Part shown: positions 1-56,803 of the stretch, in pieces
Position numbering within the stretch: position 1 is the stretch's first letter
How the letters are laid out: the number at the start of each line of letters is the position of its first letter
Source: an uncultured bacterium
Lineage (GTDB): Bacteria > Verrucomicrobiota > Lentisphaeria > Victivallales > UBA1829
Assembly: GCA_949290385.1 (NCBI GenBank)
Contig: CASERY010000038.1
Location: 1 to 56,803, forward strand
Direction of reading: 5' to 3'
Length of the DNA stretch: 56,803 nt
Made by a program: the position numbers and the translations under genes
Notes under the pieces: model-generated
Database searches by the model: none
Seen by the model: only the letters and a program-made list of their open reading frames with translations
Told to the model about the DNA's origin: nothing

Positions 1-1
1 C

Positions 2-607
2 GCTGATCCGGAATATTTGAAAGGCCTCCGTGAATTCTGCGACCAGAAAAATCTTCTTCTTCTGTTCGATGAAGTTCAGTGCGGCATGGGCCGTACCGGA
101 TATCTCTTCGCCTGGCAGGGATACGGAGTCAAGCCTGACGCCTTCTCCATGGCAAAAGCCCTTGCAAACGGTTTCCCCATGGGGGCTATGGTCTGCCAGC
201 GCAGACTCAGCGACGTGCTGACGCCTGGAACCCATGCAAGTACTTTCGGCGGAACACCGCTGGCTTCCGCTGCCGCCTGTGCGGTTATCGACACCATGCT
301 CAAGGATCATGTTCTTGAAAACTGCCGCGAGCAAAGTGCCTTCCTCATGGAAAAGCTCAACAAGCTGAAAGATAAATATTCCTTTGTAAAAGGGGTCCGA
401 GGACGCGGCCTGATGATCGGTATTGTACTGGACTTCCCAGCAGGAGAAGTTCTCGGCATTCTCCGGGAAAAAGGTATGCTGGCCCTTTCAGCAGGAGAAA
501 CTGTTCTGCGTCTTGTTCCCCCCCTGATTATTACGAAAAAGGAATGCGACAAAGCCGTAAAACTCATTGACGCCGCATTTGCAGAATACGCTAAGAACCA
601 TAATTAA
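2..607 (+). CDS. argD: Acetylornithine/class III aminotransferase, C-terminal part
   Basis: The 5' end is cut by the window; 201 codons remain, ending in TAA. The visible part is the PLP-binding core and C-terminal domain of a class III aminotransferase: LLLLFDEVQCGMGRTG carries the Asp that contacts the PLP ring nitrogen, and FSMAKALANGFPMGAM carries the Schiff-base Lys. THASTFGGTPLASAAA matches the conserved phosphate-binding region. The family makes N-acetylornithine from N-acetylglutamate semialdehyde using glutamate. The next gene is ornithine carbamoyltransferase 40 bases downstream on the same strand, which supports argD over other class III transaminases. No in-frame TAG is present. 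Confidence 0.85.
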   Translation, partial: ADPEYLKGLREFCDQKNLLLLFDEVQCGMGRTGYLFAWQGYGVKPDAFSMAKALANGFPMGAMVCQRRLSDVLTPGTHASTFGGTPLASAAACAVIDTMLKDHVLENCREQSAFLMEKLNKLKDKYSFVKGVRGRGLMIGIVLDFPAGEVLGILREKGMLALSAGETVLRLVPPLIITKKECDKAVKLIDAAFAEYAKNHN

Positions 608-647
608 CCGGGACCTGTTTACAGAGTCTCCATGGGAGTATCCCGAA

Positions 648-1565
648 ATGATGAAACATTTACTCACCGGCGAGGAATTTGATGAGGAATCCCTCCGGAA
701 ACTCATTGCACTTTCCTCCTCTCTTAAAGCGACCCGCGGGAAGCCTTATGCCCCCAGACCTCTGGAAGGCAAAAGTATCGGCATGATTTTTGCAAAATCC
801 TCCACGCGGACCAGAGTCTCTTTTGAAGTAGGCATTCATGAACTGGGCGGACAGCCCATCTATCTGGATCAAAGCAAAACTCAGATGGGACGCGGAGAAA
901 CCGTACCTGACACAGCCCGCGTTCTGAGTCGTTATCTCCACGGAATAGTTATCCGTACCTATGCACAGTCCGAAGTGGAGGAATTGGCCCGATACGCCAC
1001 TATGCCCATTATCAATGCGCTTACCGATGAATTTCATCCATGCCAGGCGCTTACGGACATCTTCACCATTTACGAGAAAACCGGAGGCGTGTTCAACGGC
1101 ATCAAAATGGCTTATCTGGGAGATGGATCCAGCAATATGGCCAATTCTTTGATGCAGGCGTCCAAATTGGCTGGACTGGAGTTTGTCATTGGAGCCCCTT
1201 GTGAATTCCGTCCGGATCCGACCATTATGAATCGCCAGGTCGGACCTGGGAGCATTGCCTGGACCGAGGATCCGGTCAAGGCAGTGGAAAATGCAGACTT
1301 CATCTATACAGACGTATGGGTATCCATGGGCTTTGAAAAGGAATCTGAGGAGCGCATCCGTGTGCTGAAACCCTATCAGCTGAATATGGACATTCTCAAA
1401 CATGCAAAACCGGATGTGAAAGTCATGCACTGTCTGCCGGCTCACCGCGGCGAGGAAATTACAGATGAAGTGATGGAATCAGAACATTCCATTGTTTTCG
1501 ATGAAGCTGAAAACCGTCTGCATGTCCAGAAAGCCATCATGTGTATGCTGATTGGCGGCATGTAA
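648..1565 (+). CDS. argF: Ornithine carbamoyltransferase
   Basis: A complete 305-residue protein, the usual family length. Carbamoyl-phosphate binding STRTR is at residues 52-56, HPCQALTD at 130-137, and the ornithine-loop HCLPAHRGEE at 261-270. It condenses ornithine and carbamoyl phosphate to citrulline in the cytoplasm. The start ATG at 648 is preceded by GGGAG at a proper distance; a second ATG follows immediately at 651. The frame stays open further upstream, but that part overlaps argD and has no family match. It forms an arginine operon with the upstream aminotransferase and is closed by the hairpin at 1635-1667. Stop is TAA. Confidence 0.95.
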   Translation: MMKHLLTGEEFDEESLRKLIALSSSLKATRGKPYAPRPLEGKSIGMIFAKSSTRTRVSFEVGIHELGGQPIYLDQSKTQMGRGETVPDTARVLSRYLHGIVIRTYAQSEVEELARYATMPIINALTDEFHPCQALTDIFTIYEKTGGVFNGIKMAYLGDGSSNMANSLMQASKLAGLEFVIGAPCEFRPDPTIMNRQVGPGSIAWTEDPVKAVENADFIYTDVWVSMGFEKESEERIRVLKPYQLNMDILKHAKPDVKVMHCLPAHRGEEITDEVMESEHSIVFDEAENRLHVQKAIMCMLIGGM

Positions 1566-1634
1566 TCTGAAACAGTTCCGAAAAGACTTTGGAACTGTTC
1601 CATGATCAACCATGTTGTAAAGTTGTATTTACAG

Positions 1635-1667
1635 AAAATCCGCCGAGGAATATCGGCGGATTTTTTT
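1635..1667 (+). terminator. Rho-independent terminator after argF
   Basis: A 12-base arm (AAAATCCGCCGA) and its complement flank a short purine-rich loop and run directly into a T tract. It lies 70 bases after the argF stop and ends the argD-argF unit. Confidence 0.9.
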
Positions 1668-1776
1668 GTTTTCCTTGCAAAAGACACTGCAGTACATTAT
1701 ATTAAGGTTGAATATTTAATCATTGCCCGCCTGACATCCGGGAACTTTTACTAAAATACCAGACAGGATGCTTTTT

Positions 1777-3822
1777 ATGCTGACCTTCATGCAGAATATA
1801 TTGATTCGATATTCCAATCTTCTGGTATATCCCATTGTCGCTGCGGCACTTGCCTTGTTTTTTACTTATATATGTCTTTTTCTCATGCCACGTCTCGGGT
1901 TTATGGATATTCCCAGAGGCCGTCATGCCCATAAGGCTCCCACGCCTCGTGGCGGCGGCATAGCCATTGTGCTGGCATTTGTTGCCGCATCCGGACTTTT
2001 CCTGCTGAATACGGTAGAAAATACAGTGTTTCCGCCATTTTCCAGTTCCCAAATTCTGGGTTTCTGTATTCCCGCATAGATTATTGTTATTTTGGGTCTT
2101 CTGGATGATCAGCTGGAACTTTCTGCAGCCATCAAATTTTTCGGACAGGTTGCGGCTTCCGTCATTCTCTTTTACTTTGACGACGGATTTCACAGTGTTC
2201 TCGGATACACTCTGCCCACTTGGGCAGGGTTGACTCTCACAGTTGTCTGGTGCGTGGGAATTATTAATGCATTCAACCTTATTGACGGACTTGATGGTCT
2301 TGCGGCAGGCCTCGCAGCAGTTTCCTCCTTCTGCATCGGAGTATGGATTCTGCTTTCCGGACAAGCAGCCACTCTGGCGGTCATTGTTTTTATTTTCTGC
2401 TTTTCCTGTCTGGGTTTTCTGCGTTACAACTTTCATCCTGCACGGATCTTCATGGGAGATACAGGCAGCATGTTCATTGGATTTTTCTTTGCCTACATCA
2501 GTACCTCCCAGGTATCCAAGGCCGTCACATTCATGTCTCTACTGCTTCCGATTCTGGCCATCGGCATTCCCATTTTTGATGTTTTTCTGGCTATCTGGCG
2601 CCGTCTGGTCCGGAAGTTGAACAATCCGGAAAATCCCAACATTGGAATTATGACTGGCGATCACGATCATTTGCATCACCGGATTCTCAGCAGAGAGCAC
2701 AGTCAATCCAAAACAGCATTGATTCTTTATCTGTTCGCGGCACTCACGTCGATTGGTGCTATGGCGCTGGTTTTTCTCAGCGGAGTACTTCCCGCATTAG
2801 CCTACATGCTGCTTTTCCTCGGGGTTATTTCAGCCATCCGCATGGCAGATGTGGAACTGTTGGATTCGGCAACCTATATTTTAAAAGGATTAAAGATTCC
2901 CAGAAGGAATCTTTTCCTGACGATGATTCATCCGCTGCTGGACATAGTCCTGATTCTGGCGGCTTACTGCATCATGCTTCTGCTCTGTTTTTTCCGCAAT
3001 ACATCCGATGCTTTTACGTTGATATTGCTTCTGACCTATATAGCGCCTTATATTATTGTTCTGTCCCTCTCCAACGTTTACAAAACTTACTGGCTAAGAG
3101 CAGGAATCAACCGATATTTTCTTCTGATCAAATGCCTGATGCTTGCCTTTTTCATCATGGTCTTTCTGAGCTATACCCTTTACATGAACCATTTGATTCT
3201 GATTGAACTGAGTATCCGGGAATATTTTTCAGCGACACTTTTATACGGGCTTCTGGTGTTTGCCTTCATCGCGCTGGAACGTTTTTCCATACGTTATCTG
3301 GAAAGCTTCGGACTCAGACTTCTCTCCGTTAAAAAGCACAAGCACGAAGACCAGAAGCTGGACAAAATTCTAATTGTAGGCGGAGGTCTTTCATGCCGTC
3401 TCTATCTTTCCGGACTGTTCTGCCAGGATCAGCTGGCAAATCCCTTTGATATTGTAGGAATTATAGATGACTGTAAGGATTTGTCCAGGCTCAATATTTA
3501 TGGGTTTGACGTTCTTGGCAGCTCTCAGGATCTTGAACAGCTCCACACAAAATATGCCTTTGACAAAATGATTGTAACTCCCGGTCGTCTCCAGCCATCC
3601 ACACTGGACAATCTGAATCGCTTTCAGAAGAATCACCCGGAAACCGTTATTTTGTATTTCCATCTTCATCTAAGCCCTGTAAACGCGGTAGTGCAGCATG
3701 AGGAAAAAGACCTGCTGAATCTGAACACTCAGAAAATCAGTCTCTTCAACGAGGAAATAGACAATATGAAAAAGGCATAGTCCAGTCATGCTTCAAAGGA
3801 TTTTTCCTAGAAAGAATCCTGA
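1777..3822 (+). CDS. WecA-like glycosyl-1-phosphate transferase fused to CapD-like domain, three in-frame TAG
   Basis: 681 residues if TAG is sense (X at 101, 668 and 678). The N-terminal ~350 residues are a polyprenyl-phosphate sugar-1-phosphate transferase: PRGGGIAI, GLLDDQLEL (catalytic Asp pair), NAFNLIDGLDGLA, FMGDTGS, and HDHLHHRI. The TAG at 2077-2079 falls nine residues before LLDD, so the standard code would cut the enzyme before its active site. After residue ~370 come four more predicted membrane segments and a Rossmann-like stretch beginning KILIVGGG, as in the N-terminal half of CapD/WbpM-type proteins, but no full dehydratase domain. The start at 1777 is preferred because ACAGGA lies eight bases before it; ATG 1768 lacks spacing. 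TAG at 3778 may be an ancestral stop: TGA follows 13 codons later. Likely role: initiating lipid-linked glycan synthesis. Confidence 0.8.
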
Positions 3823-4233
3823 CACTCACCCGTTTTCCTGCAGCACTGCAGAGCGCTTCCAATGATTCAATGGGGATCCTGCCTCAGGAAAAACATCTTT
3901 CTTCTCTTCTACAGATTCCACCTTTTTCTTCTTCAGGATCGGCGAACTTCAGTCTCTTCTCTTCGTTCGCCGTTACTTCACCACACGAGGAGGCCTTTTC
4001 CTCTTTAAGACCGAAAACCACATCCGATGCAAAAGGAACAGATATTTTTTCCATTCTTTTATTTATTCACTCTTTTTCCGAATCCTTGCAGCAGGCAAAA
4101 TATCCCCCTTTAGAAATGTGTATAAAACCAGCATTTCTGTTGTTGTAACAGAAGGCCTTTTTCACAGAAAGACTCGTAAAACGCCTGTCGGTCTTTTGAT
4201 TCTGACTCATTTTATCATGCTGCTTTTTCTATT
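3823..4233. other. Intergenic region between convergent genes
   Basis: About 410 bases between two genes that converge. An open frame at 3870-4148 on the plus strand has serine-rich low-complexity translation, no ribosome binding site and no family features, so I do not call it. I see no clear terminator. Confidence 0.6.
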
Positions 4234-6267
4234 TTACTCTTCATCCTCACGGAAATCCTGCAGAGCCTGATCCAACTCTTCTTCTGCAAGGAAATAAACA
4301 TTGATAGAATAATTGATCTGAAATTCAGGTTTTCTACGTTCCAGATATTCCAGAAGCCGCCGATACCGCAATGCCTGGAAATTCTGAACTTCTCTGAAAA
4401 TCTAAGGATGAATTTCCACATCCTCGTCAACGCCTTTTTCAAGGAGTTCATAAAAAACACTCTTGAATTCCCGGAGCATTCCCGGGTTCCCCATCAGGAT
4501 TTCCAAAAGCTCATTTTTCAGACATCCATGAAGGGCTGTTGCACTGACAACATACCAGCCGGGTTCCAGTTCATACAGCATGTCCTCAAGGCGTTTTGCA
4601 TTAATTGCATAAGGGTGAAGGAACACATGATCGAGCCCTGCAAAAGATTCCGGAACACAGCCGAAATAGACCATATAAAGAGGAACTGATCCATCCAGCG
4701 GAACTCCATGATCCTGCAGACTCCTGCGAATATTCAGGATATCCTGCCCCCAGTCCAGAGAACTGTCACATACATGTTCATAAGCAGTGGACGGCCCCCC
4801 GAAACAAGGACTGAAATATGCCAGTGAATGTGGATAAACACTCATGGAATCCCAGGCATTCCACAAAACAAGCACTCCAGGCACAGCGCAGCATCCCCAT
4901 CTCTTCCAGCGGGCAATACCTGCCTTTCCGGCCAGCATGAACATCTGACCGAATCCCCAAGCCGCCAGGGGCAGAACCGCCGCAATGGAAGGCATCAAAT
5001 GCCGATATCCTATATTCAGTTTTGAAAACAGAGCCATGATGAAAAAATAAACGCCAAAAAGCAAATATGGAAAAATCTATTTAAAACGGGTTCTGCCAAT
5101 CCTTGTCTTCAGCGATACACCCATACATATACATCCTAAAAGCAAAGCAAGAATTGTCGCCGGAGGAGTTTTATAAAGAAATACCAGCGGGAAAAAGCTG
5201 CGGAATCCAGTCATGGATTCTTCTCCGTTTAAAAAACTCCACCTCCGCTGTGCATAATGATATGTATGCAGAAAACCATAGGCAAAAGGTTTCGGAACAA
5301 GACTGTGTTCTCCCAGGAAACGCATCATATCCGGAACAGTTCCCTTTACTGTATGGTCGCTGAAATTTTCATAATCGCGGACCACTTTCCCCTGAATGGT
5401 AACCTTGGGGAAGTCTTCACGGAATCCGTATGCCGCCCAAAGAATACCCCATCCAGCCAATGCAGCCATGCACAAAGCAAGAAATCCTGCAGCCAGACGT
5501 TTTTTCCAATTCTCAAGCTGTACGGTCCTTCTTGTAAAAGGCATTTTCAAAATCACCCTGCCGCGGGAAAACAAACTCAATCCCCATAAAACCAGCAGTA
5601 CAGGAGCAACAGCGCATCCGGACATCTTTGAAAGAATCAGTCCCATGGAAGCTGCAGTAAAAAAACACCAGTTTCCCAACGAATACTTGCGGAACAACCG
5701 TACTCCTGCAAACAGCGTCATTATAAAGAAACAAGTTGCCGCCATGTCCGCCGTTGCCAGAGGAGCATTGGATATAAAAAGCGGCAGGAACACATATATT
5801 CCCAGCATCAACAAAGCTCCGGCTCTTCCGCCAACAGGTCTTGCCACACGCCACAGCAAAAATGCACACGCAACACTGAAAATACACATAACCAGCCGTG
5901 CAAGCAAAAAGTCCTGCTCCGTTAACTTTCCGTATTCAAATAGAATATACCGGGAATAAGGATAAGGAGACTTTTCCATGCTCTCCATAGTCAATTCAGG
6001 CGGCATTTCAATTTTGCCGCAGAGGCCGAGAGCAGCAGTAATCTGGGGAATTACACCGCTTTCCGGATTCATGGTGTATCCGCCGTTCTGAAGCATTTCC
6101 AATCCGCCCGTAATATGGACGGGCTCGTCTACAGTCAGGTAGTTTGACTTCAGGAAGCCTGCGCAAAGAAGAACATGCACAAGCAGAAGGAGCCATACAC
6201 AGGAAATCTCCCATTTTCTCTTGAAAAAAGAAATCATTTTTTGCCTTTTCTTTATTTCTTCACCCAT
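4234..6267 (-). CDS. Membrane glycosyltransferase of the GT39/ArnT (PMT) type, two in-frame TAG
   Basis: 677 residues with X at 397 (TAG 5077-5079) and 622 (TAG 4402-4404). The N-terminus has a membrane segment followed by NYLTVDEPVHITGG, the periplasmic acidic pair typical of polyprenol-phosphate-dependent glycosyltransferases (D-E after TM1). More than eight hydrophobic segments follow. After the first TAG the frame gives SKLNIGYRHLMP, a motif usual near the C-terminal membrane block of this family, and then a soluble tail with SLDWGQDILNIRRSL. The second TAG joins the tail to 55 further codons ending in TAA. The start at 6267 has GGGAG seven bases before it. The family transfers sugars from lipid carriers outside the inner membrane; the acceptor is unknown. 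Confidence 0.8.
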
Positions 6268-6741
6268 CTGTTTTCTCCCAAAGCCAAAGGGGATTGATTC
6301 TTCAGAAAGCGATTCCGGTCTCCCCTGTTTTTTCTAATATTTTTTCTCTTCGATCAGCTTGTTTTTTTGATGCTTTCTGTACTTAGAGTTCTCATTGCAT
6401 GCTGTACAAGAATCATGCAGAAGAATCAAGCGGAGAGTTTATCAGGCTTGATTGTTTGTGCCCGGCTGACTTTATATTCTCTGACTTCAGATCCTCTTCG
6501 CATGATTTCTATTAATGTATGATTCCTGTTATCAGAAGAATTACCCATTTGCAAACAACACAACCTAAAAAGTACAAACATTAATGCTTCTCCAGCCTGC
6601 ATGGCTCCATTTCATCCATTCAAATGAAAATGCTGTTCGGAAGGATCTCCAGCAATTGTTGCAATACCAAAACCGGATGCAAAATGCAACTTTTTTTCAT
6701 TACATGACTCTTTCCGGTCGTCTGTAACAGCAGGATTGTTT
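6268..6741. other. Intergenic region, no gene seen
   Basis: About 470 AT-rich bases between the rex stop and the glycosyltransferase start, both on the minus strand. It should hold the promoter of the glycosyltransferase, but I cannot assign one with confidence. No open frame with coding character. Confidence 0.5.
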
Positions 6742-7419
6742 TTAAGGATGCTGAGGATGCTCAATATTCGCTTTCCCTGCTGAAAATTGACTCATCCGTT
6801 CAGAAAAATAGGCCAGTTTTTCAAGCGCACTTGCAATATCAATCCGGTCATTGCAAACATGATCCGGCAATTTCAGAGGAACAGGAGCAAAATTTAAAAT
6901 GCCTTTAATTCCGGAAGCGACCATTCTGTCCGCAGTCTCCTGAGCAAAGGCTGCCGGCACAGTAATAATTCCAAGAGTGACACCCAGCTGTCTGATTTTT
7001 TCCTCAAAGCAGTCGATGGGGAAACATGGACACCCAAAAACCTCCCGGTTCACTTTTCCGGCATCTGTATCAAAGGCGGCTACAATCTTCAGTCCTGGAT
7101 GACTGTAAGTAAAGTAGGAAAGAATGGCACTGCCCAGATTGCCAACACCTACCAAAGCAATCAGATGATCGCTGGAACTGTCCAGAATATCTGAGATACG
7201 CTCAATAAGCTCCTCTATATGGTATCCCTTTCGCGGACTTCCTCCATATCCAATGGTCATCAAATCCCGTCTCACCTGTGCTGACGTATTATGGGCCAGC
7301 GCGGCAAGCTGATGAGAAAATAACGTCTTCTGCCCTTTGCTCAGTAAATCAGCCAAGAGTCTCTTGTACAACACCATGCGCTCGATGGTTCTTGCAGGTA
7401 TTTCCTTTTCCAGATTCAT
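6742..7419 (-). CDS. rex: Redox-sensing transcriptional repressor Rex
   Basis: 225 residues, the normal Rex length. The N-terminal winged helix includes LAALAHNTSAQVRRDL and YGGSPRKGYHIEEL (wing). The NAD(H)-binding Rossmann domain starts at HLIALVGVGNLGSAIL and continues to KIVAAFDTD. NFAPVPLKLP and the C-terminal swapped helix follow. Rex represses fermentation and respiration genes when NADH is low relative to NAD+. A strong AAGGAGGG precedes the start. A Rex-type inverted repeat lies 33 bases upstream (7452-7468), which suggests autoregulation. Stop is TAA; no TAG. Confidence 0.93.
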   Translation of the reverse strand: MNLEKEIPARTIERMVLYKRLLADLLSKGQKTLFSHQLAALAHNTSAQVRRDLMTIGYGGSPRKGYHIEELIERISDILDSSSDHLIALVGVGNLGSAILSYFTYSHPGLKIVAAFDTDAGKVNREVFGCPCFPIDCFEEKIRQLGVTLGIITVPAAFAQETADRMVASGIKGILNFAPVPLKLPDHVCNDRIDIASALEKLAYFSERMSQFSAGKANIEHPQHP

Positions 7420-7451
7420 AAGCCCTCCTTAGAGCTGTGAAAGAAAAAACA

Positions 7452-7468
7452 TTGTGATATTTTCACAA
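7452..7468. promoter_or_regulatory. Putative Rex operator
   Basis: The inverted repeat TTGTGATATTTTCACAA matches the known Rex half-sites TTGTGA/TCACAA. The centre is one base shorter than the usual 18-base site. It lies directly upstream of rex, where negative autoregulation is common in the family. Confidence 0.65.
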
Positions 7469-7480
7469 CATACTGCAGGA

Positions 7481-7495
7481 CTTGAAAACTTCAAG
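7481..7495. promoter_or_regulatory. Perfect inverted repeat upstream of rex
   Basis: CTTGAAAACTTCAAG is a perfect 6-bp inverted repeat with a 3-base centre, 12 bases beyond the Rex-type site. It could be a second operator or part of the promoter; I cannot name a binding protein. Confidence 0.3.
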
Positions 7496-7792
7496 CCAGA
7501 CCTCGCATCTTTTCTTACCAATCACGATTCTTTCTTCCGGAAAAGAAATCTTCTTCCTTAACCACAAACTCTTTTCTCCTATCTGCATGCAAAAAAAAGA
7601 AAAATCAAAAGACTATCCGTTTCTGAGACAAATCTGAAGTAAAAAATAAAAAGAACTCCTTTCTTTGTTCCTCTTATAACCATCCCCTCCAGTCAAATTT
7701 TAATCTGGACAATTTCAATAACATAATCTTCATCGAAGACAACATATGAAATCTCAACTAAAAAAATGCCTATCTTATTAAAACGATATAAA

Positions 7793-7822
7793 AAAACCCT
7801 GTCAGAAAACTGACAGGGTTTT
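7793..7822 (-). terminator. Rho-independent terminator of the pseudopilin gene
   Basis: A perfect 13-bp stem (AAAACCCTGTCAG and complement) with an AAAA loop, 24 bases past the pseudopilin stop. On the minus strand it runs into a T stretch. Confidence 0.9.
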
Positions 7823-7846
7823 CATCAACTAATCAAACTGTACAAA

Positions 7847-8599
7847 TCATTTCCAATCTGCACCACAGTTCTTATGGTCAGTGTCTTCCTCGTAGTAAAG
7901 AGTGCCACGGGGCTCTTCTCTACCCAGGTAAACAATTTCTTCTCTGCAAACCTGTTCACGGGCATTTGCATTGCGGCTCTGGACGGAACCATCACCAAAC
8001 AGGAAGTTGGCTGTTCCAACAGTGGTGTCATAACCAACTGTCTGAGTTCCATTGTAGTCGCTGTCTTTAGAAGCGCCGTGTCTCCAGCGCATAGACCAGT
8101 CTTTGCAACGCAGACGGTACGGTCCATAACCATCACCAATCCAGATTCCACCCGGATAGCGATCTGTAGAACCGGCAGCGAACAGTGCCGCATTCGGAGA
8201 CAGGCTGTATCCATCAATCTTCTCACCTTCTCCATAAGCCGGGCAGCAGAAGTAATCCATATCCTGCATCAGACCAGTTCCAAGCAGGAAGTGACCATAC
8301 AGAATTGACGTCCATCTGTTAGTAGCCGGATCACAATACTTACCATTTTTATTCAGCCAGTCTCCATAGGTTTCTCCTGTATTGCCCTCCCAGGATCCAG
8401 CCTCTGTCATGTAGGGGAGCCCTTCATAATCAATGGCGTACTGTGTCAGAGCCAGACCAATCTGCTTCTGATTGCTGACGCATTTAATGGCTTTTGCTTT
8501 TGCTCTGGCAGAGCCAAGAGCCGGGAGAAGCATACCGGCAAGGATTGCAATAATTGCAATAACAACCAGCAGCTCGATCAGGGTAAAGTGTTTTTTCAT
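7847..8599 (-). CDS. Type II secretion-like pseudopilin (prepilin N-methylation motif)
   Basis: 250 residues. The N-terminus [18 protein letters not shown] is a canonical prepilin leader: cleavage before Phe5 with Glu at +5, then a 20-residue hydrophobic helix ending [17 protein letters not shown]. The rest is a periplasmic domain with several Cys (CCPAYGEG) and the FLFGDGSVQ stretch typical of the large pseudopilin families of Lentisphaerota and Planctomycetota. The product is expected to be processed by a prepilin peptidase and displayed at the envelope; the function of these families is unknown. It has its own promoter (8666-8694) and terminator (7793-7822), so it is monocistronic and probably well expressed. 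Stop is TGA. Confidence 0.9.
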
Positions 8600-8665
8600 T
8601 TTTCATTCCTTTCTGTTAAAGCCTTTACAGGCTCTCAAGCATTCTTTAGGTGACCTCTATCCTTA

Positions 8666-8694
8666 ATTATAAAAAAAATAGGAAATATTGTCAA
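8666..8694 (-). promoter_or_regulatory. Strong sigma70-type promoter of the pseudopilin gene
   Basis: On the minus strand TTGACA, a 17-base spacer and TATAAT are all at consensus. Transcription would start near 8658, leaving a ~60-base leader with AAAGGAATG just before the start codon. Confidence 0.85.
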
Positions 8695-8699
8695 TACCT

Positions 8700-9002
8700 T
8701 TATCGCTAAAAAATTAAAAAAATATCATTTTCCCCTAATTTTTTCATTTTCCCTTCTTGGATTTATTAAGATATAGATAGAAAAGCAAAATATTTTAATA
8801 TCCAAAGTTATTATAAAGACAGGAAAGTCCATTGCTTTTTATTCACCTTAGATTTTATTACTAAAAAAATAACAATATATAGAATGGGCCACTCCCTTCC
8901 CTTTTTTGGGAAAAATACATCTATAATCAAAAAAATAGAGAAAAAAACCATACCCTATCCCGTGCTCTACCCTATATTTTTTCTGGGAATGACTTCAAAA
9001 TC
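8700..9002. other. AT-rich intergenic region
   Basis: About 300 bases of very AT-rich sequence between the pseudopilin promoter and the mutY stop. I see no gene in it. Confidence 0.5.
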
Positions 9003-10085
9003 TTAGGAGTCTGGAAAGCATGAAAATGCTTTTCGAAAGGCTGTTGGCAGAGCATATTCATGGACAAGATCTTCATAGTTTATCCAGAGCAAGCGTGTCT
9101 CAGGCTTTTCTGGAATGATACACTGAATTGCCCATGGCTGCATATGCCATTCCCTATGTGTAAAAACGTGTTTTGTTTTTCGGCCTTTTCGAAGAGAAAG
9201 CACGTTCAAGTCCCATTGTTTCATGAGCTGCTGAATTTCGGCTTCTGTCAGGAATCCGGCGACATGGGGCAATTCCCAGAGCCCGGCCAGCAGACCTGCA
9301 GCTGCACGTTTCCGAATGGCCAGCCGACCGTTCTGAGTCCTTAGAAGAAAAACAGTCATGTTTTCCTTCCCGCGGATCTTTTTCTCTTCTTTTACAGGGA
9401 AATCTTCTGCCGTACCTGACTTACATGCTCCGCAGCAGAAATTCAGCGGACAAAGAAGACATTGTGCCTGGGCCCCCGGGAGACATATCATAGCTCCAAG
9501 TTCCATCAGACTCTGTGTAAATTCGGATGCTTTTCCAGAAGGATAAATTTTACGGAGCACATCTGCCACTGCATCCTTCAACCGCGGTTCTGCCAGACTG
9601 GTCCTGCATTCCGCCAATCTCGTAAGCACCCTTAAAACATTGCCGTCCACAGCAGGTTCCGGAATGCCGAATGCAATGGAAGAAATGGATCCTGTTGTAT
9701 AGGCTCCAATTCCGGGGAGTTCTGCAATTGCCTCAGGGTCTGCCGGGAATTCTCCCTGATACTTTTCCAGAATAATCCTGGCCGCTTTCTGAAGATTTTG
9801 AACACGGCGGTAATATCCCAGGCCTTCCCAGAGCTTCATCAACTGATCCTCCGGAGCCTCTGCCAGATGGCGGATGGAAGGAAGAGCCTTCACAAATCTT
9901 TCGAAATAAGGTTTAACCGTATCCACCCGTGTTTGCTGCAACATGATGTCCGAGATCCATACGCGGTAAGGTGTGGGATTGTCCCTCCACGGCAGCACTC
10001 TTGCATTTCTAGCATACCAGTCGAGCAGCGGCCGGACTATTTCCGGTGCTCGGGAATAGGAAAAGTAATCTGCGTTTTTCTTCAT
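9003..10085 (-). CDS. mutY: A/G-specific adenine glycosylase
   Basis: 360 residues. The helix-hairpin-helix glycosylase core is clear: DIMLQQTRVDTVKPYF, KLWEGLGYYRRVQNL with the catalytic Glu, ELPGIGAYTTGSISSIA and AVDGNVLRVLTRL with the catalytic Asp. A Cys cluster for the 4Fe-4S site follows (CLPGAQAQCLLCPLNFCCGAC); the first Cys spacing looks one residue longer than the usual six. A NUDIX-like C-terminal domain that reads 8-oxoG follows (HVFTHREWHMQPW). It removes adenine opposite 8-oxoguanine. I chose the ATG at 10085 because the upstream alternative would overlap the preceding methyltransferase. It is 26 bases after that gene, so the two are probably cotranscribed. Stop is TAA. Confidence 0.92.
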   Translation of the reverse strand: MKKNADYFSYSRAPEIVRPLLDWYARNARVLPWRDNPTPYRVWISDIMLQQTRVDTVKPYFERFVKALPSIRHLAEAPEDQLMKLWEGLGYYRRVQNLQKAARIILEKYQGEFPADPEAIAELPGIGAYTTGSISSIAFGIPEPAVDGNVLRVLTRLAECRTSLAEPRLKDAVADVLRKIYPSGKASEFTQSLMELGAMICLPGAQAQCLLCPLNFCCGACKSGTAEDFPVKEEKKIRGKENMTVFLLRTQNGRLAIRKRAAAGLLAGLWELPHVAGFLTEAEIQQLMKQWDLNVLSLRKGRKTKHVFTHREWHMQPWAIQCIIPEKPETRLLWINYEDLVHEYALPTAFRKAFSCFPDS

Positions 10086-10111
10086 GAGGCGCCTTCTTCC
10101 ACCTTCTTGAC

Positions 10112-11377
10112 TTAAACTCGTGCATAAATACATTTCAAGTATGACGACTCCCGGAATCTGGCGGGATGATCCGCTTCATGAAAAGTCCTGCGGAACTCCT
10201 TTAAGGGCTTTCCAGCCAGGTCTCCCTGATGAAGCACCGTATGAAACAGCGTTTCAGAATCCACCCGGCTTGAACAGGATGCAAAGACTAAAATTCCATT
10301 TTTCCGTAGCAGTTTCAGAGCGCCCCGAGCAAGACGGGCATAGGAATGAAGCGCACCGGAAATCTCTTCCCGGGACTTCGCAAAAGAAGGAGGATCTACA
10401 ATGATTAAATCAAAACTTTTGCGCTCTCCCGCGAATGAATCCAGCGCATGAAAGGCATCATCTGCAATCCCCGTATGACGACATGACGCTACAGACGGAT
10501 TCCCTTTGTTCATAGCAAAAATACGTCCGCAGTCCTCAATGGCATGCCGATTGAAATCCACACTTGTCACAGACTTTGCACCTCCCGCCGCTGCATAAAC
10601 AGAAAATCCTCCGGAATAGGAGAACATATTCAGTACATCCTTTCCGGCAGACAGTTCCCGGACTAAAGCACGGTTCCCTCTCTGATCCAGGAAAAAACCT
10701 GTTTTCTGTCCATGGACAAGATCCGCTTCAAAAACAATTCCATTTTCCAGAAAACGCTGGATTCCGTTCCACTTCGTCAGGGGATCCTTCAAATGGAAGA
10801 TCATGCCGTCTTCCCATTCTCCCCGTAAAGATGCTTTCATGGACTGCAGTTCTCTGGAAAGCCTTATTACCAGATGTTCAAAATCATGATCTGCATTCTT
10901 TGCTATGGCCTGAACCATATCTGGAAGCCATGGAAGAACAGCTGCAGAATAAACTTTGACAACAAGAGATTTGTCGTACTGATCCGCCACAAGTCCCGGA
11001 AAACCATCGGAATCCCCGTGAATCAGCCTCCAGGCATTTGTTCCTCCTGGGATTCTTCCCTGACGCAGTTCTGCAGCCTTCTCCTACAGTTTGTCAAAAA
11101 GAGCTGGTCCCACCGGGGGCAGCGATGAAGAATTCGAATAAATTTTAACACGCACAGGAGATACCGGATCATAAAGTCCGGCCGCCAGAAATTTCTGTCC
11201 GGCATCAAAGACAACTGCCACATCTCCCGGTCTCCCCTCCTTTGAAATCTTCTCAATGGAATCTTCAAAAAGCCATGGATGTCCTTCCCGAATCGCCTGG
11301 ATTGCCTTTTGACGGACTCTCACAGCCAGTCGAACCGGGTTAAATGGATGTTTTTGAATATAATCAGAAAAAAGCAT
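10112..11377 (-). CDS. RlmI-like class I rRNA large subunit methyltransferase, one in-frame TAG
   Basis: 421 residues with X at 98 (TAG 11084-11086). N-terminal PUA domain: RQKAIQAIREGHPWLFEDSI and AVVFDAGQKFLAAGLYDP. TAG separates this from RLIHGDSDGFPGLVADQYDKSLVV, the linker conserved in RlmI/RlmO proteins, and from the Rossmann methyltransferase domain with KTGFFLDQRGNRALV, NMFSYSGGFSVYAA, VTSVDFN and the catalytic-type IIVDPPSFAKS, FASCSS. The two halves are one family in register, so the TAG is read through. The family makes m5C in 23S rRNA from SAM. The PUA domain without the catalytic domain would be useless. Stop is TAA, and mutY follows. Confidence 0.88.
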
Positions 11378-11681
11378 AAGAACTCTGAACTTTCACTTAA
11401 AACCAGGAACCAGAAATGAAACCTCTCCAAACAGCCATATATATTTTCTTGAAAAGCTCAAGCCTCTGAATACTATGGTGCACTGTGGCAGCAGAACTTT
11501 CCCCATATTCCTCTCCCTTGGAAGGAATGGCTGAAACTCCATAATATTTTTACCTTTCAACTGGAGAAATGTTTTTCATCCATTCCGCCTGTGCTTACAT
11601 TATCTACTCTAAAATTCCTGCAATGCAAACGGAAAAGTATTCATAATACAAGACTCCCACTCACTCCCTTGAAAGAAAAAA
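11378..11681. other. Intergenic region, no gene seen
   Basis: About 300 bases between the mreB terminator and the methyltransferase start. No coding signal; it presumably holds the promoter for the methyltransferase-mutY unit. Confidence 0.5.
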
Positions 11682-11708
11682 GGATGTCAGTTTTTTCTTC
11701 TGACACCC
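11682..11708 (-). terminator. Probable terminator of mreB
   Basis: On the minus strand GGTGTCAG pairs with CTGACA-CC (one bulged T), followed by six T. It lies about 110 bases past the mreB stop. Confidence 0.6.
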
Positions 11709-11815
11709 TCTTCTTAAAATCCCTCATCCAGAAGACTGGACCATAAAAACATAATACTTCTTTCCGGCAGAGGTAATGCCCTTATTATCCAGCCGGAAAC
11801 TCTCTTTTACTCTGG

Positions 11816-12874
<1,059 letters not shown>

Positions 12875-12926
12875 TTACATATTGCTAATCTAATACCGAA
12901 AGCAAATAAGTAAAGTTGAAAAAGAA

Positions 12927-14195
12927 TTATTTTTTAAGATATTCAGGAACATGGGTATGACGAATCATATCTTCAAACTGCTCCCTGTCCCGGATCAGCA
13001 TGGACTTATCGCCATTCACGAGCACTTCTGCTGCCCGGAGACGTCCGTTGTACTGATAGCTCATGCCGAATCCGTATGCTCCGGCATTTTCCACCACAAT
13101 CAAATCGCCTTCAGCTATATCCGCAGGCAGATCCCGTTCCTTCACCCAGAAGTCTGTATTTTCACACAGCTGTCCGCAGAGTCCCAGTTTTGTTCTCGGA
13201 TGGCTTTCCTTGCCATTGACATAGATGTGATGATAGGATCCGTACATGGCCGGACGCGCCAGAACATTCATTCCAATATCGGTTCCAATAATTCTGCTGT
13301 AAGAATCCTTTATTGAATGCACGGTGCCGATCAGGTATCCGGCATTTCCCACAAAGAAGCGGGCTGGCTCCATTTTCAGCTGAGGTGGTTTCATTCCGTA
13401 CTCTGCTGTTTTTTTGCGGAAAACTTCCGCCGTTTTTTCTGCGGCCTTTTCCAGATCCAGTGCAGGTTCACCCGGCTTATAGGGGATACCCAGACCTCCG
13501 CCAAGGTCAATGAATTCAAAATCAATCTGTAATTCCTTGGCCACTTTTCCGATAATATCCATCAGGAGACCTGTTACAAACGGGAAATAATCGGCATCGG
13601 TAATGCAGGAACCTGTCATCATATGGGCGCCGAAGCGTTTGATTCCGGCCGCCTTGGCCATACGGTAGGCATCCATAACCTGATCCGGATGAATACCGAA
13701 TTTTGCACCGGGGCCGGCGTTGGTTACATATTCACCCACGTTGCTTTTGCCGTAACCGGGGTTGACCCGGAAGGAAAGCATTTCGGGAGTGCCGAACTTC
13801 AGCAGGCGCGGAAGAATGGAAATATCATCCAGGTTAAAGATAACACCGCTTTCAAGACCCTGCCGGATGTCACTGTCGGAAAGGAAGTTTCCGCTGAACA
13901 TCACGTTTTCACCGGAAAGGCCTACGCTTTTGGCCAGCAGAATTTCATTGACGCTTGCACAGTCCGCCCCTGCGCCTTCCTGGCGCATGATATTCACGAT
14001 GGCCGGATTGTTGCAGCATTTCACCGCGTAAAACATTTTGAAATCGGGATAATGTTTTGCAAATGCCTGATAAGCACGTCGGTAGTTGGCGCGGATTTTC
14101 TGTTCGTCGTAAACATAGGTGGGAGTTCCATATTCCGCGGCAAGCTCAGTCACAGGAATATTCCCGATAGCTATCTGGTCGCCAATGAATTTCAT
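12927..14195 (-). CDS. lysA: Diaminopimelate decarboxylase
   Basis: 422 residues, a fold III PLP decarboxylase. KMFYAVKCCNN carries the PLP Lys, FEFIDLGGGLGIPY is the glycine loop, and ENAGAYGFGMSYQYNGRLRAAEVLV is the C-terminal substrate motif. Some usual signatures are altered: HMMTGS replaces the common HIGSQ, MEPARFFVG replaces EPGRYLVG, and CGQLCENTDFW replaces GPxCESxDxF. These are substitutions rather than losses and fit a divergent LysA branch. It makes lysine from meso-DAP and so also touches the peptidoglycan precursor pool. I take ATG 14195; the longer open frame upstream has no family match. Stop is TAA; no TAG. Confidence 0.85.
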   Translation of the reverse strand: MKFIGDQIAIGNIPVTELAAEYGTPTYVYDEQKIRANYRRAYQAFAKHYPDFKMFYAVKCCNNPAIVNIMRQEGAGADCASVNEILLAKSVGLSGENVMFSGNFLSDSDIRQGLESGVIFNLDDISILPRLLKFGTPEMLSFRVNPGYGKSNVGEYVTNAGPGAKFGIHPDQVMDAYRMAKAAGIKRFGAHMMTGSCITDADYFPFVTGLLMDIIGKVAKELQIDFEFIDLGGGLGIPYKPGEPALDLEKAAEKTAEVFRKKTAEYGMKPPQLKMEPARFFVGNAGYLIGTVHSIKDSYSRIIGTDIGMNVLARPAMYGSYHHIYVNGKESHPRTKLGLCGQLCENTDFWVKERDLPADIAEGDLIVVENAGAYGFGMSYQYNGRLRAAEVLVNGDKSMLIRDREQFEDMIRHTHVPEYLKK

Positions 14196-14506
14196 AGGTT
14201 GTCTCCGTTGTCTTGAAGTTGAAATATTCTTTTCTGTTAAGTATATTAATGTGCCATCACTTTGTGTTTCTGTCAATCTTTCTGGAGAAAGATTTCCCAA
14301 AATATTGCATTCTATCCGGAAGAGCGCAAAGCCATAAAATTTTCTGCAAAACATTTCCGGCTTCTGCCACTCCGTCCGGTACAAAGAAGCAGTGGCAGAA
14401 CAGGGAAACAGCACACGGAACAGATACGACTAATCTGAAGTGAATTATTTATCGTGAATATTCTGAGAATATTCTGACTTGAACGCTTTGAAAGGATTTT
14501 CCACAA
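14196..14506. other. Divergent intergenic region
   Basis: About 310 bases between lysA (minus) and the NIF3-like gene (plus). It must contain two divergent promoters; I could not assign either box reliably. Confidence 0.4.
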
Positions 14507-14839
14507 GTGACATCGAAAAAAACATCTTTTTTCCGGCTGGATATTTACGTCCCCGAAACGCATCTGGATGTTCTGAAACAAGCTCTTTTTGCCGCTGGTG
14601 CCGGAAAAGTCGGTTCTTACGATTCCTGCTGCTGGATGACACGGGGTTCCGGCCAGTTCCGGCCGCTGGAAGGATCCGCCCCCTTTCTTGGAACGGCCGG
14701 AAAAGTTGAACAGGTTCCGGAATGGAAACTTGAAATGATCTTTCCACAGGAATGCCGGGACCGGATTCTTCAGGCAATTCGCCGGTATCATCCTTATGAA
14801 ACGCCGGCTTTCCAGTACTGGGCTGTTCACATAAGCTGA
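14507..14839 (+). CDS. NIF3/YqfO C-terminal-like small protein
   Basis: 110 residues from a GTG start; AAAGGA lies about ten bases upstream, and no ATG is available in frame. The sequence has the pattern of the inserted/CutA-like domain of NIF3 (YqfO) proteins: LDIYVPETHLDVLKQALFAA, GAGKVGSYDSCCW, GSGQFRPLEGSAPFLG and the terminal RYHPYETPAFQ. In several bacteria this domain stands alone. Its biochemical role is not known. It is followed 36 bases later by an M50 protease gene, probably in one transcript. Stop is TGA. Confidence 0.75.
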   Translation: MTSKKTSFFRLDIYVPETHLDVLKQALFAAGAGKVGSYDSCCWMTRGSGQFRPLEGSAPFLGTAGKVEQVPEWKLEMIFPQECRDRILQAIRRYHPYETPAFQYWAVHIS

Positions 14840-14875
14840 CTGACATCCACGGAACAAATTCAGGAGTATTTGGAT

Positions 14876-15547
14876 ATGAATCTTTTTATCAGTGTTCTCT
14901 GGGAAAATCCGCAGTTCTTTTTTTATTCCCTTTTCTGTGTAATATTTTCAGTATGTCTTCATGAGTACGCCCATGCGCGCACTGCATACGCTTTCGGAGA
15001 CACCACCGCAGCCGATGCCGGATATCTTACACTCAATCCTCTGCGCGTGATGGGCTGGACTGCTATTTTTGCCTTTCTGATCCTTGGAATTGCCTGGGGT
15101 GCAGTTCCGGTCAATACGCAAGTGCTCAAACAGCGCAGTAAATATGCGCCATAGATTGTAGCGGCAGCTGGGCCGGCAGTCAATCTGCTTCTTTTTCTGC
15201 TCTCCTGGACTGCTTTCGGAGCCATAACAGCTTTTGAATCCGCCGGCCACTGGAGAGTTCCGGACACCGGCTTGCTTTTCAACCTGATTATGATGCTCTT
15301 CCTGCTCGGACAATTGAACGGGGTTCTTCTGGTGATAAACCTGCTCCCGATTCCCGGGCTGGATGGATGGAATATTCTTTCTGTTTTCCAGGACCGTTTT
15401 AGAAAAGTTCCTCTCTCTTCTGAAGCGAGCAAAGGAATTTTCCTTTTTCTGATTCTTGTTTTTGTCTTTGGATAGTTTGGTCTTGTAACCCATTTTGTTC
15501 AGAAAATCATGTTTCTGGCACCGGATGTCTTTGCTCGTCTCACGTAA
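14876..15547 (+). CDS. Site-2 protease-like M50 membrane peptidase, two in-frame TAG
   Basis: 223 residues with X at 93 (TAG 15152-15154) and 200 (TAG 15473-15475). Membrane helices carry the zinc motif HEYAHARTAYAFGD near residue 25, GWGAVPVNTQVLKQRSKYAP before the first TAG, and AAAGPAVNLLLFLL just after it, which together form the YwhC-type conserved core. The third metal ligand region NLLPIPGLDGWNIL follows. The second TAG joins a last helix to QKIMFLAPDVFARLT and a TAA stop. The start at 14876 has CAGGAG nine bases before it; TTG 14870 is an alternative. The family cleaves membrane proteins inside the bilayer; the target is unknown. Without TAG decoding the catalytic LDG motif would be lost. 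Confidence 0.85.
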
Positions 15548-15820
15548 GAAGACAGAATATCTGCTGTTATGCCATCTTTGCTTTCAGACGGACAAGTTTT
15601 TTCCTGCCTGGACGCAGGAAGTTCACTTTGTCCGCTCTCCGCATCTGCAGATAAACAGAAGATGCCCAATGCTGCATTTATTTGGTTGGGACGCTGAAAA
15701 ACGTTGACTATAGCCGCATGCAATGTTTTTTATTGTATACTAACATACTGACTGTATACGGACTGCAGCAACGGTTTTATGTCTCTCGCAAAAAAGTTTC
15801 ATTTTTTTAGAAAAACAGAT
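15548..15820. other. Intergenic region before tRNA genes
   Basis: About 270 bases. Short open frames on both strands (15499-15723) lack ribosome binding sites and family features, and I do not call them. Confidence 0.4.
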
Positions 15821-15848
15821 TTGACATTCCATCCTCCCGCTGTATAGT
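15821..15848 (+). promoter_or_regulatory. Promoter of the first tRNA-Asp gene
   Basis: TTGACA (15821-15826), a 16-base spacer and TATAGT (15843-15848), 31 bases before the tRNA. Confidence 0.75.
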
Positions 15849-15879
15849 AAGGACATATCGCAAGATTTAGAAATCAAGC

Positions 15880-15956
15880 GGAGGCGTAGCTCAACTGGTT
15901 AGAGTGCCACCCTGTCACGGTGGATGTTGCGGGTTCGAGTCCCGTCGCTTCCGCCA
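15880..15956 (+). tRNA. tRNA-Asp (GTC)
   Basis: 77 bases including an encoded CCA. Acceptor arm GGAGGCG pairs with CGCTTCC (one G-T), the anticodon arm is CCACC-CTGTCAC-GGTGG with anticodon GTC, and the T arm is GCGGG-TTCGAGT-CCCGT. All arms close as expected. Confidence 0.97.
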
Positions 15957-16090
15957 TTTTTTTTCTGATGCGGCTTATCGGCAACAACAGCAAAAAGAGA
16001 AGGTTAACAGGCTGACGGACTCTCTGATTCTCCGGGAAAACTGAAGAATGCAGCCGTTTGACAAGTTATCCAGATTCTGAATCATCAAGC

Positions 16091-16167
16091 GGAGGCGTAG
16101 CTCAACTGGTTAGAGTGCCACCCTGTCACGGTGGATGTTGCGGGTTCGAGTCCCGTCGCTTCCGCCA
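16091..16167 (+). tRNA. tRNA-Asp (GTC), second identical copy
   Basis: Identical in all 77 bases to the copy at 15880, including CCA, and preceded by a similar ATCAAGC stretch. The spacer between the two is 134 bases and otherwise unlike. It has no obvious promoter of its own, so the two may be cotranscribed. Confidence 0.97.
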
Positions 16168-16892
16168 TTTCTTTAAACACATGTCTTTCTCTGCAGTTGT
16201 TTTTTGGCCGGGTCGGCCTATGGGTGCATAGTTTTGTTATTTCCGTATTTCCATCTCAGTCTCAGAATGCAGCTTTTGCCGGAAACTTGATTAAGAAATA
16301 CAGCTCAGGCAGCACAAATACATCTCTTCAGATTCCGGAGGTTTTGTTCCAGCGGGGACGGAAAGCTGAAAAAATTGCAGTTCAGGGGTATTTTACTTTT
16401 CTTCCATCCATAAGCAAAGAAGACAGCCGATGGGGGCGGCGGAGGGGAGAACTTTTGGAAGAACGCAGATAAAAAATTCAGAAAAAAAAGAGCTTCTAAC
16501 TTCTGAATCCTTTCATCAACAGGCATTTTCTGATTTCCTTTTCGGTATTTTATAAACATAGATTCCATCGCAGGAGGAAACTTTTTCCCTGGCAATTCAA
16601 GAAAAAACGGCATCCAGATAAAACTTAAATTCCCTGATACCGGGGCTATTTCCTATGCGGAAATGGATGGTTATTGCCTCTGTTTTGCAAACCCTTTCAA
16701 TAGGAGAGTCCATCCTGCCAGAAATACATCTTCAGTCAGGATCTGGATTAAATAGAGCTTCCAGATGCTTGCTTTTTAACTTGAAAGATCTATATTCAAT
16801 GCAGGAAGGGGGATGCACTGTCATGCTTCTTCTGTTTTTTCCGTTTCATTAATGTCTCTTTATTTACTTAAAGTTGAAAGAAAGGATTTTTT
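16168..16892. other. Intergenic region, no supported gene
   Basis: About 725 bases. An open frame at 16655-16852 begins with a hydrophobic stretch, but there is no ribosome binding site and the remainder has no recognisable features. The last 30 bases hold the AAAGGA binding site of the glycosidase. Confidence 0.5.
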
Positions 16893-18419
16893 ATGGCCCT
16901 GCCGTATTTTGAAAAAAATGAGCTTGGCGTCCGTCTAATGGTCGATGGGAAGCCTATGCTTCTGCGCTGTGGAGAACTGCGCAATTCCACTTCATCCTCT
17001 ATTGAACATCTTCGCCCCTTGTGGCAAAGCCTGAAAAACATGGGGCTGAACAGTGTGATTGCCACCGTCTCCTGGGATCTTTTTGAGCCTGAGGAAGGCG
17101 TATTTGCCTACAAGCTCATTGATGTGCTGATCTCTGATGCTGAAGAATAGGGACTGAAACTGATTTTCATCTGGTTCGCTTCCTGGAAAAATGCGGAATC
17201 CTACTATACGCCTGAATGGGTTCAAACAAATCTTGAGCGTTTCCCGCGCGCCCTTGACAGGAACGGGGACAAGATCCATTCTTTGAGCTGTTTCGGAGAA
17301 GAATCCGTCTGTGCGGATGCCAAAGCCTTTTCCATGTTTATGAAGCATCTTGCCGAAGTCGACAAAAACGGAACGGTTCTCATGATTCAGCTGGAAAATG
17401 AATGCGGACACCTGGGGACAGACCGGGATTACTGTGAAGCCGCTAATGAATTATTTCATTCTGCTGTTCCTGAAGAGCTTACAAAATATCTCACAGACAA
17501 TCGTGCCAATCTCTCTCCCTATCTTCAGCAGCATTTGACATCTGGTCCCATTTCCGGAACCTGGGAAGAAGTTTTTGGAGAAGGCGCCTCCGAATGTTTC
17601 ATGGGATATCACCTGGCAAAGTATATTAACCTCGTAGCCGAAGCCGGCAAAAAGGAATATCCTCTGCCCATGTTTGTCAATGCCTGGCTGTTCCAGGGAG
17701 ATGATGAACCTGCAGGCAAACATCCATGCGGAGGGCCTACACCCCAGATTTCCGATATCTGGAGATGCGCAGCACCTGAAATAGACGCTTTTTCCCCGGA
17801 CCTGTACAGGATGGATGTTTTTGCATGGACCTGTGATCAGACGCTGCGTCTTGCAGGCAATCCGCTGCTGATCCCGGAATTGAACAGAGACCGCAATCTG
17901 GTTTCTTCCATTTTCTGTGCAGCAGGAAAAGGTGCAGTCTGTGTTTCCCCCTTCGGAATTGACGACCTGGCACGGGAATTCCTCCAGAATCCGAATGCCA
18001 CAGTGCCGGGCCTGCTTAAAAAGACCTATGGTGTTCTGGAAGCATGTTCCGGACAGCTTCTGTCTGCGGAAAACAGCCGCATGCGCGGATTCCTGCAGCT
18101 GCAGGACCATGATGAAGTCTGTCTTGGCAACTACCGCTTTGAATTGAATTATACGCATCCTCTCAGTGAAGAGAATGTGCGCGGCGGAGGATTTATTATC
18201 CAGATTGCTGAAAATGATTTTCTGATTGCGGGCATCAATGTATGGATCAGTGTTTTCTCACTTACAGAAAAATATTGCGAAACGGTGTTCCGGGATGAAC
18301 TGTTAGTAAGAGATGGAACTCTGCGCCGCGGCAGACGTCTCTGCGGGGATGAACTGGCCATTCATCTGGGACACGAACCCTGCAGCATTTGCCAGACTAG
18401 ATTTTTTGCATATTCCTGA
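16893..18419 (+). CDS. Beta-galactosidase-like glycoside hydrolase (GH35/42 clan, DUF5597 type), one in-frame TAG
   Basis: 508 residues with X at 86 (TAG 17148-17150). The TIM barrel is continuous across the TAG: MLLRCGELRNST, NSVIATVSWDLFEPEEG before it, and GLKLIFIWFASWKNAESYY after it. The acid/base Glu is in MIQLENECG and the probable nucleophile Glu in LLIPELNRDRN. The C-terminal beta domain ends near EPCSICQTRFF. The length fits the family (about 500-540). No signal peptide is visible, so it is probably cytoplasmic and acts on imported oligosaccharides. In homologues the column of X (in EE-X-GLKLI) usually holds His, Asn or Tyr. AAAGGA lies upstream at good spacing. Stop is TGA. Confidence 0.85.
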
Positions 18420-18561
18420 TGAATTGCTGAGCCAGGAGTATCTTCCTGAATTTATTTATTCCGGAAAATACGTTCTTGAAACGCTACAGTCCGGAATTTC
18501 TTTTGTCTATTCCGTAAAAAAACATCTAAGTCAACTTTTTCCTTGGAAAGGAGTTCTTTCA

Positions 18562-19104
18562 ATGCTGAATAACCATACAAATCCAGTGATAGACTGTTTA
18601 ATAACCCGCCGCAGCTGCCGTGCCTACTCAGACCGCAAAGTCGATCTGGCCACCCTGCAGGAAATCCTTCATGCAGGGACCTTTGCCCCATCCGGAGGGG
18701 GCGCACAGAGTGTCACTTTTGTAGCCATACAGAATGCCAGTCTTATTGAGGAACTGGAAAGGAAAAATGCAGAAATTCTCGGCACGCCTGGCGCCCATCC
18801 ATTCTATGGAGCAGGCACTGTCATTGTAGTTCTGGCGGATCCCCAGCGGCCGACCTGCGTAGAAGACGGGGCGCTTGCCATGGGCAATCTGATGAATGCA
18901 GCCCATGCACTGGGAGTCGATTCCTGCTGGATTCACCGCGCACGGGAAGTTTTTAACTCCGAATGGGGAAAAGCCCTGCTGAAACGCTGGGGCCTGCCTG
19001 AACGTCTTATTGGCATTGGCCACTGCATTCTCGGCTACGATTCAGGATCCGGAATACGTCCAGCCGCTCCAAGACGTGAGGATTCTGTTCTAATCATCAG
19101 TTAA
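18562..19104 (+). CDS. Nitroreductase family protein
   Basis: 180 residues, with FMN-binding signature CLITRRSCRAYSDRKVDLATL at the N-terminus, APSGGGAQSVTFVAI, ALAMGNLMNAAHALGVDSCWIHRA and the terminal PERLIGIGHCILGY. This is a short NADH/FMN oxidoreductase; the substrate cannot be read from sequence. The start at 18562 has GGAAAGGAG ten bases before it; an in-frame upstream extension lies inside the glycosidase 3' region and lacks family match. It probably shares the transcript of the glycosidase 142 bases upstream. Stop is TAA. Confidence 0.88.
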   Translation: MLNNHTNPVIDCLITRRSCRAYSDRKVDLATLQEILHAGTFAPSGGGAQSVTFVAIQNASLIEELERKNAEILGTPGAHPFYGAGTVIVVLADPQRPTCVEDGALAMGNLMNAAHALGVDSCWIHRAREVFNSEWGKALLKRWGLPERLIGIGHCILGYDSGSGIRPAAPRREDSVLIIS

Positions 19105-19605
19105 AGCTCTCTAAGTACCCATCTCTCCAAGAGAGCTCCTGGAGCTTTTGAAAAAAAGAACTGGCAACTTCATCCGGCAACTGTAAGGAATGGAAAGACA
19201 TCCTGATCAAAATGTTTTTCTTTTCCTTGCCACGCCGGAAAAACCCCGGTTTCCTGTCTTATAAAATTCTACCCGGAACACTCAAAATTCACGGCTGAGA
19301 AACATACTTCACAAGAAAAGGCCTCTTCTTCACGGGGACTTCCTTCCTCCCCGGCTTGATTTACACTACCCGTAGATTTTACAGTCTTTGATTCCACGCT
19401 TTTCTCCATCCGTGGCTTTTCTCAGATCCTTACAGATTTGTCTGCATTCCCAAAGTCTATCCCCTTTTTATTATTTACAGTATGACTGTAAGGATAGTTC
19501 CTTCCTGAGTTGCCCTGAGTCTTCCGCAACTTTTTCACGCTCTCCTGCTGAATCAAAAAAAAACAATCAGTACAGTGCTGTAGTGGAATACATGGAACAT
19601 ATGGA

Positions 19606-19703
19606 AGCAATACAAACTTCAAAGGTGGGTATAGCCCTTATTTAATAAGTTCACAGAATTGTTTTTCAGTTAAGCAATACAAATTCAAAGGTGGTATAAC
19701 CCT
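19606..19703. repeat. Imperfect direct repeat pair, ~32 bases
   Basis: Copies at 19606-19638 and 19673-19703 differ by two single-base deletions and one substitution. The core is GCAATACAAA followed by TTCAAAGGTGG. Spacing between starts is 67 bases. Confidence 0.7.
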
Positions 19704-19947
19704 GGCAAACAAGTCTTCTTTCTGTTCCCAGCGGCAGAAGATACTTGACCATCTTTATTTTAGCTTTCTGGAAAGCCCTGACTGACAAAGGGATCGCCTG
19801 TTTCCTAAGGATGATGATTTCTCCGTCAAAAAGGGAAAAAACGATAAGATTCACTGCAAGGATTTTCAGTTGGAGCAGGCCCTGTACATTGGCAAAGCGA
19901 ACCGGGGAATCAGGATTTTTTATGATAATAATTCTGTTGTTCCGGGA

Positions 19948-20047
19948 CATCGCTTCAGCTTCACTTACCCCCTGTCATCCGGAAAATCCACAGATGTCCT
20001 TCCTGAAAGAATTGCAGGCATCGCTTCAGCTTCACTTACCCCCTGTC
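19948..20047. repeat. Perfect 29-base direct repeat pair
   Basis: Identical copies at 19948-19976 and 20019-20047, beginning CATCGCTTCAGC, spaced 71 bases start to start. Confidence 0.85.
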
Positions 20048-20089
20048 CTGCCCGATCAATGGGGCCCGTTCAGCATTCAAAAGAAAAAA

Positions 20090-21781
20090 TTAAAGTATCT
20101 GATAGGGTTTTCTACGTTTCGGAACAGGATGGAATACAGGATGTTCCGGATCCGATAAGTCAATGCCGCTGGCAAAAAACTGTTCCGACAACCCTGATGC
20201 GGCTGTCCGTAATGCCAGAATCAATCGATGCTGCGTGGGAATCTATGGCTGTTCCGGAGCATCCAGGATGATTTCCGGCGTAAAATCTTTATGGATCCAC
20301 ACCAGTGCCCATCCCTCCGGAACCTCATCTGCATGAATGACTCCCTCAGGAGCCACTAAATAATACGCATCTGCCAGCTGTTCTTGAATCATTCTTGCAT
20401 AAATGGAATCTGCGGAAAGCTCTCGTTCCAGTTTTTCCATCCTGCGAATACATCTGTGATAGGCTCGGTTTGAAGACAGAGAATAATCCCATTTCTCCTC
20501 TTCGCCAAAAAGATTTGAAACTCTCACAGACGGTTCATTTTCACGAATCTCAGCCTCCAGTTCCTCCCGCAGTTTTCTGCATGCAGCGAGCTCTTCCTGA
20601 AGAGTCACATGCTTTTCCTCATTCATTTTTACTTTGAAAGAAGATCTGGACAGTACCGTCATTGCCAAAGCCGTTCGTACAGGATACAAATCTGTTCTTC
20701 CGCCATGCGGCAACCAGAAAGCTGCAGCATCTGCTTTCTGACGTCCCAGGAGCAGCGGTACTTTCATTGCAGCTCCGGAAGGCTGAAGTGTTCCGAGAAA
20801 TCCCAAAGCCGCCCTGCGCAATGTAACACTGTTCATGACAGGCGTAAAAATACTTTTTCTTGCGGATTTCTTCCTTGCAAAATCAGGCGAAACAGTCGAA
20901 GACTCTGGAATATTTTCAGAAAAATCCTCCACCCGTTCCGCTCCGCCATTCTCTCTTTTATTGGAGGATTCGTCAATATCTACAGAATTTTCCTCTCCGG
21001 ACAATCCCTCCGTCCTGATACTTTCCTGCGTCTTTTCAGCGGCATCTTCTTCATAATTTTCTACAAGAACAGCCTTTTCCCATGGTGTTTTTTCCATGTC
21101 TGTCTGTCCTGCGCTGTCTGCCACTCCCCCGGAAACCAATTCCTCTGCAGAAAAGACTGTAAGACGGCTCTTCTCTTCAAGTCTTTCTGGACCAATCTGC
21201 TCTGCAGAAGCATCTGCTGCTGGGAAAACCCGCTTTTCCGGATCCGTTCCGGACCCGGAAAAAGACGGGGAATTTTCAAATTCACTGGATTCATTCGTGT
21301 TTACAGTATTCTCTCCTGCCGGGGATGCAGCCATAACAGAACCTGGGACGCTATTGTGTGTCCATGCTCTGTCCGACTCCTCATCATGATGTTTTTCAGA
21401 AGAAGACTGAAGTGCATCATCCGGTTTTTCCTCCCTGAAATGACGGTTCAGCCATGCATCAGCAACAGCATCATCTTCATCGTGAGTATCTGCTGCAAAA
21501 GAAGCGCTGTCAGACTTCCACATGGAGGGAAGCTCCGGCTCATTTGCGGATTTTTCAACAGAGACTTCTTCCGGATTTTGTTCCTCTTCCTCCGGAAGAC
21601 CGCCTGCACTTAGAAGAGCCTCCAGGGCATCCTCCTCCGTGTCAAAATCAACCTTCTGCAGAAGACGGGATACGTCCCGGACTTTTCTTCCGGACGTCTT
21701 TTCTTCGACATTCTTCTAGGATTCCATGTCCTCATAGAAGCCGAAAGACATCTGAAGATCATCCTCTTCGCCGTATCCCAT
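20090..21781 (-). CDS. Acidic protein of unknown function, two in-frame TAG
   Basis: 563 residues with X at 22 (TAG 21716-21718) and 513 (TAG 20243-20245). The N-terminal ~230 residues are acidic and rich in Glu, Ser and Asp (low complexity, probably disordered). The C-terminal third is ordered: a Lys/Glu-rich coiled-coil-like segment (residues ~390-460), then YYLVAPEGVI and EVPEGWALVWI. That last pattern resembles the end of MmcB-like PD-(D/E)XK repair proteins, but I see no full set of catalytic residues. The TAG at 20243 might be the old stop; the frame stays open 50 more codons to TAA. It lies 62 bases after rpsA and may be cotranscribed. Function not recognised. Confidence 0.65.
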
Positions 21782-21843
21782 TCTTCAATACTCCCGATTG
21801 TTAAAAGGCTATGAAAAAATACTGTTTCACGGAATCTGCGTCA

Positions 21844-23601
21844 TCAGGAATTCTTGACAACATCAAGGTTGTCGAGGGAATTTCCGATCAGCTGACTCAT
21901 ATCGCCCAGAGCCTCACCGGGTTTCAATGCGGCAGAAACCTCTTCACCGGCAGCCTTAAGGTCGGCTTCATTGAAGTCTTCCTCAAGAGCCTTAATGCTC
22001 AACCCAATACGACGTTCTTCCTTGTCAATCTTGATTACGCGGGCTTCAATTTCCTGGCCGAGAGAAAGTTTGTCCTTGACCTTTTCAACACGATCCTTGC
22101 TGATCTGGGAAATATGAACCAAACCGTCGATCTTGTGGGAAAGCTCAATAAATGCACCGAATGCGGTAATTTTAGTGACTTTACCTTTGACGACATCGCC
22201 GATTTTGTAGATTTCTTCAATGTTAGCCCAGGGATCGACTTCCGTCTGTTTAAGGCCGAGAGAAATTCTCTGCTGCTGCGGATCAATGTCCAGAATAACA
22301 GCCTCCACTTCATCGCCAACTTTCAGAACTTCATTCGGATTGTTGATCTTGCGGGTCCAGGACATATCAGACACATGAATCATTCCGTCGATATCGTTTT
22401 CGATTTCAACGAATGCACCATAGCTGGTCATGTTGCGGACTTTACCCTTGATACGGCTGCCGACCGGGTATTTTTCAGCCAGAACTTCCCACGGATTGCG
22501 GGTTTTCTGACGGAGACCCAGGGAGATTTTCTTGCCTTCCTTATCGATATCGAGCACCACAGCTTCAACAATTTCACCGACACTGACCACATCGCCAGCC
22601 TTGGTAACGCGCTTGGTCCAGGACATTTCAGACACATGGATGAGTCCTTCCACGCCCTGTTCGATTTCGACAAATGCACCGTAAGGCATGATGTTGACAA
22701 CTCTGCCTTTAACTGTGCTGCCTACGGCATATTTCTTTTCCACATCATCCCACGGATTCTTGGTTTTCTGCTTGAGACCCAGGGATACACGTTCCTTATC
22801 GTAATCAATGTCCAGGATCATCACTTCAATTTCCTGGCCGATTTCGAGCATTTCATTGGGATGCGCAATTCTTCCCCAGCTCATATCGGTAATATGCAGA
22901 AGTCCATCCACTCCGCCGAGGTCAATGAATGCACCGAAATCGGTGATATTTTTGACCACGCCTTTGCGAATCTGGCCAACCTGCATTTCCTTGAGGAGAG
23001 AAGCACGGCGATCCTTGCGGGATTCCTCCAAGAGTTCGCGGCGGGATACAACAATATTTCTGCGGTCCTGATTGATCTTGAGGATCTTGAAATCGTATTC
23101 CTTGCCCAGGAAATCATCCATGTTCTTAACCGGGCCGATATCAATCTGGGAACCGGGCAGGAATGCTTCCACGCCGTTCAGGTCGATGATAATACCGCCT
23201 TTGACGCGGTGTTTCATGACGCCTTTGATGATACTGCCTTCTCCATATTCAGAAGTAATCTTCTGCCAGGATTTGATGAAATTGGCTTTCTGAAGGCTGA
23301 TGCCGGGCATGTTCTGCTCGTTTTCGATTTCTTCGAGGAAAACATCAACTTCGTCGCCGACTTTGACCTCTTCCCAGTTTCTGAATTCGATGGCAGGGAT
23401 AAATCCTTCCGCCTTGTAACCGATATCCACGAGTGCGCCATCCTGGCGTTTTTCCACGATTGTACCATGAACAATGGTATCTGTGGCGAAATCATTTTTG
23501 GTTTCAGTGTTGAGGAGTTCTTCCATGGAAACATTGGAAGAAGTATCCACGTAGCTCTTCAGAGCCGGTGCGGAAGCGTTGTTTTCCGTTGCTGTGTTCA
23601 T
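21844..23601 (-). CDS. rpsA: 30S ribosomal protein S1
   Basis: 585 residues with six S1/OB repeats. Each repeat has the G-x-V-x-x-(I/F)-x-x-(F/Y)-GAFV(E/D) core followed by GLxHxSxMSW, for example GVVKNITDFGAFIDLGGVDG, GRVVNIMPYGAFVEIEQG and GKVTKITAFGAFIELSHK. The spacer WDDVEKKY or WEVLAEKY recurs. It binds mRNA on the 30S subunit and helps initiation. This long and presumably highly expressed gene has no TAG. The ribosome binding site before the ATG is weak (AAAGAAAAA), as is common for rpsA, which is often autoregulated. Stop is TGA. Confidence 0.95.
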   Translation of the reverse strand: MNTATENNASAPALKSYVDTSSNVSMEELLNTETKNDFATDTIVHGTIVEKRQDGALVDIGYKAEGFIPAIEFRNWEEVKVGDEVDVFLEEIENEQNMPGISLQKANFIKSWQKITSEYGEGSIIKGVMKHRVKGGIIIDLNGVEAFLPGSQIDIGPVKNMDDFLGKEYDFKILKINQDRRNIVVSRRELLEESRKDRRASLLKEMQVGQIRKGVVKNITDFGAFIDLGGVDGLLHITDMSWGRIAHPNEMLEIGQEIEVMILDIDYDKERVSLGLKQKTKNPWDDVEKKYAVGSTVKGRVVNIMPYGAFVEIEQGVEGLIHVSEMSWTKRVTKAGDVVSVGEIVEAVVLDIDKEGKKISLGLRQKTRNPWEVLAEKYPVGSRIKGKVRNMTSYGAFVEIENDIDGMIHVSDMSWTRKINNPNEVLKVGDEVEAVILDIDPQQQRISLGLKQTEVDPWANIEEIYKIGDVVKGKVTKITAFGAFIELSHKIDGLVHISQISKDRVEKVKDKLSLGQEIEARVIKIDKEERRIGLSIKALEEDFNEADLKAAGEEVSAALKPGEALGDMSQLIGNSLDNLDVVKNS

Positions 23602-23948
23602 TTGTTTGTCTTTTTTTCTTTAGGTTGGTTAGGTTAATGCGTTTTACCGCTGCGCAGTAAATCCCTTTGATTCAAAGCGCATTCAGTTAATGTACATAGG
23701 GATTTGGATAAATCAAACTTTTTTCAAATTTTTCCTGACGAATTTCCATGATTTTTAAGGATTTTCATTTTTCACGGGATTTCTTTTCATGCAGGATGTC
23801 CTCTTCGACAGATCCCTGGCGCTTGTCTGATGAAAAAATCGTTTTTCACGTTATATTATACGTTATTATATTCTACTTCACTGAACATTTCATTAAGCGG
23901 TTTTCATTCATTGTGAGAACTGTTTTTCGAGAGGACACAGGCTTTTCC

Positions 23949-24650
23949 ATGACAAAACCTATGATTGAACTGCATCAGGTAACCCTTATGCGAGGAGAAA
24001 AACTGCTTCTTGAAGACGCTGATTTCATCCTGCCGGAAGGAAAAACGGCCGTAATTCACGGGCCATCCGGCTGCGGAAAATCTTCGCTTCTCTGTGCAAT
24101 TGCCGGACTTTTTCCTGTTCAGGCAGGGGTTATCCGGGTCGACGGACTGGAGCTTACACCCCGTACAGCTTCAGAGATCCGCTGCCGCATTGCCTATATT
24201 CCTCAGGAGCCGCTGATGTGCGCAGATCATGTGAAAGACGCACTGGAGCTCCCCTTCACCTTTAAAGCGCATGCAGGCAAAAAACCTGATGAAAAGCAGA
24301 TGACTGAAATTCTGGAGCAGCTCTGTCTTCCATCTTCGATTCTTCATCGAGAAAGTCTGAATCTTTCCGGCGGCGAGAAGCAACGTGTTGCAATTGCCAG
24401 AGCTGTACTTCTTGGGAAGACCATCTTTCTGGCAGATGAAATTACATCTTCTCTGGATGCGGAATCCAGAGAAGCAGTTCAGGCATTGCTCCGTTCCAGG
24501 AACTATACGCTTCTGGCAAGCTCGCACGACGCTTTTTTTCTTTCATCCGGAGATGTGCTGCACTATCGTCTTGGAAACGGGAAACTGCTGTCGGAAGACA
24601 AAACGCCCGCGGATGATGCGGATGATAAAGGGAAAATGGAGGTTTGCTGA
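23949..24650 (+). CDS. ABC transporter ATP-binding protein, FetA-like
   Basis: 233 residues. Walker A GPSGCGKSS, Q-loop YIPQEPLM, signature LSGGEKQRVAIARA and Walker B TIFLADEITSSLD are intact, with the switch His in ASSHD. It overlaps the next gene by one base (TGATG), and that gene is a FetB-like permease, which points to the FetAB (YbbL/YbbM) metal exporter that lowers iron stress. The start at 23949 has a GAGAGGA-type site upstream; the longer open frame from 23748 has no family match. Stop is TGA. Confidence 0.88.
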   Translation: MTKPMIELHQVTLMRGEKLLLEDADFILPEGKTAVIHGPSGCGKSSLLCAIAGLFPVQAGVIRVDGLELTPRTASEIRCRIAYIPQEPLMCADHVKDALELPFTFKAHAGKKPDEKQMTEILEQLCLPSSILHRESLNLSGGEKQRVAIARAVLLGKTIFLADEITSSLDAESREAVQALLRSRNYTLLASSHDAFFLSSGDVLHYRLGNGKLLSEDKTPADDADDKGKMEVC

Positions 24651-25516
24651 TGGCTGCCGGATCACCTATTGGAATTACACCGCTCTCTCTTTTATGGAGT
24701 TATCTACTGCTTCTGCCACCTCTTTTCATTTCCTGGAAATGGGGACTGAGCATCAACCGGAAAATTCTCACAGCTGCCGTTCGAATGACAGTTCAGCTGT
24801 ATTTGATGGGATATTATCTTGGCTGGATTTTCCGACTCAATTCCCCATGGCTGAATCTGGCATGGATTTCAGTGATGCTGATCGTGGCCAACATAGCCTC
24901 TCTCCGTCAGAGAGAGTTGTCCTTCAGAACGCTTTTCTGGCCTACGACTATCGGCAATATTCTCGTCTTTTTCCCGACAGTGGGATTCTTCATGCTGCTG
25001 GTTGTCCAGAATACAAGCCCTTTTGCGGCACAGTTTCTGATCCCGGTGGCAGGCATGCTCCTTGGCAACACCATGCGGGGTAATACCATTGCGCTGGAAC
25101 ACTTTTTCGGAGAACTGCGCAGAAATCCAGGAGAATACACAACACGTCTTCTTATGGGAGCAACCCCTGCAGAAGCTTCACAGCCTTATCTCTATTCGGC
25201 CATGCGTCTTACGACACTGCCCCATCTTGCTGTCATGGCCACGGTCGGAATTGTCGCCATGCCTGGTATGATGACAGGTCAGATGCTCACCGGAGCTGTC
25301 CCCATGAAAGCTGTCATGTATCAGCTTGCCCTTATGATTGGGGTCTTTGCCTGCCGTTTTATGGCCGCATTTGCGAGTCTGCTCTGTGCCAGACAAGTTG
25401 CATTTGACGAATTCGGCATTCTGCGTCCTGAAGTATTTTATAATGCCGGAGGAGGGAAAAATGGACCGAAAAAGCAGCTTTCTTCAGGGATGAATGCTTC
25501 TTCCGGCAAAAAATAA
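24650..25516 (+). CDS. FetB-like ABC transporter permease (UPF0014)
   Basis: 288 residues with about seven hydrophobic segments. Family landmarks are RMTVQLYLMGYYLGWIF, LIPVAGMLLGNTMRGNTIAL, LLMGATPAEASQPYLYSAMR and VGIVAMPGMMTGQMLTGA. The GATPxEA segment is the coupling helix facing the ATPase. The ATG at 24650 overlaps the ATPase stop and has GGAGG eight bases before it. The pair probably exports iron or another metal across the inner membrane. Stop is TAA; no TAG. Confidence 0.88.
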   Translation: MAAGSPIGITPLSLLWSYLLLLPPLFISWKWGLSINRKILTAAVRMTVQLYLMGYYLGWIFRLNSPWLNLAWISVMLIVANIASLRQRELSFRTLFWPTTIGNILVFFPTVGFFMLLVVQNTSPFAAQFLIPVAGMLLGNTMRGNTIALEHFFGELRRNPGEYTTRLLMGATPAEASQPYLYSAMRLTTLPHLAVMATVGIVAMPGMMTGQMLTGAVPMKAVMYQLALMIGVFACRFMAAFASLLCARQVAFDEFGILRPEVFYNAGGGKNGPKKQLSSGMNASSGKK

Positions 25517-26237
25517 AACTGCCTTCAGTCTCTTGTCGGATAATATACAAGAACAGGAACACAGAGAAAGGCAAATCTACCTCCGAAACAAAGGAACGGA
25601 AGCATTTGAACCCTCGCTCGACAGATTCTGAAAAACTGAAAGTACAAGTCTTTCACATTTTCCTGTATTTTCCGATTGCTTTTCCATAAACTGGCAATAT
25701 TCTATATAGGAAGATCGACAGGAAGTGCAAAAGGAAGAATACATTTCATGGATAACCGTTATTCATGAAAAAATCTTCTCCGGAAAACCTGTACTCGGAA
25801 ACAGATAGGAAAAATGTCCGAAATGCAGCCGTATTTTTCTGTTTTTTCCCAGTAACACCGCATTTTTGGAAAAAATTCGGGTGATTTTCATGGAGCCAAA
25901 GCCAGAGGACAAGCGGTCTTTCCCGACCCCGGAACCTTTATCGCCTGATTGCCGGCATGGTGAAAATCTTTCTGTTCCAAAGAAAGACAACAGGAAAATG
26001 CCGACAGTCTTCGATTTCAACAGGCAATATTCTCCACGGCTTGCTTCAGATACATCCGCTCCTGAATATTCCACATGTTTCTGGGATCAAAAAGAGAAAG
26101 CAGCATTCTCCTCTTTCTCCCTGCCGGGGCTCGGTTGCATGTCGCTTTCAAGCCTTTATCATTGAATGTTCAATGAAAAAACAAAATAAAATTCTTATTC
26201 CGGAGCAGTCCGGAAACAGAAAGGATTTCTTCCACGA
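25517..26237. other. Intergenic region, no gene seen
   Basis: About 720 bases between fetB and rsmD. An open frame at 25866-26165 (plus) has no ribosome binding site and no family features. I see no terminator or repeat. Confidence 0.5.
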
Positions 26238-26801
26238 ATGGAAATAGTTGCAGGAAAAGCAAAAGGGATCTCCCTGCGTTCCCCGGAATCCAATGATGTC
26301 CGCCCCACAGCAGTGCGTGCACGCAGAGCGCTCTTCGACAGTCTGGGAGATCTTTCAGGCCTGGTCTTTGCCGACCTCTGTGCCGGAAGCGGAGCCATGG
26401 GATTGGAAGCAGCCAGCCGCGGAGCAGCAAAAGTTTATTTTATTGAAAAGAACGCCTCTGTACTGCGCCTGATCCGTCAGAACTGTACTAGAATTCAGCG
26501 CGCCGGCGTGGAGACTGAATTTGAATTCATTCAGTGTGAAATTCCATCTTTCCCTGCCCGTCTGCTCCACGGAGATTTGCCGGATATTATTTTTGCAGAC
26601 CCGCCTTATGATCTTTCCACAAAACTGCTCAAAAGCATCACAGGCAATCCCGTTTTTCTCGACTGGGCAGGAAAATGCACTCTTTACTGGGAGCTGCCGG
26701 ATGCCGGAGCTCAGTTGGAACCGCCTTGTGATCCATGGAAAATTGTACAGATCCGTACTTTAGGTCCCGCAAGATTCCTCATTTTGAAATGCAATTTATA
26801 A
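26238..26801 (+). CDS. rsmD: 16S rRNA (guanine966-N2)-methyltransferase
   Basis: 187 residues, the usual RsmD size. RPTAVRARRALFDSL is the family N-terminal signature, FADLCAGSGAMGLEAASRGA the SAM motif I, VYFIEKN motif II, and IIFADPPYD the catalytic DPPY. It methylates G966 of 16S rRNA during 30S assembly. The first residues MEIVAGKAKG correspond to the RIIGGKxKG of the family, supporting the start. Stop is TAA. Confidence 0.93.
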   Translation: MEIVAGKAKGISLRSPESNDVRPTAVRARRALFDSLGDLSGLVFADLCAGSGAMGLEAASRGAAKVYFIEKNASVLRLIRQNCTRIQRAGVETEFEFIQCEIPSFPARLLHGDLPDIIFADPPYDLSTKLLKSITGNPVFLDWAGKCTLYWELPDAGAQLEPPCDPWKIVQIRTLGPARFLILKCNL

Positions 26802-26851
26802 GGCAGATACAAAATTTTTCTGAAATAGCTGAAAAAAACACTTTTCAAGAT

Positions 26852-26880
26852 TTGACATCTGCATTTTATTACTGTAGTGT
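26852..26880 (+). promoter_or_regulatory. Possible promoter of the membrane coiled-coil gene
   Basis: TTGACA (26852-26857), a 17-base spacer and TAGTGT (26875-26880). The -10 box is weak. The segment ACTGTAGTGTA here recurs at 29461. Confidence 0.5.
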
Positions 26881-26968
26881 ACGTGAAGAGGGACGCTTTT
26901 TGAAATGAGAATCAAGCAAATATATATAAACATAAATATCATGATTCAGTAAGAACTAGGAGATTCAG

Positions 26969-28315
26969 ATGGGTATTGCAAACAAGGTTATCAATATCTA
27001 GATATTGGTAGCAGCAGTGGCAGCGATCGTTTTTGGATTCATGCTGTTTAACAAACGCGAACATATTTCAGAAACCAGCAGGAAAATGGGCGACGCCATT
27101 GTTTCCAGCACGAAAAAAATGAATCCCGGGGCCTCCATCAGCTCCGATGCACTGGCTGTCAATAAAACAGCAGAAGAAATTGATTCTGCCATGGGGCAGT
27201 TCAACAAAGCTGTATCTCAAACGCTGAGCCAGCGCGACGAAATGGCAGATACTTATGCCGATTCTGCAACACTTCTCGGACTTGCTCCGGAAGGCAAAGA
27301 TTCTGTATCCAAACAGGATCTTATTGATGAAAAGGTTTCATTGAAAGATGTCAGCAGCGGCATTCAGAGCAAGTTCGTGCGGGATGCGGCTTTCGTCTCA
27401 GGACTCCATGAACTGGCAAATATCTACAATGAAACCCTTTCTGATTCCGTCATCGCGAATGATGACGCCTTGATTGGCATTTACAATGACTACATTGAAA
27501 TGACTGCTGCTAATGAAAAACTCAATCAGTCCTATCATGACGGTCTTGCCAACATCTACAAATCCATGGGCATTCAGGCTAAAGAATTCGGCAAAAATGG
27601 CGAAATCAATGCATTTGATGTCAATCAGGCTGCAGCAATGGCTTATATTGCCCAGGCTCAGACAAATGCCAATGACTTGAAAATGGCTTTGGATCAGCTT
27701 GAAGCTATCAAGAAAAATGCCAGCGGACAGGAAGGCGATGCGGTCCACGCTGTTACAAAACTCAAAGAGCTGCAGGCAGATTATGACGCCCTTAAAAAGG
27801 AAAACCTCAGACTCAGAAAAATTATTGATCCCAATGATACCGGAGAAGGCATCCTGAGCATTGAAAGAGCCGTTGCAGATTTCCCGTTCCTGCGTAAAAT
27901 TCAGGGGAAAGTGGTATTTGTCAATCCTGAAATGGGTTTTGTTATTCTGGATCTCGGTCCTACAACACGTATCATGATGGAAGAAAACGGCAAACTTCAG
28001 GAAGTTGAAGCCACAGTTCCTTCTGATGGAATTATGACTGCAGCTACCTCTCTTTCTGAAGACGGCCAGTATACCGGCAGAGTTCAGATTGTGGAAATTG
28101 GAGAGAATCAAACCATTGCCAATATTCTTTCCAACAGCAACATTCCAAATGTAGGCGATGTAGTATTCTTCTCTGAAATCGACCTGGAAAATATGAAACA
28201 GATCCGTTACGCAAAAATTGCAAAAGCTGCTGCAGAACGTGCGACGCAGGTTGATGAAACCCAAGAATACGAAGATGATGAAAACGCCATTATCGGCGAA
28301 GAAGAGCTGGAGTAA
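26969..28315 (+). CDS. Membrane-anchored coiled-coil protein of unknown function, one in-frame TAG
   Basis: 448 residues with X at 11 (TAG 26999-27001), just before the single N-terminal membrane helix ILVAAVAAIVFGFMLF. AGGAG lies before the ATG at 26969; without TAG decoding the protein would lose start and ribosome binding site. The periplasmic part is largely helical, with a coiled coil near residues 240-285 (KLKELQADYDALKKENLRL). The C-terminal domain GKVVFVNPEMGFVILDLG plus NVGDVVFF looks like a small beta fold of the kind seen in cell-surface or secretion accessory proteins, then a Glu-rich tail. No named family recognised. Stop is TAA. Confidence 0.8.
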
Positions 28316-28415
28316 GAATTTTATTTTTCTCCGGGAGATCCACCAGGAGGATCCGTTTTTTCAATGCTGATTCTCCTCTCCGTCCCCGGAGAAGAAATGA
28401 AAAGGAGATCATTTT

Positions 28416-28520
28416 ATGTCCGGTAAAGTAATGACTATTCTGTCAACAGTGTCTCTGGTTCTGCTGCTTGCCGTATTGGTTATGCAGATTCTGGAAATGA
28501 GGACTTACCTCATGTTTTAA
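28416..28520 (+). CDS. Small membrane protein (34 residues)
   Basis: ATG preceded by AAAGGAG at nine bases, then 34 codons with one hydrophobic helix (TILSTVSLVLLLAVLVMQIL) and TAA. It sits 100 bases after the coiled-coil gene and before the strong hairpin at 28553, so the two genes and terminator form a unit. It may be a partner of the coiled-coil protein; function unknown. Confidence 0.6.
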   Translation: MSGKVMTILSTVSLVLLLAVLVMQILEMRTYLMF

Positions 28521-28552
28521 CAAAAACTTGAATCATTTTGCATAATGAGAAA

Positions 28553-28598
28553 AGACCATGGTGTTGAATAAATTCAACAGACCATGGTTCTTTTTTTT
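28553..28598 (+). terminator. Rho-independent terminator
   Basis: Nested stem: outer ACCATGGT repeats pair with each other, inner GTTGAA pairs with TTCAAC around TAAA, followed by eight T. Confidence 0.85.
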
Positions 28599-28644
28599 CC
28601 AAACTGAAACTGAATCCTGAAGAACTCAATAAGAGGCAAAATCA

Positions 28645-28920
28645 ATGAGAACAATTAAAAAAATACTGGATGGACAAATTCAGAATTCCCGCTTCGTAAA
28701 CTCTTCCTGCAGAAAATTTTTCTGTTTTTTTCTTTCCATAACATTCCTATTAACCTTCAGTCTCGCCGGATGCTGCAACAGCAGTTATTCTCATGACAGA
28801 GACAGAAGCAAGGATCGCAATATTCATCAGCCTCGTTCACATCAGTACAGCAATCGTCCATTCAACCGACGCACAGAGTGGGAAGTCAATCCATATGGCA
28901 GGGACGGTTTCCGGAATTGA
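28645..28920 (+). CDS. Small putative lipoprotein
   Basis: 91 residues. A basic N-terminus and hydrophobic segment (FFLSITFLLTFSLAGCC) end in a lipobox LAGC, so Cys near residue 43 should be lipidated. The mature part is short, very polar and rich in Arg, Asp, Ser and Asn (SYSHDRDRSKDRN) with no domain I know. The long n-region before the hydrophobic core is unusual; a later start is not available. Stop is TGA. Confidence 0.6.
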   Translation: MRTIKKILDGQIQNSRFVNSSCRKFFCFFLSITFLLTFSLAGCCNSSYSHDRDRSKDRNIHQPRSHQYSNRPFNRRTEWEVNPYGRDGFRN

Positions 28921-29429
28921 TCCAAATCCTGTAAAAAATGAATTTGACAGAATAGCTATTATGAATCTATAGATATTCTCATCTTCCCGTTCTGCTGACA
29001 GGAAATCCTATTGTATTTTTGCAGCCAGAGGAAAAGGCTCAGCCGGATACAAACTCAACTTTCTGAAAGCATACAGTCTCAAGGCGTCTAATGAATAAAG
29101 GAACCTTGTTTTTTCCGCAAAATAAATGATCGGAAGGAACAAGAGGCAAAAAAAGAAAAAGTCCCTTTATTTTTCTATTATTGGTGTGGTTCTGACAGAC
29201 ACAATGCAGAATAATACTACACAGCTTCAAAAAATTCCTATATGAACAGATTCTGTTCCAATGTGAATCAACCTAAATAATCTGCTGCACAGCTCTTGTT
29301 ATAAGCTACTTTTTCAATTGAAAGAAAGAATCCATACAAATTTCTGCAGTTCCACGTTAAAACATCTGGCACTGGACATTTTTTGACAGAAAAGAATTCA
29401 AATGAATTGAAATATATAAATTTCTCCGC
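28921..29429. other. AT-rich intergenic region
   Basis: About 500 bases between the lipoprotein gene and the promoter at 29430. No gene seen on either strand. Confidence 0.5.
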
Positions 29430-29458
29430 TTGTAATCAAGCGAAGAAGTGTTTATAAT
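29430..29458 (+). promoter_or_regulatory. Sigma70-type promoter upstream of the secreted protein pair
   Basis: TTGTAA, a 17-base spacer and TATAAT. Transcription would start about 325 bases before the gene at 29791, leaving a long leader that contains the repeat pair at 29456/29523. Confidence 0.65.
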
Positions 29459-29535
29459 AAACTGTAGTGTAAGACAAACTCCGGTTCGGCATTTGTATCT
29501 GTGCCGGATAGATTGGATTTGTAATAAACTGTAGT
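29456..29535 (+). repeat. Short direct repeat AATAAACTGTAGT
   Basis: The 13-base AATAAACTGTAGT occurs at 29456-29468 and 29523-29535, each followed by a similar A-rich stretch with ACAAAC. The first copy overlaps the -10 box. Part of it (ACTGTAGTGTA) is also at 26871. Confidence 0.6.
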
Positions 29536-29790
29536 AAAAACAAACAGCCTTCAGTTACAAATTTATTTCAGGGAATACAGCAACAGGGAAAAATAACATC
29601 TGTATTTTCACCATTCAGGGAGGGCAGACTTGTTGTAAAAGTCGAAGCATGAATATAAAATTTTTTTCATATTCATGCAGAAAACAGTGCATCACACAAT
29701 CCGCAGATCCTGTATAAAGAATACAAGAAACGTCATTGATTGGGAACAGTGCCATTTTCAACTGGTAAAAAAACTAAAAGGAGGTCTTGC

Positions 29791-30978
29791 ATGCATCTTT
29801 TCTCATGGAAGTTTCTCAGACGGGCATTTCTTATTCCCGCCTTCTGCCTGATGACAGTTGTAGCAAGTAAAGTCAATGCTCAGAATTCTCCTGAGAACAC
29901 TACCTCTGAAAACAGGAAATTTGCAGCCCTTCAGTACCTGCCTGAAGGCCATACTTTTTACTTTTTTAATGACAACACATCTTATAAAAAAATCCATGAG
30001 ATTGTCCCTCTGATCATGAATCAGGAAAAGGACTTCTTTCAGGATGGCGATAAAAGTTTTCAAGACATGCCGGGGTCTTTCGCATAGAGCATGAAAATCG
30101 ATATCAACGGAGATGAAAGCAAAGTATTGATCCTGGCAGCTTTTCTTCTGGACAATCCGGAAGACATAAAAGCAATAACAGACAGAATTTGTAATCCCGA
30201 AACTGGAGAAATGATAGAACAGGTAATTCAGGAAAAGACAGATCCTGAAGCAAAGATTCATTATGAAGAACAGATTTTCCAAGGGAAAAAGGCTTTCTGT
30301 TTCTTTTTTGACACTCCAAATGCTTCATATCCTTTCAAATTCCGTTTTGTACGGGAAAGTGACCATTTGTTTACATGCTGTCTTGTCATCAACTCGGATC
30401 TTCCGGAAGAAAGTCCCTTCCTTGCAGAACCCCGGGAAGTCAATCCGCTGATGAAAACCAGCGGCACCATTTTGGGCGTTGCAGTATACCTGTCTGCATG
30501 GTACGATATCTTATTTATGGACAAGCCTGAACAAAAATATATTCAGGACGATCCGGTTCAGGAATGGGTTAGCTGGCTGGCCAATACGAAATTTGCCATG
30601 GCTCGTATTTACGATGAAAATCAGAGTCCTAAAATCATTGCCGTTTTCACTGCAGAAAATGATGCCACAGTGCAAAGAAACATTCAGTATGGCCAGATGC
30701 TTCTGGATCTGTACAGTCAGAATCCGCAAGCTCAACTTCTTTTCCCGAATCTCACGACTGAACAGGCTGGAAAAGATTTCATTCTGAAAGCCGATGTAAA
30801 CATGACTCTGGCACTCTCCTATTTGACCATTTTAGCAGCACAGTCGCAGATGGACACAAAAGAAGATCAGGGCCTCCGCCATTACAGGGCAGTGCCGCTC
30901 AATGATTCCGGAACAGAATTCAGACTGGAGAGACTCGATGATGATTCGGAACCGCCACAAATTATTCATATTCCATGA
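29791..30978 (+). CDS. Secreted protein of unknown function, paralogue A, one in-frame TAG
   Basis: 395 residues with X at 99 (TAG 30085-30087). AAAGGAGG lies six bases before the ATG. An N-terminal signal peptide (RRAFLIPAFCLMTVVAS, cleavage probably near NAQ) directs export. The mature part begins ALQYLPEGHTFYFF, like the LPADS opening of DUF3352-type proteins, and ends with NLTTEQAGKDFILKADVNM. It is homologous over its length to the next gene (shared: ALQYLP, LLDNPED, DLPEESPF, EPxxVNPLM, PQAxLxxPNLT, LKADVNM). X aligns with Phe in the paralogue. Function unknown. Stop is TGA. Confidence 0.78.
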
Positions 30979-31220
30979 ATTCAGCCCTGAAGATAAAACA
31001 CAGCTTTTTTTCACATACAAAACGTCTTAACATATAGTAAAAATGCCCCCTCAGGAAACTGCAGGATCTAACAGAAAAGAAGGTATTCTGACAATTTTCA
31101 GGGAGACATAACAACAGGAAGGAGGAGAGGAAACAGAAAGTACCGCTGTTATTCTTTTCAGACCCCAATCAAATCAGTCTTTGACTTTTAAATGAATTAT
31201 TAAAAAAAGGAAAAACAAAA

Positions 31221-32414
31221 ATGAGTATTTCATTCAAAAAAATTCTGATGGGAGCCTCTCTTGCTCTGTCGGTTTGCGTGATGGCAGCCGCAAGTGCAAT
31301 AGGTGCAGATTCAAGCACAGCCCCTTCCAATGACAACAAAGTTACAGCGCTGCAATATCTTCCAGCGGACAGCACGATTTACTTCTTCAGCGATAATATG
31401 GCATATACCAATATCCCTGAACTTGTAGCTCTGGTAGAAGAAATGAAAAACCTATCTCAGAGCACCCAGACGCTTCCAGTACAGCAAGATTTTCCGGGAT
31501 CCAGTGCATTCTCTGCTTCTTTGGACTTTTTCCCCGCTGAAAGCGGCGGTGTAGACTGCAAAATAAAAATCTTCGGAGTGACGCTTCTGGACAATCCGGA
31601 AGATACTGAAAAAGCTTTGGCCCCAGTCATTGATTCACAGTTTATTGAAATGCTGCAGCAAGCACTCTCGACACAGGGAAATTTCGACATACAGTTTGAG
31701 GAAAAAGCTTTCCAGGAGAAAAAAGCTTTCTTATATTCTATAAAGTCTCCTGAACTTTCTATTCCGATAAACATGCGCATCGTTCAGGAAAGCGATACAA
31801 TGATCTCATTCTGTATTGCCGTCAATTGCGAACTTCCGGAAGAAAGTCCCTTCCCCGCAGAACCACAGCCAGTCAATCCACTGATGGAAACTACGAACAC
31901 AGTTTTTGGAATTGCAGTGCTTCCCTCCGCCCTGTGCAAACAAATTATGGACTAGCTTGGAAAAGAATATAAGCCGTCCCTTCCGGAAGATCAGGAACTT
32001 ATTAATTACGCAATCAATACAGATTTCGCCATGTTCCGTGCTTATACCGAAGGATAGTCTCTCAAACTGACAGCCCTTTCTTCTGCCAAGGATGACGCCA
32101 TGGCCCAGAAGACTATGGGTTATTTCCAGGAAATTCTGAATGGGTACAATCAGGAGCCTCAGGCAGCACTCTTCCTGCCGAATCTCACGGCTGAACGGGA
32201 CGGCAACAATGCCATCCTGAAAGCTGATGTAAATATGCCCCTTATAGCCTCTTACATGACAGTTTTCATGGCCCAGATGATGATGGAACTGCAAAATCAG
32301 GGAGATGATTCCATCTATGAAGACTATCCTATGGATGAAATGGACGTAGAGTATGAAATAGAAGAAGTCGAAATCACCCCGGATCTTGAACAGGAAACAG
32401 TTGATTCACATTGA
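31221..32414 (+). CDS. Secreted protein of unknown function, paralogue B, two in-frame TAG
   Basis: 397 residues with X at 245 (TAG 31953-31955) and 279 (TAG 32055-32057). It has a signal peptide (ILMGASLALSVCVMAAASAIGA), then ALQYLPADSTIYFF as in DUF3352-like proteins, and a Glu-rich C-terminus. It is the tandem paralogue of the previous gene. At the two TAG positions paralogue A has Lys (MD-K-P) and Gln (DEN-Q-SPK). Because the homology continues in register across both TAG codons, they are read as amino acids. The two hairpins after the stop may terminate the transcript. Function unknown. Stop is TGA. Confidence 0.8.
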
Positions 32415-32432
32415 ATAAAAAAGATCTCTGAT

Positions 32433-32478
32433 CCAGAACCAGGCAGACAGACTGGGTTAAAAGCCTACCTGGTTCTGG
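32433..32478. other. Perfect 11-bp inverted repeat
   Basis: CCAGAACCAGG (32433-32443) and CCTGGTTCTGG (32468-32478) with a 24-base loop, 19 bases after the stop of paralogue B. No T tract follows. Confidence 0.6.
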
Positions 32479-32492
32479 GGCTTGATGTTACC

Positions 32493-32530
32493 TGCGGGAT
32501 ATGGTAGTCCTTCACCATGTCCCGCATTTT
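32493..32530 (+). terminator. Probable terminator after paralogue B
   Basis: TGCGGGATATGG (32493-32504) pairs with CCATGTCCCGCA (32515-32526) with one G-T, followed by TTTTC. Confidence 0.6.
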
Positions 32531-33008
32531 CTCATGAGAAAGGATCTCCATAACAGGCTTGGAAAACAGATTCAAAAACTTGCAGATTTGATCTTATGAA
32601 AAAATTATTTCCAGGAATCACATGAAAGCCTTTTTCTCTCTTTTTTCCTCTTGAATGCAGATTTCTCCATTCCCGGAATCTCTTCTCTTTCCACAGCAAA
32701 AGCCAGACGCGGAACACTCTAAAATACGGGAAAATCGAGTATGAAACTCATGATATTCTAAAATGTAATATTCAATCCTCATTGAATAATGTCTGCTGTT
32801 CACGATTCAACCTGTCTTTTTACGGACTGACAGGAGCATCCACCATCATCTTTCCTGGTGGATTATTTAATACAGCATCTATTGAGGAATTTCAGGCAAG
32901 TTCGGAACTGAACCAGAGAGCCATTTTGAATAAAATTCAGTGCAGTCTCCCTGCAGACCTCTTGTCCTATCTCGAAAGCAGGAAATAAATTTATAGGGAA
33001 AATCGCCT
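32531..33008. other. Intergenic region, no supported gene
   Basis: About 480 bases between convergent genes. An open frame at 32782-32988 (plus, from TTG) has no ribosome binding site. A small hairpin (CCACCA/TGGTGG near 32839) is present. Confidence 0.45.
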
Positions 33009-33686
33009 TTATCCTCTCGGAAACCGGCAGGAAAGTATCTTCTGAATTTTCCGTTCATTAAAACGCTTTTCCAGAGACGGCCCGCACATACTCAAAAACA
33101 TTCTTACAGCAGTTTCCGTTTTCTCTTTGGTATCCAGCAATGGAGGTATTTTCATCAGCTCGTCAAAAGAACGGATAATCTCCGCTGCCAAATCTCCATA
33201 AAACGATTTCAGTGCATTTTCAAGGTCATTTTCCCCCTGGAAAACTTTCTGGTAGCGAGTCATAGCCGGATAAATTAAAACCCGTGTCCGCGGATATCCG
33301 GAGCACATCAGGTTCCAGGGATCCCGTCTCTGCTGCACTTCAGAAGAAGATCCACCGGACATCTGATCGCCACCGCTGCGGAAATCTGTCCGGAGAAGCA
33401 GACTCGGAATATCCAGCATCCGGGCAGCCATGAACTCTGCAACAGTGCCGGAATCCAGATCCGGACCGTCAAAATTAAACAATGCAAGACGAGCATGAAG
33501 AAGCAGTTCATAATCGGCATCCCGGATTTCCAGTGCATCCGGACGAACCTCACATTCCCCGCTTTGCGGGAGCAAAGCCCTGTATATTCCGCCGGAACCG
33601 CGCATCACAGAATCAGCCAGCAGGTGATTTCCGATAAGATCTTTGTGATCAAAAAGATCCCCGGCAAAATAATAATCAAGCCTCAT
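33009..33686 (-). CDS. Nucleoside 2-deoxyribosyltransferase-like protein
   Basis: 225 residues. YFAGDLFDHKDLIGN at the N-terminus matches the YxAGPLFxxAE-type start of this family, and the core ALFNFDGPDLDSGTVAEFMAARMLDIPSLLLRTDFR matches the D-G-P-D-x-D-S-G-T-x-x-E signature with the catalytic Glu region. The C-terminal ~100 residues are an extension with less clear similarity. Family enzymes exchange or hydrolyse the base of deoxynucleosides (salvage or sanitation). It is followed on the same strand by a DnaQ-like exonuclease gene upstream of the intergenic gap. Stop is TAA. Confidence 0.75.
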   Translation of the reverse strand: MRLDYYFAGDLFDHKDLIGNHLLADSVMRGSGGIYRALLPQSGECEVRPDALEIRDADYELLLHARLALFNFDGPDLDSGTVAEFMAARMLDIPSLLLRTDFRSGGDQMSGGSSSEVQQRRDPWNLMCSGYPRTRVLIYPAMTRYQKVFQGENDLENALKSFYGDLAAEIIRSFDELMKIPPLLDTKEKTETAVRMFLSMCGPSLEKRFNERKIQKILSCRFPRG

Positions 33687-33825
33687 CAGTTTATCCCTTT
33701 ACCTTTATCTTTATCTTTATCGTTTCTTTTCCTGCTTTTTCCGCAACAATAAAAAATGGCATGAAACACACTTGCTTGTGTCTCTCTTTTGGTTTTCAGA
33801 ATACTTTTTTACGCATTTCTGAATC

Positions 33826-34389
33826 TTAGAGTTCCGTAGCGGGTTCCGGATAAAGTTCATAAAGTCTGCGCATTGCCATGGAAAATGCAGCCATAGTCAT
33901 CCGGGCATCAAATCCGGCACGGTGTGCTTCTCCGGGACAGTCATCCTGCAGCTGAAGACTGTTGCGCAAAGCCTGCAAACTGTAGCTTGGCAGGCCCGGA
34001 TATGCTTTGCGGATTAGAACAATACTGTCAAAAGCTCCTCCTTTAACCAGGGGCAGCCCGCTTCGGGCAAGACTCTCCTGCAGGAAGGAAAGATCAAAAC
34101 GTGCATTGTGAGCCACAAGCCGGGATCCTCGAATGAAATCCAGAAAAGCATAGGCCGCCTCTGTAAAACGGGGCGCATTTGCCACCATTTCATTGGTAAT
34201 GCCGTGAATCTGTGTCGACCGGACAGGAATGGCCATGGATGGATTTACTAATGTTTCAAACTGAGACAAAGTCCCGTCCACCTCTATACGGACAGCTCCA
34301 ATTTCCACAATTCGGTCCCGAATTGGACTCATTCCTGTGGTTTCCAGGTCGAAAACCGTAAAAGGTCCCAGCTTCATCCATTTATCCAT
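33826..34389 (-). CDS. DnaQ-like DEDDh 3'-5' exonuclease
   Basis: 187 residues. Exo I FTVFDLETTGM (Asp and Glu), Exo II LVAHNARFDLSFL, and Exo IIIe EAHRAGFDARMT (His and Asp) are all present. This is a stand-alone DNA polymerase III epsilon-like exonuclease without a polymerase-binding tail. The ATG at 34389 has GGAGGAAAG before it; the longer frame to 34554 overlaps galE and has no family match. It lies 77 bases after galE, separated by a hairpin. Stop is TAA. Confidence 0.88.
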   Translation of the reverse strand: MDKWMKLGPFTVFDLETTGMSPIRDRIVEIGAVRIEVDGTLSQFETLVNPSMAIPVRSTQIHGITNEMVANAPRFTEAAYAFLDFIRGSRLVAHNARFDLSFLQESLARSGLPLVKGGAFDSIVLIRKAYPGLPSYSLQALRNSLQLQDDCPGEAHRAGFDARMTMAAFSMAMRRLYELYPEPATEL

Positions 34390-34412
34390 TGAATTCTTTC
34401 CTCCGGAAATAC

Positions 34413-34454
34413 AAGAATGCCGGCTCTGAGGGAATTTCAGTTGCCGGCATTCTT
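34413..34454 (-). terminator. Hairpin after galE
   Basis: A perfect 12-bp stem (AAGAATGCCGGC and complement) with an 18-base loop. On the minus strand only a few T follow, so it may be a weak terminator or an mRNA-stabilising hairpin between galE and the exonuclease. Confidence 0.55.
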
Positions 34455-34466
34455 CTGTACAGCATC

Positions 34467-35438
34467 TTAGAACTCGTAGCCGTCCGGATGCTTCTGCATC
34501 CATTTCCAGACGGAAGCAATAATTGTTTCTGCATCCTCGTACTGGGGTTTCCATCCCAGTTCCCGGCGAGCCTTATCCGAACAGGCAATCAGTCGCGGGG
34601 GATCTCCGGGACGGCGAGGAACAACATCTGCCGGAATCGGATGTCCGGTCACTTTTCTTGCAGCTTCCAGAATCTGCTTGACGCTGAGCCCTGCTCCTGT
34701 TCCAAGATTATAATGTCCGCTTTCAGGAGCATACAGGGCTTTTTCATGCGCCTGAGCAAGATCAAGCACATGAATATAATCCCGGATGCAGGTTCCGTCC
34801 GGCGTATCATAGTCATCCCCGAACAGCATAGCCTTTGCCCGCTTTCCGGCAGCAACCTGAAGCAGAATCGGGATCAGGTGGGATTCCGGATTGTGGTCTT
34901 CTCCATAATTTTCAGAAGCACCTGCCGCATTGAAATAACGCAAAGCTGCATACTTCAGTCCATGAATATCGCTGTACCAGCGAAGAGCCTTTTCAAAGCA
35001 AAGCTTGGATTCGCCATAAGGATTAATGGGCTTCTGCGCAGTGGTTTCCCGGATAGGCATCTCTTCCGGAATACCAAAGGTTGCTGCCGTGCTGGAAAAA
35101 ACAAAACGTTTTACTCCACCTTTGACTGCCGCATCCGCCAGATTGATGGCATTGCCCAGATTGTTTTTAAAATATTTCCCCGGATCCTTCATCGATTCGC
35201 CGACCAGGGAAAATGCGGCAAAATGCATTACCGCATCGTAACGGCCTTCACAAAGACATTTAAAGAGAAAATCCCGATCCTCCAGATTGCCGTAAATAAA
35301 TTTGGCTCTAGGATCTACTGCCTGTCTGTGCCCTGTAATCAGGCCGTCGAAAACAGTCACATCATATCCCTTGTCCAGAAGATATTCCGTACAGACACTT
35401 CCAATGTATCCGGCTCCGCCGGCAACAAATACTTTCAT
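34467..35438 (-). CDS. galE: UDP-glucose 4-epimerase
   Basis: 323 residues. KVFVAGGAGYIGSVCTEYL is the NAD-binding glycine motif; FSSTAATFG and PYGESKLCFE hold the Ser/Thr and YxxxK catalytic residues; RYFNAAGASENYGEDHNPESHLIP is typical of GalE, and DYIHVLDLAQAH and GTGAGLSVKQ complete the match. It interconverts UDP-glucose and UDP-galactose, linking sugar breakdown (the beta-galactosidase in this window) and envelope glycans. AAGGAG precedes ATG 35438; the longer frame to 35528 is not needed. Stop is TAA. Confidence 0.94.
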   Translation of the reverse strand: MKVFVAGGAGYIGSVCTEYLLDKGYDVTVFDGLITGHRQAVDPRAKFIYGNLEDRDFLFKCLCEGRYDAVMHFAAFSLVGESMKDPGKYFKNNLGNAINLADAAVKGGVKRFVFSSTAATFGIPEEMPIRETTAQKPINPYGESKLCFEKALRWYSDIHGLKYAALRYFNAAGASENYGEDHNPESHLIPILLQVAAGKRAKAMLFGDDYDTPDGTCIRDYIHVLDLAQAHEKALYAPESGHYNLGTGAGLSVKQILEAARKVTGHPIPADVVPRRPGDPPRLIACSDKARRELGWKPQYEDAETIIASVWKWMQKHPDGYEF

Positions 35439-35670
35439 GGGACATACTCCTTGATTCATGTTGGGTTGAATGCAAAAAACAAAAAGAGCAAACTCGTCCA
35501 TCTGAACACTGTGCGTTCTCCAGTGCATCCCGGAATATTTTACCGGAGGAAAGAGCTTTTTCGCAAATTAACAGCCTCCTGATTTCTGGAAAACCAAACC
35601 CGGCAGACCTCTGGAAAGTGCTTCCCACTCTGCGCTGTTCTGTCACACAGTACTGCAAATGCAAAATCTT

Positions 35671-36852
35671 TTAAAGTTCAGTTTTAAGCTTTTCTCTCAT
35701 GCGCATAACTTTAGCAACAGCTTCTTCTGTGCTTTCTGCCCTTGCCAGAAGCACACCCAGTCTGCGGTGGCCGTTCAGCTCGCCTTTCCCGAAAATACGC
35801 ATGGAAGTATCCGGCTCTGCAAGCACATCTTCCAGGCAGTCAAACGCAACCTGGCGGGAGTTGCCCTCCACCACGATAGCCTTGGATGCCGACGGGCCAT
35901 GAAATGCAATATTCGGAATTGGAAGGCCCAGAATAGCTCTTGCATGCAGTGCAAATTCAGAAAGATCCTGAGAGATCATTGTAACCATACCGGTGTCATG
36001 GGGTCTTGGACTGACCTCACTAAAGATCACTTCATCCCCTTTAATGAACATCTCCACTCCGAAAATACCCCGTCCGCCCAGAGCGTCCGTAATTTCCTTG
36101 GCTATATGCCGAGCCTTTTTCAATGCTTCAGGACTCATTGCCTGGGGCTGCCAGGATTCCTGGTAATCTCCACCCACCTGATGATGTCCGATTGGCTCCA
36201 GAAAACTGGTTCCTCCAATATGGCGTACTGTCAGGAGCGTAATTTCATAATCAAATTTGACAAAGCCTTCCACGATGACTTTTCCAGCTCCGGCCCGTCC
36301 CCCTTCCTGGGCAATGTGCCAGGCTTTTTCCACTTCCTCTGAAGAACGGATCATGGACTGGCCGTGTCCGGAAGAACTCATAATCGGTTTTACAACACAG
36401 GGAATGCCAATCTCCTTCACGGCCTGGCAGAATTCCTCATACGTCGCCGCAAAGCGATAGGGAGAACAGGGCAGATGCAATTTCTCTGCCGCAAGACGGC
36501 GGATCCCTTCTCGGTTCATCGTCAGATACGCGGCATTGGCAGTGGGAATAACGGTATATCCTTCCTGTTCCAGTTTTAGAAGTTCCGTCGTGGCAATGGC
36601 CTCCACTTCGGGCACGATATAATTGGGTTTTTCTTTCTCAATAATCTCCCGGATGGCTTCTCCGGACAGCATATTCACTGTATAATGACGGTGTGCCACC
36701 TGCATAGCCGGTGCATTTTCGTAACGGTCCACAGCGATCACTTCCACGCCTAAACGCTGCATTTCGATGGCAACTTCCTTACCGAGTTCCCCGCTTCCAA
36801 GAAGAAGCACTTTTACTGCGGACGGAGTCAATGCTGTTCCAAGTTTCGTCAT
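35671..36852 (-). CDS. purT: Phosphoribosylglycinamide formyltransferase 2
   Basis: 393 residues, an ATP-grasp enzyme of normal PurT length. [16 protein letters not shown] is the N-terminal fold, [11 protein letters not shown] and [15 protein letters not shown] the ATP-grasp loop, [16 protein letters not shown] the metal-binding Glu/Asn region and [17 protein letters not shown] the family end motif. It makes formylglycinamide ribonucleotide from GAR, formate and ATP in purine synthesis without folate. No TAG. Stop is TAA. Confidence 0.95.
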
Positions 36853-37050
36853 ATTCAGATCCTTTCTCCCCAGGGCCGATCAATTTTTTCTGGAATATGA
36901 ATAACATACCCTGAAAGCCTGTTTTTTTCAATCCTGAGCCGGAAACTTTCAGAACAAATCACAGCCCCTTCCACAGTCCACAGCCTTTCAGGATTCGCAA
37001 AAATGCGAAAAGCTGATTTTTCGGCAGGAAATACAGCGTTTTAATTTTAA

Positions 37051-38409
37051 TCATGCCGATTTTTTCGAATCCATCCGCATTCTCGGATCCACAAAGGCAT
37101 AGGCAATATCTGTAAGCAGATTAATCACTACGAATAAAAAGGCCCCAAGTAAAACCAGAGCTTTCAGCAGCTGAAGATCAGAATCATTCAACGCATTAAT
37201 GCTTTCATATCCCAATCCCGGAATGCCAAAAAAGCTTTCCAGAAGCAGACTTCCCGTAAACAGGAAAGGAAGCACCGTACTTGCCCGTGTTATAATTGGA
37301 ATCATGGCATTTTTCAGCAGATGCTTCAGATAGAGAGATCCCATGGAAACCCCTTTGGCCCTGGCGGTGCGCAAATACTCCTTGTTGATTTCATTGACAA
37401 ATACAGTTCTGTAAAAGCGCACCCCGCTGCCTGTTCCGCTGACAATGCCAATAGCTACAGGCAGCAGAAGATATCGCAAATCGCCCCAGCCCCAGACAGG
37501 AAAAAGATTCAGATAATATGCGAGAAACCACTGGCCGAAAATAATCAGAGCCAGATAACTCACACTCATACCTGCTACAGAAAGCACTACAATCGTTCTG
37601 TCAATCCACGTTCCCCTGTATGCACAGGAAATCAATGCCAGGAGGATCCCCAGCACAAGTTCTCCGAAAAAAATAGGGAGCATCAGGAAAAGAGAAGGCC
37701 ACATTCCCTTCCAGAGTTTTTCCCGGATGGGTTCCCTTGTCTGCAGAGTCTTTCCGAAATCAAAAAAATGCACATAAGGAAAATCGGGTTTAAAGCATAC
37801 AATTTCCTTCAGGGAATCCAGCAACTGTGAATCCCAGGCATGTTTCATGGGCCTGTAAAATGCAAGAGATTTTATTTCTGTTTCTTCCCGGGCTTTTCCG
37901 TTGTTTTCCATCCCGGAGCAGCTGTTCTGAATGATCAACTTTTCAGGGATGGCTTTCAGGATCAGCTCCCCTTCCCCATTTTCATCCGGCTACACGGAAA
38001 TCCCGTTGACACATAAAGGGCCGGATGAAGAAAACACCATTCGAACAGACTCCTCTTTATCGAGTTCAAAATTTCGTGACAAAGCTATACAGGCATCTTT
38101 TTTCAAGGTCAATCCCTGATCTCCCGGGACAAAATTTCCTTCCAGAGCAATCCCTGCGAAATTGGTCCTTTTATCACTGAAATCTGCAGAACTGAAACAC
38201 TCCGTCTTCTTCCATTTTCCCCAGAACAACGGCTTGTCCACCCCAAGACTCTACCGTAAATTTTCCACATCCTGCGGCGTGGGATTTTTCCCCAGGAGCG
38301 TCCCTGTGGGATCACCTGCTGCCATGCGGAACATCACAAAAGTAAGAACAAGCACCCCCAGAAGAATCAGAAGAGAATAAACACAGCGTCTGACGATATA
38401 ACGCAACAT
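37051..38409 (-). CDS. Peptide/nickel-type ABC permease (DppB-like) with inserted periplasmic domain, two in-frame TAG
   Basis: 452 residues with X at 53 (TAG 38251-38253) and 140 (TAG 37990-37992). It begins with the DppB start MLRYIVRRCVYSLLILLGVLV and MFRMAAGDP, and the first TAG falls inside the conserved R-X-SLGVDKPLF (usually a polar residue). Between residues ~65 and 190 is an insertion, mostly beta-like with KKDACIALSRNFELDKEESVR, that ordinary DppB lacks. The permease resumes with five membrane segments and the EAA loop RTARAKGVSMGSLYLKHLLKNAMIPI. I chose ATG 38409; 38433 is TTG. It imports oligopeptides or similar with the binding protein upstream. No DppC or ATPase is in the window. 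Stop is TGA. Confidence 0.85.
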
Positions 38410-38838
38410 AAAAGAAAAAATCCTGTTGTTCAAAAATTGTACATTTCTTCGGTCTCTTCAGTTTCACCCGATTTTATCCAGTGGAAAACTAAATGAGTTT
38501 TTCTCTTCCCGTTTCCCTTGTAAGCCATCCCCTCCTCCCCCCTCACTGCTGCAATATACCCCTGTTTCCCGGTTTAACAACCGGAATATACAGAGATTTC
38601 CCAAGGGTCTTCATGAACTGCTGTCCTGGGCCGTCTCTGGCAGAGATTTATTTCGTGGAAAAAGATTTCCCTTCTTCCAGTCATCTTCCACGACCATCAG
38701 CAGCGTTGCATTCCTGACATTTTCCGTCTTTACAGACACTTTCATTGCCGTACAACAGTAAAAAACAAATCAGTTCTGCTGTTCTCTCCGCCTGTATCCT
38801 GTATCTGTATCGACCATCTTCTCTTCGGACAAAAGAGT
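38410..38838. other. Gap between binding protein and permease
   Basis: About 430 bases between two genes that belong to one transport system. An open frame at 38426-38761 on the opposite strand is low-complexity and unsupported. No terminator seen. Confidence 0.45.
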
Positions 38839-40701
38839 TTAAAATCCAACTGGCCGCTGTTCAACTCTAGGAACCCATAAGATTCGTTCAGAAATTCCCA
38901 GCGGGAAAATTCTCAGGTTGCGGTAACGTTTGTTAATGGCACTCAGCGAGGACGGCTAGAACAGAAAAAGATAAGGTTCCTCCTCATGAATCAACCGATG
39001 AAACTTGTGATAAAGCTCCATTCTTTTCTCCTCATCAAAACAGGTCCGGATCTCCTCAATAAGCTGATCCGCTTCCGGATTTGAAAAAGAAATATAGTTG
39101 CTGGAACTCGGCAGATCTGCTGAATCCGAATGCCACAGCTGATACGGATCCGGCATAATGGGAGAAGTCCAGCCAAGCACCACCGCATCAAATTTTCTGG
39201 AATCCACCCGGTCCAGAATCACAGACCACTCCAGGGAAAGGATATCCAGCTGAATACCGGCTTTAGCCATATCTTCCTTCAGAATCGGCAGCATTTTCTG
39301 GTAAGTGGTATTGGCTCCCGGATAAATAACGGTAAAGCGGAATGGCACACCGTTTTTATCCAGAATGCCATCGCCGTCACTGTCAGACCATCCGGCTTCC
39401 CGGAGCAGGGCACGTGCTTTTTCAACATCAAAGGCATAAGGCTCCACAGAATGGTCGTAATAAGGACTTTCTGTAAACAGGGGACCTGAAACAGGTTTCG
39501 CAAGACCGTAGTAGACATCCTTGAGGATCCGTTCACGATTCACCAGACTGCTCAAAGCCACACGCACCTTCTTATCCTGAAACAGCGGGTTGCGCAAATT
39601 CAGTCCAATGTAGTTGTAGACAGAAGATGGCGTCTCAATTTTCCGCAGATATCCGTTTTCTCCGAAAGGCGCCGAACCAGTATTGCTGATCCATTGCTCC
39701 GGTGTCAGGTTTACCTCATCCACGTCCTGGGACACCAGCGCCTGAAGACGGGTGCTGGGATGCTGAATCAATTCAAAAACAATATCCCGAATAGGCGGCA
39801 TAATCCCGAGGCGTCTGCCGAAATATTTCTCAAAACGCTTAAAGCGCACAAATTTGCCCTTTTCCCAGGATTCAAACTGATAGGGTCCGCATCCCACAAT
39901 CATGCGGTTGCGCTCATGATCTTCATTGAAGCGTGTTCCGTCAAAAGGCCCTTCATAGGCATGGTACAAATGGCGGGGAAGCGGCATGAGTCCCAGAGTA
40001 ATCTCCTTTGCCATGAAGTAAGGCGTCTTCCATTCCACTTCAAATTCATAGTCATTGAGCACGCGGATTTCCTGAATGCCGGAAAGATATCCTCTTAAAG
40101 GTGCGGCATCCACTTTTTCATCCTGTATCACCTGAAGGAAAAACGCAAAATCCTGAGCTTTAACTTCCACATTCTTCCATTCCTTGCCTGTCACAGGATC
40201 AGTGAAGTCATGCCATAAGATGCCTTTTCGCAGTTTGATGCGATAAGTCTGCTGATCTTCCGAAACGGTCCATGATTCCGCCAGCATGGGCTGAAATTCA
40301 TCCAGGCGCTCCCAGTTGCGTTCCGCCAGAGAATGATTCGCAAGATCCCAGAATGCGGCCACGGCTGCGTCATTGTTCAGAATGTAATTCATATTTCCTG
40401 TGTCAGAAGCCATCACCGTAATCAAACGTCCGCCGCTTTCTGCCTCCGGATCAAAAAATTCCGCATTGGCCGCAGGAACCTCATCCGCCATGCCGGATGC
40501 CTCCTTCCAAGCGCCCCGGACTCCCGTATAAGCGGGGAAATTCTATTGGATTTCCTGCATTTCCTGAATTTGTCTGCGCAGATTTTCCACTTCATAGCGG
40601 AGGCGGTCCGTGCTGACAACGAAAGCTATTCCGAAAAAAATGACAGCCGCCGTCAGAACTGTCACCACTATATTCAGATATGAATGATTCTGATACTGCA
40701 T
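38839..40701 (-). CDS. ABC transporter extracellular solute-binding protein family 5, two in-frame TAG
   Basis: 620 residues with X at 53 (TAG 40543-40545) and 582 (TAG 38956-38958). The N-terminus is a signal anchor (YLNIVVTVLTAAVIFFGIAFVV) plus a short coiled coil (LRYEVENLRRQIQEMQEIQ). The main domain is SBP_bac_5: YRIKLRKGILWHDF, YEFEVEWKTPYFMAKE, YIGLNLRNPLFQDKKVRVAL. The last TAG sits in EEEPYLFLF-X-PSSLSAINKR, where homologues continue without break to a terminal WVP motif, as here (ILWVPRVEQ). The ATG at 40701 has GGGAGAGG upstream. It captures peptides or related solutes for the DppB-like permease. Being anchored by a helix rather than lipidated is notable. Stop is TAA. Confidence 0.87.
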
Positions 40702-40855
40702 AACCCTGAAACCTCTCCCCTGAAATCTTGAATGGACACACTGCACAGCAAAGAAAAATACCATACTGCATGGATAATTTCAAAAGATTGCTTGAAAAAA
40801 AGCAGAAATTGTCCTATTGTGTTGTCATCTATATAAAAACACGGAGTATTTTTCC

Positions 40856-41584
40856 ATGCAGGATCAGAAAAAATTAAAACTTTCCATTGTCATTCCTGTC
40901 TACAATGAAGAACGTTATATCGACGAAGTTCTTAAAAGAGTTTTCGCCGTGAAATTTCAGGACGGCGTGGAAATTGAAATCGTAGCAGTGGACGACTGCT
41001 CCAAAGATCACACACTGGCCCGCCTGCAGGAATGGGAGAAAAAAGGACTGATCCGCCTGGTATGCCATACCGTCAATGGAGGCAAGGGCGCGGCACTTCA
41101 TACGGGATTTGCCGCTTCTACAGGAGATGTAATTACAGTGCAGGATTCAGACTTTGAATACAATCCACAGGATCTCCCCAAAGTTCTCCAGCCGATTCTG
41201 TCCGGAGATGCGGATATCGTATTCGGCGCACGGGAACAGTTCATGACACAAACCGGCTCTCATAAAGGCCTTTTCTGCGGCCATTATTTCATCAACAAGT
41301 TCCTGACCGTTTTCAGCAACCTCTTTTCCGGCTACGGTCTCAACGATATGGAATGCTGCTACAAAATGTTCCGCCGCGAAATCTATAACAAAATCACCCT
41401 GAAGGAAAATCGTTTCGGATTTGAACCGGAAATCACTTTGAAAACCTCCCGGCTGAAACCCCGGTATGCGGAAGTGCCGGTAAGCTATGCTTCCAGGTCT
41501 TATGAGGAAGGAAAAAAGATCAACTGGAAGGATGGTGTGTCTGCCTTGCGGTGTATCCTCAAATACGGTCTTTTCCGTCGCTGA
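40856..41584 (+). CDS. Family 2 glycosyltransferase (dolichyl-phosphate mannosyltransferase-like)
   Basis: 242 residues. LSIVIPVYNEERYIDEVLKRV, IVAVDDCSKDHT, NGGKGAALHTGFAASTGDVITVQDSDFEYNP are the GT2 nucleotide-sugar and metal-binding motifs. YGLNDMECCYKMFRREI and FGFEPEIT match the DPM1/GtrB-like branch. No membrane helix at the C-terminus. It probably charges a polyprenyl phosphate with a hexose, which the GT39-like enzyme in this window could use. I chose ATG 40856 (ACGGAG before it). Stop is TGA. Confidence 0.88.
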   Translation: MQDQKKLKLSIVIPVYNEERYIDEVLKRVFAVKFQDGVEIEIVAVDDCSKDHTLARLQEWEKKGLIRLVCHTVNGGKGAALHTGFAASTGDVITVQDSDFEYNPQDLPKVLQPILSGDADIVFGAREQFMTQTGSHKGLFCGHYFINKFLTVFSNLFSGYGLNDMECCYKMFRREIYNKITLKENRFGFEPEITLKTSRLKPRYAEVPVSYASRSYEEGKKINWKDGVSALRCILKYGLFRR

Positions 41585-41968
41585 TGGGTCACCTTCCGCC
41601 AAGGGGTCAGATCAGGTACCGGCAGGGAAGAAAAAGCGTCTTCCGTCCAGGGAAATCGATGCCGCCGCAGGAACAGAATGCTGGATTCTTTTCGGGGACA
41701 ATTTTTTTCCAGGCAATGGAGGTCTGGCTGCAAAGCTGTTTCTCCATAGGACAAGAAAAAAATGCATCAGGAAAAGAACGTTTTTCCAGGCTCTTTTTTG
41801 CCGTATGCTTTTGAGAGAGTATAAAAGAGTATATATAAAGAAAGGATCCGGAAACAGGCAGTTCACAGTTTTTCCGGATCCATTTACAGCCTATACCGAA
41901 TATACGGGAATACAGCTTCCGGCATCTTCCCGGGAAATTACAAGGATCAAAGAAAAGGTATTGAAAAG
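41585..41968. other. Intergenic region, no gene seen
   Basis: About 380 bases. Open frames here overlap others on the opposite strand and lack binding sites or family features. Confidence 0.45.
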
Positions 41969-42367
41969 ATGTTTTTTACACAGAAATCCGGCTCCTTCAT
42001 TCTTGTTCTGATCATTTTTGCGATCATTGCAATTGGCCTTATTTCGCTTTTTATCGTCTTTTTCCCGTTTATCCTGCTTGTGTTATTCATTCTGTTTCTT
42101 CTGGGAATGCGGAGGACCTCCATCTTCCATTATACATACCGCAGTACACAGCCACCTGGCAGGACAACCGGACAAACCAATCATTCCAGCCAGTCTCCAT
42201 TCCCTGGAAATGCGGAAAATCGCAATGACAGCATTGATGTGGATTTTGATGTCTGCGATGCAGAATACAAAGTCATAGGAAGCCAGAGCTGTACTGACGA
42301 ACAGGATCCCAAAGGTAAAAAGAATGCTGAACCATTCTCTTCTCCGGAAAACGATTCACACCGTTAA
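41969..42367 (+). CDS. Small membrane protein of unknown function
   Basis: 132 residues. The first half is two close hydrophobic segments (residues ~10-45, LVLIIFAIIAIGLISLFIVF); the second half is polar, rich in Ser, Asn, Asp and Thr, with SIDVDFDVCDAEYKVI. The topology suggests a cytoplasmic or periplasmic tail on a hairpin anchor. It overlaps the next gene by 44 bases, implying translational coupling. Function not recognised. Stop is TAA. Confidence 0.6.
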   Translation: MFFTQKSGSFILVLIIFAIIAIGLISLFIVFFPFILLVLFILFLLGMRRTSIFHYTYRSTQPPGRTTGQTNHSSQSPFPGNAENRNDSIDVDFDVCDAEYKVIGSQSCTDEQDPKGKKNAEPFSSPENDSHR

Positions 42368-43655
42368 GGACAGGCGAAAATCTCCGATCCGGCGTGTCTG
42401 CCGGCTTCTCCTGCTGCTTTTCTGTCTCTGTGCCGCAGGATGGCTTCTTTATCGTTAGGCCCTCTTCCTCATTCCTTTTCCCTTTCCCGTACCGGAAGGA
42501 CTCGAAAAAACATTTTCGACACATTCTCCGGAACTCAGAAAGGAGCTGAAACATATCTATGAAGAACATGGTTTTCCGCCGAATTTTCTCCAGTGTACAG
42601 AATCGTCCCGGACAGCCGTTCAGGAATTCAGGGACGATCTTCAGACACTTCTGAAATAGAATCTTTCCACAGCCAGAAGTCTCCAGCTTGGGGATCCGTC
42701 TCAGCTTCCTGAGGACGAACGGGACTTCTATCAGACACGCCATCCTGAAATTGTATGGGCTCTTTCCGGCAGAATTCAAAATATGCTAACACAGGACAGC
42801 GTTTTTCCTTTGAAGCAAACCTGTCCCGACTTTCCGCTTCTCGATATTACGGGAGCTTTCGGCAAAGCTCAGCTGATCCTCTGCCTGGAACAGAATGCCT
42901 GGACTGATGCTTTAGATGCTCTGAAACTGCTCTTTTTAAACGCAGAACTTGGACTTCACTCGGATTACCTGCTTGTCACACCGCTCCAGACCTGCCGGGA
43001 TGCTCTTGCACTTTGCGCCTCCGGTCCCGCAAAGCCTGGAGCGTTCTGGGAAAAAATCAGAGATTTCCTGCAAAATTTCAAACGCTATCCCTTCCCTCAG
43101 GAACACTTTATCATGCAGCGTCGTTTGAAAACGCTTTACGATTATGAACGGCTCAGACTTAACGGGCTTTCCCTGTATCTGGGAGAAAGACTGCCTGTTC
43201 TTCGAATCAAAGATTCCATCCGGGAATTTCAGCCGGGTGAATTCTTTCCCGGCGCATATGCGTGGTGCCGTGATCTTTTTTACGATAAGGATACGGATGA
43301 ATTCCTTGCACTCCAAATGTACAGACTTCTGATGACTCCGGATTTCATTCCGTCTTCTCAGTATCCTCCCGGCATTATGATTCAGATTCCCCGGAAATAT
43401 CGCCTTGCCCGTGCAGTTCATCAGGATCTGAGAGATACCATTGACTATATCACAAGTCTCTATGCCTCTCTTGATGACTTCCAGAAAGCTTTGGAGCTTC
43501 TGCTGAATTCCACAGTCCAACCTCTTGACGGGGAAAGTTTCTCTCAATCAGAAACAAATCCCTATACCGGCGAAAATATCCAGTTTACAAAAAATTCGGA
43601 CCGTGTCCGCTTTCCAGGAGGGGAATTGAAAATGATTCCATCCAGTTATGAATAA
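42324..43655 (+). CDS. Membrane-anchored protein of unknown function, two in-frame TAG
   Basis: 443 residues with X at 45 (TAG 42456-42458) and 112 (TAG 42657-42659). A basic start (RKTIHTVKDRRKSPIRR) precedes one membrane helix (LLLLLFCLCAAGWLLY), and the first TAG lies at its outer end. The rest is mostly helical and polar, with LEQNAWTDALDALKLLFLNAEL and KRYPFPQEHFIMQRRLKTLYDYERLRL and a conserved-looking YKTxLE-like end. No family recognised. Starting inside the preceding gene, it is probably coupled to it. Stop is TAA. Confidence 0.7.
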
Positions 43656-43715
43656 AATTCCATTCATCCCGCCTCTTTACAGAGGATATCAAAGAAAGAT
43701 TTTTAAAGATTTTTT

Positions 43716-44564
43716 ATGACTCTCCCCTGTTTTCTTCAACAACTTCCGCATGAGTTTTCTCTTTTTGACGAAAAAGAGAAAAATATTTATTTCAAATAGG
43801 TTTTGAAAATTATCGGTTTTACCTTTTCTTCTGACGGATTTTTGACGGATCCTTCTGACGAAATTATTTTCTCCTTGCAGCATCCGGAGAATCTCCGTCT
43901 GGGGGATCAGGCCCTTGTCTGCTGGATGGAGACTGCACAAAAACTGCATGAGTCGTCTTCCATCTGGAATTCCATCACACCGGATCCAGTCTCTCTGAGC
44001 GAACTTTTCTGCAGAGAAAGTCTACTTCTGCAGAAAAAACTTGAAGGCCTCAATGCAGTCTTTCAAGATTCGTTTCTACACTATACAACTACCTATCCGG
44101 ATCATTGGACTGCTGCAGGAAAAGACTTTCTTGGTTTTCTGGACCTTCCCCATAACGGGGCTCTTCTCGAACTTGCCAATTTAGCAAGCATCCACTGGAG
44201 TCATCCAGGCCCCCTTGCAAAAGAAGAAATGGAACAGCTTTGCGATCAGTGGAATCTTCAGCCATATTTGGAATTTCTCAGTGCCATGCGTCCGCGTATG
44301 GAAAAAGATGAATGCCTGCTTGCTTTTCTGCTGACAGCTGCAGCTGCAGAAATTTTTACAGATTTTCCTTCCTTTCAAAGCCTTTCAAAGGCCTTTCTGG
44401 AGCGTCTGACAAATCTTTCTGCAAAAAAATCATCTCCTTCTATTTTTCCCCCGCGGGAAAAGGGCCGCACCTTTACTCTTGAAATTCATTCTCCTTATGC
44501 ACCGGCATGGAATGGCAGGAAAGAACCGGGAAGGTCCATTTTCTCAAAGGAATCCTTTTTCTGA
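43716..44564 (+). CDS. Hypothetical protein, one in-frame TAG
   Basis: 282 residues with X at 28 (TAG 43797-43799). No signal peptide or membrane helix. The middle is helical: MTLPCFLQQLPHEFSLFDEK at the start, KIIGFTFSSDGF after X, then ALLELANLASIHWSHPGPL. No motif I can assign. Ribosome binding is weak (AAAGA). It follows the preceding gene by 60 bases on the same strand, so the three genes 41969-44564 may form one unit. Stop is TGA. Confidence 0.6.
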
Positions 44565-44974
44565 TCCCTGAAGAATTTTTATATCACAACGTTGACTAGA
44601 AATCTGCATCTCCAGCGTTCAACAATCGAATAAAAATATCTATTGGAAAGACATAATACAGAGAGGGGGGGTTGGAAGGATGAAGCCACAGCAGCAGCTT
44701 CATCTCTCAAAGGTTGCTTCGTTCCTTCAAACGACCGACGCAGCCTTAAAACAGCGGGATCCCACCCGCTTCTTCAACTTTGTAAAAAAAGAGACAGAAC
44801 AAAGGCCAGTACTTCCCAAAGAAAAAAATACCGGCCTTCCCTTCTGGTTCATATACCTTAAAATTTTGACAATTTTTTTCTTTTCCTGCCCGAATAAGAT
44901 ACTTCTTCCAGCTCCCGCTTTATTCTTAGAATTCTTAGACGTCTGCAAGGAGCAAAAGTGGAAGGAGAAGGCAC
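44565..44974. other. Intergenic region between convergent genes
   Basis: About 410 bases. A plus-strand frame at 44680-45039 has AGG touching its ATG and overlaps the 3' end of alr by 65 bases in antisense; it shows no family features and I do not call it. Confidence 0.45.
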
Positions 44975-46141
44975 TTATAACTGTTTTCCACGATTGTCCG
45001 TATAAATCCGATCGACACGATTTCCAATGGAGCAGATAATATCATACGGATGAGTTCCTTTCAGCTGAGACCAGTTTTCCACAGTAATCTCATTTAATCC
45101 GTTTCCGCCTAAGCAGATCACCTCATCACCCGGGCAAACCTCCCCTTCTCGGAAGGATTCCAGTGAAACCGTTGTATAGTCCATGGAAAGACGCCCAAGA
45201 ATCGGACAGAGCCTGTCCTTGATAATCACATAGCCCCGGTTGGATAAATTCAACGGAAGACCATCCGCATACCCGGCGGCAATGGTTCCGACCAGCGTAT
45301 CCTTGACCAGACGACAGGTGCATCCATAACCAATGGTATATCCGGCGGGAAGTTTTCGTACCGAAACGACCCTTGTTTTCAGCGTCAGAACCGACTTGAG
45401 ATCCAGCAGACGCTGTCCTTCATTGTCAAAAGAACCATGCAGATTAATGCCGCTCCTCACATAGTTGAAAGGAAAATGTCTGGCAGATGGACAGTTGTTA
45501 ATAGCATCGCTGTTTGCCATATGAATTTTCTCAAAGCGTATTCCCATTTTCCAGCAACCATCCAGCACTGCCAGGAATTTCTGGACCTGCTTTGCACTGA
45601 AACTGTCCTCTCCCCGGTAGGCAACAGGAAAGTGCGAATAAATACCACAGCAATTCAAATTGGGCAGTTTCAGGACTTCCGGAATAACCCGCAGCGCTTC
45701 TGAAGAAAGAATCCCCAGACGCCCCATGCCTGTATCCAGCTTGAAATGGCATTCCTGCATTTTATTCTGCCGGACAGCCTCCCGGCTGATCTTGCGAGCT
45801 TCCTCCAAATCTGTGATTCCCAGAATCACTCCATTCGCCACAGCCTCCGGAATTTCAAAATCCATCACGCCCCCCAAGATCTGTACAGGCTTTCCGAATT
45901 TTACCAGTTCCAGCGCCTCTCTCAGTTCTGCCACACAAAACCCAGCCACGCCTGCCTGATTCAGACGCTCTGCAATTTTCTGCACCCCCAGACCGTACGC
46001 ATTGGCCTTCAGAACAGCCAGCACTTTCAACGGAGCCACAGACTCCTGTATTTTCCGATAGTTTTCCTCCAAGGTGTCCAGATTAATTTCCAGCCATACC
46101 CGGCGATGAATTTGATCCTGATTCATTTCCAAGTCTTTCAT
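44975..46141 (-). CDS. alr: Alanine racemase
   Basis: 388 residues. VLAVLKANAYGLG carries the PLP Lys; HFKLDTGMGRLGI and HMANSDAINN follow; the second domain has YTIGYGCTC with the catalytic Tyr region and GRLSMDYTTVSL. It supplies D-alanine for peptidoglycan. Two starts are possible (46141 and MNQDQ at 46126); neither has a strong site. It ends with TAA, 400 bases from the next gene on the other strand. Confidence 0.92.
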   Translation of the reverse strand: MKDLEMNQDQIHRRVWLEINLDTLEENYRKIQESVAPLKVLAVLKANAYGLGVQKIAERLNQAGVAGFCVAELREALELVKFGKPVQILGGVMDFEIPEAVANGVILGITDLEEARKISREAVRQNKMQECHFKLDTGMGRLGILSSEALRVIPEVLKLPNLNCCGIYSHFPVAYRGEDSFSAKQVQKFLAVLDGCWKMGIRFEKIHMANSDAINNCPSARHFPFNYVRSGINLHGSFDNEGQRLLDLKSVLTLKTRVVSVRKLPAGYTIGYGCTCRLVKDTLVGTIAAGYADGLPLNLSNRGYVIIKDRLCPILGRLSMDYTTVSLESFREGEVCPGDEVICLGGNGLNEITVENWSQLKGTHPYDIICSIGNRVDRIYTDNRGKQL

Positions 46142-46352
46142 TTATTGAATTCTGATTAAACCTCTTATGACTCTGCAGAATACAAGACTCCTTCCAAAAA
46201 AGAAAGGCTTTTCCAAGACACCCAGCCTCATGGACTGGTCTGTTTTCTTTTTCAGGCGGTCATCCTGCCACAACCTTGTCTTGAACTTCAATATTTCAAA
46301 TTCAGATGCGGCCTCTTCCTCTGTTTTTGAAAAGGAATCATTTTAAAAAGAA
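46142..46352. other. Short intergenic region
   Basis: About 210 bases between the alr start and the terminator of the RodZ-like gene; no feature seen other than a likely alr promoter region. Confidence 0.4.
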
Positions 46353-46380
46353 AGAATGCCTGAAATTACTCAGGCATTCT
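46353..46380 (-). terminator. Terminator of the RodZ-like gene
   Basis: A perfect 11-bp stem (AGAATGCCTGA and complement) with a 6-base loop; on the minus strand followed by TTCTTTTT. It lies about 140 bases after the stop. Confidence 0.8.
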
Positions 46381-46520
46381 CTACACTTCCATTATTTCAG
46401 CTTTCCCCCTCCCCCCTGAATTTCATCCTATCCGGATATTTCTCCTGTCTCACCGTCCCTCCTCCTGTTCTGCTGACACAAATTTCGGCACTTTCCCGGC
46501 CAGCCGAATCCATGTCATGA

Positions 46521-47933
46521 TCAACGACGTACCTGGGGACGGCGACTCAATTCCAGCACAGAAGCCTCCGGGAACTGAGGAGCATTGAGAACTCTCAGAT
46601 TATCCGCATTGAAAGACGAGGATTCTCCGGAAGGAGCTGACGGTTCTTCCATATCTGCGGGGGAAGATATTTCCTCCTCCACAGGAAGTCTTTCGCTCTC
46701 ATCTGCCCCCTGAACACTGCTTCTGTCCGACGGAAACAAAGCCATGATAATACCCCAGAGTACAAGAACCACAAAAACCGCCAGCACTCCAATGCCAATA
46801 TAAATAAATCTCCGGATGCGCTTTTCCTCCTCCTCATTCACAAGCGCTTCGCTCTCTATATCTTCAATGATTTTGGTCGGTACATCGGCATGGGTCTCTG
46901 CAAATGCCTGGAGCTGCTTCATTGCCAGCTCAGTACTTGGCTCATCCATGCAGTAAAGACGGCACAGTGCACGCACATAGGCTGAAATAAAAACAGGCGG
47001 CAGTTTTTCCTCTGCTGAATCATCTTCCAACGCACTCAGATACTGAAGTGTAATGCGGGTTTGTGCGGAAACTTTCTCCAGTGTCATGCCAGCCTGCTTT
47101 CTAGCCTCCGTCAAAATAGCCCCCAGAGTTATTTCCGGGTTATCAAAAAACTCTGGCCCCAGCGTCACTTTATTCTGCGATGCCTGATGTATCGTCCGGG
47201 CTCTCTCTTCAGAAGGCTTTTCAGCAGACCATCTGTCTCCGCGCGACGGCAAGGGATTCTTCTCCGAAAAGACCAACGGATGATTATTCTGCCCTTTGCC
47301 TGCCACTTGTTCCACAATAACTTCTCCGGGGAACTGAGGCTGAGGCAATTTGGAGACATCCACTCTGGAATGGCTTCGGAAAAGCGAGTTACGCTCCTCC
47401 AGGGATGCAGTTTCCTCTCCCTCCCTGGAATCGGTCACGGTCTTTTTCGGAATTGCCGGTGAAGAAAAAGATTGTTTCTAAGTTTCCTTATCCTCAAAAA
47501 AATCTTTTTCCCTGAAAGAAAATGAAGCCGCCGGGCGTGCTGCCGATTCCGGTACGGAAGAAGATGATGATCCCGCAAATTCTGCAGCTGCAGCCGCTGC
47601 GGCATTCCTGGGCAGATAGTGGAAATCTGAATCACTTACATTGGTATAATCAGGAGGCGGGGGCGGAACGGATGTTGACTGTTTCCATGCAGAAAAAGAT
47701 GAATTTTCTGAAGCATCCTGAGCCATAAAAAGATCTGCATCTCTTCCATCCAGGGACGAAAGAGGGGGCATTGAACGGGCAGAACTTATATCTGAAGAAT
47801 CAGAAGCTACTGAATCTGAGGCTTTTTTCTCTGAAATCTCCGTTTCAGATGAATACCGCCCGGCAGCAGCGAACAGTTCATTGTTCAAATCGTCCGCAGA
47901 AGCAGCGCGATTATTCCCGTCCTTCGTCTCCAT
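46521..47933 (-). CDS. RodZ-like helix-turn-helix membrane protein, one in-frame TAG
   Basis: 470 residues with X at 152 (TAG 47478-47480). The N-terminal ~260 residues are low-complexity, Ser/Glu/Pro-rich and probably disordered. At 270-340 lies a RodZ/Xre-type helix-turn-helix: GAILTEARKQAGMTLEKVS, then YLSALE, and AYVRALCRLY. A membrane helix is at 376-400, with a Ser/Glu-rich outer tail. RodZ anchors MreB to the membrane, and mreB is in this window, though 34 kb away. The long disordered front is not seen in classical RodZ. ATG 47933 has GGAG upstream. The ftsK gene precedes it on the same strand, 79 bases away. Stop is TGA. Confidence 0.75.
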
Positions 47934-48012
47934 TCATTTTCTCCGTGAGATGTTTTATCCTGTTTCTAAAGAAGACCATATGCTTCCCTTATACAATAGC
48001 GCATTTCCTGAA

Positions 48013-50880
48013 TTAGTCAACCTGATTTTCTTCCAGACCTTCGGTAATCAGGATTTCCCGTTTCTGTCCTCCGGGCAGCGGAGCACTGACGATTCCACGG
48101 TCTTCCAGTTCATCCATCAGTTCGGCCGCCCGGTTGTAGCCAATTCCAAGACGGCGCTGCAGATATGAAATACTGGCCTTCTGCTCATGAATAATAATTT
48201 CCAGAGCCTGACACAGCAAGTCCGAATCCCCCGGCTGAAGATACTTTGCCACTGCAGAATTGGCCCATTCCGGAGACACCCCTCCATGACCGTCCTCAGA
48301 GGAATCTCCTTCGCCATTATGAACTTCCACATCTTCTGCCACAACTTTTGTATCAAAATGCTGTTCCATCTGAGCCGAAACGAAATCTACAACCCGCTGG
48401 ATTTCAGGATCCGATACCATGGAACCCTGAATGCGTTCAAGGCCCTCGGCTCCGGGTGGTTTGAAGAGCATATCCCCCTGTCCCAGAAGTTTCTCCGCAC
48501 CTCCTGCGTCAAGGATCACCCGGCTGTCCATGTTGGACCCGACTTTAAAGGCTATTTTTGTGGGAAGGTTGGCTTTAATCAGACCGGTAATAACATCTTT
48601 TCTCGGTGTTTGAGTGGCAATCACCAGATGGATTCCGGCGGCACGCCCTTTCTGGGCAATCCGACAGATGGAAGTCTCCACATCCTTTTTAGCCTCTGTC
48701 ATCATAATATCCGCCAGCTCATCCACAATAATAATCAACAGCGGAAGTTTAGGCGGAATAACTTCTCCATCATCATCCAGAACGGGCTGAGGATCCGGCG
48801 GTCTTGAATTAAATCCTGCCAGATTTTTAGCTTTCACCCTGGCCAGAACTTTATAACGGCGCTCCATCTCATTGACTCCCCACCGCAGGGCCAGCGGCAC
48901 TTTTTTGGGATCATTGACCACCGGAGTGATCAAATGCGGAAGAGGCCGGTACATTTCAAGCTCTACGACTTTCGGATCCACCAGAATCAGGCGCAAGTCT
49001 TTGGGGGAAAACTTGAACAGCAAACTCATAATCAATGTATTCATACAGACGGATTTTCCAGATCCGGTAGATCCTGCAATCAACAGATGAGGTGCTTTTG
49101 CCAAATCTGTAACAATTACTTCTCCGGAAATATCGCGTCCCAGAATAATCGGAATGCTTTTACTGGAGTTTTTCCAAACCGGCGATTCCATCAGAGAACG
49201 TATATATACAATGCTGGAAACCTTGTTCGGCACCTCGATTCCCACAGCATCCTTTCCAGGGATCGGTGCCAGAATACGGATACTGGGAGCTGCAAGCTCC
49301 ATGGCAATATTTCCAGCAATGCCGCTTACTTTTTCCACTTTTACACCACGTGCAAGCGAAATTTCAAAACGTGTCACACGCGGTCCCACCACAATTTGAG
49401 TCACACGACCGTCAATATTGAAACTTTCCAATGTCTGCTGAAGACGTTCTTTGGATGTTTCAATATGTTCATTGTCCTCATTGCGGATTTCATCATGTTT
49501 GTCCAGCAGATTGGTCTGGGGCAGCACAAAAGGTTCGTCAAAAGAACTGGATGACGGAGAACAGGACTGCCCTGCAGAAGCGGAACGCATTCGACTATCC
49601 GGACGGCCGGCTGAAACGCGTGCAGCATTTGCTGCCTGTTGCATTCCGTGCATCACAGGAACTGCTGCAGGCGGATCATCCTGATATGGATTATCAGGCG
49701 GCGGTGGAGGGGGTTGTCTTGACGCATGAAAATCTTCAGGATAAGCAGGAACAGGCGGAATTTCCTCCGGATCTGCCTCTGAGAAATCCGCCGTGGAAGG
49801 GTCTTCAGAACTTTCATCAAAAGGCGGCCGCACATTTATCTCTTCCGGCAAACGGGAGAGTTCTTCATCTGCCGGACCGCTTTCCGTCCTTTGAAGCAGC
49901 TTTTTGAACCCTGAAAAGATGGATTTTGTGCTTTGATTTTTCTGATTTCCGTCAAATTCAGCATTTTCTTCCGTCATTTCATCCGAAGGTGAAGGAGCCA
50001 TGTCGCCCGATTCATTTGGATCCTTCTTCAATCCGGATACAATGACAGTTTCCCGAGAGGAGTATTCTTCAGAATCTGGAGAAGAAACCGTCTGATTTTT
50101 TGCACTGTCATCTCCATGCTAACGGGCATATTCTTCCTCATGCAGTTTTTCGAGTCTTTGTTCTTCCTCTTCCTCCTCGCGGCGTTTTTTTCTGGAGGCA
50201 GCATAAGAATCTACAATTCGATTCAATAAAGCAGCAAATACGCTATGCCAGTCCCGGTAATAAATCACGCCAAGACCAGGCAGGAGAAGTACTGCTGCAA
50301 CAACCAGCGTCCCCACATCTCCGATATAGCGACGGATCAGCCCCGTCATTTCCAGATTCTCTCCGTCAGGAGGAGCCGCCAGGGCAGCCCCGATAACCCC
50401 TCCGGAAAGAGCCAGTGAAGAACGTTCCATGCGGCCGATTCCCAAGGCATCCGTTTCCGCGATATAGTTTTCCGGCCACATTGCCAGCAGCATTGTAAAT
50501 CCCAGAACCACAGCAAACAATCCAGCCAGATATCCATGAACCTTTTTCCTCGGAATCGGGATAAACCAGCGAATCAGGCAGCAAGCAAAAACCGCAAGCA
50601 CAGGATATACAGCCAGTCCGAAACAATAAAACAGAACACGGGAAATCTCCGCCCCAAGCGGTCCGATCCAGTTTTTCACCGGTCCCTGAGTCCCCCCTTC
50701 CAGAACCGATAAATCCCCGCGGTCAAAAGAAAAAATCGCCAGGATAAACAACAGCAGCACTGTGAATCCAACAAGATACCGGATTTTAAACCAGCGGCAA
50801 GGTTGTTCATTCTGACGAATGTCATCTACCTTCTCCAGTTTTTCATCCGTTTTGCTGTTCTTTTTTTTCTTCTCTTCCAT
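48013..50880 (-). CDS. ftsK: DNA translocase FtsK, one in-frame TAG
   Basis: 955 residues with X at 254 (TAG 50119-50121). The N-terminus has four hydrophobic segments (for example YLVGFTVLLLFILAIFSF and GYLAGLFAVVLGFTMLLA), then a charged linker where the TAG lies. After it follow a Pro/Glu-rich linker and the motor: alpha domain FNIDGRVTQIVVGPRVTRFE, Walker A GSTGSGKS at 603-610, Walker B region LLIIIVDELADIMM, and CRIAQKGRAAGIHLVIATQTP. The C-terminal gamma winged helix ISYLQRRLGIGYNRAAELMDELE binds KOPS-like sites. Under standard code the membrane and motor parts would be two proteins, but neither half has a ribosome binding site in the middle. Stop is TAA. Confidence 0.92.
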
Positions 50881-51468
50881 GAATTCAATGCTCCATATTC
50901 TTGTTTACAGGCTGTCTCCTGAAATAATAGCATAATTCCTGCGATATAAAAGGGAGAATCGCATGTTTTCCAGATTTTTCCTTTCCATAAAACTCTGGTT
51001 CATTTTGATTTCCGCCACAGGGAAAAACTGGAAAAAAGAAGCTGCAACTTCTTTTTATTCAATTTGTTCTAAAACTAAAATATTTGATTATCATTAGACC
51101 GTCATATGAATCCGTCAGAAAAAATGACGGTCTCTAATGACGACTGATCATTTTGCCGAAGCAAGAAAGAAATCCCTGAAAACACCTTGCTACTTCAGGT
51201 CCTTTAGATTCCCGGACCATGCCTTTTCGGACAAAATACCATAAGAAAACAGAGTTTAGGATGCACTGCCAGATATCCCGCTTCCTGATGGCAGTCCAAA
51301 TCGGCATTGAATTTTTTGCAGAATTCTCAGAGGGTCTTGCAGACTCCAGCCAGCACAGCAGCCCTATGGATCCATCTCCTTAAAACAAACCTTACAAGGA
51401 TGCGCTCAGGACACCGTCAGATTTATTCTCCCGGAAATAACGATATACTTTGTTCCGCCCGGATTTCT
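50881..51468. other. Intergenic region
   Basis: About 590 bases between rfbB and ftsK (both minus strand). It holds the hairpin at 51096-51133 and should hold the ftsK promoter. No gene seen. Confidence 0.5.
51096..51133. other. Perfect 10-bp inverted repeat
   Basis: AGACCGTCAT (51096-51105) and ATGACGGTCT (51124-51133) with an 18-base loop, which itself holds a GTCAG repeat. No T tract on either strand; position between rfbB and ftsK. Confidence 0.6.
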
Positions 51469-52575
51469 TTATTTTTTCTATTCCCCCGGCAAATTATGAA
51501 AGCCGCTGTTTCCCAGACGCTCCATCCGGTAAGAACCATTTAAAACATGGGCGCACCAAGTATTTCTGTGTTTCAAAAACCACTCAACCGTTTTGCGTAT
51601 GCCACTTTCAAAAGTCTCCTGCGGATGCCATCCCAGTTCTCTGCGGATTTTTCCGGCATCAATGCCATAGCGCAAATCATGCCCCGGACGGTCCTGGACA
51701 AAAACAATCTGTTCTGCATAGGACCTTCCGTCTTTCTTCGGACTCAGCTCATCCAGAATTTTGCAAATTGTTCGGACCACATCAATATTCCTGCGTTCAC
51801 TGTTTCCGCCAATATTGTATGTTTCGCCTGGAATTCCGCATTTGACTGCCCGATAAAGAGCTCTTGCATGGTCTTCCACATAAAGCCAGTCGCGAATCTG
51901 CAGGCCCTGCCCGTAAACAGGCAGACTTTTTCCATCCAGCGCACGAAGGATTGTCAGTGGAATAAGTTTTTCCGGAAAATGATAAGGCCCGTAATTGTTG
52001 GAGCAGTTCGTAACAATTGCCGGCAGGCCGAAAGTCCTATTCCAGGCACGTACCAGATGATCAGCTCCCGCTTTAGACGCTGAATACGGCGATGACGGCG
52101 CATAAGGGGTTGTTTCATGGAAAAGCTCTGTTCCGTTTTTCAGCTCCCCATAAACTTCATCTGTAGAAATATGATGGAAAAGAAAATATTTCCTGCCGTC
52201 TTCCGAAAGTGATTCAAAATACTTCCTCGCAGCTTCAAGCAATGTGCAGGTTCCCACAATATTGGTCTGGATAAACACCTCCGGACTGTCAATGGAACGA
52301 TCCACATGGGATTCGGCCGCCAGATGCATTATCTTCGTCGGCCTGAAACGCTCAAAAATGCTGTCCATGGCCTTCCGGTCACAAATATCCGCCTTCTCAA
52401 AATGGAAACGTGGAGAAGCCGATACTTCCTGAAGCGATTCCAGATTTCCCGCATAGGTCAGCTTGTCGATCACGCATACCTGATCCGGAGTCTCTGTAAG
52501 AATCAGCCGGACCACCGCAGAACCAATAAAGCCTGCACCGCCCGTTATCAGAATTCTGTCTGTTCTTTCATTCAT
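51469..52575 (-). CDS. rfbB: dTDP-glucose 4,6-dehydratase, TAG near the C-terminus
   Basis: 368 residues if the TAG at 51478-51480 is sense (X at 366, then two Lys and TAA). An extended SDR enzyme: [29 protein letters not shown] (Thr/Asp/Glu of RmlB), [17 protein letters not shown] (YxxxK), [15 protein letters not shown] and [22 protein letters not shown] sequence ([16 protein letters not shown]). It makes dTDP-4-keto-6-deoxyglucose for O-antigen-like sugars. Start 52575 gives the usual length; 52635 is a possible longer start. This TAG may be an ancestral stop, so it does not by itself show recoding. Confidence 0.92.
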
Positions 52576-52921
52576 TCTGCCTGTCTCCGGCTTTTCTATT
52601 TTCCCGGCATCCTCTTTCATTTTTCCCAAGGACATATCTCTTTGGTTGTCATTCTGCAGCAGAGCTTGTCGGGCAAAAAGAGTACCGGCAGAAATTCTGT
52701 GTTTATTTTCAGTCCGCCTTTACTCTGCCAGTAGAAATCTTTATCCAGTGCTTTATTTGCCAGAAAACCAGAGAAAGACATTTTTTATTTTCATGCAATC
52801 TGGTATTCCATATTCTCTAGTATATGCCCATGCTCTTTTTCTGAATACAGCTCTCTCTCTGAACAACTGCCGGCCCCTCCATTCCCCGTCCGGGACACGG
52901 ATTTATCCGACTCCGGCATTT
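52576..52921. other. Intergenic region between msbA-like gene and rfbB
   Basis: About 350 bases on the minus strand with no gene. The alternative rfbB start (52635) would use 60 of these. Confidence 0.4.
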
Positions 52922-55057
52922 TCAGGCGTTGGATGGATTCGTTTCCACTTCCGGCAAATGACGATCTTTTGAAGAGGATGAATCTGGAGCATGAGGAGTG
53001 CTTTCAAAATCCATTTTCCTGCCACGGAACTGAATCTCATATAACTTAGCGTAACGGCCGCCCAGAGCAAGGAGTTCTTCATGAGTTCCGGATTCAACAA
53101 TGCGTCCTTTATCCAGGACAATAATCTGATCTGCATTCTGAATGGTGCTCAGACGATGCGCAATGGCAAAAACAGTACGATTGGTCATAACCCGGTTTAA
53201 CGCATCCTGCACCAGTTTTTCTGTTACGGTGTCCAGAGCGCTGGTTGCTTCGTCAAGAATCAGAATCGGCGGATTTTTCAAAATAGCGCGGGCTATGGCT
53301 ATACGCTGTTTTTCTCCCCCGGAAAGTTTAAAGCCTTTTTCTCCAACTTCCTCCTGATAACCTTCCGGATGGCCGCCGGAAACAATAAAGTTATGGGCAT
53401 TCGCCTCCTTGGCCGCCTGAATGACCTCATCCATCGTGGCATTCCGGTTCCCGTAGGCAATATTGTGCGCAATGGTATCGTTGAAAAGGACAGGATCCTG
53501 CGTAACAATGCCAATATGACTTCGAATAGAAGCTATGGAATAGTTCTGCACCGGCACTCCGTCAATGGTTACAGATCCGCCGGTAACATCGTAAAAACGG
53601 GCAATCAAATTGGCAATGGTCGTTTTCCCGGAGCCGGTTCCGCCAACAACTGCAACCATACTGCCCCGCTTGATTTTAAAACTCACGCCTTTAAGGATCA
53701 AATGGCTGGGATCATAGGCGAATTTCACATCATGGAATTCAATGGAATCTTTAAACTCTTTAAGCTCAACTGGATTTTCAATTTCCTTCAGTTCCGTATG
53801 TGTATCCACCAAATCAAAATAACGGTCGGCAGCCGCCATGCTCCGCTGAAGATGGTTCACCACCCGGGCAATATCTTTAATAGGACGATATGCAATAACA
53901 GCAGGCGCCAGTACAACCACCATCTGGCTGATCGTCACCCCTTGGCTATAGGAATATACCAGGAAGCACAGTGTAGCACTGACTGTCACCATTTCCATCA
54001 TAGGCTGCATCAGCAGCTGAATGCGGAGGACCCTGGCCATATTTTTGAAATATTTGTTGTTTTTCTGGCGGAAAGTCTCGATTTCCACATCTTCCATGTG
54101 ATTGGCTTTGACAACAAGAATACCGGTAAAAGTCTCATGCATACGGCTGAAAACATCAGCAATATTGGCAAAGGTCTTCCTGTAAATCTTCCGGACTTTT
54201 TTAGAAATCACGATAATGGGAATGACACAAATCGGCATACCAATAAGAATCAGCAGCATAATGCCCATATTGTGCTGCTGCCAGGCGAAATAAATCACGG
54301 CAGAAATACAGGCTAAAATTTCAATTGGACAGCGTGTTGCATCGGAAATCGCATCGGATACCGAAGCCTCTATTGCCGCAGTATCGTTCGTACACCGGCT
54401 GATCAGATGCCCGATATCCTGTTTCCCGTAAAAACACATGGACTGATGAATCAGACTCGTATAAATCTCTTCCCGCATATCCGCAATCACCCGGGTTCCA
54501 ACCCAGCGTGTAAAATAGTGATTTACGTATGTTGCCAGATTTTTCAGCATCCATGCCAGGACAAAAAAGAGAACATACATGCTGAAAAACTGCCAGCTCA
54601 TGCGTCCCATATCATCAACTACAGGGAAATTGAATTCAAACGGCCAGTGCACATCTACAGAACGTTTATTGACAGTAATAGGAAGATGAAAACGTTCTGC
54701 ATTTTTCCGGAGGCTGTCCATGGAAGAAGTCAGTTGCGGATCATTGTCCACCGGATGAATCATTTCCTCGACTGCACGCAGCTTCTGTTCTTCAGTCCAA
54801 TCCGGATTTTCCTGAATTTCACGAATAATATGTGATGCTGTTGCCGTAATCTCAGATCGTGTTCCCGGGTCTGTTTCCACAATCATCATCATTTTCGGCA
54901 GGACAATCAGACTGCTGAAGAGAGAACCACCTACCACGAAACCAGCCAGAATTCCAAGGGTAAGCCGGAACCAGTAAGGCTTCGTGTATTTTAAAAGTCT
55001 GAAATAGCTGGCGGATTTAAATTCTTTATAATTGGAATTGCGGGTCTTGTTACTCAT
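52922..55057 (-). CDS. ABC exporter of the MsbA/lipid-exporter type
   Basis: 711 residues, a fused membrane and ATPase half-transporter. Six membrane helices span residues 30-400. Between TM1 and TM2 is a long periplasmic insertion (about 60-155), larger than in MsbA. The ATPase has Walker A GGTGSGKTT (472-480), signature KLSGGEKQR (577-585), Walker B ILILDEATSALD (598-609) and the H-loop AHR. MsbA-type proteins flip lipid A or other lipid-linked molecules to the outer leaflet; the substrate here is not provable. GAGG lies before ATG. No TAG in 711 codons. Stop is TGA. Confidence 0.9.
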   Translation of the reverse strand: MSNKTRNSNYKEFKSASYFRLLKYTKPYWFRLTLGILAGFVVGGSLFSSLIVLPKMMMIVETDPGTRSEITATASHIIREIQENPDWTEEQKLRAVEEMIHPVDNDPQLTSSMDSLRKNAERFHLPITVNKRSVDVHWPFEFNFPVVDDMGRMSWQFFSMYVLFFVLAWMLKNLATYVNHYFTRWVGTRVIADMREEIYTSLIHQSMCFYGKQDIGHLISRCTNDTAAIEASVSDAISDATRCPIEILACISAVIYFAWQQHNMGIMLLILIGMPICVIPIIVISKKVRKIYRKTFANIADVFSRMHETFTGILVVKANHMEDVEIETFRQKNNKYFKNMARVLRIQLLMQPMMEMVTVSATLCFLVYSYSQGVTISQMVVVLAPAVIAYRPIKDIARVVNHLQRSMAAADRYFDLVDTHTELKEIENPVELKEFKDSIEFHDVKFAYDPSHLILKGVSFKIKRGSMVAVVGGTGSGKTTIANLIARFYDVTGGSVTIDGVPVQNYSIASIRSHIGIVTQDPVLFNDTIAHNIAYGNRNATMDEVIQAAKEANAHNFIVSGGHPEGYQEEVGEKGFKLSGGEKQRIAIARAILKNPPILILDEATSALDTVTEKLVQDALNRVMTNRTVFAIAHRLSTIQNADQIIVLDKGRIVESGTHEELLALGGRYAKLYEIQFRGRKMDFESTPHAPDSSSSKDRHLPEVETNPSNA

Positions 55058-55173
55058 CGGACCTCGGAGATCATAAATGCGTTAATGAGGAAATAAAAAA
55101 TAAACGGCCTCAGTTTAAGATAACGCAATCTTCAGGGAAGTCAAGGCATTTACACAAGAAATCCGTAGAAGCT

Positions 55174-56316
55174 TTATTCTTCCATGTTGCGGAGTCGCTC
55201 ATATTCTTTGCTGGCAAAACGGTCAGTCATCCCTGCCACATAGTCGGCTGCAGCGCGGCAAATGCCACTGGTGGCAATGCGTTTTTCTGCGGAACAGCCC
55301 ATCAGTTCAGGGTGTTCCATAATTTTTCGGTAAAGGTAACTCAGCCGGACATGCGACATTTCATTCAAGCCCTTGAGAGCCTCTCCGAAATAAAGATTCT
55401 TATACAGGAATGCCTTAAGCTCCTGGGTTTTTCTTGTGTATTCTTCAGAAAATGTAATCAGGGGCCTGTCCAAATAGAGCACATCTTCAGGACTGGACGG
55501 ATTGTAAGCCTGCAGCATTTCAGCCGATGTCCGAATCGCATTCCCCACCATATTGTCAATGAGACAGCGAATTGCATAAGCCTCCAGCCGCGGTCCGGAA
55601 ACAGACGGATCCTTTTTCCGTGCAGTCTCCAGCGCCTCCCTCCAAATCTCCAGTTCTTCCATTTGTTTTGAGTTCAACAGACCACAGTCCAGTCCGTCAT
55701 CAGCATCATGCCCGTAATAAGTCAGGTCATCCGCCAGATCAGCCGCCTGAGCTTCCAGAGAGCACTGTGGCGGAAGCTTTACGCCATCCAGTTCCGGACC
55801 GTCCTCCCGGTGCTTCATCAGGCCGCACCGGACCTCCCAGGTCAGATTGATTCCGTCGTAATCCGGATACTTGATCTCCAGAAAATCCACAATTCGCAAC
55901 GCTTGGAGATTATGATCAAAGCCGCCCTGATCCGCCATAAGCTCGTGAAGAGCCCGCTCTCCGGCATGACCGTAAGGGGTATGTCCAAGATCATGCGCCA
56001 GAGCTATCGCCTCTGCAAGATCTTCATTCAGCCTTAAGGCTCTGGCTATTGTCCGGGTAATGGCCGCCACTTCAATCGTGTGGGTAAGACGGTTCCTCAA
56101 ATGATCCCCGGTTCCGCTCAGAAATACTTGAGTCTTATATTCCAGTCGACGGAAGGCTTTACTGTGAAGAATGCGGTCCCGGTCTCGCTGAAAGGCTGTT
56201 CTGAAAGGATGCTCCTTTTCAGGGAAACGGCGTTTTCCTCCACATTCCGCATGCACCGCAAATGGAGCAAGATAGTCATTTTCAAGGCGATATAGATCCT
56301 TTATACTGCGGAACAT
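55174..56316 (-). CDS. dgt: Deoxyguanosinetriphosphate triphosphohydrolase-like protein
   Basis: 380 residues. The HD phosphohydrolase motifs are FRRLEYKTQVFLSGTGDHLRNRLTHTIEV (His and first ligand region), AIALAHDLGHTPYGHAGE (HD pair), and QAADLADDLTYYGHDADDG. It hydrolyses dNTP to deoxynucleoside and triphosphate, helping control dNTP pools. I use ATG 56316; a TTG at 56319 with AAGGAA at better spacing is possible. Stop is TAA. Confidence 0.9.
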   Translation of the reverse strand: MFRSIKDLYRLENDYLAPFAVHAECGGKRRFPEKEHPFRTAFQRDRDRILHSKAFRRLEYKTQVFLSGTGDHLRNRLTHTIEVAAITRTIARALRLNEDLAEAIALAHDLGHTPYGHAGERALHELMADQGGFDHNLQALRIVDFLEIKYPDYDGINLTWEVRCGLMKHREDGPELDGVKLPPQCSLEAQAADLADDLTYYGHDADDGLDCGLLNSKQMEELEIWREALETARKKDPSVSGPRLEAYAIRCLIDNMVGNAIRTSAEMLQAYNPSSPEDVLYLDRPLITFSEEYTRKTQELKAFLYKNLYFGEALKGLNEMSHVRLSYLYRKIMEHPELMGCSAEKRIATSGICRAAADYVAGMTDRFASKEYERLRNMEE

Positions 56317-56587
56317 CAACTTGCCATTCCTTTCATTCTCCAGGACGTTGAGTATACTTTAAAAAGAAAACGGCATATATTATATCTTCATTCTTTCTGT
56401 TTTCAAGCTGCTGGCTTTTTAAAGATACTCCTTTATAAGGCTTGAGTACGGATTGAAAAAAAGGTTTTTTACAGAATCTACATTGTATTTCCTGTCATTT
56501 GCATTATCTTTTAAGGAAAAGCATCTTTCAGATTCCATACTAACTAAAAGATTCCCGCACTCTGCAAAAGCAACAGGAGCTTTATAC
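56317..56587. other. Divergent intergenic region
   Basis: About 270 bases between dgt (minus) and the partial gene (plus); must hold promoters for both. Confidence 0.4.
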
Positions 56588-56803
56588 ATGTTCAAGATCC
56601 TTGTTCCCAGAAACGAAGGCATCTATAAAATTGCCGCTGATGAATTCGCATCGTTTTGGAAAAAAATAACGGGCAGACGGCTTTCCATCACGGAAAAGGA
56701 CGATCTCAAAAGTGATCTCATTGTCATGGGATCGGATGCAGTCAATGCCTTTACACACAGTAAAATCATTGAAAAGGTCATTCCGCAGTTCCAGATACGG
56801 AGC
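56588..56803 (+). CDS. N-terminus of a probable glycoside hydrolase-like protein
   Basis: 72 codons, cut by the window end. YKIAADEFASFWKKITGRRL and SDLIVMGSDAVNAF resemble the small alpha/beta N-terminal domain found before GH20, GH67 or DUF4838 catalytic domains (AAxEL...ITG, then IxVGxxxxN). No signal peptide is visible. The catalytic domain lies outside, so the assignment is tentative. Confidence 0.4.
   Translation, partial: MFKILVPRNEGIYKIAADEFASFWKKITGRRLSITEKDDLKSDLIVMGSDAVNAFTHSKIIEKVIPQFQIRS

Follow-up and report, generated by a model that had tools for sequence, protein, structure and literature searches.

UAG as a sense codon, likely read as alanine, in the draft genome of an uncultured Victivallales bacterium

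UAG ends translation in nearly all organisms and is the pyrrolysine codon in some archaea and bacteria. The 56,803-nucleotide stretch of DNA analysed here (contig CASERY010000038.1 of assembly GCA_949290385.1; hereafter, the window) carries genes with in-frame TAG, which raises the question of whether this codon still terminates translation in the source organism and, if not, what it encodes. The window belongs to a draft genome of 2.68 Mb in 168 contigs (78% complete, 2% contamination; 47% GC over 343 kb sampled), and the best named match of its MreB is from Victivallaceae. A first-pass annotation had counted 26 in-frame TAG in 17 genes and read UAG as an amino acid; it gave neither the amino acid nor the decoder. 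All 26 are indeed TAG (CTA on minus-strand genes) in the frames assigned to them, and two more, at 6334 and 42276, bring the total to 28. As had also been claimed, these frames contain 0 TAA and 0 TGA. They are, in window coordinates:

1768..3822, plus strand: wecA-like glycosyl transferase 4 with CoA-binding domain (PF00953, PF13727); TAG 2077, 3778, 3808; stop TGA
4234..6429, minus strand: PMT_2 (GT39-like; PF13231); TAG 6334, 5077, 4402; stop TAA
10112..11377, minus strand: RlmI-like methyltransferase; PUA_3 (PF17785) and Methyltrans_SAM (PF10672) flank TAG 11084; stop TAA
11816..12835, minus strand: MreB (PF06723, 479 bits, residues 12-338); TAG 12707 within the domain; stop TGA
14870..15547, plus strand: peptidase M50 (PF02163); TAG 15152, 15473; stop TAA
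16893..18419, plus strand: GH35/42-like glycosidase (PF01301, PF02449, PF18120); TAG 17148; stop TGA
20090..21781, minus strand: uncharacterised protein, open frame only, no Pfam hit; TAG 21716, 20243; stop TAA
26969..28315, plus strand: uncharacterised protein, open frame only, no Pfam hit; TAG 26999; stop TAA
29740..30978, plus strand: uncharacterised protein, open frame only, no Pfam hit; TAG 30085; stop TGA
31221..32414, plus strand: uncharacterised protein, open frame, no Pfam hit; TAG 31953, 32055; stop TGA
37051..38433, minus strand: DppB-like permease (PF19300, PF00528, one frame); TAG 38251, 37990; stop TGA
38839..40764, minus strand: SBP_bac_5 solute-binding protein (PF00496, residues 156-546); TAG 40543 and 38956 flank the domain; stop TAA
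42018..43655, plus strand: uncharacterised protein, open frame only, no Pfam hit; TAG 42276, 42456, 42657; stop TAA
43716..44564, plus strand: uncharacterised protein, open frame only, no Pfam hit; TAG 43797; stop TGA
46521..47933, minus strand: HTH_25 (RodZ-like; PF13413, residues 274-326); TAG 47478 upstream of the HTH; stop TGA
48013..50880, minus strand: FtsK (PF13491, PF17854, PF01580, PF09397, one frame); TAG 50119 between the 4TM and alpha domains; stop TAA
51469..52635, minus strand: RfbB-like dehydratase (PF16363, PF01370); TAG 51478 two codons before the TAA stop

With TAG translated as sense, 11 of the 17 frames have Pfam domains; the other six have no Pfam hit and the case for them is the openness of the frame. 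A domain spans a TAG in the wecA-like glycosyl transferase 4, MreB, M50 and GH35/42 genes, among others, and in the RlmI-like, FtsK and DppB genes domains lie on each side of the TAG in one frame; the DppB-like permease is 58.9% identical to the dppB near prfA in the relative G020. Several sites are uninformative, namely TAGs 3778 and 3808 in the C-terminal tail of the wecA-like protein, beyond its domains, and the C-terminal TAG of RfbB, which is the weakest case because TAG 51478 could be the original gene end. TAG 26999 is close to the start of its gene, so that translation may begin downstream of it. Testing codon usage on the two flanks of TAG (12 TAG, 1 TAA, 1 TGA) was too blunt, but gave a signal on both sides of TAG 32055.

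The pattern extends beyond the window. In 737 kb of the 2.68 Mb genome (479 called genes), 219 internal TAG sites fall in 150 genes, and with the same gene caller throughout, internal TAG amounts to 1.52 per 1000 codons in the window and 1.26 in the rest of the sampled genome, compared with 0.00-0.26 in seven family relatives. Among homology-anchored columns at an identity of at least 35%, TAG accounts for 50 of 52,128, TGA for 6 of 48,665 and TAA for 3 of 50,537, so that TAA and TGA do not interrupt genes at a rate similar to that of TAG; alignments below 30 or 35% identity, subject hits with stops and weaker overlapping frames were left out of the column sets. In-frame TAG appears in 27 of the 42 stretches with aligned columns, and the genes with homologues that carry it lie on many contigs of the sampled genome. 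ABC_tran matches genome-wide contain one TAG in 3 of 42 cases and TAA or TGA in none of the 42. All three wecA-like matches of the source genome carry TAG, whereas none of the wecA-like matches listed from 35 relatives does, though four of the latter have TAA or TGA. An AcrB-like gene contains six TAGs; the genes for RF2, MreB, FtsK, UppS and others contain one or two.

Gene ends tell the same story. When ends were matched to those of orthologues, 144 of 167 genes terminated at TAA (80) or TGA (64); the figure had been 139 of 157 in a previous comparison that used fewer relatives. A TAG lies within 12 codons of the orthologue end in only 2 of these 144 genes and in 2 of the other 23, so that TAG is a possible terminator in at most 4 of 167 genes, rather than in many. 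A cruder heuristic had labelled 32 TAGs near gene ends in the source genome as possible terminators, against the at most 4 of 167 genes allowed by the orthologue test. In the relatives, 0-13 TAG stops were counted per genome sample.

The only full-length release factor found in the assembly is RF2 (TIGR00020, 523 bits), itself encoded with one in-frame TAG. No RF1 was found in the draft assembly (78% complete), although RF1 is present in 33 of 36 family genomes. The rpmE gene and an ABC gene, each of which adjoins prfA in relatives, are here neighbours about 400 bp apart without prfA; the rpmE-prfA and prfA-ABC orders come from different relatives, all three genes in a row having been seen in no single one. 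The gap contains no significant prfA match, the tblastn alignment of RF1 covering 16 residues (E 4.4) and being taken as chance. From this pieced-together synteny in an incomplete genome, RF1 has likely been lost from the lineage. Another RF1-lacking genome, G016 (72% complete), was considered as a sister recoding and rejected, since 1 internal TAG in 10,882 codons indicates the standard code. Homology, gene ends and the missing RF1 support UAG being a sense codon across the segment, as the first-pass annotation had proposed, and across the sampled part of the genome.

Which amino acid UAG specifies was approached through homologue columns. Summed over 20 TAG sites in 11 genes, these give Ala +10.9, Ser -12.2, Thr -13.3 and Gln -15.4 nats, placing Ala 23 nats ahead and first in all 11 leave-one-gene-out sums. 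For ThiD, ArgH, UppS, MlaE and one ABC gene the columns were taken by eye from PDB alignments and the relatives, near-identical chains being counted once where so noted; ThiD and M50 were chosen after the suspicion of Ala had arisen, and PlsC codon 6, which fits Phe/Leu/Ile, was counted both in and out of the sum. Ala occupies the ThiD column in 6 of 6 sequences; AcrB-like column 703 contains only T (88) and A (32), column 759 A/S/G, RibD column 196 only A/S/C and PlsC column 99 A/T/S/C/V. Ala is also the commonest residue among the family orthologues seen at both M50 sites, 15152 and 15473 (A13 L8 V3 I2 P1 W1 of 28; A7 L3 T2 F2 V1 Y1 of 16). At other TAG columns (AcrB-like 124 and 672, RibD 22, PlsC 177, MreB, ArgH, MlaE) the residues are polar or are Tyr or Gly, and Ala is scarce or absent. 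In pairwise comparisons Ala is the most frequent residue opposite TAG (11 of 54, 5.3 expected), whereas in the inference from these 54 columns no residue exceeded background by over 2 nats (Pro 2.0, His 0.2; Gln -2.3, Ala -2.7); sense codons sampled alike gain 18 or more, and 20 of 20 matched controls worked. A first column pass without frame filtering was discarded, as wrong frames dominate it. UAG is likely read as alanine, a reading favoured by the column sum but not by the pairwise columns or by Pfam-profile scoring.

The profile scores speak for glutamine, the meaning that UAG has in phage code 15 and in many ciliates and that a CUA or wobbling Gln tRNA could supply. Over 27 TAG sites the totals (A 2289.9, S 2290.6, Q 2300.4, K 2291.7, E 2288.2 bits) mildly favour Gln, by 10.5 bits over Ala and 8.7 over Lys; only these five residues were scored throughout, GH42 was counted and the overlapping GH35 not for one site, and one M50 site with values for Ala (12.8 bits) and Thr (12.3) alone was left out. 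In the first likelihoods Gln came first, though with a negative value; single orthologues (13, then 54 TAG columns) gave no clear winner. Gln is also 3-fold enriched opposite TAG (4.6 against 1.5 expected of 54). This enrichment nevertheless falls well short of what glutamine predicts: CAG to TAG would be a single, synonymous transition, so that a fraction of about 0.40 is expected, as found opposite matched real Gln codons (69 columns), but only 8.5% was observed. Moreover, Gln is absent among 28-120 homologues at AcrB-like 703 and 759, RibD 196, PlsC 99 and M50 94, and its column sum is -15.4 against +10.9 for Ala, all of which makes glutamine improbable. We also consider it unlikely that UAG is unassigned or ambiguous, with RF1 gone, no dedicated tRNA, and near-cognate tRNAs slowly inserting several amino acids, so that the codon survives only at tolerant sites. 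The assembly has no CUA tRNA, the pairwise test favoured no amino acid, and TAG columns are unusually variable, relatives agreeing with each other in 18% at 16 TAG columns but in 57% at 509 flanking ones; in RF1-less Escherichia coli, as described in PMC6207430, UAG is indeed read by near-cognate tRNAs as several amino acids. The same source, however, reports that rescue tagging and frameshifting follow from unassigned UAG there. Against an ambiguous codon also stand the six TAGs in one AcrB-like gene, the one or two in RF2, MreB, FtsK, UppS and others, and the TAGs at near-invariant Ala or Ala/Ser columns.

The 46 tRNAs found in the incomplete assembly include none with anticodon CUA, but several ordinary tRNAs are missing as well, such as Ser GCT/GGA/CGA, Ala TGC and Ile GAT. 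A pattern search for CUA tRNAs returned four places, two of which were looked at: one, on contig C83, is not a tRNA, and the other (G000:C164:65-149) is a degenerate stretch with a CTA triplet that scores 19.4 bits as tRNA-Sec. Were such an unseen tRNA the decoder, UAG might be Ser, Thr or another residue, and Ser does come second in the column sum. Yet it trails Ala by 23 nats, and the C164 stretch makes a poor tRNA, being far below the gathering score of 47, with several non-standard pairs and no encoded CCA, unlike the tRNAs with which it was compared (one tRNA-Leu excepted); we regard this reading as very unlikely. The pyrrolysine code likewise makes UAG an amino acid, but here the PylS model had a single match, whose 20 bits lie below the cut-off of 178; the model also finds matches in 13 of 14 control genomes, over the cut-off in only one. 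With ARAGORN at default or -ps90 no Pyl tRNA was called in the sampled part of the genome, and the few calls at -ps80 and -ps70 look like chance. On this incomplete assembly, genome-wide pyrrolysine is scarcely credible. Hardly more can be said for an artefact, whether from pseudogenes, from errors in sequencing or from a contaminating recoded phage or eukaryote; the assembly is a draft in 168 contigs and has 2% contamination, but the excess is confined to TAG, with none for TGA or TAA, it affects 27 of 42 stretches, including the housekeeping genes mreB, ftsK and prfB, and genes end elsewhere than at TAG.

We therefore favour, with a probability of about two in three, the reading that UAG, which is in-frame in about one-third of the sampled genes and almost never their end, has likely become an alanine codon after a likely loss of RF1, with a predicted tRNA-Ala(CUA) as decoder. 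The fuller account, which we hold to be probable, is that of a new bacterial code caught early, in which deletion of RF1 and capture of UAG by tRNA-Ala(CUA) were followed by spread into essential genes, including that of RF2, mostly at Ala-tolerant sites. UAG would already have been a rare stop in the family, which would have made RF1 deletable at little cost, in line with codon disappearance, and a CUA tRNA would then have given the codon its new meaning. Because every Ala codon differs from UAG by more than one base, the codon would enter mainly through amino-acid changes at Ala-tolerant sites, which would account for the variability of its sites and for some of them being Ala/Ser/Thr/Cys columns. 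As the RF2 gene carries UAG, termination itself would need the new reading.

The closest precedent is mitochondrial: in the green algae Hydrodictyaceae and Neochloris, according to PMC6821328, UAG is Ala and is read by a CUA tRNA of alanine type. The same reassignment, a previously rare UAG and a release-factor change are shared, but there an organelle with a mutated mtRF1a and a known tRNA is concerned, and here a bacterial genome with RF1 missing and no CUA tRNA found. Reassignment of UGA in Mycoplasma, Absconditabacteria, insect symbionts and Organicella, as described in PMC8629427, PMC13092985 and PMC8204192, likewise gave a bacterial stop codon a sense meaning, and the release factor that recognises it was lost; those cases involve UGA and RF2, the present one UAG and RF1 in a 2.7 Mb genome of 47% GC that is not reduced. 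Phage code 15, in which UAG is Gln in crAss-like phages (PMC9523058), is also a sense UAG in the DNA of bacterial systems, although it is viral and the host keeps UAG as a stop, whereas here chromosomal housekeeping genes are affected and the columns do not favour Gln. Recoded E. coli from which RF1 was deleted shares the missing RF1 and UAG readthrough, but it is engineered and UAG was removed first (PMC6207430), whereas here UAG has spread through genes. The first-pass remark that no established bacterial code uses UAG as sense agrees with literature searches and with PMC8629427, and the searches found no UAG-alanine code described for any bacterium.

If correct, this would be the first case, as far as literature searches show, in which a bacterial chromosome uses UAG generally as a sense codon; the genome is ordinary in size and GC content, and its sampled relatives have the standard code. 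Gene prediction with table 11 would truncate such proteins and probably understate completeness, so that further cases may hide in draft-genome collections. Codon disappearance could then be put to the test in a bacterium, since the family includes genomes that have RF1 and rare UAG stops alongside one that lacks both.

All 26 in-frame TAG codons proposed by the first-pass annotation were found in the window, each in the frame assigned to it, and the 17 frames that carry them contain 28 TAG in total and no TAA or TGA. With TAG translated as sense, Pfam domains were recovered in a single frame for 11 of the 17: GT4 with CoA_binding_3, PMT_2, PUA_3 together with Methyltrans_SAM, MreB (479 bits), M50, GH35/42, SBP_bac_5, HTH_25, an RfbB-like domain, DppB with its N-terminal domain, and FtsK with four domains in one frame. 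The remaining six gave no Pfam match, openness being the one line of support for them.

As contig 38, the window belongs to a 168-contig, 2.68-Mb draft genome (G000; 78.48% complete, 2.03% contaminated). Of the named genomes retrieved with its MreB, the five labelled Victivallaceae or Lentisphaerae/ia match at 65%–70% identity, the best being a Victivallaceae genome; the family comparison set (f1) comprises 36 genomes from 10 genera, and none of those listed is a second member of the genus of G000. With one gene caller applied to 737 kb of G000 and to 44–634 kb from each of seven relatives, internal TAG occurs at 1.52 per 1000 codons in the window and 1.26 in the rest of G000 (150 of 479 genes in the 737-kb sample), versus 0.00, 0.06, 0.08, 0.09, 0.12, 0.13 and 0.26 in the relatives. 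Homology-anchored columns of G000 yielded TAG at 54 of 55,940, TGA at 10 of 51,226 and TAA at 6 of 52,325 (50, 6 and 3, respectively, at identity of at least 35%). Across the whole genome, TAG occurs in 3 of 42 ABC_tran matches, with TAA and TGA absent from all 42, and all three wecA-like matches in G000 carry TAG, which is present in none of the matches listed from 35 relatives. The excess of TAG over both other stops and over the relatives extends beyond the window, and we put the probability that UAG is read as sense at about 0.97. An AcrB-like RND pump gene (L082:11116-14262) has six in-frame TAGs, the top count among the aligned genes listed.

Of 167 G000 genes with a locatable orthologue C-terminus, 144 stop within the 12-codon tolerance, at TAA (80) or TGA (64), and 23 do not. 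TAG lies within 12 codons of the orthologue end in two genes of each group, so that at most 4 of the 167 could terminate there; an earlier version with fewer relatives gave 139 of 157, and two such genes in place of four. Among the seven sampled relatives, TAG as a stop is commoner in G010 (13 of 149 called ends; stretches L210-L219) and G020 (9 of 97; L194-L199, L200 and L201) than in the other five.

The release-factor complement of G000 involves the following features:
L048:4416-5534, gene for RF2, the sole full-length release factor found (TIGR00020, 523 bits), with an in-frame TAG at codon 50
C30:60900-61076 (L002), short release-factor-like protein (about 190 aa)
C43:944-1147, rpmE
C43 from about 1550, ABC gene

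The full-length factor has an SPF motif, the RF2 signature. The short protein, possibly acting in rescue, also occurs in many relatives beside full-length factors. RF1 scores over the cut-off in 32 of the 36 family genomes and just under it in G001 (415.8 bits); it was not found in G000, G016 and G042, all less than 80% complete, and incompleteness alone could explain these absences. G016 keeps the standard code. Stronger evidence for RF1 loss than profile absence in an incomplete genome comes from gene order: in G020 the immediate upstream neighbour of prfA is rpmE, and in G002 and G008 prfA is immediately followed by the same ABC gene, whereas in G000 rpmE and the ABC gene adjoin across a gap of about 400 bp, in which the RF1 of G008 as query found nothing significant (best E 4.4 over 16 residues). 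Because the three genes were seen in order in no single relative, we can only infer the deletion of prfA; loss of RF1 is very probable.

Three tests of the encoded amino acid, based on pairwise columns, homologue columns and Pfam profiles, disagree. The residues opposite TAG at 54 pairwise sites (A 11, G 5, K 5, Q 4.6, R 4.6, L 4, S 3 and W 0) resemble background, the best gains being those of Pro (2.0 nats) and His (0.2), with Gln at -2.3 and Ala at -2.7, and tryptophan is in practice excluded; in the control, columns within 30 codons of the TAG sites recovered 20 of 20 amino acids. Pfam scoring of 27 sites placed Gln on top (2300.4 bits; Lys 2291.7, Ser 2290.6, Ala 2289.9, Glu 2288.2), as it did for the AcrB-like gene alone (Gln 1014.6, Ala 1010.4), contrary to the homologue columns. 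Gln in the pairwise columns falls far under the level expected from synonymous CAG-to-TAG change, and glutamine appears an unlikely assignment.

Homologue columns from genes with several TAGs (six AcrB-like and two RibD sites), then three PlsC sites, favoured Ala (+6.2 nats; Ser -3.9, Gln -9.4), and 10-column control draws returned the right amino acid in 196–200 of 200 per amino acid. Extended by M50, MreB, RF2, ThiD, ArgH, UppS, MlaE and one ABC gene to 20 sites, the sum gave Ala +10.9, Ser -12.2, Thr -13.3 and Gln -15.4, with Ala first when any one gene was left out and at pseudocount weights of 2–20. Pfam models, being broad, may favour polar residues at surface sites, and close-homologue columns seem to reveal sites tolerating small residues only; alanine would suit both types, glutamine only one. 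Agreement among relatives is 18% at 16 TAG columns versus 57% at their flanks. Such variability is what one would predict for UAG-Ala codons that stem chiefly from amino-acid replacement, since no alanine codon is one base away from UAG. Alanine is, on balance, the probable meaning.

The predicted decoder is a CUA tRNA-Ala. An Rfam search of G000 found 46 tRNA genes (45 typed, plus one truncated at a contig edge and identified by eye as tRNA-Glu). None has a CUA anticodon, and raising E to 10 added a single match, of 13.7 bits, within the tmRNA region; ARAGORN found no CUA tRNA in the sampled part of G000 at default or -ps90. Since several ordinary tRNAs are also absent from the assembly, such a gap is unsurprising. 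PylS, which a pyrrolysine code would entail, had no match in G000 at the model cut-off. Two further tRNA features were observed:
window 15880-15956 and 16091-16167, tandem tRNA-Asp(GTC) pair; Arg ACG, Glu TTC and Leu CAG tRNAs are duplicated elsewhere in G000
C164:65-149 (L100), minus strand, degenerate tRNA-Sec-like stretch (19.4 bits) carrying a CTA triplet close to where the anticodon would lie, without CCA and 65 bases from the contig end, proposed to be a tRNA remnant or a divergent tRNA

In the accessible text of PMC8629427, the bacterial code changes known before it all concern UGA and its own five new codes arginine codons; that of PMC13092985 describes UGA cases. Our literature search, which covered few subscription papers and did not take in bioRxiv as a collection, gave no paper recognised as describing general use of UAG as a sense codon in a bacterial genome. 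As far as the available text of PMC6821328 goes, a closely parallel logic is seen in the established UAG = Ala code of Hydrodictyaceae mitochondria, where UAG had disappeared beforehand and an alanine-type tRNA has the CUA anticodon. In the relatives of G000, TAG serves as stop 0 to 13 times per sample versus 30 to 433 for TAA and TGA together, and the codon was therefore nearly free before the change. Given the TAG inside the RF2 gene, termination in this cell would itself depend on the new code.
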